This document shows, piece after piece, positions 1 to 64,000 of a DNA stretch of 64,000 nt. How positions within the stretch are numbered: position 1 is the first letter of the stretch; each line of letters starts with the position of its first letter. Source of the DNA: Haematococcus lacustris. Lineage: Eukaryota; Chlorophyta; Chlorophyceae; Chlamydomonadales; Haematococcaceae. Both the position numbers and the translations under genes were made by a program. Location of the stretch: positions 9,323,029 to 9,387,028 of the forward strand of contig JASKMD010000017.1 in NCBI GenBank assembly GCA_030144725.1, written 5' to 3'. A model generated the notes under the pieces. The model made no database searches. It was not told where the DNA came from and saw only the letters and a list, made by a program, of their open reading frames with translations.

Positions 1-1664
1 TAGCTGCCCCTCAGCTTCCTCCAGCCCAGGGGAGGGGCCCCAGGCAGCAGACCAGGCCCTGGCTTAGCTGCCCCTCAGCTTCCTCCAGCCCAGGGGAGGG
101 GCCCCAGGCAGCAGACCAGGCCCTGGCTTAGCTGCCCCTCAGCTTCCTCCAGCCCAGGGGAGGGGCCCCAGGCAGCAGACCAGGCCCTGGCTTAGCTGCC
201 CCTCAGCTTCCTCCAGCCCAGGGGAGGGGCCCCAGGCAGCAGACCAGGCCCTGGCTTAGCTGCCCCTCAGCTTCCTCCAGCCCAGGGGAGGGGCCCCAGG
301 CAGCAGACCAGGCCCTGGCTTAGCTGCCCCTCAGCTTCCTCCAGCCCAGGGGAGGGGCCCCAGGCAGCAGACCAGGCCCTGGCTTAGCTGCCCCTCAGCT
401 TCCTCCAGCCCAGGGGAGGGGCCCCAGGCAGCAGACCAGGCCCTGGCTTAGCTGCCCCTCAGCTTCCTCCAGCCCAGGGGAGGGGCCCCAGGCAGCAGAC
501 CAGGCCCTGGCGTAGCTGCCCCTCAGCTTCCTCCAGCCCAGGGGAGGGGCCCCAGGCAGCAGACCAGGCCCTGGCTTAGCTGCCCCTCAGCTTCCTCCAG
601 CCCAGGGGAGGGGCCTCAGGCAGCAGACCAGGCCCTGGCTTAGCTGCCCCTCAGCTTCCTCCAGCCCAGGGGAGGGGCCCCAGGCAGCAGACCAGGCCCT
701 GGCTTAGCTGCCCCTCAGCTTCCTCCAGCCCAGGGGAGGGGCCCCAGGCAGCAGACCAGGCCCTGGCTTAGCTGCCCCTCAGCTTCCTCCAGCCCAGGGG
801 AGGGGCCCCAGGCAGCAGACCAGGCCCTGGCTTAGCTGCCCCTCAGCTTCCTCCAGCCCAGGGGAGGGGCCCCAGGCAGCAGACCAGGCCCTGGCTTAGC
901 TGCCCCTCAGCTTCCTCCAGCCCAGGGGAGGGGCCCCAGGCAGCAGACCAGGCCCTGGCTTAGCTGCCCCTCAGCTTCCTCCAGCCCAGGGGAGGGGCCC
1001 CAGGCAGCAGACCAGGCCCTGGCTTAGCTGCCCCTCAGCTTCCTCCAGCCCAGGGGAGGGGCCCCAGGCAGCAGACCAGGCCCTGGCTTAGCTGCCCCTC
1101 AGCTTCCTCCAGCCCAGGGGAGGGGCCCCAGGCAGCAGACCAGGCCCTGGCTTAGCTGCCCCTCAGCTTCCTCCAGCCCAGGGGAGGGGCCCCAGGCAGC
1201 AGACCAGGCCCTGGCTTAGCTGCCCCTCAGCTTCCTCCAGCCCAGGGGAGGGGCCCCAGGCAGCAGACCAGGCCCTGGCTTAGCTGCCCCTCAGCTTCCT
1301 CCAGCCCAGGGGAGGGGCCCCAGGCAGCAGACCAGGCCCTGGCTTAGCTGCCCCTCAGCTTCCTCCAGCCCAGGGGAGGGGCCCCAGGCAGCAGACCAGG
1401 CCCTGGCTTAGCTGCCCCTCAGCTTCCTCCAGCCCAGGGGAGGGGCCCCAGGCAGCAGACCAGGCCCTGGCTTAGCTGCCCCTCAGCTTCCTCCAGCCCA
1501 GGGGAGGGGCCTCAGGCAGCAGACCAGGCCCTGGCTTAGCTGCCCCTCAGCTTCCTCCAGCCCAGGGGAGGGGCCCCAGGCAGCAGACCAGGCCCTGGCT
1601 TAGCTGCCCCTCAGCTTCCTCCAGCCCAGGGGAGGGGCCCCAGGCAGCAGACCAGGCCCTGGCT
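1..1664. repeat. 64-bp minisatellite, 26 tandem copies
   Basis: The stretch is 26 head-to-tail copies of one 64-bp unit and fills exactly 1664 bases. Copies are almost identical. I see one T-to-G change at 512, and the same C-to-T change at unit position 40 in two copies 14 units apart (616 and 1512). The unit length is not a multiple of three and each copy carries an in-frame TAG, so it is not coding. Because isoamylase exons follow at 1848 and its N-terminal exons must lie left of the window, the array is probably intronic. Confidence 0.97.
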
Positions 1665-1847
1665 CAGCTTCTCTCCCGCCTTCCAGCTTCTCTCCAGCCC
1701 CCCCTTCCTCACGCCTGACTCTTTGTCACCCAATTGGCCCCCAGCCCATCCCCTGACTTGCTGCTGCCCTCTGATTGTGGCCTGCTGGAGCTGGTGTGCT
1801 AGGCTGGCTTGCTAGCTGGCAGCGCGTGTGGCCCGCCTTACCCGCAG

Positions 1848-8641
<6,794 letters not shown>

Positions 8642-8901
8642 AGCGCTCCTCTTGCAGTGTGTATACAAACCTTGGCAACAACTTGCGAAAGACGACGGCC
8701 TCGGCCCGATCCGAGGTCGTTTAGATGATTCTATTTAATGGTATGGATTCATTGCACCAAAACACCTCACTTGTTGCGTATCACTACTGTGCACAAACTC
8801 CAAGGCCAGTCACGCGGCTTACGAGGAAATAAAATGACACCATTGTGCGACGTCACTCCACATGTTGGCGAGTCTGGGTCCAATAGGAAGTAGGAATTGA
8901 G

Positions 8902-9070
8902 ATTTATTCGGTTGTAATCGTTAATAGACCTCGTGTTAAGAATCGCTAATACGCCAGGTCCGGTTGACAAATAGTGCTCCCGACGAAACACGTAACGATA
9001 CGCTACGCTCCGTGATTGCTGCCTTCGGTCTCGAGCTGCCCCGCGCCAGGGCCTTAGCCTCGCCCTTTAT
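8902..9070. mobile_element. Fragment of the foldback-element family (relative of 29561-29965)
   Basis: This stretch matches the reverse complement of the foldback element at 29561-29965 in its outer part (around GTAATCGTTAATAGACCTCG) and in the GC-rich arm around CTCGAGCTGCCCCGCGCCAG, but lacks the middle. It is a deleted relative of that element lying downstream of the isoamylase gene. 8642-8901 is the isoamylase 3' region; no separate gene is seen there. Confidence 0.65.
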
Positions 9071-9230
9071 AACCCGATGACCCTTTGCAGCGAGTCACTC
9101 CCGCCAACGGCCCCACATGATTTGACCGGTGTCGGGCGAACCGCCTTGCGCAGCTCGCAATACGATGTTTATGCACGCTTGCTCAAGTTAGCGCCCCCCT
9201 TACACCACACTGTGGTCCCTGTCCGACGAG
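9071..9230. repeat. 160-bp direct repeat, left copy
   Basis: Near-identical to 10462-10621 (only a handful of substitutions), same orientation, 1.39 kb apart, both ending at GTCCGACGAG. No coding potential recognised. It could be the terminal direct repeats of a short element or a partial tandem duplication. Confidence 0.85.
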
Positions 9231-9509
9231 TGCCCCGGACGTTTGCTTTGCCAAGGGGCTAGGGCAGAACCGAAGTGAGCAGGACGGCCAGACATCAGGT
9301 GTCCCCAACTAACAGAAAATGACAGGAAACTGACCCCTGGTAATCAAAACGACACCGCGTCTCAGCCACGTGGTTTCTATTTATGTTTCGCCCATCCATG
9401 GATAGAGGACTCTTTCAGCTATGCGGTGCAGCTTGTATCATTAAATACTATGCAGTGTGCTGGGTGCTATGGCGGCTCAAATCTTTCCATTCAAATTCAT
9501 GCCAGTTTT

Positions 9510-10314
9510 GCTCATGCGGGCCTCGCCGCGAGAGACCGCCGCGACCGACGTGGCCCAGGAGCACCTGCACATAGTGAGGGACAGTCGCCGCAGTCAAAGC
9601 GGTTCACATGGCATGCCAAACCGATGTAACAGCCTCATGGTCCCCCACATCAACCACCACCTGCCCCACCCTATGAGTTGCAACTGCTGCTTTCATCTCC
9701 GCCTTTGCTGTCCGTCGTTCCGGGTGGGCTAGACAGCACTGCAAGGCAAAGTTAGGTCACGCCAACTTATGTTTCCACAAGCCTGGTTAATGGAATGCTT
9801 TGCTTTCTTTTCCAACAGCTGCTTCGTTGGGTTAGGAACAAAGTTGACACGACAAATTCTGGAAAGTCACAGTGGTCGGTTCGCAATACGCCGGTTTGTG
9901 CAAGGGGGTCCCTTTTTCTGTATAGCCGGCTAGGGAGAAACGAACATTTTCGCACCTCGCTGCAATGTCGCGTGTCAACTTGCCCAACGACGGTCCTCCG
10001 ACAACGCCTGCACCAATGAAAGGTTCGCGGAGTGAGCCTGGCGGGCTAAACATTGATTGTACTTCTGGCTCGATAGCAAGCGCAGCTCTATCCCTGATGC
10101 CGCTACATACCACTAGAACAATCGGTTGTGAGCAGCTGAGCTGTGTCCGCGATCGCTTGCGCCGGCATGGCCTCACTTGCAAGGATTAACGCGCCGCTTG
10201 CCAGTAGACGCGTAGTAATTCGCCGGTGCCAATGTGACAAACGCTATCGAAAACGGTGCAGTATTGAGAGAGTACTTGCATGAAGATTACCAACCCCATG
10301 TTGGGGACTCCTGA
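9510..10314 (+). mobile_element. Repeat family R2, copy 1
   Basis: Two blocks, 9510-9640 and about 9800-10314, match 21656-21785 and 24087-24592 at roughly 75-85% by eye. The right end, GCATGAAGATTACCAACCCC and the bases after it, also occurs inverted at 51040-51077 in the Fanzor cluster. A short frame near 9620 ends in FTWHAKPM, faintly like the NTWHAKKAK stretch of the family-A Fanzor N-terminus. I infer a decayed, non-autonomous relative of that element; the peptide match alone is weak. Confidence 0.6.
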
Positions 10315-10461
10315 CCAGACATCCGCAACATTGTCAACAGAAATAAAGGTCTGAGCGAAGGACGTTTAGCCGGATAATGACTCCTATTTCAAGCACAATG
10401 TAAGGGGGCAGGCGAACCTGATAACCTAATCACAACAAAAATGTCGGCTGTGGAAGAGGGC

Positions 10462-10621
10462 AACCCGATGACCCTATGCAGCGAGTCACTCCCGCCAACG
10501 GTCCCACATGATTTGACCGGTGTCGGGCGAACCGCCTTGCGCAGCTCGCACTACGATGTTTATGCACGCTTGCTCAAACTAGCGCCCCCCTTACCACACA
10601 CTGTGGTCCCTGTCCGACGAG
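10462..10621. repeat. 160-bp direct repeat, right copy
   Basis: Partner of 9071-9230; the two flank most of R2 copy 1. 10622-10918 contains a poly-C run but no feature I can name. Confidence 0.85.
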
Positions 10622-10918
10622 ACGACTAGCGTGACTAGATGCCATGTCCAGGCTATTCCCGGAATAACAGAGGTTCCAGTGGCTATTATCCTACAATAAA
10701 GCTGCCAAAGTGTCAAGGCCAAGGGCAAGGCTGCCAAGCCCAAGCCCCCCCCCCCCCCAGCACCACAACCAGCTCAGGGGTGGTGCCTGCAGGTGTCAGC
10801 TGTTGCTGAGGGGGCGCAGCTGCGGCAAGCTTCCCATGGATGTGGGTGCACACGTGGCTCAGTAGCTTGAGTACCCTCCAGCTGGTGTGTACCTCCTGCT
10901 TGTGGAACTGGAGGTACC

Positions 10919-11875
10919 GTACTATCCCTTTTGATTCCCGAGGCCTCGGAAACTATAATGAAAATATTATTCCCGAGCCATATTTTTCATTGTTTCAAAT
11001 TCCCCGATGGCCAAAGTACGTCTAAAGTTAGTTTTGAGAACATCTTCGTGCATGGAAATAATCAAGCCTCCCACTCCATTAATCTCGCATCAAAACCATA
11101 TGATCCACATAGTCTACTGTCGTGGCCTCTCTTCTAGTGGCCTTATCACCTGACCACGTCACATGGGGCACTGGCAGTGGCGGCATATCTTATCATCTGC
11201 CTTGGAGCATTCAGACTTGCCGCCACCCATTCTGCCGCCCCTCCTGCCGCCACCCATTCTGTTGCCTTGGCCAAAGCACCCCGCCTTGACCGGCTGACCG
11301 TGTATGACCAGTCGCCTCCCCCCTTGACATGGTTGCCAGCCTGGTTGCCACCCTTGCCTGTCCTGTGACCTCAGCCTTTGCCCCAGCCTGGCCCACCTCC
11401 CTCGACCTTGCCCTGGGCATAGCAGCCACCCTTGTTGCCACCCCGGCCTGGCCCGCCGCACTAGCCTTTGCCCCAGCCTGGCCCGCCTCCCGAGCAGGTT
11501 GCTACCAGTTCTCATACGCTTTGCCGGTGCGTGCGAGAGCAGGAGGTGTGCTGGGCGATGTGGCAAGATTGAGGTGTGGAGAAGGCCCTAAATTAGTGCT
11601 CCTAGGTAGTCGCTTCTCAATAATTGCCGCTTGACGATCAAGAGACATTTGGAAGCGTTGTTCATCGTGCATAAGGAGCTCGCGGTGCAGATTATCAGCT
11701 GCGTCGGCGGCATGGATGCCCCGGACCACAAACTGGTCCATTGCTGGCACTTTCGTCAAGGTCAACTTATTGTTTGACTACTTCCCGAAAGACCAGAGAA
11801 ATACATTGTTTAATCATTCCCGGTTTCCCGAAGGACAAAAAACGATTCGGGATAGGGAATCAAAAGGGAGAGTAC
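10919..11875. mobile_element. TIR DNA transposon running into the gap
   Basis: The left end GTACTATCCCTTTTGATTCC at 10919 is matched, inverted, by 11855-11875 with one mismatch. Repeated CCCGA/TCGGG motifs lie subterminally at both ends, as expected of transposase binding sites. The right terminus sits exactly at the assembly gap, so the target duplication cannot be read. Minus-strand frames at 11502-11765 and 11159-11566 lie inside; neither is recognised. Confidence 0.6.
11159..11765 (-). CDS. Hypothetical frames inside the TIR element
   Basis: Two overlapping minus-strand frames. 11502-11765 encodes 87 residues containing an acidic/amphipathic stretch around LLMHDEQRFQMSLDRQA. 11159-11566 encodes 135 residues rich in Arg, Gly, Gln and Trp and ending in a Cys/His-containing tail, KICRHCQCPM. 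I do not recognise either. A nucleic-acid-binding element protein is possible from the Arg/Gly-rich tail, but composition alone could give this. Confidence 0.2.
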
Positions 11876-12375
11876 NNNNNNNNNNNNNNNNNNNNNNNNN
11901 NNNNNNNNNNNNNNNNNNNNNNNNNNNNNNNNNNNNNNNNNNNNNNNNNNNNNNNNNNNNNNNNNNNNNNNNNNNNNNNNNNNNNNNNNNNNNNNNNNNN
12001 NNNNNNNNNNNNNNNNNNNNNNNNNNNNNNNNNNNNNNNNNNNNNNNNNNNNNNNNNNNNNNNNNNNNNNNNNNNNNNNNNNNNNNNNNNNNNNNNNNNN
12101 NNNNNNNNNNNNNNNNNNNNNNNNNNNNNNNNNNNNNNNNNNNNNNNNNNNNNNNNNNNNNNNNNNNNNNNNNNNNNNNNNNNNNNNNNNNNNNNNNNNN
12201 NNNNNNNNNNNNNNNNNNNNNNNNNNNNNNNNNNNNNNNNNNNNNNNNNNNNNNNNNNNNNNNNNNNNNNNNNNNNNNNNNNNNNNNNNNNNNNNNNNNN
12301 NNNNNNNNNNNNNNNNNNNNNNNNNNNNNNNNNNNNNNNNNNNNNNNNNNNNNNNNNNNNNNNNNNNNNNNNNNN
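11876..12375. other. Assembly gap (500 N)
   Basis: Exactly 500 N, the usual placeholder for a scaffold join of unknown size. ATG4 coding sequence begins immediately to its right. Confidence 0.99.
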
Positions 12376-12378
12376 CAG

Positions 12379-13675
12379 GTGGCTGGGGGCCCTTGGGCGC
12401 TCTGCAAGGCCCCTGGGGGCGCTGATGGCGGCAGTGCGGCCCGCTGGCCTGCAGCTGCACGTGGTGGCTGACGAGGGCGGGGGGGCACCGGCCTTGGATG
12501 TTGAAGGCATCCGTAGCCTGATGCGAGCCCAGTCAGAGCAACCAGTTGACAGCACAGCCAGGGGCGCAGGCCTAGCCCCCGCGCCGTCCCACCCTGTGTC
12601 AGGTGGCGAGGGGCTGCGTGGTGCAGTGTGTGAGGACAAGGGCTGGGACAGGTCCGCAACCAGCCATGATGGCCACAGACGCAGCCTCGCCACCCTGCAC
12701 CGCAGCTGGGACTGCAGGAGTGGCGGCAGCAGGCGGAGGGGGAGAGAAGGAGTGCCCTACCCCTGCACCAGCCCCCGGCTGTTCCCCTCCTGCTGCTGCA
12801 CACAACATGCTGAAGGTGCCTGCACTGCTGAGGCCCCTCCCCCTGGTCTGGCAGCAGGGGTCCAGGGCCCCACCCCCCCACCCTCACAGCATGCACCGGC
12901 CAGGGGGTTCCACAGCCCCTCTCCCAGCGCTGCCATCCCACAGTCCACAGCGCAAGCTGGGAGCAGCTGCTTCGACCAGCCGGCAGTACCCAGCAGCAGC
13001 AGCAGCAGCCAGGGGACTGGGGGCTGCGGGGCGGGCTGGGTGCTGGCAGGCACCTCCCCGGCCACCCCTGAGCCTGCTGCTGCAGCATGCGGGAATGGTG
13101 CCCCATGCAGTCCTGGGCACTGTGCCCCTCAGGCCAGAGCCACTGCCAGCGGCCACACAGGCAGAGCAGCAGGAGGCAGTTGGCAACCGCCTCCACCCCA
13201 GCGTCAGCAGCAACGTCACAAGCTGCAGGGGCCAGGGCATCAGGGTCTGCTCACTGGGGTCAGCCAGCCCCCACAGCTGCAGGGAGAGAGGGGGCATGAC
13301 AGCAGCCATGGCAGGGCTGACTGCCCCTCAACCGCAACCCATGAGCAGGTTGAGGGCCGGCAATGCAACGCAGGGCCAGCGGAGCCCCTGGCAACAGGGG
13401 AACTGCAGCCTGTTGGTGTTGGTGCGCCCTCCCTACCCCCCGCCCCACAGCCAGCGGGGCAGCCTGGGGGGCGGCAGGGGTGTTTGGGCCACCCCCCTCC
13501 CCCAACCCCCCAGGGGCTAGGGCTGGCGCTGGGCTTGCGGCCAGGGCCAGGCCCCACGACTTCCAGCAGCGCTCAGCAGCAAGCGGGGCCACTGCCCCTT
13601 GGGATGCCGGGTGGAGAGGGCTGCGAGGAGGGGGCTGGCCCGCAGCCACTGCCTTGCAACCACACAGGGGGCGCA

Positions 13676-13715
<40 letters not shown>

Positions 13716-16617
13716 TAACAACACAGCAACAACGGGCTCTCCAGCCAGGCAGCATGTACCAGGCTGGCAGCAGCAAAGCAGGGGGAGCAGGTCAGCCTGG
13801 TGAAGAGGAGGCAGCCACTAGCAGCAGTCAGGGCGGCGGCCCCTCTGCTGCCAAAGATGGCACCACAGCAGGCAGGGTCAGCTGTCCTCCACTGCAGAGC
13901 GCCGGTGGGGCTAAGGGCGGCTGTGGCCTGCTGCTGCTGCTGCCCCTGACGCTGGGCGTAGGCAAGGTGGGTGGGTCCGCCGCCCTCAGCTCCCAAGAGC
14001 CCCCAAGGTGTGGCCTGGAGGCCTGCTGGGAGGGAGGGGCGCTACAGGCAGCCATCAGATGTGTGTGCTGTCATATGTGGCGCTGTCCCTGTCCCACCTG
14101 TTGCTATTTTCTGCCCCTGCCCCTATCCCTGGCCCCTGCCCCCGCCCCTGCCCCCGCCCCTGCCCCTACCCCTACCCCTGCCCCTGCCCCTGTCTCTTGC
14201 GCTGCTGCTACTCTCCACACTGCCTTCACCTATGCTCCTGTCCCCACCGCCCCTGTCCCCTTGCCCCCTGCTACTGTTGCTGCCCCTGACACTGACCCTG
14301 ACCCGCAGGCCAACCCGCTGTACTACCCCCAGCTCCATGCAGTGCTCACTTTTCCCCAAAGTGTGGGGATTGTTGGGGGCCGCCCCTCAGCCTCCCTGTT
14401 CTTCTTAGGCACCCAGGTATAGCTACAGCCTTTTTATTATTTCTGTTTTTACTTTTTTTTTTACTTTTTCATTGTTTTGAGACACACAGGCGTGGCTGGC
14501 CTCCAGGCTACTAGCAGCAGCAGCAGCACCACCACCACCCGCTACATGGCCCCTTGGCAGGGGTTCGTCAGGCTTAGCAAGCATGACTCAACCGCCAAGC
14601 AAGGGGTGATGGTGGCCAGCACACATGATCATGAGGGTGGGCATAAGATGTACAAGCTGAATATGGATCACACATGCAGTAGGGTGCAACAAAGCATGCA
14701 GCCCAGGGGCTGGGACATTGACGTTGCAAGCCCTCACTGCGGACTGCTATGTGGCTCGCCTGCAAAGCCCCTGGCTCTGACTAAGCAACATGAATGTGAC
14801 GGCCTCATCAACACTGCCAAAGCAGCACCCTCAGCTCCCTGCTGCTGGCCCCAGCACGCTGTAGCACAGATGCTGCGGTTGCTAGGCGATGGTGAGAATG
14901 ATGACGGTGACACGTGCAGCCATGATGCTAGGTGATGATGAGAATGTTGCTAGGCGATGATGAGAATGATGACGGTGACACTGTCTGAGCAGCCATAGGA
15001 CTTTGACGGCTCTATCCCTGCAGCAGCCGCGCTGTCCCTGCTGCTGGTCTCTTTGGTGTGCGTTGCGGTGAACCCATGCAATGTCTGAGTGGCAAACCCC
15101 GCCACATACATGGGACATGTCACCATGTTTGTCACACATGTGACACGTCACAATGCAACATGACTACCTCGTCTTAACTACCTCATCTTACCTTGCCTAC
15201 ACACCGCACCCGCTCTGCCCCACACCGCCACCCCCCTGCTGCCCCCTGCTGCCTCCTGCTGCTGCCTCCTGCTGCTACCCCTGCCACCACCCTGCTGCCC
15301 CTTGCTGCTGCCTGATCACGCAGGGCTCCAACCTGCTGTACCTCGACCCCCATGAGCTGCAGCCAGCCGGGCCCCTCCCAGAGTGCCTGCCTTCCTACTT
15401 CTGCCAGGCAGTGCGCCTGATGCCCACCGCTGCCATCGACCCCTCCCTGGCCATTGGCTTCTATTGCAGGACCATGGGTGCGTTGCATGGAGGCGTCGCA
15501 TGGAGGGTCTGCATGGCAGCCGCACTGGCACCAGCTGACCTGGCATGGGGATTGACGCCTGCCAAAGACCCTTAACTCAGGGGTGCCACCTGCTGCTGCA
15601 CCTCATCATTCTAGCAGTGCCAGTTATGTGTGTGTGTGTGTGTGTCTAGTTCCAGGGTGTACTGCAGTGCAGTTGGCTCATCTTGGTGTTCAGTGTGACG
15701 GATTGGCCATGTGTCATCAGCACTTGGCGTCAGACGGTGTTTAGACAAACACGAGCATCAGCGGGAGCAGTAGCAGCAGCAGCCCCATGCAGTAAGCCCA
15801 TGCCAGTGTGAACACAAGCATGTGACTGCTGGCAGCCTCCATGCACCTGCCATGCACCACCAGGCCTAGCGCTTTTGTTGAGTTGCCTGGACCTGGCTGC
15901 AGAGGAATTTGAAGATTTGGCGCAGCGCCTGGCAGCATTGGCTGAGGAGCACCGGGCTGCGCCCATCGTAACGGTGGCTGCTCCGGGGACAGCCACAGCA
16001 GTGCCCACTGCCTCCATGAGGTCAGCATAGCAGCACCTGCCCTAGCCTGAATAGTGGTTTGAACATAGAAAGTGATGGAAGGTGTGGTGCCTGCTTACAT
16101 GCTGGTCCATTCATGGCCAGTGTGTCCCCTACCTACACGCTGCCTACTGGCCTCTGGCCATTCAATGGCTTCTGCTGCTCTTCATGTGCTACTGCCACTC
16201 CTGCCATGCACCAAGCTGCTGTGGGTCCTGTCGCTGTGCCTTAGATGGACGCCCAGCGATGATGAGGAGGATGAGGACGACAACGAGGGTATGTCCTGCG
16301 GTGGCGAGGCGGGCGACCCCTGCCTGCTGGGCATCATGTCGGAGGACGCAGACGACAGTCCACAGCTACTCTCCCGGCCGCCCAGCCTAGTACCGCGCGA
16401 ACGACTGCCCAGCGACGAGGCGCCCGCGCCGGAAGCGGGCAGGGCCCCGGAGTTCGATTCAGCGACGCATGCGGTCTCAATTCCTGCGGGCAAGACGGGG
16501 TTGGCGGACTGCGCCTGCAGCCCCGGTGGCGCCCTGGGCAGCTGGCAGGCATGCGGACGGCGCAGCCAGAAAAGGCTGGCTGCGGCCGGCCAGGTTGAAG
16601 ATTGGGAGATGTTGTAG
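12379..16617 (+). CDS. ATG4: Autophagy cysteine protease ATG4, C-terminal part
   Basis: ATG4 (peptidase C54) processes and delipidates ATG8 during autophagy. Exons read as 12379-13966, 14309-14416, 15324-15477, 15903-16020 and 16245-16617; they join in frame to 780 codons including the stop. Family landmarks are LLLLLPLTLGVGK, NPLYYPQLHAVL, PQSVGIVGGRPSASLFFLG, the Asp-His catalytic stretch YLDPHE, and DPSLAIGFYCR. The protein ends EDWEML, a W-x-x-L ATG8-interacting (LIR) motif like the C-terminal LIR known in other ATG4s. The first exon carries a low-complexity insertion of several hundred Gln/Ser/Pro/Gly-rich residues inside the protease domain. The Cys-bearing exon is missing upstream; it lies at 41357-41509 on the other strand. 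Confidence 0.93.
13680..13714. repeat. (CAG)n run encoding poly-Gln in ATG4
   Basis: About twelve in-frame CAG codons inside the low-complexity insertion of ATG4. 14110-14200, in the following intron, is a CCTGCCC-type tract. Confidence 0.85.
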
Positions 16618-16914
16618 ACGCGAGAGGGCAGCGAGCCCTTGTGTGGAGGGCTATGGGGATGTCGGCATGGCGAAGTGCGAGACGTGCAGCTGCTGAGCCG
16701 CGAACATACCACACGCGCTCCTTTCCCTAGATAGCACACGCTGACGTAGTCTGCTGCAAGCGCTACTGACCGTCATTGTGCAGGGTCCCCCTTCGGCTGG
16801 AGCGGAAAGGGCAATGCCGTGTATGATAGCTTCACATATGGCTTGGCAGTGTTGTGTGTGCACACAGAGGCTTGACAAGCCTCCCCTGCGTGAGATATCA
16901 ACTCCACGTGATTG

Positions 16915-16965
16915 AAGTGGTGCCTGGCAGGGCTCTTTGTACACCTCCAGCTCCATTCACACTTT
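16915..16965 (-). pseudogene. Degenerate duplicate of the last coiled-coil exon
   Basis: This stretch matches 17866-17907, the 5' part of the last exon of the neighbouring coiled-coil gene (peptide MELEAYKEP versus MELEVYKEP), but is frameshifted at its start and lacks the upstream splice site. No other gene is seen between 16618 and 17757. Confidence 0.5.
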
Positions 16966-17757
16966 TCAGGATTGCTTACAATAATGAGAACTTGCATGAC
17001 TTCATGTGAGCCCATGTGCACCTTTGTTTGTGCACCTTGCTTTGAAGTGCGGTACAGAAAGTCCCGAACCCCTAGAGGGGGAGGGCGGCCTAGCAGCCTA
17101 ACGGTGGCCCATCATCAGTATTGCTTGTCTTGGGGCATCTTTCCAAAGTTTGGCTGCCGCGGTTGACACAGCCTCGAGCTGAGGGTGTAGCCGACCCTAG
17201 ATCGTTGATGTCAGGCTTCTGGAACATGTTGTAGCTGTTTGTAGCAACCCAATGTTTTGCGAACGCGGTGTAGTGGTGGTGGTGATAAGTAGCTATCATC
17301 ATGGCTCATAGTGCGCAACAGGGCCGACCACTATGTTCAGTTTCTTTTTCATGGCGATGTCGTGATCAGGCCCCAACCCATCAGTAGCATGCTCTGTATT
17401 AAGGCAAAAATGAGCATGCTTGCCATGCAGCCATGCAACTTTACTTTTATAGAAAGCAGTTGCAGACGAACAAAACTTAGTGAACATGGAACAACATATC
17501 TGATTGTGAGTACGCTGTTGGAGCCCCAGTTACAGAGCCCGAGGACGGGGGCTGCAGTGCAGTGAGCAAGCGGTGGCCAAAGCATGTGCGGGGCCTGATG
17601 TGGAAAATCGTAGTTAGGCACCTTCTTGGAGATTAGGGGCTCAAGCAAGTCAGCCCAACACCGTGGGAACCTTGGACAGAGGTTGTAGTATTGCGCCAGC
17701 ACTGCAGCTGGTAATCCGGGAAGACATACATGCATTTGCACATGCCACCATGGAAGC

Positions 17758-20700
17758 TCAAGGTGGCACTAGGGCATGCCGGCTGGCAGGCTGGAGGCCC
17801 AACGCTAGCGCCAGCGCCTTGTTGCAGGTAGGGGAGCGGTGGCCATAGGCAGCCTGCCAGGGCTCTTTGTACGCCTCCAGCTCCATTCGCACTTTGGCCA
17901 CCTCCAACTGCAGGATCAGGCAACATGGTTGCAGACATGTGCACACAATGCAAGCCACCACATATTATGCATGAAATGATGATTGCGTTGCAGCTGCTGG
18001 GCAGGCCATGTGACACAAAACACATTTCTTTGTTTTGATGTCTAAGCGCAGCTTGGCTCTGCCATTGCTGACAAGAGCAGCTCAGCCTGGCAGCCTGCCT
18101 AGCGGCCTTGCTACCTGCCCCACCGACCGCCCTTCAGCGACACCCCTTTCGCCCCTCTGGCCAACTGGCTGCCAATGGCCACACCCTCACGTCACATAGA
18201 ATGCGCCCGATGCCCTTGGACCGCCACAATGTACACAGAGAGCCTGGCCATGCTTGCAAGGCAACCCCTCCTGGGTCACCACTAAGTTATCTCTCTATAT
18301 ACACAGACACAAACACTGGCTGCCACCACATGAACATTTCCACACTGTAGAACGCCTCACCTTGGCCGCTGCGTGCTCCACTTGGTGCACGGCTGCAATC
18401 TGGTTAGTGAACTGGATGCTGAGGGCCGACAGGGAGTTGGAGCGCTCCTGGTCTTTCAGGTGCAGCAGGGCGGCCACCTGCACCAGCTCAGCAATAGCCA
18501 AGGTAAAGAAATGCGGTGGAGGGACGCGATGGCTGTGACAGTGGTGCCAGGCCTGCGGGTGTGAGACCATGTGCGCACGTCAGCTGAGCTAGCTCCCGCT
18601 TGCAATCCACAAACCATCGCTTGCACTGCGCCAGCGACGCACCTCCACTGCGTGACGCCGCGCCTGCTCGCTATTTTGCCGGCACCGGGCCTGCGAATGC
18701 CTAAGCGCCTCCTTGAGCTCAAACGCACGGTTGGAACTTGCCTTCTTTGTGCGCGCGTCGTGCTCTGACAATGAAGACACTGCCTGCGCACCGGGAATCG
18801 AGAGAGGAGGTGTGAAGCCCCGGTGTGACGATGCCCGGCCCTGTAAACTGGGGAAACGGTCTCGTGACGGCGCAGCCGAGCAGCAGCGCAGTCAGCTGTG
18901 AGTACACCTAGACAACCTGCGCCTGCTCCTCGCCCTGCGCACCTGGTGCAAAGCTACCATCTGCGACGCGGCGGCCGCGGTGGCCTGGTCAGCCTGAGCC
19001 AACGCTGCCTGACACTCCCGCAGGTCGGTGTGCGAGGCGAGCAGTTGCGCCTGCAGGTCCCGCAGCTGGCTCTGCTGGCTGCGGCACTCAGCCTCCAGCC
19101 GCTGCACCTGCATTGCAAGAGTGGCATGCTGAAAAACCCCCAGTGCATCTGGATGAAGTCCGTCAGCAGCTCAGGGCACAACCCAAAAGCCAAGACCTCT
19201 GTAGTGTGCCCTGGCACCCTGGAACTGAAAACGATTTGAAGCTGCTACATGGCCACATGGAGCTGGAAGCCCCCCACTGTTTGGGCCACTGTGTGAACCC
19301 TGTCCATGCAGGGTTGTGTCTACTCTCCCCCTTCCCCTGCCCAGCCCCCCGCCCTCCCCTTGCCCAGGCCCAGCCCCTGCTGCACCTTGCCACGTCCCAT
19401 CACCCCAAGCCACCCCATGGGGCAGGTGGCTGTACCGGGACACCAATCCCTGCTTCAATTTCCAGCGCATTGGGGAGAGCATGCAGCGCCCTCTGGAGGC
19501 TCTGCCTGTCCCTGGCAGGCTACAAGCTGCTCAATGACCGACTGCCAAAGGCCACGCAGCGGCTGCACCAGGCTGCAGGGTACCGGCGGAGCAAGGATGG
19601 TTACGCCCGCAACCATTTCAAGGGGCGTAGTAGTAGGGCTTGCAGGCCAATGGTCAGGGAACGGAACGTGGCACCAGGTATGGGGGTTGCAGTCATCAAG
19701 GGTGCGACCGATGATGCTATAGTCGCGCAGGCTGTTGCTGAGTGAGGACGACACCCTCTTTCACGTGGGTGCGGGAATGTGCACCCTGGAAGCCCCTCCA
19801 CGCCCCCTGCTGCCTGTTCAGCTCATGCGGCGCCGGCCCTTGACAAACCCAACCACCATGGACATACCACAGCACTTGGCACAAGGCATGAGGGCCACGG
19901 GCTAAAGCTCTGGACTCGTCACCAACCCCAGCATGTACTGCTACTGTGTTGGGCCTGGTCAGGTCCTGTCAGGTGAGAGCTGGATGCTGACCCTGACAGT
20001 GCTGGGCACCGCACCGCCAGACACTACCTGGCCCTCCTCTCTGCTCCCTGCCTGCCCTCCCTGCTCCTCAGCTCCGGGCCTGCCTATCACGAGTGACCCA
20101 CAGCCCACCTTCTCCTGTGTGGCGCTCTGCATCTCTGCCTGGCTGCTTTGCAATGCTTGCACCTGCTGCTGCAGCTGCTCGATCTGGCAGGCTTGGTCCA
20201 ACATGTACTCCCTGCACCGTGCAACCAGCACCATGCATGCGCACGTCAGGTTATGAATGAGGAAAGCTACCAGTGGGCGCCACCTGCTAGTTCTCAGCTG
20301 CGGTTTACCAGGGAGGTGGTGTTTGGCTGCTGAAACACACAGCCATGGATTGTTTGGAGCACACTGTCAGCAGCCATGTCCCCCACTGAGGCGAAAGTGG
20401 CAGCTGTCACCTTCTCCCCACCACCACCACCACCACCACAGCTAGGCAGCTGGCCAGGTCTAAGCAGCCATACCACCCTCAACATGCAGTTGCCTGCAGG
20501 AGCTGCGCTGGTGGCCACAGGCTGCCTGCCCTGCCTGTTGAGGACAGGAAGTGCTAGTAGGCCTGTGTTGCACTGAGCTGCAAGACCGCATGCACCCTGC
20601 CCGGCCATAGCCAGCGCAACAGGGTGTGCAAGCCCAGAACAACACACATCAATGAGAGGACATCACACATCAGTGAGACCACACACATCTGTGAGAGGAC

Positions 20701-21398
20701 CTTGCTGGCGCTGGCCCTCCTTGTCCCACACCTTTTCAACACTTCCTTGTCATGGGTTATAACCGGGGTCTGCCCTAAATGATGCAAGTCCCTAAGTACA
20801 CTCATCCATGTCCTGTCCATGTTGGTGGCCACCTTGCATATCACCTGTAGTCCTGATCAATATGCGTGACGCAGTCCAGAATCCACTTTGTGCGGGTGGC
20901 TGCCTGCCAGTTGCTGCCAGCATAGCGCTGGATGAGGTTGGTGGCGCGGCTCTTCACCCGCATCTGCTGGCTGGGGGTGACGGGCCGCAGCTCAGTCACT
21001 GGGGGCTCCCCTAGGGGCTTGCGTGTGTACTCCACTGCCCGCTCTGCTGCCCTGACTGCTGCTCTGCCTGTTGCTCTGCTGTGAGTGGGGGTGCCAGGGG
21101 ACAAGGGACAGCCGGGGGTAGGGTGTGGCAAGGGCGCAGGCTGGTGCTGAGCTTGCGGCTGGGTTGAAGGTACAAGCGCCTGGTGTTGCTCGGCCTCCCA
21201 CGCTGGCCGCGCAGGTGAGGCAACGTTTAAGACGTGATGGTAGATAGGGGTCTGCATCGATGAAACAGTTTGGATAGTTTGGGAGCTTGGAGAGTTGGGC
21301 GAACCAGCTAGACCCATTTTCAAAGTTGTGGCGTAGAGACGTGGCAAGTCACCCCTGCTAAATATTTTCGCAACAAAGCTGGGAGAGCTAAACATCAC
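17758..21398 (-). CDS. Coiled-coil protein, unrecognised family
   Basis: A multi-exon minus-strand gene. Exons on splice sites and phase: about 21398-20845, 20211-20109, 19107-18943, 18783-18643, 18477-18361 and 17907-17758 (stop at 17758). The middle exons are heptad-rich, for example QIEQLQQQVQALQSSQAEM, ECRSQQSQLRDLQAQLL and HAARKAKE-like Ala/Arg/Gln/Glu stretches, typical of a long coiled coil. The first exon contains LIQRYAGSNWQAATRTKW, a globular-looking segment I cannot place. The start codon is uncertain (candidate ATG at 21317). A structural or cytoskeletal role fits the coiled coil, but that is inference. A Fanzor relic sits antisense in the 19108-20108 intron. Confidence 0.75.
19421..19745 (+). 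pseudogene. Fanzor family-B C-terminal relic
   Basis: Reads GRWLYRDTN, QRIGESMQRPLE and, in a shifted frame, YKLLNDRLPKATQRLH with DGYARN. This matches the RuvC-III and tail region of the Fanzor gene at 61994 (GRWLDRDCNAALN, QRIGESRWRPLE) and the relic at 45.7 kb (KLVNGRLPKGRQRLH). The frame is broken and the RuvC-III region is changed (WLD to WLY, NAALN to NPCFN), so this copy cannot be catalytic. It lies in an intron of the coiled-coil gene. Confidence 0.7.
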
Positions 21399-22122
21399 AC
21401 CGTCTAAGGCCCGTCGTCAAAAGGCACAAAAGTGTTTGAAGCGCTCTCTGCATTCCTGCAACGTAGCAGGACAGATGTGCCACCCTGATGTATGCAACGA
21501 CAAAGGTAATTAAACGCTCCGCGATCCTTCTTTTGGTGCAGGCGGTGTCGGAGGGCCATCGTTGTGCAAGCTGACTATTGACATTGCAGCAAACCCGTGG
21601 GAGGTGCATTTCTCTCTGGCCAGCCCCACGACAAACGACCCCCTTCAACACACGGTAATGCTCATGCAGGCCTCGCCGCGATCGACCGCCGCGACCGACG
21701 TGGCCCAGCAGATCCTGCAAACAGTCAGGGACAGTCTCCGCAGTATAATCGATTCACATGGCACGCCAAACCGATGTAACCGCGCCACTCCACACATGCA
21801 CATAAATATACAAGGCTGTTGCATTGCTTGACCGCTTCGTGAGTAGTTCCTACTTCCTGGCCACTCGGTAAGGCCACTCAAGGTGTGTAGGACATTGCTA
21901 CGTTACCTTGCTCGACATGTTGGGTCCGATCCCTCCCGCCCGCCCTGCGCTTGCGTGTTGAGCTTGTGTCCAGCTCCGCCCTGACCCCTTGCTGCTCAGA
22001 TGGAGGGGTGGGCATCCCAGGGGCGGCACCAGCGCCAGCTGCCAGCTGCTGCCAGGGGGGGGCAGCAGGAGGGGGTTGGGAGGGCGGGGCTGGGGTTGGG
22101 AGGGGGTAGCTGGGGTGGGAGG

Positions 22123-23866
22123 CAGGGTTGTGACTTTGCATTCTTTCATTTCTTTCATTCATCATTTCATCATGAAATTTGTGAAATTTCATGAAAAGAA
22201 TGAAAGACATGAAACGGGATGAAAACGCGTGGTTGCCGTGGGAGTTTTGACCTGAAACTTTGCACACGTCCCTCTTTAACATCTGCCAACCCAATGCAAC
22301 AATCAGGATACGATTTGGTGCACCACATCCACCAAAACCAAAGGTCGTCAAGGATATCCAGAACCAAAGGTTAACAAGGATACCACAGCTCCAAACCATG
22401 CATACTAAGCTGGTGAGTTACCTACTACTGCCTGATACTCCCCCACCGTTGCTGTTCATGCATGATGTCATGCTATTGCCCCCAAGACCACCACACCACA
22501 CCACACCACACCACACCACACCACACCACACCACACCACACCACACCACACCACACCACACCACACCACACCACACCACACCACACCACCACCACCAAGC
22601 CACATCAAGTACGGTGGATTGGCTCTCCTACTGCTGTCCCCTTGGGGGAGGGATGGGCTGGGTCAGTGTGGTGTGTGGGCATGGCATGGCTAGAGTGGAC
22701 TGGCTGGCCGCTACTACTAGCGCCTGCTCCATGCTGCCCGCCCAAGGCTGGCCTTTAGGGAGGAGGAAAGTGGCTCCCACTCTTGGGTGCCGCTCCTGGC
22801 TGCCCGCTCAAGGCTGCCTGCTCCAAGCTACCCACTCTAGGCTGCTATGCCAAGGGCTGTTGGGTAGGGTAGGGAGGGGGCTACGGCGTGTGTTGTGGGA
22901 TGGGGGGAGGGTAGGTGGGGTGGCAGACTCGGAGGTGGCGGTGGTGGGAAGGGGGAGGGAAGGGGGGAGGGGGCAAGGGGCAGGAGTGTGACCATAAGAC
23001 CTGCAGCCAACAAGGGGCATCCTTGCAGTCAGGCTGGACATTGGGGGCCACTCATGTGCAGGGGCCGGGCACTTACAGTTTTGCTCCATGTTACGCCTTG
23101 CAAGCTCATTGCTGGCTCCTGATGCCGGCTGGTCTATGCCGCTGCCATGACATGAAACGGGATGAAAAGAAAGAGGCTGCTCCAAGCTGTTGTTGATGGC
23201 TTGGGAGGTAGTGGTGGTGGCAGGACATGCATGACCATGCATGATGTTGGCTGCTGCTCTACACCGCTGCCGCCTTGCGTGCAATTACCAAGCCATCCTA
23301 CACTTGTCATGCACCAGCTGTCTCCAACTGCAAGCAAACATCAGCCAGCTCAGGCTCAACAAGCTGATTAATAAGTCATAATAGCTTAAGGGCAATGGCT
23401 GCAGTGTCCTCAGAGCACCTCACAGCGGCTTCCTGGGCTTTTCATGGCACTTGCAAGTGATTCTTCAAGCGCGTATCATGGCAAGTGCGTTTCTAAGCGA
23501 GTGATGAACATGTCCTCACCGCAATGAAGGCAAATCCCGCGAACCACTGCTCCACCACAGTCCTCCATTGCGCTCTGAACTGTGGTTGCACCTGCGGCTG
23601 CACCTGCTGTTGTACCTGCGGCTGTGCCTGCGGCTGTGTGCGATGCCTTTTCGCGTTAGGCTGTAGAAGGATGTTGTGCTGGAGTACCCGTGGCAATGCC
23701 AGCGAAGGGCCAGCGAACATGAGCCACCTCAGCCATCGGGCTCTACTCGTGCTGCCGGGTGCTGGGGGCTACCGGGATTTCATTTGTTGCAGTGAAAGTT
23801 TCATTTCTTGCACGTGAAAGATTTCAGTGCAAGATTTCATGAAATACTGCAATTTTCACAACCCTG
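22123..23866 (+). mobile_element. Non-autonomous hAT element, copy 1 (1744 bp)
   Basis: Begins CAGGGTTGTGACTTTGCATT and ends with the inverse, TGCAATTTTCACAACCCTG. It is flanked on both sides by the perfect 8-bp duplication GTGGGAGG (22115-22122 and 23867-23874). CAGGG termini with an 8-bp target duplication are diagnostic of the hAT superfamily. Both ends carry clusters of TTTCA/TGAAA subterminal motifs, and GACATGAAACGGGATGAAAA occurs twice inside. No transposase frame is seen; short frames such as 23493-23720 (Gln/Pro-rich) are not transposase-like, so the copy probably needs an enzyme supplied elsewhere. Confidence 0.93.
22491..22587. repeat. (ACACC)n pentanucleotide inside hAT copy 1
   Basis: Pure ACACC array. 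The inverted sister element at 29071-31244 has the same array about five units longer, accounting for the 25-bp length difference left after its nested insertion is removed. Confidence 0.9.
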
Positions 23867-24592
23867 GTGGGAGGGCGGGGGGGGGGGCTGGGAGGGGGGG
23901 GGAAGGGCCGGGCTGGGGTTGGGAGTGGGTGAGAGGAGGTAGGAAGGCTATGCTGGGCTCGGGAGGGGGGTGGGCTGCAAGGGGCAGGGTCGGATGGGCT
24001 AGTCATTCCTGCAAGGCAGATTCGGGTAACGCCAAAGTCATTTTGAGCAGGCCTGATCATTTTGAGCAGGCCTGATCAACTAACTGCCATGCTTTCTTTT
24101 CCAGCAGTTGTGACGTTGAGTAAGGAAGAGAGTTATGTATCGAAAGTCTGTAAAGTCACAGTGGTCAGCCCACAACATGCCAAATAGAGGATGAGGGTCC
24201 CTTTTCCTGTGTGACTGGCGAGAGAGACGCACATTTCCCGCTTTTGCCGCAATGTCGATACATCACATGCCAAGCGATGGCCCTCCAACACCGTGTGCAT
24301 CAACAAAAGGCTCACGGGCAAGCCTGGCGGGCTGTAATGTGATTGTACATCCGGCTCGATGCCAAGCGCAGTTCGCTCATTGGTGCCGCTACTCACCAAT
24401 AGAACAATCGATAGTGAGCAGCTGAGGTGTGTCCGCGCTCGCTTGCGCCGGCATGGAGGATTAACGCGCCGCTTGCCAGTATATGCAGAGTAATTCGCAG
24501 GTGCCAATGCAACAAACGCTACCGAACCGGTGCACTTTGTAGCGAGTACTTGCATGAAGATTACCAACCCCATGTTGGGGACTCCTGACTGC

Positions 24593-25727
24593 CGGAGATG
24601 ACTCTGGCGCGCTCCCACTTTGCCTTGTAGCAATGACTAGCCTACTCCGACCGCCCGGACCGGAGCACTGGGCCGGGACCAGTGGTCCTGCACCTGCATC
24701 TATCACTGGTCCTCTTGCTGAATCCGTTGCTGGTCCTCCAGCTGCATCTTTGGGCATACCAGTTGTCACTCTGATGACGAGGACCTTGACATGTTTCCTG
24801 CATGTGCAACCATCAAACTGTGAGTGAATTGCTTCCACTTGTTGCAGCTGATGTGCACAAGTCAGAATAAACATTGCTTGGCCTTGCTTAACCCTGCCGT
24901 GCACCATGTGCCATCCACTACCACCTCCCTATCTCTGCCCCGCCCCGCCCCGCCCCGCCGGGTCTGCTTGAGGATGAGAGTTTGGGTTTGGGTTGGGGCG
25001 GGCAGGGGGGGTTCAGGTCTACTTTGCCTTTTGGGCTCATGGCTAACTTGGCCAGGGCGTGTGGTCCTTAGCAGTTGCAGGTGTCTCTTTGGGAGTGCTT
25101 TGGATGGGAGGGTACAGAGCGCGTCTCAAGTATGTAAGATTGGGGGTTGTAGCCACTGGTATTGTAAGGTTAGTACATCCCTTGTGTGCATATCCGTTGT
25201 CCTTTATCTGTAGACGGTGCTTCTCCCCTCTGTTCCTCTTTTTCTTTCTTTCTCCATTTTGCTTTATATAACAGTAGATTAACGGCAGCACCCTCTCCAT
25301 GTCATACACCTAGCTAAAGCAGCGAAAGCAGCAACAAAAACTACACAGCGCTACTCACACTCAACAAACAGGGCGGTTCTTTCAGCTACACGTAGCGCAA
25401 ATGCCCGGTCAAAAATCTCTCAGGTATTATACACAGACGCTGTGAACCCAGCGATGCAAGTACTTGAACTTGCGATGGCATGTACGTGCTACACGTCGAA
25501 GTTCCGAAAATACCTTAATAGGAAACATAGCTGACCCCCTTCAACCCATTGGCTCTAGCACCGACGCGCGGGGCCTGGTGCTTGCGATGAGGTGGGCAGC
25601 ACGGAAAGAGCTAGACAAAATCTCAATGCTTCGCAATGTTGGCGTGCTGGGGTTATGAACAGTGCGCGTGGATTAGCTGCTTCGCCAGCGAGGCACGTTC
25701 GCACCTCGCAGCCATCTAGGGCCATCT
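24593..25727. other. Intergenic stretch upstream of the glycosyltransferase gene
   Basis: Holds a short (CCCCG)n run near 24941-24959 and a pyrimidine-rich stretch near 25226-25256. Frames here are short and unlike any family I know. It may contain the 5' UTR and promoter of the gene starting near 25.75 kb. Confidence 0.5.
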
Positions 25728-25747
25728 TTGCTCTATGTCCGTAGCGC

Positions 25748-28460
25748 ATGTGTTCGCAGTCTTGTTGTGTTACGCAGGTCTCATGCAATCAGCGGTGCCC
25801 GCCGGCTGCCGTCCCGCGTCCTCTTGGCCCTGGCGCTTGCGCTGTTACTTTGTGCGACATGTTGCGCGGTAACCGCCTCCCCGGCCAGCCAGCTGCAGGC
25901 CTGCTTCAACCGCAATGCCTCTGCCCAGGCGCCATACTATTTTGAAGACTACGTCACAGGGCGCCCATCCAGGTGGCTATGCCTGCAGTTCTGGTGTGGC
26001 TACGATGCTGCTTGTGGTGGTGGTCGTCACCAGTTGCTGCAGTTACCTAGTGGGCCTGTCTGCAGGTTGACCATCCACTCAGTGCTGTGGTCCACCAAGC
26101 TGCAACCCAAGCAGGAGGCACCAGGCAACAGCAGCAGCCAAGCAGCAGTGCCAGCCTACCCTTTGACCATTGCCACCATGACAAATCAGCATCGGCTCAG
26201 AAACTTAGAAGCCCAATGCAACTCCTGGCCAGGGCCCCTCACAGTGGCTGTGTATGTACCTCTGTTGTTGGGCAATGAGACCGGCAACGCAGCCAGCCTT
26301 CTGGAGATGCAGGCAGTGACACAGCAGCTGTTTGACCGGTGGGTGGGCGCACCCTGCTCATCTGTCTCTTCCACTAACCCCTCGTTTGCTTCCACCAGTT
26401 CAGTGTACTCACATTGTGACTGCCTGCGCTACAGGGTGGAGGCCAACCCCACCTCATGTGCCATGCGTCTGCTGCTTGTGACGGAGATGCTCGGGGAACA
26501 GAGCGCTCTGCTACTCTTCCCCCTTCACAGCCTGCGCAACATGGCCCTGCTGGCTGCTGATACGCCCCTGGTGGCCATGATTGACGTGGACCTGGTGCTG
26601 AGCAGCACCCTATCGGACGAGTTCAGTGGCTTGGCCGGCAGGCGGGGAAATGTAAGCAGGTGGGTAGTGCATACAGCCAGGCACGGCTGTGACCACCTCG
26701 CTGGTGGCAAGCATAGACTGGCGCAGGTGGTGTGATGGGCAAGGTGATGCTGCTCCCTGCCCTCACAGCATCACCTCCATACAGCTCACCTTGACCTCCA
26801 CTAGGTGGCATGCTCACTGCCGGGTGTGTGCCCTGGCTGGTGAGCGTGCAGTGTCGCAGAGGTGATGCGGTTGTGCCATTCCGGGAGCCTGCTCATCCTG
26901 CCTGCCTTTGAATTCTGTGAACAAGGAGAACATGATCTGCCCAAGCGCACTGCAATGGCTGCAGAGATAGCCATGGGTGAGTGCCCAGCCGGCAATGCGG
27001 CAAGGCCGGCAATGCGGGGACACCAATAGTGCGGGGACACGAGCAGTGCTGGGGCATACAAGGCGGGGGTGCGTACCTGTCGGCGCTGGGTGTTCCATTC
27101 AGCCCTTCGCTCCTCGTGTTGTCTGCCTGGAGGGGTCCTAGGACCTGCGCTGGCATGAACAGTAGCGATGTGAGCAGCGCGGAGCTCGCCGGACTGCACA
27201 GTTGCAGCGGACCACACCACGACTACAACGAACCTTGTTTTCGCGGGCTTTCAATCGGAAGCGGATCTTGCTCCGCGGCACTGGGCCGCTTCCTCGGAGG
27301 CATTGCGCCACTAGGCTCATACCTACTAACACCTGCTGAGCTCCTACTTATACCCAGGAGGCGATGTCACTCACTCTCGCACTCCCAAAGAGCACTTCCA
27401 AAGGGCACCTCCAAAGGGCACACTCCCAAAGGGCACTCCGACAAGCTGTGCTGCTCAGCATGATGATTGCAGCACCATGTGGCTGATGCTGCACCCAGGA
27501 GGCAAGGCTAAGCTGGTGGAGCTGGTGAGGGAGCAGCGCATGTGCATGTTTATGGCAACATGGCAGAAAGGGCATGGGGCCACCCAGTTCCCAATTTGGT
27601 ACAGTTCACCATGGCCGTACACGGTGAGTGGACCTTGACCATGGTCAGCCCAGTGCTCTGATCACACCGTGCGCATTTCATGTACGCAAGAGTTTCCTTG
27701 GTGGGCTCAGCGTGTGGGTGCTGTCATGCCCATGTGCTCCCAGGTCCAGCACAATTCCATGTTTGAGCCCTGGTACCTTGTTGATCGCTTCCGCAATCCC
27801 TGGTATGACGCCCGGATCCGGGGCTATGGCCTGGACAAGCAGCAGCAGGTGGGCATGCGAAGTGAGACCCCTAACTCACCCATGTCTATGGCTAACCTAC
27901 CACGTCACTCAACCTGATTACCACCACCATTCCCTGTCTGTCAGCAGACATGCTATGTCTCTTCCTTGTTCGTTGCTTTCCAAGCCTGCTGATCTGCCCA
28001 CTCCCGGCAGCACCTGCTGATATGCCTACTCTCCCGGCTGCAGGTTACTGCGGCTGCATTGGACCGCAAGCTCACGTTCATGGTGCACCCAACGGCATTC
28101 GTAGTGCACATGCCGCATGAAAAATCTCAGACATTCCGCCAGTACATGAGTGCTGTGGCTGCAAGGAAAGCGCCAATCGGGGACCATGTCAAGCAAGTGT
28201 TGGCAAGCATGCACTCTCAGGCCTTGGAGGCGACCCACAAGCCAACTGCAAGCAACTTGTCTGTCGCCGAGGTCGGTGTCATCATGCGCAAGCAGAATGA
28301 AGAACTGTTCCATGCCTCCGAGCGGCATATGCGAAGGGGGGGTAGCAACCCGTCCCACCTTGATCCCCAAGTGCAAGCCTGCTTGAGTGAGCTACCGTGG
28401 TGGCAGGCACAGCCAGCAGTGGAGAGTGCTACCCAGCTGAATCCTGCTAGGCTCAGCTGA
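25748..28460 (+). CDS. GT49/LARGE-like glycosyltransferase, type II membrane protein
   Basis: Reads as a Golgi-type glycosyltransferase of the Glyco_transf_49 (LARGE C-terminal) family, which adds glucuronate or similar sugars to glycans. A hydrophobic signal anchor (VLLALALALLLCATCCAV) precedes the lumenal domain. Motifs: TIATMTNQHRLRNLE and WPGPLTVAVYVPL, then LRNMALLAADTPLVAMIDVD with the metal-binding D-x-D, LLILPAFEFCEQGEHDLPK, FEPWYLVDRFRNPWYDAR with IRGYGLDKQQQ, and FVVHMPHE. Exons run to about 26338, 26435-26651, about 26856-26970, about 27474-27626, about 27690-27849 and 28044-28460. The first intron (26339-26434, 96 nt) is in frame and could be retained. The start codon and the third exon's acceptor are not settled. 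The substrate is unknown. Confidence 0.85.
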
Positions 28461-29062
28461 AGCCCCTTGCCTGCCGCGCTCCATTTGCACCAACATACCG
28501 CAATTTCCTGGCATTGAGGCTGGTCAGGCTTGATTGCCATGCAGCTGCTGCAATGTGGAACTGCTAGCCCCCTGCAACTGCCAATTGAGAAAGGCACAGC
28601 ATCGCCTGCTTGGAAATAAACTAGTGTGCCTTCCATACCTTGCAGGTGGGTCATTGGGAGACTTGGGGATACAGCCAGCGCAATTTGCAGCATGTGCAGT
28701 ATTGTTCAGTCATATAGGCATAGAGGCATCTTCATATGCATGTGGGATCTGCTTCTGGCCTGCACCTCTTGCTTCATGTCATGACAGCCATGACGTCAGG
28801 GCACGTGACGTGAGAGTCGTCAGCAGGTCACCACAAAACAGGGCCCATGGCCTGTGCCTCACACGGCCTATAATTGGCATCATGCATGGCAGTGGGCTGT
28901 GAAATGTGGTCAACCACAAGGTGTAGCACAAATATGCACGCGTATGGTTTATATGGACAGGCTGCTGGTCATGGTTTTCATGGACAGGCTGCTGGTCATG
29001 GTTAGGATGCTGTTGAGTGTTTGTGGTTAGGGTGCCTGGCCTAGGTGCTGCTCCTTAGGGTG
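28461..29062. other. Intergenic region left of hAT copy 2
   Basis: 3' side of the glycosyltransferase gene. It contains two near-identical 26-bp direct copies of GGACAGGCTGCTGGTCATGG (28954-28973 and 28982-29001) and no gene I can support. Confidence 0.5.
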
Positions 29063-29560
29063 CCTGGATGCAGGGTTGTGAAAATTGCAATATTTCATGA
29101 AATCTTGCACTGAAATCTTTCACGTGCAAGAAATGAAACTTTCACTGCAACAAATGAAATCCCGGTAGCCCCCAGCACCCGGCAGCACGAGTAGAGCCCG
29201 ATGGCTGAGGTGGCTCATGTTCGCTGGCCCTTCGCTGGCATTGCCACGGGTACTCCAGCACAACATCCTTCTACAGCCTAACGCGAAAAGGCATCGCACA
29301 CAGCCGCAGGCACAGCCGCAGGTACAACAGCAGGTGCAGCCGCAGGTGCAACCACAGTTCAGAGCGCAATGGAGGACTGTGGTGGAGCAGTGGTTCGCGG
29401 GATTTGCCTTCATTGCGGTGAGGACATGTTCATCACTCGCTTAGAAACGCACTTGCCATGATACGCGCTTGAAGAATCACTTGCAAGTGCCATGAAAAGC
29501 CCAGGAAGCCGCTGTGAGGTGCTCTGAGGACACTGCAGCCATTGCCCTTAAGCTATTATG

Positions 29561-29965
29561 TAGTAGATAATGGTGTCGCGGGTCGTTTTAGGTGGTTTAA
29601 AAAGGCGAGGTCGAGGCCCTGGCGCGGGGCAGCTCGAGACCGAAGCCAGCGGACACGGAGCGTAGCGACGTGGCCGCTGGCTGAGGTCGAGAGCTGTCCC
29701 GCGCCAGGGCCGAGACCGAGCCTTTTTAAACCACCTGAAACGACCCAGGCGACTCCATTATCTAGTGTAATTGAGTTTTACGTAGGCGAAGCTCTATTGG
29801 CGCGGCGAAGCCGCGCAATGTGATGCTTCTTGTCACCTGCGATGGTGCTGGCCGGCTGTTACGTGTTCGTTGGGAGCACTTTTTGTTAATACACCAGGTC
29901 GCTGCAGTTAACGATTCTTAAAACGAGGTCTATTAACGATTACAACTGAGTAAAACTCAATTACG
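29561..29965. mobile_element. 405-bp foldback element nested in hAT copy 2
   Basis: Comparison with hAT copy 1 gives the empty site (23364-23398) and fixes the insert at 29561-29965, give or take one base. The insert is two nested inverted-repeat modules. The first, about 29566-29764, pairs GGTGGTTTAAAAAGGC with GCCTTTTTAAACCACC around a GC-rich hairpin. The second, about 29769-29964, pairs TAATTGAGTTTTAC with GTAAAACTCAATTA. No coding capacity. A clear target duplication is not visible; at most one base is shared at the junction. Confidence 0.8.
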
Positions 29966-30750
29966 ACTTATTAATCAGCTTGTTGAGCCTGAGCTGGCTG
30001 ATGTTTGCTTGCAGTTGGAGACAGCTGGTGCATGACAAGTGTAGGATGGCTTGGTAATTGCACGCAAGGCGGCAGCGGTGTAGAGCAGCAGCCAACATCA
30101 TGCATGGTCATGCATGTCCTGCCACCACCACTACCTCCCAAGCCATCAACAACAGCTTGGAGCAGCCTCTTTCTTTTCATCCCGTTTCATGTCATGGCAG
30201 CGGCATAGACCAGCCGGCATCAGGAGCCAGCAATGAGCTTGCAAGGCGTAACATGGAGCAAAACTGTAAGTGCCCGGCCCCTGCACATGAGTGGCCCCCA
30301 ATGTCCAGCCTGACTGCAAGGATGCCCCTTGTTGGCTGCAGGTCTTATGGTCACACTCCTGCCCCTTGCCCCCTCCCCCCTTCCCTCCCCCTTCCCACCA
30401 CCGCCACCTCCGAGTCTGCCACCCCACCTACCCTCCCCCCATCCCACAACACACGCCGTAGCCCCCTCCCTACCCTACCCAACAGCCCTTGGCATAGCAG
30501 CCTAGAGTGGGTAGCTTGGAGCAGGCAGCCTTGAGCGGGCAGCCAGGAGCGGCACCCAAGAGTGGGAGCCACTTTCCTCCTCCCTAAAGGCCAGCCTTGG
30601 GCGGGCAGCATGGAGCAGGCGCTAGTAGTAGCGGCCAGCCAGTCCACTCTAGCCATGCCATGCCCACACACCACACTGACCCAGCCCATCCCTCCCCCAA
30701 GGGGACAGCAGTAGGAGAGCCAATCCACCGTACTTGATGTGGCTTGGTGG

Positions 30751-30876
30751 TGGTGGTGTGGTGTGGTGTGGTGTGGTGTGGTGTGGTGTGGTGTGGTGTG
30801 GTGTGGTGTGGTGTGGTGTGGTGTGGTGTGGTGTGGTGTGGTGTGGTGTGGTGTGGTGTGGTGTGGTGTGGTGTGG
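30751..30876. repeat. (GGTGT)n pentanucleotide inside hAT copy 2
   Basis: Reverse complement of the ACACC array in hAT copy 1, expanded by about five units. Confidence 0.9.
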
Positions 30877-31291
30877 TGGTCTTGGGGGCAATAGCATGAC
30901 ATCATGCATGAACAGCAACGGTGGGGGAGTATCAGGCAGTAGTAGGTAACTCACCAGCTTAGTATGCATGGTTTGGAGCTGTGGTATCCTTGTTAACCTT
31001 TGGTTCTGGATATCCTTGACGACCTTTGGTTTTGGTGGATGTGGTGCACCAAATCGTATCCTGATTGTTGCATTGGGTTGGCAGATGTTAAAGAGGGACG
31101 TGTGCAAAGTTTCAGGTCAAAACTCCCACGGCAACCACGCGTTTTCATCCCGTTTCATGTCTTTCATTCTTTTCATGAAATTTCACAAATTTCATGATGA
31201 AATGATGAATGAAAGAAATGAAAGAATGCAAAGTCACAACCCTGCCTGGATGTGTTATGCTGATGATGAAATGAGGCTGAAGGGTTCTTTT

Positions 31292-31999
31292 GAGCAGCCT
31301 GGGTGCCCGGATCACACCTTGTGCTGGCGTAGGCTGAACGGCCCTTCACGCTTTACGATCGCCCAGATCAGTGTATTTTCACACAACCGTGTATTTTTCA
31401 CGGGAAACCCAAGTTGCTAGAAAAGGCTACCGCCCGTCGCACTGCGCATCGCGTGATGGCTAAGAAGAAGCGGAAGGGTAGCGACAAGAAACATAAAGGT
31501 TCGTGTCCCCAGCCGTGACGTGAGCCCTAGACGTGAGTTACGCGCTGTGAGATAACCCGGTTCTCCTGTTGGTTCCATACCTGAGAGCAAGTGGCGGCCG
31601 CTGGAGCTGTGCTTCTGGCCAGAGCAGGGGAAGCTGCCAGCCAAGGGCAAGGAGTACCCTGGCCTGGGCTACAAGCGGCTGCGAGACAAGCCCCCCAAGG
31701 CCCAGGAGCAGCAGCAGCAGCCTGCTGAGGCACAGTAATGTGTGCCCCCCCCACTTTGAGCTGTCATCAGCTTGCAATTAGTGCATGCAGGTCATGCCAA
31801 CTCTACATCATAGCCCTCGGGTCAGGCAATAGTGTAGGTGGTAGGCAGGCTCATGTGCCATGTGCACTGGGTTTACTCCACACAGCCCAATAACACTGTT
31901 TGAGTCGGCCCATTATTGCCCACTAGTATAATCCCGCTAGTGGCTGCTAGTGGGTACTTCTGATCCGACTGAAATGGAGGCCCTAGTGAGGGACAATAG
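31292..31999 (+). mobile_element. Fanzor family-B deletion derivative B1
   Basis: Flanked by the 17-bp direct repeat GGCTGAAGGGTTCTTTT (31275-31291 and 32000-32016). Inside are the family 5' leader, a start exon (31456-31498) encoding the basic peptide MAKKKRKGSDKKHK, which looks like a nuclear localisation signal, then a jump to the Fanzor C-terminal tail (about 31590-31738, WRPLELCFWPEQGKL to the stop), then the conserved 3' segment. All RuvC motifs are deleted. The first 54 bp (31292-31345) instead match an exon and splice donor of the RNB gene near 36566-36613. Confidence 0.8.
31850..31999 (+). ncRNA. Candidate guide-RNA (omega/fRNA) scaffold, B1 copy
   Basis: This 3' segment is nearly identical at 37645-37799 and, inverted, at 61742-61895. 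It contains a perfect 8-bp stem with a 6-nt loop (31933-31954, CCCGCTAG, TGGCTG, CTAGTGGG). TnpB and Fanzor guide RNAs come from the 3' end and UTR of their elements, so preservation here despite loss of the protein suggests a structured RNA. No transcript evidence exists in the sequence; it could also be a transposition end. Confidence 0.35.
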
Positions 32000-32099
32000 G
32001 GCTGAAGGGTTCTTTTCTGGCACTTTTTTGGCACATGCCTGTGTCCTTGACTTTGGCACACACAAACAATACTAGAAACAAACGTGAATGACAGGTACT

Positions 32100-32330
32100 G
32101 TTTGGTATCGATTCAGAGAGCAAATGATAATTGTAATATCTGCTCGATGTTCGATGCCAAGCTCAGTTGACCCACCGAAGCCGCTTGTATGATTTCCACC
32201 AACAAACGATGTCCGGCTCTGAGTATAAGTTGCGCCGGCATGGCCTCGGACAACGGAATTACATAAGTGCACAGGGGGCAGCTGATGCACATTTTCATGA
32301 GCATCTGCATGAATAACTCAGATCAACTGT
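32100..32330 (+). mobile_element. Degenerate R2 fragment
   Basis: Shares CGATGCCAAGC, CAGTT and TTGCGCCGGCATGGCCTC in the same order with R2 copies near 10060-10170 and 24350-24460, at low identity. Too decayed to delimit precisely. Confidence 0.35.
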
Positions 32331-32529
32331 GAGCAGATGATATCCTGGACTAGACATCATGCAGCCATGTCTAGCTGGGAGCTCAGCAGCATCATAACAA
32401 AGCGCCATGCACACCAGGTGCGTGGGACGCTGCACACACCTGGCAGCAGACATGCATCCCACAGCCCCGCTGACCTCACACGTCAGCGGGCAGCACCGAC
32501 CCAGCACCCAACCCCAGAGTGCCACCCCC

Positions 32530-40804
<8,275 letters not shown>

Positions 40805-41304
40805 NNNNNNNNNNNNNNNNNNNNNNNNNNNNNNNNNNNNNNNNNNNNNNNNNNNNNNNNNNNNNNNNNNNNNNNNNNNNNNNNNNNNNNNNNNNNNNNN
40901 NNNNNNNNNNNNNNNNNNNNNNNNNNNNNNNNNNNNNNNNNNNNNNNNNNNNNNNNNNNNNNNNNNNNNNNNNNNNNNNNNNNNNNNNNNNNNNNNNNNN
41001 NNNNNNNNNNNNNNNNNNNNNNNNNNNNNNNNNNNNNNNNNNNNNNNNNNNNNNNNNNNNNNNNNNNNNNNNNNNNNNNNNNNNNNNNNNNNNNNNNNNN
41101 NNNNNNNNNNNNNNNNNNNNNNNNNNNNNNNNNNNNNNNNNNNNNNNNNNNNNNNNNNNNNNNNNNNNNNNNNNNNNNNNNNNNNNNNNNNNNNNNNNNN
41201 NNNNNNNNNNNNNNNNNNNNNNNNNNNNNNNNNNNNNNNNNNNNNNNNNNNNNNNNNNNNNNNNNNNNNNNNNNNNNNNNNNNNNNNNNNNNNNNNNNNN
41301 NNNN
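40805..41304. other. Assembly gap (500 N)
   Basis: Second placeholder gap. The N-terminal end of the RNB gene runs into it from the left and an ATG4 intron from the right. Confidence 0.99.
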
Positions 41305-41356
41305 GAGCTCAGAGATTGAGCTGTACTGATTTGTAGACATTAGCAGGGCCACAAAC

Positions 41357-41509
41357 CTCAGCTAAGAGCATCTGGCCGCTGCGAAGGGTGCAGCCCCAAC
41401 CGATGTCGCTGGTCAGCACTGATCCAGAGGGGGTGCAGATGCCAGGCATGCCCTTGCGGTAGGTGCACCAAATGCGCGATTTAAGATCCTGGAGCAGGGC
41501 TTGCGCTAC
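41357..41509 (-). CDS. ATG4: ATG4 catalytic-cysteine exon (N-terminal part of ATG4)
   Basis: A 153-nt, phase-0 exon on the minus strand bounded by a CAG acceptor and a GT donor. It encodes LKSRIWCTYRKGMPGI and LTSDIGWGCTLRSGQMLLAE, the universally conserved ATG4 segment with the nucleophilic Cys in GWGC. It matches precisely the part missing from the ATG4 gene at 12379-16617. One further exon of about 55 codons, by comparison with other ATG4s, would lie in the gap. Upstream N-terminal exons should lie above 41509 but were not identified with confidence. Confidence 0.92.
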
Positions 41510-42906
41510 CTGCAGAGCCAGGCATTGGGTGAATGTACGTAAGCAGCTCTCACCCATGGCATCTTGGCTCTGCACACACCTCTGGCACGAGCGTGCAGGC
41601 CTGCTTGTCATGATTCGTCACACCATAGAAAGTGCCGAGGAGCCAAACTGGCGCGTCGCTGGCCAACTGTCCGTCGTGACCCTGTATGGCAAAGCAAGGG
41701 TTGTTTTGTAAAACCGTTCCTTTTTCTTCAGCTTAATTGCCGCTGCGTCACTGTACCTGCACGTATCTCCACGCAGCATACGACAGCGTCGTAAGGAAGC
41801 TCATAACAGCGTTGTCCATTGGTCCAGCAGCAACAGTGCTGGCATCTAACAGCGGGCTACAGCAGGGTTAGCAGGGATACAAGTTTCAATCCATACAGCC
41901 CTAATGCTACACCAAAATAAAGCACGAGTTGGAAAAAACACAGGCTGCGAGCTCATCATTGTAGAGGCTACTGCTAGTGTGCCTACTGCCCACTTCAGCT
42001 CAGCCATTCTCTGGTGTGTGCCTCCAGGTCTACTACTAGCTCGAGCTCTAACTAACCCTATAGCTCTTGCTCACACACATCCCCTTTGTGAGGAGTTCCA
42101 TATCTTGTTTTCTTCTATTTTCTTGCTGTAGCTGGCTATTGCCGCCACTTACGCAACAGGGCCTTGCCGGGCAGGTACACCCATTCCTAGCCCGGCTGGC
42201 ATGGCTTTGGCATGTCTGGGCGGCCGTCCCATCTACACAGCTCAATGGGGCGTGGCCCTGGGCCGACTGCACAGCGGCGGTAGGGCGGTTCCCCCCCTTG
42301 CTAATATAAATTATAGCAATAATAGCAAGCCAAAACATTTAAATAATAAATATTAGCAACCGATTCTTGTAGCGCCTTCGTTCGGGATGGCTGCGCCTGG
42401 CGGCAGTCTACTGCGCCTCAGCGCTTCTTTGGTGGTCCCGAATCTGAGACACATCTCAATGATGCACCTGGTATTGTTGGCGGTCGCTGAGCTGCTACGC
42501 AAACCCCGCAAATCTATAAGAAGATTCAAATTTACTTTTTCAGGAATAAAGTCCATCAACCGGTTTGCACCGGGGGTATTTGGATTCGAGGGCAGAAAAA
42601 ATGAATTTCAATACCGCCTTGCTGCACCACCGTAGATTCTGTTGCTAACCCTGCTGGTGCTCTTCGTCGAGACGATACAGTACATTTAAATTGACAAACC
42701 TGCTTGCAACGCCGCTGCAAGGCACTGAGCCGTACGTTTGATACATCACGGCGTGCGATTAAAAACCGGAGTTGAAAGCTGATGCGCGGGGCCAAAGGCG
42801 GGGGTGGCTTGTGGTGCTCAACCGGGCAACTGATGGTATGGTGATGGAAGGGACATCTTGCTCCGCCAGGGCTTGGACGCGAGAAGGCCACCAGCCAGCA
42901 TGCCTG
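41510..42906. other. Region between ATG4 and LTO1
   Basis: Contains a SINE-like repeat (41903-42025) and an AT-richer stretch (42290-42680) with short frames on both strands that I do not recognise. ATG4 N-terminal coding sequence may be hidden here. Confidence 0.4.
41903..42025 (-). repeat. SINE-like repeat R3, copy 1
   Basis: About 120 bp matching 55211-55330 closely (TGCTACACCAAAATAAAGC, then CTGCGAGCTCATCATTGTA). The 55-kb copy retains a tRNA B-box-like GGTTCGATTCC on its minus strand; in this copy that motif is lost. Confidence 0.5.
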
Positions 42907-45196
42907 TCACTGCTCTTTGAACGGGGATTCTGGCAGCAGCTTGGGCGGTGCGGTGCTATCCAGGTTGCCCAGTTCCTGCTCCAGGCTGTCCAGGGTGAGC
43001 TCGCCCTCTAATAGCCTGCCATTGATGACCCAGGTGGGGAAGGCACGCACCCCGGCCGCCTCACAGGCCGGGGCCACTTGGGCGCCCTGAGCACGCCATC
43101 AGTGGCAGAGGCAGAGGCAGTGGCTGGTTGGCCTATCAGCCAGAGCGACAACAGGGGCGGCAGCAGTGGCAGTGGTGGTGGGGTTGGTGGTGTAGACAGC
43201 CATTGCAGGGGCCGAGGAGGTCGGAGCGGGGCAAAAACATGATCATAGTGCGTAGGCCCCCCCACTGATACTAGACGTGCTGAAGCTGCAGCTACACAGG
43301 CACTCGTCTGGTTTGGGTCACCCCGATTGTTATGTGCAAGATCTGTGTGAGAGATGACTACTGCCTATATATGGCAGTCTGACCTCTGTGGATCCAGCTC
43401 CCCCTCTGGCCAGCCCAACTTGCCAGTCTGACTGCCAGCCCCTGCTGACCCTAACCCTGGAGACCGAGGCCCACCAGCTATGCAAAAAGGCTAGGAGAGG
43501 GCGGCAGGTGAGAGTCAGGACTCAGCTACCTGGCCCTCGACCTGACCCAGCTCACCCTTACACCCTCCCAGGCAGCCTTCCACCCCCAGCCCCTGCCCCC
43601 TGCCCTGCCCGCCCTACCCGCTGCCAGCCTTCAGGGTAGCACTCCACGTAGGGGAAGTCCGCCATGGCGGCACTGCCAAACGCCTGCTTCTGATCAAAGC
43701 AGTGGCTGCACCAGAAGGCGCCGTACATGCGTGCCCCCGCATCGCGCAGACGCCTGGCCAGGCTGACAGCCTGCGGGCTGGACGCCGTCAGCACCTCAGG
43801 GGCCTGCAGGGAGCACCCCAGAGCAGCAGCAGCAGCAGCAGGGTTAGAGCCATGTCAGGGTCAGGGTCAGGGTCAGGGTCGGAGTCGGGGTGAGCAGGGC
43901 TCCTTGCAGCTTTTGGACAAAGCGGTGTCAGCAGTTTGGGAATGCAAGCTGAGGCCCTTGTTGAAACACCTGTCATGTGGCAGTCCTAGCAAATGGTTTG
44001 ACAGTCTTGCATGGGGTTAACAGCATTGACTGCCCACCTGGTGCCTCCCCTACCATAGCCCACCTGCCTCCCCTACCCCCATCTCCGTCCCTGACCTGGT
44101 AAGGGAGCTGGAAGTCCTCCCCAGCTGTGGAGCTGGCCAGGGGCCCAAACCCCACCGCCAGCAGCACAGCCACTCCAGCCAGCGCCCCCAGACCTGGCAG
44201 CGCCACCTGCCCTAGTGCACGGCCTGGCAGGCTGCGCAGGAGGCTGGCCGCCAGGGCGTAGGACAGCCCCACGCTGGCATAGCACCAGGCGCAGCTCTGG
44301 CCAGGGAACTGGGTGGCCAGGATGTAGCTGCCGCAGCACAGCCACCACCAGGAAAGGAGTCAGGCCACCCATACAGGTGTGGGCCACCAGGACAGGGTGT
44401 ACATGACGGGGTGGAATGGCGTGATCCCATGCAGAGCAGAGGAGATGTCTTGGCACGTCATTGTGGGTGGGCATGGGGTCATGGTTTCACAGACACATAA
44501 ACGCATGGGTGACTTGTGAATCTGAGCATGCATGCGGCCAAAGCAATGGAGCAGGCAGGCCTTGGCTGAGGAACACCCAACCAGCAGCCAATCACTCACA
44601 GCAGGGCGCTGCTGGTGGTGGCCAGGGCTGTGCAGCCAGCTGTCAGCACCCAGTCGGGCAGGTGGGTGGGTTGGCCAGCCTGCCGCCTGACTGCTGCCAG
44701 GGAAGCAGCCACACACACGGTGCCGTAGGTCAAGCACCCCAAGGCAGAGAGGGGCACCCCATACAGCTCGGAGTAGCTGCTGGTCAGCACGCTGTCGCAG
44801 CCTGACACTGGGCAGTAGGGTGTGTCACCAGCAAGCTTCACCTGCACAGCAGGCGCACAGGGTTGCGGCTGACGGCCCTGCTAACGCTTCTCATGTTTGT
44901 TGCTAGAACACGCTTACGAGGGTCAGGTAGGCTGTCTCCACCGTGCCAAGCCCGGAAAGCACAGCCAGCGCACGGTAAGGGAGCGAAGGCGACGATGTTG
45001 GCAAGGAGCGAGCGGGCGGAACATCTGGCTCCGAGGCTTGCAGGCTAGGAGCGCGTTGCAAATCCACATTGGACCCGGTGCTATCGCGTTGTACACAGTG
45101 GCAGGGCCGATGCGGCCGGATACTGGCCAAAGCTCTTTGCAGCGGGTAGCCAGTCTTGCACGACGCGCGAGCTAGGGAGTTCTTTGTGACACGCAT
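42907..45196 (-). CDS. LTO1: LTO1-type thiol oxidoreductase (VKOR-thioredoxin fusion), complete
   Basis: Thylakoid enzyme that oxidises lumenal thiols and is needed for photosystem assembly in plants. Five exons: 45196-44918, 44841-44600, 44327-44096, 43803-43618 and 43086-42907. All are in phase and give 372 residues from ATG 45196 to TGA 42907. The N-terminus is basic and Ser/Ala-rich, like a plastid transit peptide. The VKOR domain shows CPVSGCDSVLTSSYSELYG, GVPLSALGCLTYG and the redox pair SCAWCYAS, within about four to five membrane segments. The C-terminal thioredoxin-like domain shows MYGAFWCSHCFDQKQAFG with CxxC, YVECYPEG and FPTWVING. This is one of the clearest genes in the window. 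Confidence 0.96.
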
Positions 45197-45347
45197 TTCC
45201 GCAGGTCAGTTTGGGAAATGCTATTTTACGGTGAGGTGGTTGGCATGTTCACGGTACACCAGTTGCTGGCTGAGCAGCTAATCACCCGAGGTCAGCACCT
45301 CCCTCAGCAGCCTAGCGGGAGCAAGTATCAATGCAAAGGCTGCATGA

Positions 45348-45770
45348 TAGAACCCTCACTAGGGGTATTGATTTGCCTGTATGGAGCCATCCACCTACAC
45401 CATTACCCGATCCCTGTGGCAGGGCTATAACCTAGGATTGGCATGACATACATGCACTGTTGCAAGCTGATGACAGATCGGAGGGATGCTCCTTGCACAC
45501 ATCATCGTACCTCAGACTGCTGCTGCTGTTGAGCCTTGGCGAGTAGCTCAGGCAGGTCAGGCAGACACTGTCCAGCCACCTCCCTCGGTGCGGCGCAAAC
45601 GTAATGTCAAAGGCTAACAGCCTGTACAAACTACTAGGCCCTATGAGTTGTTGCGGGCCCGGCCATCAATGCCCCGCCAGTTCTCTGCAGTCCGGTGCAG
45701 CCGCTGCCTGCCCTTGGGCAGCCGGCCATTGACCAGCTTCATTGACCGCTATCTTATGGGGTCCTCATGG
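45348..45770 (-). pseudogene. Fanzor family-B C-terminal/3' relic
   Basis: 45348-45480 resembles the 3' flank of the Fanzor gene at 61.9 kb (CCACCTACAC, then TTGGCATGAC and AAGCTGATGACAG in order). 45640-45770, read on the minus strand, gives KLVNGRLPKGRQRLHRTA and DGRARNN, matching the relic at 19.5 kb. Frames are broken. Confidence 0.6.
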
Positions 45771-46220
45771 GCCAGCCCAGGACACTGAACAGGGTCGGAA
45801 GGCATGACAGAGGCAGCTTGCAAGGCTGGTGAATATGCCCGTTCTTCCTATTGCGGCATTGCTGTGACAACAGCAACTTGGCATACAACAAGAACAGGCG
45901 GCGGACCTACCTTAGCACAACAACTGAGTGTCCCCTACGTTCCACTACCTGCTCCCATCCTACTCCCTGCTCCGCTGTTCTAGCCATGGGGCATGGGCCA
46001 GGTACTATGCACAGCACAAGGTGTCCCTCCATCTACAGCATCAAGCATGGCTGCCGGCATGCTGTGTCCATGCTGCCATGGAGCTGGTCCTCCGTTTGCC
46101 AGTGTGTGACGTTGTCAGCAGTTGCATTGCCCATATGGTCTGGTGGCAGCAGCGAGGAGGGCCGCTAGGAGAGGCAATGGAGGAGAGGGCCACCCGCCAT
46201 CATCCACACCCATTGCAACA

Positions 46221-46252
<32 letters not shown>

Positions 46253-47038
46253 AGTATGTCCAACCTACGCTGCACACACCAGGCACTACACCCCGCTCTT
46301 TGCAATACAAGCAGAGCCACCACCCTGCCCCAGCGTCATTAGCAGCAGCATACCTCACCACCAGCGTCAGCAGCATCAACCCAGACACCATGCTCACCGA
46401 GGGGGAGGGAAAGGTTGTTACCTGCCTGCATCTGCCCACCAGTGAGGGGGTGTGACCTGGCACTAAGCTGCGCCCCTTGTCACGCTAGGTCACCAGGCCC
46501 GCGTGTTCACTGCTCATGTCGGCCCCACCCACACGCCACGCTGCCCGCCTGCTGCCCCGGTGCCAGCGTCAAGGCCGGTGTCACCCCGCCACCCCTGATC
46601 ATAGCCAGGGTCGACCACGTTTCCCAGCCCAGAGTCTCAGTCACTTAATCAAACGCCCCCCCCCCCCCCAACTCCCCCCTACGCCGGCAGGCCACCACTG
46701 GCCCAGCACACACAAACTCCCCCCCACACACACGCCTGCACCTCAGCCTCCCCCCAAGGCCTCCCCCTGCCTCTGCCTCCCCCACGCTCCTTCCATACTT
46801 CCAGGCGCTGGTACAGGCCACAGTGCAGCCTGCCGCCCCGGCCCCCCGCTGTGGTGCTGCTGTTCACCACCGTGCCCTCAAGGGCTGCGCACCGCAGCTT
46901 GCAGCCTGCTGGTGGGCTGGACCTGCTGCTACAATCCCGCTGCTGCAGTGGCGGGTGCCTTGGCAGCGGAGGGTCCAGCGCAGGGTTGCAGTGGCGGGCG
47001 ACTTAAGAGGGCGGCAAGGGTGTAGTCCCAGCCTCCCC
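45771..47038. other. Intergenic region with a (CCTG)n run
   Basis: Contains (TGCC)n at 46219-46252 and a poly-C run near 46649. No gene recognised; frames at 45851-46455 are short and composition-driven. Confidence 0.5.
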
Positions 47039-49830
47039 TCACAGGGCCAGCCCTGGGTCAGGGTCTGCCTGACAGTGGCGCAGGCTGCCGCCCTCCACCT
47101 GCCTTGCGTCCTGTGCTGCTGGTTGGGGGGTGGTCACCCGGCTGGCAGCCATCTGCTGTGTCTGCTGGAACTGATGTAGTTGCTGTAACTGCTGCAACTG
47201 CTGTAACTGCTGCAACTGCTGTAACTGCTGCAACTGCTGCAACTGGTCTCGCAAGGTAGGGTCGTGAGGGGGATTAAGATGGAGGCGCTGGTGGTATGGC
47301 TGCTGGTCTGACTGCTGTTGGGGCTGGAGCAGCAGCCCTGGCCAGTCAACCCCAGTAGCCATAGCCATGCCCCCTCCCCCACAAAGCACTTCCTGCTGCT
47401 GCTGCTGCTGCTGCTCCTGCTGCAACTGGAGCTGTAACTGAAGCAGCATCTGCTGTTGCTCGAGCTGTTGCTGCAGCTGCTGGTGATGGTGTTGGTACAG
47501 TTGTTGGTGCTGCTGCTGCTGCTGCTGCTGCTGACTTTGCTGCTGCTGCTGCTGCTGCAACATTTGACCCTGGGCTGCCCACTGCTGCCCCACCCTCCTC
47601 TTCTCATCCTCTCGCTGCTGCCGCTGCTCACTGTCAGCCACCAGGACGCTGACACCTGCCAAGTCACCCAAGCTGGCCTGGGCCCACTCCATAGCACCCT
47701 GCAGCTCATCATGACCCTGGCCTAGCCCTGACCGCAGCTGGCCCTGCCCCTGCCCCTGCCCCTGCCCCTGCCCCTGCCTCTGACCCTGCCTCTGACCCTC
47801 TGCTCCACCCACTGCATGCTGTGCGCGGGGCCCTTGTGACTGGTATTTCATCTGAGGGTCCTGCCCACCGGCCAATGGCAGCGCCCCTGGGCCTTGTGGA
47901 CCACACAGCTGGGCGGCTGCCTGGGGCCCCTCCCCCGCCTGTAGTCCGCCCGCGTTACACCCCCCTTCAAGGCCCAGCACCCCCCCAGGCACGCCATGCA
48001 CACTAGCAGCTGGCAGCCCCACTGCAATGCCACCTGCACCCCCAGCCTCTCCCCCTTCCCTGACACGGCCTCCAACAGCCCCAGCCCCAGTCCCAGCCCT
48101 GGCTGTCGTGCCCAACATCTCCAGCTGCCGCCTCATCCCTAGCTCCAGCAGCGCCTGGTGCTGACCTGACTGTGACACTAGCAGGCCATAGGCAGCTGCT
48201 GCCTGGGTGCCACCGGGGCTACCCTCCTCCATGCACCCCTGCTCCCCCTGCCCATGCCCCTGCCCATGCCCCTGCTGCTGCCCCTGCTGCTGGCCAGGGC
48301 TGCTGCCAGACCGGCTGGGTAGGCTAGGGGTGGGGTGGCTGCTGTGGCTGGTTGCTGACAGCAGCTGCAGCAGCCTGGGGTCCAGCACTGGGTGCAGGCT
48401 CTGTGCGGTGCAGCCACCCCCCGGCTCCCCTGACCCGCTGCTGCCGGCCCGGCGGCCAGCACCTGACTGTGGCTGTGGGAGCAGCAGGGCACTGTCACCG
48501 CCGCTGGAGGGCCGCAGCAGGCTGGGCACGGGCTGCACCAGCTGCTGGTTGTGAGGCAAGGTGGGGTAGGGCTGCAGGGTGGGGAGCTGGTGCAGCAGCT
48601 CTGAGCCCCAGGGCAGCTGGGTCAGAGTGCTGGTATCGCCGGCATCCAGCCCAGCATCCAGGCTGGGCAGCTGCTGGGTGGCAGGCCGGTAGTGGTTGCG
48701 GCCGCGTACGTGCCCCGCAGCCTGCCCATGGCTTGGCACCGGGGGGGAGGGGTGGCTGGGTGCCCGGGCGCCTGCCCCCGCTGCTGGGCGGGCGGGTGGC
48801 TGGCTGGGGCCCAAGGCGGAGCAGGTGAGCAGCGCAGCCTCCAGCTTCTCGTTGCTGTCCTTCAGAGTCAGTATGTGCTTGATGACCTGAGAGGGGCAGA
48901 AGGCACCACCATCACCACCCACGCCAGCACTGTCAGGTCATGGAGAGCACCAAGCCGTGCCACGGCTGCTGACCCAGGGCCCTGCTTTGATTGTGCTTTT
49001 TGCTTGGCACATGGCGCCCAGTGGGTGGAGTGTGCGGGCTTGACTGGCATTGACCACAGATCAATGCAAGCCTTTTGCGCGTAATCTGTTCCTGGGTTAA
49101 GGTTCATTACGGCCTGGCCTTGTGCAGCGATGTCTGTTGAGTGGCAGATGTTGGTGGTTGGGTGGGCGGGCTGAGGGGTTGATAATGATTGCTGGTGTGA
49201 CAGCATCACTGCTCATGGGCAGCATGACAGCTAGCAACCAGCATCCAGTGGGCTGCTCTTTGTTTGAAGCATCCAAGAGTCTGAACTATGCTCAGGATGA
49301 AGGGGCCAGAGCAGAGTGCTATGGCCCTGCGGAGGAGCCATCAAACAAAAGACAGGCTTCCCATAAGGCGGCACTGCATGCACTTGATGAGGGGAGCATT
49401 CGGGCACTGAAGGGGGAAGTGAGCTCCTTGAGCGCCCACCTCTTCTAGAAAGCTGGCGGTGTTGCTCCGCGCATCATGTGGAACTAGTTTCCTAAGCGCG
49501 TCAATTCTGCGGCAACAAACGTGCTGCACATGTGCCCCATGTGCATACATAGGGGCCCGATGGCGGGGCACTGCAGGCAAGGACAGGCCGCTCGCACGAT
49601 GCGATCGCCCTGTGTAGGTAGCAATGGCAAACGTGCTACTTCACCCCTAGCTGCCATAATTACCTCTCGTTCACGCGTTGACGACGCCGTGCCTCAGCTG
49701 CTTTATGGCGCACGGCATAGTCTGCCGAACCAGCACCTTGCCCAGGCCTACCCCGCTTTGACTGCCGTGCTCGGGGCTCGTCTGAGTCTAGCTCCCCGCC
49801 GCTGTCCTCTTGCTGTCGCCCCATAGAGGC
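47039..49830 (-). CDS. bHLH transcription factor, Gln-rich
   Basis: Exons: about 49830-49664, 49506-49440 and 48886-47039 (stop at 47039); the splice phases fit. Joined, they give a textbook bHLH: basic region HKAAEARRRQRVNER, helix 1 and loop IDALRKLVPHDARSNTASF, and helix 2 EEVIKHILTLKDSNEKLEAA. The basic region has the His, Glu and Arg pattern of E-box binders. The last exon (616 codons) is low complexity, Gln-, Gly- and Pro-rich, with poly-Gln runs encoded by CAG, as in activation domains. The start is uncertain (candidate Met in MGRQQEDSGG). Immediately upstream and in the same direction lies a Fanzor family-A fragment that may have supplied promoter or 5' sequence. Target genes are unknown. 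Confidence 0.88.
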
Positions 49831-49884
49831 CGCAAGTAAGTCCAAAAAGTGCTGTACCCACGAGGGGGCAAGGTGATGTAGTGA

Positions 49885-50473
49885 CTGGTAGCGATCCTCG
49901 CAGGGAGTGACGACAAGCTTATAAACCTGGGGCCCGCGTCGGGGTGCGCGGCCAGCACGGCAGCGACTGCTGCACTCGGCTGAGTGTTCTCGCCCTCTCC
50001 GGGCAGGCCGCGGCACAGCTGCAGGTACAGATTCCTGCAGCTCAGGTTCGGGATGTCTGCTGCGGAGACTGGGATGTCTGTGTCTGTGTATGACAGTGGC
50101 TGGCCTTGCGCGTCAAGCTGGTCGGCTACGTGCAGGGTAAACAAGTCGCGCACGAGGAAGCCCAACAGCAGGCTGCCAATCACCCCTCGCTCGCTGATGC
50201 CCTTCACTCGTGGGCGCACAGCCTTGTCAAGGAAGGCATCCCAAAGCGCTTGCGGAAGGTGGTCGATGAGGTGGTCTAACTTGGCCTTTCTTGCGTGGAA
50301 CGTATTGTCTCTGCTGCGGGCAGCGCGGGCCTCTCCTGAAGCCTTCCTTTTGCGCTGTGCCTCGGTCAAGTCGGGTTGGCCTGCCTCGTCGCGGTCAACT
50401 ATGTCGAAGTCCGGGTCCTCCGGCACTGCTCTAGGCCCACCCACACCGGTTCGTCTCTTCTTCCTCGCCATAA
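49885..50473 (-). pseudogene. Fanzor family-A N-terminal fragment A2
   Basis: From ATG 50473 the frame reads MARKKRRTG, KASGEARAARSRDNTFHARKAK and, further on, IPNLSCRNLYLQLCRGLP and QPSAAVAAVLAAHPD. This parallels the plus-strand copy at 51614 (KASGEARRDRHDKN, NTWHAKKAKR, IPNLADRNMYLQLIRGLP, QPSAAVEDVLALYPG). Only the N-terminal ~190 residues are present; no RuvC motif follows. It is divergent (head-to-head) with the 51614 copy. Confidence 0.75.
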
Positions 50474-50604
50474 ACAATAACAACGCGAGGCAGCAACATA
50501 TACTAAGGATTTTCGTGTTTGTCACACACATGTCTACATATATGTCTACAACATGTTATACATATATGTCAATCCCTTCAATCCCTTACAAGTGCGCACC
50601 GCTA

Positions 50605-50758
50605 TCGCAAGGCGCCAGGCACATTGCTGAATCAGAGCGCTGAATGGGAGCGCTGAATGGGAGCGCTGAATGTTCCCAAGAGGCGCCAGCACCTGTGAAT
50701 TCTGTCGGGGTCAAGGAGACACCAGCTTTACCCCCTGCAGCCGCGTGTGGCTCCCATG
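50605..50758 (+). repeat. Captured 5' fragment of the protein kinase gene
   Basis: Nearly identical to 55358-55498, which spans the 5' leader and first codons of the kinase gene starting at 55399. Here the ATG and the MGNLCS codons are replaced by a 13-bp tandem repeat (GGGAGCGCTGAAT), so it cannot encode the myristoylation site. It lies inside the Fanzor cluster, consistent with gene-fragment capture. Confidence 0.8.
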
Positions 50759-50780
50759 CTGGATACCTATACCTGCTGGA

Positions 50781-51040
50781 TACCTGAAAGCAAAGGTTGC
50801 AATAACTTGAGCCGTGACCCATACGCGACTCGCACACAGTAGCTTGTGCACGTGCACACAGTAGATTGGACGCTTGCATGGCGCATTCGATATGTCCACA
50901 TTTGGCTCACCCGGTCAGTAGCCGTGCTGGAAAAAGTATCAAAACCGGTGTTCTGAGCAGCATCAGTAGCAGGGTGCAATGCGACTCAGGCTGTAGTGAC
51001 CACCTTACCCAACCGCATCTAGCAACTGCCTCTGTGTGTC
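50781..51040 (+). repeat. 260-bp repeat Y, left copy
   Basis: Matches 54568-54830 in the same orientation with about 90% identity by eye (CTGAAAGCAAAGGTTGC, then GATATGTCCACATTTGGCTC). The pair brackets the plus-strand Fanzor gene. The short core GATATGTCCACATTTGGCTC occurs a third time at 51331-51350. Confidence 0.85.
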
Positions 51041-51077
51041 AGGCGTTCCCAACATGGGGTTGGTAATCTTCATGCAA
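51040..51077 (-). repeat. R2-type terminal motif between the divergent Fanzor copies
   Basis: Inverse of the 38-bp right end of R2 (10277-10314 and about 24553-24590), with two mismatches. It links the R2 repeats to the Fanzor family-A cluster. Confidence 0.75.
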
Positions 51078-51613
51078 CTGTAGCCCACCTACTCCATCAT
51101 TTGATGTAACGTTTGCTGCGTCTGCTGCATTGCGATATTGCGCGTTTAACGTAAGACCGGATTTGCCATCGGAGTCATTCGATGCGGGCAGCTACATGTG
51201 ACCCCGGATGTGTCCCAATCACAGACCGTGGTTAGCTACACTGGTAAGCTACGTCGGAAGTCTGGCCGCAGACCACGCAGGGCGTGCAAATGATCCTGAT
51301 GCCCGCCTACTGCAGCGGTAGCGCATGTCGATATGTCCACATTTGGCTCACCCGGTCAGAGACTGGAGGCTGAGACAGGGCTGGAGACAGGTCGGCTCGG
51401 CTGTTTGCCATACCTAGCTAGGCAAACTACACAATGCACGACCGTATCTAAAGTACAAGCTGTTGCATTTGCATTGCATGGCTCAACTTCCACAACCGGC
51501 CCACACAACTTCCACAACCCCTGTAAACCTAACCCTGTAAACCTAAGAACGGTTGCCAGGCATGTAAGGCATACGTAAGGATAGCATTGATATGCCTCTG
51601 TAGAGCTTGTTAA

Positions 51614-54287
51614 GTGATGCAGCGAAACAGGCAGCGTAAACGTAACCGTGATGCCTCGGATAGTGAAGTTGACCGCGAGCTCGAGGCTCAGCCAGAGCAA
51701 AGCCAGGCGCAGAAGAACAAGAAGGCCAGCGGTGAAGCTCGCAGGGACCGGCACGACAAGAACACATGGCATGCGAAGAAGGCCAAACGGCATACCGTGA
51801 TGAGGGGTGTGTGCACTGCTGGTCTAGAGGCGGGAGCGGTCGTGGCGTCCGAAGTGGTCGAGGCGCGGGTCGTCACGCAACTCGAGGCTTGGGTGGAGGC
51901 CTGCAGCATGAGAGCTCTGCTCGGCAGCTTGCTACTGGGCCTCGCGGTGCGAGGCTGGTTCACGCGGCTCAGGGGGCTTCCTGACGGGCAGGAGGTCTTC
52001 GAGGAAATCCCAGCTGAGGACGCGTTCATCCCGAACCTGGCGGACCGCAACATGTACCTGCAGCTCATCCGCGGACTGCCTCCTCCCGGAAGGCGCTCCT
52101 CTCAGCCCAGCGCAGCTGTGGAGGATGTGCTGGCCTTGTACCCGGGTCTCCACGCCCGCCTCAACGCTGTACCTCGCTATGGGCACGACTCCAACACCGT
52201 GGACGACGTGGGCACCAAGCTGGAGACTAACTTCGCCAACAGCCTCACCGAGCTGTTCCCCCGCAGGGTTGAGCAAGCGGTGGCTCTGGCTGGAGCCCGG
52301 GTCATCGCTGGCTCATACGAGCACCGGCGCCGCTTGTGGCTGCCCGTGGATGGCAGTCCAGCCTGGACTGAGCGTCAGCGCAGCTGGGTGGCGAGGAGTG
52401 TGCAGGGGAAGGTGGTGACCTGGCTAGAGGGTCAGGAACAGGGTCAGGGTGGGGTGGTGCCTACTGCTGCAATGCGGGACGAGGTGGCTTGGCAGCGGAG
52501 GTTGCTGGGGCTGGGTCAGGGGGTGGTGGTGAACGACGCCTGGCTGGAGAGGGGGGTCTACCGGGGCAGCCTGCTGCGCCATGCAGTGGACATCAGCAGA
52601 AAGCTGGAGGCAGCCCACGTCAGCTGGCAGCTGGACTGGGCGGACTGGCAGGCAGTCGGGGGGCAGCGCAACACCAGGCCCTACCGCCCCCCCTCCCCCT
52701 TTGCGCTCACACCCAGCTGCAGCTGCAAGGCTCACCACATCAAGCTGGACACCAAGGCCCTATTTGGCTTGATGCGTACTGCTGGCATGCTGCCAGCGGA
52801 CATCACCTCCTTGCCCAAGTTCAGGAGTGGTGTGGCCGGGCCCAAGGACAGTGAGGTGAGTGATCTTTGAGTGTGCTCAGGTCAGCCACTGCTTTGATTG
52901 TGGCAGGTTGATGGCGGCAGATTGTTTGAGGCAGATTGTTTGAGGCAGATGGTCTCTAGGTGACCTCAAGTGTGTTGTGGTGGCTGATGTTGGCTGCATG
53001 TGGCCAACCGGTGGAACGCCTTCCTGCCCAACCTCGCAGCCGTCCGGCCCAACGTCGGGCAGATATTCGCGCAGGTGGTGCACACTGACGGAGTCGCTAT
53101 CAGCGTGATGTTCATCTGCCCCAAGCCAGCAGAGCCGCCCGACAAGCTGCCTTGCATGGGCAAGGAGGAGGGCGCTGTCAACCCGCTGGCGCACCTGCAC
53201 GCGGACTGACTGGGCTGCGATCCAGGCAAAACCAACATGGCGACAGTGGCCCACGAGGAACGGTACCCCTCCGGAGCTGTGCAGTCCGTGTGGCAGCGCA
53301 GCCTGACCGCGGGGCAGTACTACCGGCAGGGCGGCATCACGGAGCACGCCAAGGAGTCCAAGGTCTGGATGGCCGGCATCCAGCCTCAGCAAGATGAGCT
53401 GTCGCAAGTCACCAACTACACCGCCTCGCTGCAGCGGTACCGGGAGTACGCTGACACGACGCTGGCGACCTGGCCCGCCATGTGGGCCGAGATGTCCAAG
53501 CGGCGCTGGAGGCAAGCAGCGCACGGTGGCCAAGTTCTGGGCTGAGGTGAGTAGGCCGTACCCCCAGCCAGTATGTGTGCCAGTATGTGTGCTCACAATG
53601 CTAGTCTTTGCCATGACTTGACCTGAGCTCACAATGTGTCTCTCCTTGTGTGCCCTGGCTGCAGACTGTCAAGGGTGCCAAGGTACGCTGAAACTCGGCT
53701 GCCACAGGTCGCCTCCTGGCCCTGGCCTATGGGGCAGCAGGCTTCAGTGGCAGTGGCAGCATTGGCAGCAAGGGTGTGCCTGTCAAGCAGATGCGACGGG
53801 AGGCATGCAAGCAGTTCCCCGGGCGTGTGGTGCTGGTGCATGAGTTCCGGACCAGCCGGGTCAGCTCTGCCCGCACCAACGTGGTGGCAGGTCAGGCTGA
53901 GTCCTTCAGGTGAGAGACTTCAGATGCATTCGCACTGTAGGAGTAGAGTCATTACATAGCTGTATAGACTGTGCCCTGCACTGCTCAGGCTATACATGGC
54001 TTGGCTTAACACTTGGTTTGTCAAGGAAGGGTCTTACAAGTGAGCAGTGACATATGTTGCCTTGCAGGTGGCTGCACCCGGTGCGCAGCATGGCGACGCG
54101 GTCCCGGATCCGGGGCCTGATGTGCTCAACAAGCAACGGCATCAGGTTCTACGACCGAGACGTGTCAGCCGCGCTGAGCATCGCCCGCATTGCAGCCTGG
54201 CCGGATTGCAACCTGACAGAGGCCTGCTGCGGAAGTGGCAGCGGCGGCACCAGCGGCAGCGATAGTGACATGTGTATCATGCCATGA
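51614..54287 (+). CDS. Fanzor family A, RNA-guided nuclease homologue (TnpB/RuvC), near-complete but damaged
   Basis: Eukaryotic relative of TnpB/Cas12. The first frame (51614-52855) encodes a basic, NLS-like N-terminus and a helical domain. The next block, from about 53000, has VANRWNAFLPNL and VVHTDGVAISVMF. RuvC-I reads LGCDPGKTNMATVA (53213 on). RuvC-II reads VVLVHEFRTSRVSS (about 53827-53868) after AYGAAGFSGSGSIGSKG. RuvC-III reads RFYDRDVSAALSIARIA (about 54145-54190); the stop is at 54287. The zinc-ribbon region is degenerate (RGLMCSTSNG). Problems: an in-frame TGA just before RuvC-I (HAD-stop-LGCDPG), a likely frameshift near 53511, and no acceptor AG for the 52856 intron. It is probably a recently inactivated copy, or spliced in a way I could not resolve. 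Confidence 0.8.
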
Positions 54288-54497
54288 ACCAAATCATAAA
54301 AAACAAGAGTGTGCACAGGGTAGGGCTCTAGCGAATAGGTTAGGGACACGTAGGGTAGGTCCCGACTCCTAGGTTAGGGACACACACCGGTCTCTCACTG
54401 CTGTGGAGAAGTGTAGGGGGCTCCAAAGGAGGATAGGGATACAGCGTTGTTGATATATCCATTCAGATATATCTACTGTCATACAGGTAGTTGTATG

Positions 54498-54830
54498 GCA
54501 GAGCTGGTAGTGATCCTATCCCGGGCCAGGGAGTAATGACAAGCTTACAAACTTGGGGCCATATACCTGAAAGCAAACGTTGCGATAACTTGAGCCGTGA
54601 CCCATACGCGACTCACACAGTAGCTTGTGCACGTGCAGAATTGGACGCTTGCATGGCGCATGTCGATATGTCCACATTTGGCTCACCCGGTCAGTAGGCC
54701 GTGCTGGACAAAGTATCAAATTCGGTGTTCTAAGCAGCATCAGTAGCAGGGTGCAACGCGTATCAGGCTGTAGTGACCACCTTACCCAACCGCATAGATG
54801 CAGATGATAGATCTACCAACTGCCTCCGTG
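54498..54830 (-). mobile_element. Internally deleted family-A derivative
   Basis: 54498-54560 matches the inner end of fragment A2 (49885-49940, AGGGAGTGACGACAAGCTTA region) and is joined directly to repeat Y (54568-54830), which in the 50-kb copy lies upstream of the start codon. About 830 bp of coding sequence has been lost between the two blocks, as in MITE-like derivatives. Confidence 0.65.
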
Positions 54831-54871
54831 TGACATCCGTGCAAGGTAGCTGTGGTGATAGGCAGAAGCAG

Positions 54872-54975
54872 CCCCCTTGTCCCTCACTAGGGCCTCCGTT
54901 TGAGCCGGACCAGTAGTGGCCACTAGCAGCCACTGGCCGGAATACTAGGAACCACTAGTAGCCCGACTCACCTGG
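54872..54975 (-). mobile_element. Family-B 3' end fragment B4
   Basis: Matches the outer ~95 bp of the conserved family-B 3' segment (CTTGTCCCTCACTAGGGCCTC, then GCAGCCACT), but the hairpin arms have mutated and no longer pair fully. Nothing else of the element is present. Confidence 0.65.
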
Positions 54976-55210
54976 TGTTCCTGGAACATGAGCAGATTTG
55001 GCTTTGGCATGGGTAGATTCGATCAGAATTATTGTGGTTCACTTGTTCGTCGTGACCAGTTGTGAGCTTTCTGTCTGAATGTGAAGCCGCGCCCATCCTA
55101 ACCTAACCCTATCCTATCCTGACCTGTGACCACATGACCACATGACCACATATCCACACATATCCACACACATCTAACCGCTATCGCAACTCCTGAACCC
55201 CACAGCCCCC

Positions 55211-55330
55211 ATGCTACACCAAAATAAAGCTTGAGTTGGAATCGAACCTGGCTGCGAGCTCATCATTGTAAAGGCTACCGACAGTGAGCCTACTGCCCAC
55301 TTCAGCTCAGCCTTCTGGTGTGTGTGCCTG
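55211..55330 (-). repeat. SINE-like repeat R3, copy 2
   Basis: Minus strand contains GGTTCGATTCC, a consensus RNA polymerase III B box, about 40 bp downstream of a weak A-box candidate. Partner of 41903-42025. Probably a tRNA-derived short interspersed repeat, not a tRNA gene, because no acceptor stem pairs. Confidence 0.45.
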
Positions 55331-55398
55331 TGCCAGTGCCTGCGCCTGTGCCACACACATCGCAAGGCGCCAGGCACATTGCTGAATCAGAGCGCTGA

Positions 55399-58300
55399 AT
55401 GGGGAATCTATGTTCCCAAGAGGCGCCAGCACCTGTGAATTCTGTTGGGGTCAAGGAAACACCAGCTTTACCCCCTGCAGCCGCGTGTGGCTCCCATGCA
55501 CGCGACTTGGCTTTGCCCGTTGCCCCCATTGACCCGTGCTTATTACCACGGGACTCGAGGCCAGAAGCACCAAGCTCACATTCGTCTAGGACCGATGAAC
55601 TCCGATTGAGCAACCCTCTCTTGTACGAGACGGATCTGCGACCTGCAAAACGTGATGCCCTAACAGGTGATGCCCTGGCGGTCTACGCACAGCAAAAGCC
55701 GGGTTTGCCCCCAGACTTTTAAGTACAGACGATGCTGCGGATGACATGCTCCCCTCTGGAGGTTCTGCATGATCTGCAGCTACTATCCCTCATTGGGAGC
55801 GGGGGCTTCGCTGCAGTATTTGCAGGTGGGTGTGGTGCCGTCAGTGCCATGCCGCTGCATGTGAGTTATGAGCGACAATGTTGCTGCTGCAGGCCTTTGG
55901 AGGGGCAATGGGGATGTGGCCGTCAAACTGTGCGTCACCAATGCGACAGAGGAGGGGCGCTTGCCTGGCCGTGCCATCACTGAGGCAATTCTCAGCAAAG
56001 GCTTAGCGCATCCTTCCCTAATTCAAACGTGGGCAAATGGTCTGAGGCAGCTTTCATATGCCAATTTGTTATGTGCAACATCAATAAATGAATAAATTTC
56101 AGACACAGCCTGTGGCTGTGACTTGTTGAACCTGCAGGTATGACGTACGATGTTGCCGCATCACCCAATCATTCCTTGATTTTGTGAACCGCCCCATCCC
56201 AGTTGAGGAGCTGATGCAAGTGCCAGATGCGGTGCCCAGGCATTCTGCCACAGCTGTCATTCGCACCGACGGCAAAGGGAATGAGTGCAACCCCATGGAG
56301 CTGGCTCTGTCTCAGCAAAGCAAGCACCAGGAGGGTGTGGCAGCCCGGCACCTGGCTGTGTCAAGGCTAGTGCAGGAAGCCAACAACAACAGCACGTCTG
56401 GCAATTCAACAGGCTTAGGTCAGTGTCCGCTGAAGCCTGAGGACAGCCTGACTCCCATCCGTCCTGGTGCTGGGCGCAACAGCCTCGACATGTGCAGTGG
56501 CAGCAACCAGAGCTGGGATGACTTTGGCAGCCTGCTAGACCTGCAAAACTCACAACCAGTGTCCTGGGCTGAGGTGCGTCTGGCATCACCACCCCTGCAT
56601 CTCTATGCACCAGCTGCACAGCTGGTTTTAGGAAAACATCACTCTGATGTTGCAGGGGTCATTATCATCATCACCATCATGGGTACATGGCACTCCCCTG
56701 TGATGCTGGCGCCTTACGCTGCGCTGGCTTCACTATCATCTCTGCACCTCCATGGCATGTCTCATCCATCCCTGAGTCCATGCATGGGCCTGCCTGCTTG
56801 GCACAGGTCCTGGAACTGCTGCAGGCCAGTGCTGGCCAGGTGCTGACGGTGCTGATCATGCAGCGGGCAAAGCTGGGCACACTGTGGCAGGCAATCCAGG
56901 TCAGAAGAGCCAGGCTCCCACAGGCAGTCTTACATGCAGTCTGTGGTGCTTTACAGCTGCATGTACCGCTTCACCCCATATCTTGGCCGGTCACCTCATT
57001 GTCCTGGTTGGCTGCCGTGGGCCATGTGCAGAAAGGTCTGTTCCAGCCACTGCCTGGGATGCCCCACCATGAGGTGTACAAGCGGCAGCGGGCCTTTATG
57101 CGCACTGCCTGCGAGGTCGCCGCGGTAGGCATGGAGTAAAATCTCTTCCAGCCTCAGCACACAGGGCTGATTGGCAACTTCCCTTCATAAGATCAGATCA
57201 GACCACTAGCCAGTCATTTCTGCCGGTCCTGAATTAGCCTGGCCAGGCACTATATGGCCCTTGCATCTCTGATATCTCTGGCAATCAAGTGAGATGCAAA
57301 CACATCAGGCAGGTACTGCCAAGTTGCTTGGAGTGCTGCCCTCTCACTGTGTCTTGATGTTGATGGCTGGGAGTGGACAGCATATGCTGCAGGCCAAAGG
57401 TACAGCAGGCAGCGCTTTAAAAGCTTAGCCAGCGCACACCAGGCAGTTGCAGTACTGGGTCATGGTGGTATGGAGGGCTATGGGTGTAAGGAGGGGGTGA
57501 GCTGTGAAGCAGTGAACCTGTAACCTGCTCGGCTGCAGGGCTTGGAGTTCCTCCACAAGCACAACGTGGTTCATGGGGACCTGGTGAGCACACTTGCCAC
57601 ACATGCAGCTGCATACTCAACATGTACCTCTGCATGCATGCATGGTCACACATGTGTTGCTGACAGCAGGAGCCTGAGCAAGCCTGAGTAGTCACCTACA
57701 GCTGACATGAGGCAGAGTCTGTGCAGTCCAGCCGACAGCTTGCCTTGGTGTGCTCAGTCTCATCACAGCCTGCAGCAGCAGCTGCCCGCTGTTGATGCAC
57801 GCAGAAGCCCAGCAACTGCCTGCTCAACGAGTCGCGGAGCGATGCGCGTGGCTTCAGCGCTGCGGTCAGTGCACTGGGGGTGGTGGCATCGCAATGAAGT
57901 GCATCCCTGACAAACTCAGACTTCTGGGTGCCAGGCCTGATCATCCTCAGTTGCCCTGAATGCTTCATTCTTCAACGCCTGGGATTTGTACTCTTCAAGG
58001 ACTCAAGGCACATCTTCACGCACACACAGGCAACCTGTCAGATCTGCTGTCCCACCCGCCTGTCTGCCTTCTCTTGCCTTCCCTCACCCCCGCCTGCCCA
58101 CCAGCCCTGTTCATCTATCTGCCTGACCTCCATTGCCCCATGATTCAAGCACTAGCCGGCAACATAGCCCACCCTCCTGCATGTATGTCCAACGGCCTTG
58201 GTGCCTGTCTAGGTGAGTGACTTTGGACTGTCCACCCTGACCTGTCCCACGCTGGACGAATCAACAGATGCAGCCCCAGGCACAGCACCTTGTAAGTGTT

Positions 58301-60233
58301 GGTGCTGTGCTGCCACTGGTCACAACCCTGCATTTCACAAGACAGCTGTGCTGTGCTGTGCTGTGCTGTGCTGTGCTGTGCTGTGCTGTGCCACTCGCTC
58401 GCTCACCCACCTTCTCAATGGCTGCCCACAGCAGCACTGCCAATGTTGCTGGCATTGCTGTCAGACACCCTAGGTCAGCAGCGGCCATCACCAGGATCAC
58501 CATCAAATCTGCCTCCCTGGCCATGGCCATGCCCTTAACAACTCTACCTTCACCATAGTGAGGGGTGGGGCTGTGGGCCACCCCTAGCTATCCTACTGGC
58601 CCTAGACTGCCCGTGCTGTGTTTCTGTGCCGCAGACATGGCACCAGAGCTGCTGCAGAACTCTCCTCTCAGCCCAGCATCAGACATGTGAGTGCTGGCAG
58701 ACTGCTGGCTGTGGCTATGAAAAGCTGGCGGAGCATGCACATGCTGGCTACTGACTGGTTGTGCTGCTTTTCTTTTGTTCATGGCAGCGCCAGAATGGGA
58801 GCACAGTAGTTGGGGGGCTTCCACATCTAAGGGGAATCACATCTCAGGGCCTGAGCCAGCCAGTCATGCTGAGCCGAGAGGTATGTCGCCTGACACGTGC
58901 ACCTGCCAAGTCCCATTGCGTTTGTCTGCTGCTGCACAGCTACGCGTTTGGCATCATGTTGTTTGAGATGGCGAGCAGCAGCCGCGCATACTCTGGCTTG
59001 AAGCTGGGTGAGTGTGGTGGAGGTGTGTTGGAATAGTGTTGGGAAGTGGATGACGCTAGTGCAAGTGGATGGACCAGGTGAGATAACAATGGGGAGTTAC
59101 AGGGCGTGTGTTGCTGGTGGGTGCAGTCTCCACAGTTAGGCGAAAGAGAAAGGAAGAAATAAAGAAATATACGCAAAGCATTCGCCTGCGTGGCAGGGCC
59201 AAACGTGCCCCCACGGATCCGCACCATCACCCCAGATCACAATTGTGCGTCTGGCTAGGTTCGAACCCGTGACCTTAGCATCCGCCAAAGCGACTTAGGC
59301 CACTCGCCCATGGAGTTGGGGGTGGCCGTCCCCTTCCCTTGCGGGATGCACAGTTAGGTGGTGAGATCAGGCAGCGCTCTGGTGGTACCTCCTTCCTTTA
59401 TGTATGTCGAATTGCTGGAATATGTTTTACAGTTCTAATATTTATTTCTCTCAATGGTCTTTTGCTGCTGCCGTCTACTTGGGTGTGTCGCGCTCTTGAG
59501 CCAGCCAGGTAAGAGTGCACCATCACATGTAATCATCCTCATAGTAGCATTGTTGGCGTTGCGTCTACTGTCTATTGCTCTCTGCTTGTTCCTAGCCATA
59601 TTGCTGCTTCTACTGGTGCTGATGCTGCTGCTGGTGTCCTCGCAGTCCAGCTCACAAGGCTCGTCTTGGACGAGGACCGTCGCCCCTTATGGCCTCCAGA
59701 TGGAATGCCAGAGATGGGGCACTTATATCTCAAGTGGGTCACACTGCCACAACTAGCTGCTTCCAGGATAGACCGACCCTCAAACCACCCAGCGGCAGCA
59801 GTGCTCCTCAGGGCGGCTGCAACAGGCCATGCAGCCCACCCTCTCTTCACCCCGAGCCATGACAAAGTAGTTGAAGTGCCTGTAAGCCACACCCTCAACC
59901 CCTCACATGTCACCCTGCTTCAGCTTCATGTTCATGTTCAGGCCTGGCCTGGCCTGGTGCCATTTCGCCCCATCCTGCCCCAACATTGTCAGGGCTGCTG
60001 GGTTCAGGTGTGTGGCCCGCCTGCCTGAGAACCGGCCCACCTCCAGCCAAATAGTACGCCTCCTGCAACGCCTGGAGCGCTCGCTGCAGAAGCAGACCCG
60101 CGCAGCTCGTAGGGTCAGGCAGCAGGACATCCAAGGCACCTGTGTCAACAGCGCCACCAGCGCCACCCCTGTCCAAGATCACAGCGCAGCAGCAGCGCAG
60201 CACCACCCCCCGTCAGCTCCAGGCGTGACCTAG
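55399..60233 (+). CDS. TKL-like protein kinase with N-myristoylation signal
   Basis: Starts MGNLCSQ at 55399 (Gly2 and Cys5 suit myristoylation and palmitoylation). Exons: 55399 to about 55680, about 55729-55825, 55893 to about 56039, 56138-56573, 56807-56899, 57032-57124, 57539-57583, 57805-57864, 58213-58291, 58635-58686, 58940-59007, 59646-59733 and 59993-60233. Kinase motifs in order: IGSGGFAAVFAG, VAVKLC (ATP-binding Lys), TEAILSKGLAHPSLI (alpha-C Glu), VVHGDL and KPSNCLLNE (catalytic loop), SDFGLS, MAPELLQN, SDIYAFGIMLFEMAS and RLPENRPTSSQIVRLLQRL. An insert of about 140 residues lies between alpha-C and the hinge. HGDL replaces the usual HRDL, seen in other TKL kinases. The first intron is uncertain because an in-frame TAA occurs at 55720; starting at ATG 55732 would lose the myristoylation site. 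Confidence 0.88.
58346..58389. repeat. (CTGTG)n repeat in a kinase intron
   Basis: About nine CTGTG pentamers in the intron 58292-58634. Confidence 0.85.
59125..59312 (-). repeat. tRNA-derived SINE candidate in a kinase intron
   Basis: On the minus strand from 59312 it reads GGGCGAGTGGCCTAAGTCG (A-box-like) then GGGTTCGAACC (perfect B box, 59249-59259), followed by about 100 bp of unrelated sequence with an A/T-rich end. The T-arm and acceptor stem do not pair properly, so a functional tRNA gene is unlikely. Confidence 0.5.
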
Positions 60234-61475
60234 GCAGCGGTGCCACACCAGCAGCCAGGGGCCCAACCTTGCGTCTCACAGCTCACCTGAAGGGAGCTGG
60301 AGCAGCAGCAGCAGCAGCAGGCGCCCACAAAGCAAGACCTGTATGGCTGTGCTGAGCCTGGCCTGCATGGCTGTGGGGACTATAACTGTTGAGGGTCATT
60401 GCCCACACTTAATGCAAGTCACAAAATGTTTGGGTGCAGCCACCTTGGCTGAGGAGCACTGGGACAGCAAAGCCTATCTGGGCATGCTCTCACAAGCTGT
60501 GGGTCAGCCTGCATGCCTGCCTGCCTGCCTGCCTGGTGCATGGGCATGGGCAGTCACAGGTGACCCATTGTGAGGGGCAGATGTCCCACAACGCCGCATC
60601 ATTGCCATGGCGCAGCAGCACACCCTGCAGCCCAGCAGCTCACTCACACACCCTGACTGTCATTTGTGCTTGGCCTTCACCCTTGAGGCGTCCAACAAGT
60701 GGGTCCAACAGCACGATTGCAAACTGCCCTAGCACGACTAGCATTGCCAACAGCACTCACATGTATTGCCGGTGCAGCCAGCGCCAGCACCTGCTTGCCC
60801 CGCAGCAGCAGTGGGGGGCATCAGCCTCATGTGGCTTTAGACCAGCTACAGGGCCCAGTTGGTCCAGGGTCAGCAGCCATGCGGTTCATGGGACGCTGCT
60901 AGGGATATGGGCCAGCCAGCTCTGGGGAGATGGGTCAATGGGTAGTGGGCCATGATCGTGCTGACCCTTGGAGGAGGTGACATCAGAAGGGCTCTGCACC
61001 GTCGTGCTGTCTGTGCAACACACTAAGAGCCCCCGTGTGTTGGGGTTTGTTTGATGGGTTGCTTAAAGCGCAAAGGTGTCGCTGCACAAGATACATGGTA
61101 GCGTGGCTGAGCCACACTTCAAATGGACATCAACATTGCCAGTCATTGTGCATTGTCCCTGGTGTGTCATTGCTCGTGCTTGCGCGTTGTCCCTCACAAT
61201 TCATCGCAATGCCGTAGCCAGCACATGTAGATCTCGTGCATTGTTCAGTGCAGAGTGCATGGTGAGTTCTTGTGCACCTGTCACAGCAGCTTCCTGTGGA
61301 AATTGTGCTTGTCAAGCTTAGTCAGGCGAGCTGTTGATAGCGAGTTGGAGGTGCTTACATGGTAGATTATAGAAGCTGCCTTCTCTGTATTTCATTTGAC
61401 GTAAAGTGTTCCGTGTGCTTGCTGTGCCTCAAGTGTGTGGCCATTTGCAGGCTTTAAAAGGTCGTCATATCTAGC
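60234..61475. other. Intergenic region downstream of the kinase gene
   Basis: Contains a short TGCC run at 60512-60537. The few short frames are composition-driven; no gene is supported. Confidence 0.5.
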
Positions 61476-61485
61476 TCATCTTGTA

Positions 61486-61553
61486 GATAGGTGGCTTACA
61501 CCGCTAAAGCCGTCAGCCGTAAGGCTGCTTGGCCAGTGTAAGCCACCTATCTA
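61486..61553. mobile_element. 68-bp inverted-repeat mini-element
   Basis: Perfect 16-bp inverted arms (GATAGGTGGCTTACAC at 61486-61501, inverse at 61536-61551) surround a 34-nt centre that can itself pair partly. Flanked by the 10-bp direct repeat TCATCTTGTA (61476-61485 and 61554-61563). It looks like a very small MITE insertion; a hairpin RNA precursor is the alternative. Confidence 0.6.
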
Positions 61554-61638
61554 TCATCTTGTAACCTTCGTCTGGTCCCGTGGCGCATAGTTTTGCCTAC
61601 AGGTTTCTTTCAGACGTGTGTGCGAGAGAGCCATGCAT

Positions 61639-61735
61639 TGGGTAGGGCTCTATCGACTCCCAAGGTTAGGGTCAGGTAAACCCCAACTAACAGGAAACCT
61701 ACCCCTGGTAATTCCCCGACGCCGCATCTCAGCCC
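61639..61735 (+). mobile_element. Fanzor family-A/R2-related remnant at the B3 insertion site
   Basis: GGGTAGGGCTCTA with the following CGA resembles the sequence just after the family-A stop (54319-54345). CCCCAACTAACAG and CCCCTGGTAAT match 9305-9342. The family-B copy B3 abuts it at about 61736, suggesting insertion of B into an older A/R2 copy. Confidence 0.45.
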
Positions 61736-61741
61736 CCTTGT

Positions 61742-61895
61742 CCCTCACTAGGGCCTCCATTTGAGCCGGATCAGTAGTACCCACTAGCAGCCACTAGCGG
61801 GATTATACTAGTGGGCAATAGTGCCCCGACTCAAACAGTGTTATTGGGCTGTGTGGAGTAAACCCAGTGCACATGGCACATGAGCCCGCCTACCA
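61742..61895 (-). ncRNA. Candidate guide-RNA scaffold, B3 copy
   Basis: 3' non-coding end of the Fanzor gene B3, about 100 bp past the stop. The hairpin at 61780-61801 is identical to those of B1 and B2. If this is the guide-RNA scaffold, the guide would be read from sequence just beyond the element end near 61735. Expression is not shown. Confidence 0.4.
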
Positions 61896-61993
61896 CCTAC
61901 ACTATTGCCTGACCCGAGGGCTATGATGTAGAGTTGGCATGACCTGCATGCACTGATTGTAAGCTGATGACAGCTCAACAAAGGGGGCACACA

Positions 61994-64000
61994 TTACTGT
62001 GCCTCAGCAGGCTGCTGCTGCTGCTGGGTCTTGGGTGGCTTGTCTCGCAGCCGCTTGTACCCCAGGCCAGGGTACTCCTTGCCCTTGGCTGGCAGCTTCC
62101 CCTGCTCTGGCCAGTAGCACAGCTCCAGTGGGCGCCACCTGCTCTCCCCAATGCGCTGCATGTTCAGCGCTGCATTGCAGTCCCTGTCCAGCCACCTGCC
62201 TGGCTGTGGGGCTGGCTTTGCCTTGGCAGCCTTGCCTTTGCCTTTGCTGGGCTCAGCTGCCGGCTCAGCCTTGGTGCGCTTGGTGCGCTTGGCTGGCTGG
62301 GGAGTGCTGGGCCCTGGCTCTGAGGCTGCTGTCGGTGTGGCTTCCTGGCTGCTGCGTGGGGCCTGTGGGGGCTTGCGGGGGGCTACTACCGGGCACCACA
62401 TCATGCCCCGCACTGGCTGGCCACGCCCCTGGCTCCAGGCTGGGCGCACCAGGCGAGGTTCCACCTGCCCTGCTGGTGGCTTCCTGCCTGCAGGCCTGGT
62501 GGCACTGAGTTTGTCCAGCTCCTCACAGGGCTGCTGGCCATTCACTGCTGAGCTGACCCGGCTGGTGCGGTGCTCATCCACAAGCACCACCCTGCCCCGC
62601 CGCTGGTCTGTGCCCCTGGGCCTGCACACCACCTTGCGGCAGGCACGCAGCACCGCATCAGCACCCCACCCACCCCCAGTGCCAATGGTAGCAGCGCCAA
62701 AGAACACCACCAGCTGCTTGGCATGCCCATGGCGCTCCATGGACACCTCAGCCACCTCCTCCTCCAGCTGCAGCCATGCACACAAGGCACATACATGGTG
62801 GCTGACATGGTGGCACCAGGTTAGGCATGGCACAGTCAACTACTCCTTCATATCATGCCCAACCCACCACCTCCCAGTGCCTTACCCTCCCTCCCACACA
62901 CCTACCCACCCACCCACCCTCACCTTGTTGAAGAACTGCTCCAGCGCCCGGTCCTGGGCTCCGTACAGCCTCAGCCGCTGCCGTGCCCACTTGGGGTCCA
63001 GGTACAACTCACACACCGCATCCCAGGTGGCCAAGGTGACGGTGATGTGCTTCAGGTTTGCCTCCAGGGAGGTGCCGGCTGAGCTTGCTGCTGCCAGGTG
63101 CTGGAGGTGGGGCTTGATCGGTGCTAGCCACCGCTCAGTGTCACGGCGGGCATTGTTCAGGCCGCTGGAATGCTTCACCTGGCCCTTGGTCAGCTTCCAC
63201 CGGCGCAGCTGGTCTGCCATCAGCTGGCCTGACTGCGGATCCCACACCCCAGAGGCTGCGCTGACTGCCTGGGTGACGCCGGGGTCGATGCCCACCCCAA
63301 TCTGGGTCAAACACAAACTCACGCATCTCAGCTATGCCCCTGCCTATGGGGGAGCCCCACTGCATGAGCCGCTGCTGCTGCTGCACTTGGGTGGCTGCTG
63401 GTGCTGCTGCTGCTGGCAGCTGGGGGTGGGCCTGGAGGATGGGGAAGGGGGCGCGTGTAGTGCACGCACACGCTGACACCATCTGTGTCCACCAACCTCT
63501 CGAAAGCAAACTCCTTGTTACGGAGCTTCTTGGTGTCGAACCACCTGGCCCATAATGGCTCAGTGCTGGCTCTGAAGTGAATGCTGCCCGGGCACCTTGG
63601 TTAGGCCCAGCTGCTTGCACACCCCATGCAGTACCCTGCTGTCCACCTTGCTGAAGTGCACCCCCACCCTGGCCATGGGGGTGAGGGTGAAGGGGGGTGG
63701 GCAGGTCAGAACCCGGGGACCAACCCCACGCCTCTTGCCGCGCTTTGGCTGCCCTGGTGCGGGTGGGGTGGGGGGCTGCTGCCACCGCTCTAGCCACCGG
63801 CACACATGCACTGCATGGCGCATGCGGCAGGGTAGGGGCAGGGTGTCCTGCAGGGAGCCTTGCTTCTTCATGCCCAGTAGGCGGCGGTGCGTGTTGGCCT
63901 CCTCTATCAGGTCCACCACATGCCCCTCGTCCAGGGTGGCGGCCTTCAACTCCGAGCTCTTGGCGTTGATGCCATACCCGCACGCCATCCTGATGAACAG
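61994..64000 (-). CDS. Fanzor family B, RNA-guided nuclease homologue B3, N-terminus beyond window
   Basis: Frame enters at 64000 and reads ACGYGINAKSSELKAATLDE (N-terminal helical region), then HFSKVDSRVLHGVCKQLGLT. After an unresolved small intron or frameshift near 63575 it reads PLWARWFDTKKLRNKEFAFE with VDTDGVSVCVHYT. RuvC-I is VGIDPGVTQAVSAASG (exon 63307-62924, ending FFNK before a GT donor). The last exon, 62767-61994, carries VVFFGAATIGTGGGWGADA, RuvC-II VVLVDEHRTSRVSS, a Lys/Ala-rich insert, RuvC-III GRWLDRDCNAALNMQ, and QRIGESRWRPLEL to TAA at 61994. All three RuvC acidic motifs are intact. The zinc-ribbon position keeps one Cys (GMMWCP). This is the best candidate for an active nuclease here. 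Confidence 0.85.

Follow-up and report, generated by a model that had tools for sequence, protein, structure and literature searches.

The structure of its insertions indicates that family B, one of three Fanzor1-related families in the window (the whole 64,000-nucleotide stretch of Haematococcus lacustris DNA that was analysed, from a genome of 308 Mb), is copied from an anchored 3' end in a target-primed manner. What is new here is the combination of an exact 3' end, loss of 5' sequence, retained introns and target duplications that begin with the terminal motif of the element itself. The question addressed is by what means Fanzors, which lack their own transposase, spread, and copying from the 3' end would help to explain the flooding of genomes by such elements.

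Fanzor-related families in the window

Coding pieces were located by tblastn with seven relatives of the three families as queries. Seven were found (19424-19519, 31577-31690, 37117-37607, 42139-42279, 49875-50471, 51617-54227 and 62039-64000), together with three non-coding ends. Family B accounts for four coding pieces and two tails, family C for two coding pieces and one tail, and family A for a single decayed copy at 51.6-54.2 kb; no intact Fanzor gene was found within the window. A tRNA scan and an Rfam search gave no matches. The features are as follows.

61730..64000, minus strand: B3, family B, running past the window to about 64672 (tblastn, flank comparison)
61720..61734, minus strand: 15-nt target duplication of B3, 3' copy
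61730..61850, minus strand: B tail, candidate omega-RNA scaffold, inferred from its fold
31292..32004, plus strand: B1, family B, consisting of 60 nt from upstream, the 5' block, an internal deletion, the 3' end of the coding region and the tail
31275..31291, plus strand: 17-nt target duplication of B1, 5' copy
36875..37805, plus strand: B2, family B, with the tail at its end
36862..36874, plus strand: 13-nt target duplication of B2, 5' copy (14 nt with one further shared G)
54869..54970, minus strand: B4, consisting of a tail alone, from a diverged subfamily of B, without protein match
45391..45540, minus strand: relic of the 3' region of B, diverged (DNA identity about 71%)
19424..19519, plus strand: family B relic from around RuvC-III, 52% over 40 amino acids
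51614..54287, plus strand: decayed family A Fanzor copy (tblastn, readable RuvC motifs)
49788..50531, minus strand: family C N-terminal fragment (tblastn)
41895..42280, minus strand: family C, 3' end of the coding region with the tail
55187..55361, minus strand: family C tail, no coding match

An earlier note on this DNA had described a dense nest of at least eight Fanzor loci, or about ten with its R2 repeats, belonging to two families. Its reading of Fanzor-related genes holds and the nest survives in part, as the seven coding pieces and three ends listed above, but tblastn distinguishes three families. The fragment that the note had called A2 and placed in family A is 88% identical to P0186 of family C, against 38-55% to two family A queries, and the two remaining C features were absent from its list. 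The R2 copies (9.5 and 21.5-24.6 kb) have no protein match by tblastn and match a repeat located beyond the C tail in locus L001, and the supposed derivative of A at 54498-54830, likewise without a Fanzor protein match by tblastn, is a DNA repeat of 50780-51018. On the other hand, the note's starts of B1 (31292) and B2 (36875) proved exact, since the target duplications end there, and its relic near 19421 was recovered as a coding piece of B RuvC-III by tblastn. B4 and the 45-kb relic do carry the B-like tails, but both are non-coding.

The RuvC motifs that the note had read are present in both long copies, A (51.6-54.2 kb, plus strand) and B (62.0-64.0 kb, minus strand), as GCDPG and GIDPG (RuvC-I), HEFRTSRVSS and DEHRTSRVSS (RuvC-II), and DRDVSAAL and DRDCNAAL (RuvC-III). 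The three patterns of the split RuvC D/E/D site are all present in 52 of the 120 relatives of B and in 45 of the 120 of A/C; the rest include many gene models that are partial or chimaeric. Each of the 240 relatives listed carries the name Haematococcus lacustris. Viral contigs were rejected as a source of relatives, since none was confirmed. Family B is homologous to A/C. The Foldseek search with a low-confidence model of an A/C relative (mean pLDDT 41.7) returned Fanzor structures of SpuFz1 and GtFz1 (9cez, 9ceu, 8gkh, 9cey and 9cer) as the top five of 33 PDB matches, with E values of 2.2e-3 to 0.43 and none at 0.001, while the model of a B relative, likewise of low confidence (pLDDT 43.2), had no Fanzor among the 50 listed of its 82 fold matches. 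Sequence searches of the PDB gave no matches in two runs and one unrelated match (E 1) in another. Taken together, the motifs, the homology of B to A/C and the fold matches to SpuFz and GtFz support a Fanzor relationship of the three families, of which the window of Haematococcus lacustris holds decayed copies.

The OrfB_Zn_ribbon profile, by contrast, went against the earlier note: PF07282 had no match in the whole genome, while the same profile matched in 6 of 14 controls. P0003 alone among four scanned relatives touched it, below the cut-off and only over the last 14 profile positions, and is also the one relative in 120 for which a precomputed PF07282 is listed. Among the relatives with both flanking motifs (94 of 120 for B, 52 of 120 for A/C), none has a C4 zinc ribbon in the stretch from RuvC-II to RuvC-III. 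Because this ribbon is missing, A, B and C are filed as a Fanzor1-related variant lineage rather than as canonical Fanzors, and its loss from whole abundant families means that searches with the pfam07282 profile miss such Fanzors.

The family A copy, 84% identical to P0121 over its longest stretch, is interrupted by two in-frame stops (53207-53209 and 53689-53691) and by one frame change near 53510. B3 is truncated at the 5' side within the coding region and shows two frame changes relative to P0008, between 63451 and 63300; it retains the last intron and its 3' end is exact. Neither long copy is therefore an intact nuclease gene.

Insertion structure of family B

A first look at the genome gave 4,435 candidates for the B tail, which makes the nest only mildly unusual. 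The window holds four B tails, where the genome-wide first look, or alternatively the flanks around other copies, would predict about 0.9 to 1.4 (Poisson P 0.015 to 0.056, uncorrected for the way in which the window was chosen). In the sample examined, the best-scoring 40 of these candidates, with long flanks for only 20, 37 of 40 reach position 264 or 265 of the 265-position query, two end at 259 and one at 262, and the exact 3' end common to the copies, which lies on the 3' side of the nuclease gene, is ...GGGGGCTG. The B tail is 96-99% identical to the other 39 scored copies. The recent activity suggested by the earlier note is supported for B by this identity and by the exact duplications of B1, B2 and B3, although the two long copies, A and B3, are damaged. 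Several B loci are duplicates of one insertion.

The 5' parts are truncated or internally deleted, each insertion either extending back over a variable distance or jumping once to the 5' block. B2, for instance, consists of 16 nt of upstream sequence, the 5' block, the first exons with their introns, an internal deletion and the tail. The copies have different sequences ahead of the 5' block, except that four of eight (L033, L035, L043 and L044) share one stretch. L033 and L035 also have 281 nt of 3' flank in common and then diverge, with no duplication found there, so that they were rejected as a clear case of 3' transduction. The deletion breakpoints vary between copies and show short shared bases or filler; they do not resemble GT-AG splicing, which was accordingly discarded as the cause. 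At L025, a 35-nt downstream piece is repeated at the 5' end, as expected from template switching.

Eleven distinct B insertions have flanking duplications of 11-20 nt. Five of them are 5'-truncated and six reach the 5' block, each with its own deletion, and none is full length. The duplications begin with the last bases of the element, GGCTG or at least CTG; two of the eleven (L042, 11 nt; L032:6531, 13 nt) were taken from the exact-match list and share CTG only. The 5' copy of the B3 duplication lies outside the window, in L001, while the 3' copy overlaps the end of the element by its first five bases. Copies of 275 bp and an insert of 87 bp carry target duplications of their own, which marks them as insertions and not as eroded copies. 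At B4, the best flank repeat (11 nt) lies inside the control range.

With one mismatch allowed and a GGC start, flank repeats of at least 13 nt were found at 10 of 33 ends and of at least 14 nt at 8 of 33; the 23 ends lacking one of at least 13 nt include some in 1.5-kb flanks too short for the 5' side. When all 1,056 mismatched pairs were used as a control, 13 reached 13 nt, of which five were the same physical stretch, three were duplicate or related insertions and five were chance matches of exactly 13 nt; no repeat of 14 nt occurred among the unrelated pairs. A first control sample of 260 pairs had given two repeats, both trivial. The GGC start is circular as regards the motif, and the test was repeated without it: GGCTG precedes 8 of 19 flank matches of 8 nt in true pairs versus 7 of 333 in a control that still includes duplicate loci (Fisher p 7e-8).

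The last intron is kept in all seven distinct loci that span both exons, and all nine B copies examined for them (B2 included) retain the introns that separate the first exons. This retention argues against a spliced mRNA as template; spliced copies are unavailable as proof of an RNA stage, and the intron loss expected of LINE-type, but not of Penelope-type, elements was not seen in any of these copies.

Family C, whose tail ends in ...GAGTTG, fits the same end rule with different terminal bases: in two of the four copies tried, the duplications TTGTTTATGATATA and GTTGTTTGATC start with the last bases of the C tail. The tail at 55187..55361 perhaps extends to 55499, the extension matching DNA upstream of the C fragment (50604-50759).

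Copying mode and its alternatives

On balance, we slightly favour the view that B spreads by 3'-anchored, target-primed copying, with either an unspliced transcript or a DNA strand as template. A nick in the target would leave a 3' end that reads ...CAGCC (minimally ...CAG) and can pair with the terminal GGCTG of the element and prime 3'-to-5' copying with template switching; a cut in the second strand some 11-20 nt away would then create the duplication. If the unspliced Fanzor transcript is the template, a Penelope- or LINE-like reverse transcriptase would have to act on it in trans. B does carry marks of LINE- and Penelope-type elements, namely variable target duplications, 5' truncation and an exact 3' end. 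No reverse transcriptase or HUH protein with a B tail turned up when the fetched loci and the window were scanned for motifs. The scan did find two reverse transcriptase frames, both from a LINE-like element (L046, L037) that was rejected as a partner, as it ends in a CAT repeat and not in GGCTG; RVT_1 has 4,540 candidates in the genome, of which 150 were scored.

The nuclease itself, presumably an RNA-guided DNA endonuclease whose predicted guide comprises the folded 3' tail and the adjoining flank, may contribute to copying by cutting targets or by homing to empty sites. The B tail at 61730..61850 folds strongly as the sense strand (z -3.1) and not as the antisense strand (z -1.0); covariation was set aside as support, with one of 37 pairs changed on both sides. 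It is a rather doubtful extension of the proposal that the tail RNA doubles as guide scaffold and as the end recognised when the unspliced Fanzor transcript is reverse-transcribed. If true, these elements would be Fanzor retroelements whose insertion sites match the bases at their own end (GGCTG in B, TTG in C).

One-ended rolling-circle transposition as a non-autonomous Helitron2, proposed by Bao and Jurka for CRe-1, CRe-2 and CRe-3, is a possible but less probable explanation. The published CRe pattern is the same, with intact 3' ends, 5' truncation and internal deletions, and the CRe duplications are likewise variable (about 7-19 bp), lie beside a fixed short motif and come with short captured 5' sequences (PMC3627910); the introns retained in B would fit a DNA template. 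Yet the Helitron-1N1 and 1N2 insertions, as far as the available text of that source goes, make no duplications (PMC3627910), whereas those of B do, and no common 5' end, such as the fixed one of a Helitron2, was seen, the 5' sequences differing among most B copies.

Repair of breaks made by a Fanzor or another nuclease, with error-prone DNA synthesis copying the element in from its 3' side, seems improbable. It agrees with the junctions, which show filler, template switching and a few bases in common, with the kept introns and with the predicted nuclease family encoded by the element, but break repair alone does not explain one exact 3' end beside a matching motif. The overhangs left by Cas12/TnpB-like cuts are 5', whereas a 3' end at GGCTG would be required for priming. 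That the copies are old debris of segmental duplication and decay, with no particular copying mode, is very improbable as a general account: several loci do duplicate one insertion and the A copy is decayed, but B has distinct flanks with duplications and tails 96-99% identical. The duplications make the debris reading unlikely for B; for A and the relics it is a possible one. The copying mode is open to test by sequence alone, given thousands of candidates, clear insertion marks and a motif equal to the element's own end.

Comparison with known systems

Among the closest parallels are CRe-1, CRe-2 and CRe-3, described from Chlamydomonas reinhardtii by Bao and Jurka (2013, PMC3627910), which are likewise multi-exon, many-copy Fanzor1 elements of a green alga and which, in the available text, share with B the intact 3' ends, the 5' truncation with internal deletion, the variable duplications and the captured 5' sequences. 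The CRe ends resemble Helitrons and their 5' duplications lie downstream of TTTT (PMC3627910), whereas the duplications described here begin with the element's own end, GGCTG in B or TTG in C. SpuFz1 has a CCCC zinc finger, according to the part of that report available (PMC10432273), while families A, B and C are without one. In Auxenochlorella, a Fanzor-encoding repeat is the most abundant repeat of a green-alga genome; it is called uncharacterised, and the available text gives no insertion structure for it (PMC12633428).

Among retroelements, Penelope in rotifers has retro-copied a gene with its introns kept, and the related copies show a microhomology deletion and truncations (available text of PMC3846280). 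Penelope-like elements thus share with B the kept introns, 5' truncations, microhomology deletion and short target duplications (PMC3846280); no reverse transcriptase was seen in family B elements, and a shared end was not found. Finally, the Fanzor ghost loci of Saito et al. (2023, PMC10432273) have, as described in the available text, a guide-RNA end without the protein, as do B4, the 275-bp copies and the 87-bp insert. B4 shows no duplication, but the 275-bp and 87-bp copies have duplications of their own, so that these at least are insertions.

Fanzor-like genes in and beside the window

Translation confirmed all three RuvC motifs in the two long copies, as the earlier note had described. 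Most of the Fanzor pieces that it recognized are also real, but they fall into three families, not two, as seen from tblastn of the window with seven relatives of the three families as queries. Seven coding pieces were found in this way, and DNA comparison gave further non-coding ends. Coordinates refer to the window, or to L001, the locus of the family B copy B3 fetched together with the DNA beyond the window.

Fanzor pieces in and beside the window
19.4, 31.6, 37.1 and 62.0-64.0 kb, coding pieces of family B (tblastn)
42.1 and 49.9 kb, coding pieces of family C (tblastn)
51.6-54.2 kb, coding piece of family A (tblastn)
45.4 and 54.9 kb, B-like non-coding ends (DNA comparison)
55.2 kb, non-coding end of family C (DNA comparison)
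L001 5360-8251, minus strand, nearly complete C copy outside the window, just upstream of B3 (3,268-bp insertion, 14-nt target duplication)

In the family A copy, the reading frame is interrupted by stop codons at 53207-53209 and 53689-53691 and changes near 53510. L001 places the start of B3 within the coding region, close to window position 64672. Around the RuvC-I exon B3 changes frame twice relative to gene model P0008; most of the gene is missing from the copies B1 and B2. Longer relatives are present elsewhere as database gene models, such as P0121 and P0189, and the listed relatives of B (120 of 1,316) and of A/C (120 of 178) are named Haematococcus lacustris. The R2 repeats, previously counted as Fanzor, turned out to be a dispersed repeat (9509-10315 and 21517-24633) without a Fanzor match. 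This repeat recurs past the C tail in L001.

Family B is homologous to A/C (hhalign probability 99.9, E 4.5e-35, 430 columns). For a C relative modelled with low confidence (pLDDT 41.7), no fold match fell under E 0.001; the top five of 33 matches among 350,542 chains were four SpuFz structures and one GtFz structure, at E 2.2e-3 to 0.43. No Fanzor appeared in the best 50 of 82 fold matches of a B model (pLDDT 43.2), and sequence profiles found no solved relatives. The C4 ribbon was absent in all relatives with both flanking motifs, 94/94 for B and 52/52 for A/C (of 120 each). The OrfB_Zn_ribbon profile PF07282, proposed earlier as a check, had no match in the genome, and P0003, the one relative among those listed with a precomputed PF07282 assignment, fell below the cut-off when rescanned. 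In the available text of Bao and Jurka (PMC3627910), the C4 finger belongs to a strictly conserved motif. We therefore call these families Fanzor1-related, ribbon lost.

Copy number and target duplications

The genome around the window (308 Mb) holds 4,435 first-look candidates for the B tail, and 40 scored tails were 96-100% identical to the query, its own place counted. Whether calculated from these candidates or from the 180 kb around other copies, which held four extra tails, the expectation for 64 kb is 0.9 to 1.4 tails. Since the window contains four, the dense nest of the earlier note is an excess, but a modest one against a background that is itself very high, and the window was picked for its nest. 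Fanzor elements reaching hundreds of copies have already been published, according to the accessible part of PMC10711439.

Exact repeats beginning with the element's last bases flank B1 and B2. Among 36 distinct B ends, 33 with the motif at the junction were tested, and allowing one mismatch the flank repeat was at least 13 nt at 10 and at least 14 nt at eight of them. Thirteen of 1,056 mismatched pairs (all pairs) reached 13 nt: five from the same physical stretch, three from duplicate or related insertions and five by chance, at exactly 13. When flanks alone were compared, the terminal motif GGCTG preceded 8/19 matches vs 7/333 in controls (Fisher p 7e-8). Eleven distinct insertions have duplications (nine with duplicate loci counted once, plus two from the exact-match list), adjoining GGCTG in nine and GCCTG in two, and none is full length. 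Five are truncated at differing breakpoints: four measure 275, 1,014, 1,124 and 2,943 bp, and the fifth, an insert of 87 bp, contains only the last 34 to 41 bases of the element. The other six extend to the 5' block, each with a different internal deletion, and have 16 to about 117 bases ahead of the first B2-matching position; sequence upstream of 5'-block copies is partly common to some (L027 and L035, for example) and partly not. At L025, a 35-nt piece is present a second time. L033 and L035 have 281 nt of 3' flank in common before diverging, and their 5' parts and deletions differ.

Family C duplications measure 14 and 11 nt. They open with TTG or GTTG, which are also the final bases of the C tail, and this tail differs from that of B; two C copies in the window have no duplication of 10 nt or more. 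GGTTCGATTCC, which we take to resemble a tRNA T-arm/B box, lies within the C tail of L001 and of window 55187-55361 and is missing from the 41895-42280 copy. ARAGORN found no tRNA in the window.

Neighbouring features

An inverted duplication (22120-23866 and 29071-31247; arms 98-100% identical, about 5.2 kb apart) encloses a glycosyltransferase-49 gene, and on its outer side it comes within about 45 bases of B1. It is either a real palindromic duplication or an assembly artefact; two 500-N gaps lie about 10 kb to either side. Units of about 64 bp are repeated in tandem across 1-1700, and a frame at 5276-5878, upstream of the isoamylase exon, looks isoamylase-like by eye and matches no Pfam family. 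The element with the reverse transcriptase frames listed here ends in a CAT repeat, and fragments of its 3' end lie at window 16978-17104 and 61491-61534.

Other coding features
Window 8024-8641, isoamylase C-terminal exon (ISOA1-3_C, E 4e-38)
L046 3721-6498, plus strand, non-LTR-like reverse transcriptase frame (RVT_1 E 6e-31)
L037 2648-4126, plus strand, non-LTR-like reverse transcriptase frame (RVT_1 E 8e-29)

Possible template, guide and mode of copying

The last intron is kept in 7/7 distinct loci spanning both flanking exons (some aligning only partially to the B3 intron), and introns between the first exons are kept in 9/9 copies with that region, B2 among them. Spliced mRNA was therefore not the template. 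On the sense strand the B tail has a strong fold (z -3.1, -3.2, -3.6 and -2.3), and two antisense tails showed none (z -1.0 and -0.5). Sense energy was below antisense in 28/29 distinct tails, which are close relatives, and covariation in the fold is nearly nil. Penelope, in the accessible portion of PMC3846280, offers a precedent for an intron-bearing retro-copied gene.

If the guide were the flank past GGGGGCUG, the empty site would read GGCTG followed by the guide target, and GGCTG would occupy the place of the target-adjacent motif. The element's own 3' junction would have the same reading, so that either a longer motif or some other way of avoiding self-cutting would be needed.

We lean slightly towards target-primed copying of some kind, on an RNA or a DNA template. 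Searches of the literature, with most subscription papers outside their reach, returned only gene-editing papers by title for Fanzor and target-primed reverse transcription, and for Fanzor and Haematococcus the two names apart within one work; the pattern may already be in print. The literature on Fanzor and Chlamydomonas includes Bao and Jurka. Helitron2 transposition appears to us a rather less probable origin of the family B copies, and in its favour stands the Chlamydomonas Fanzor pattern, which the available text of Bao and Jurka puts down to one-ended Helitron transposition (PMC3627910) and which, as described there, is very similar to that of family B.
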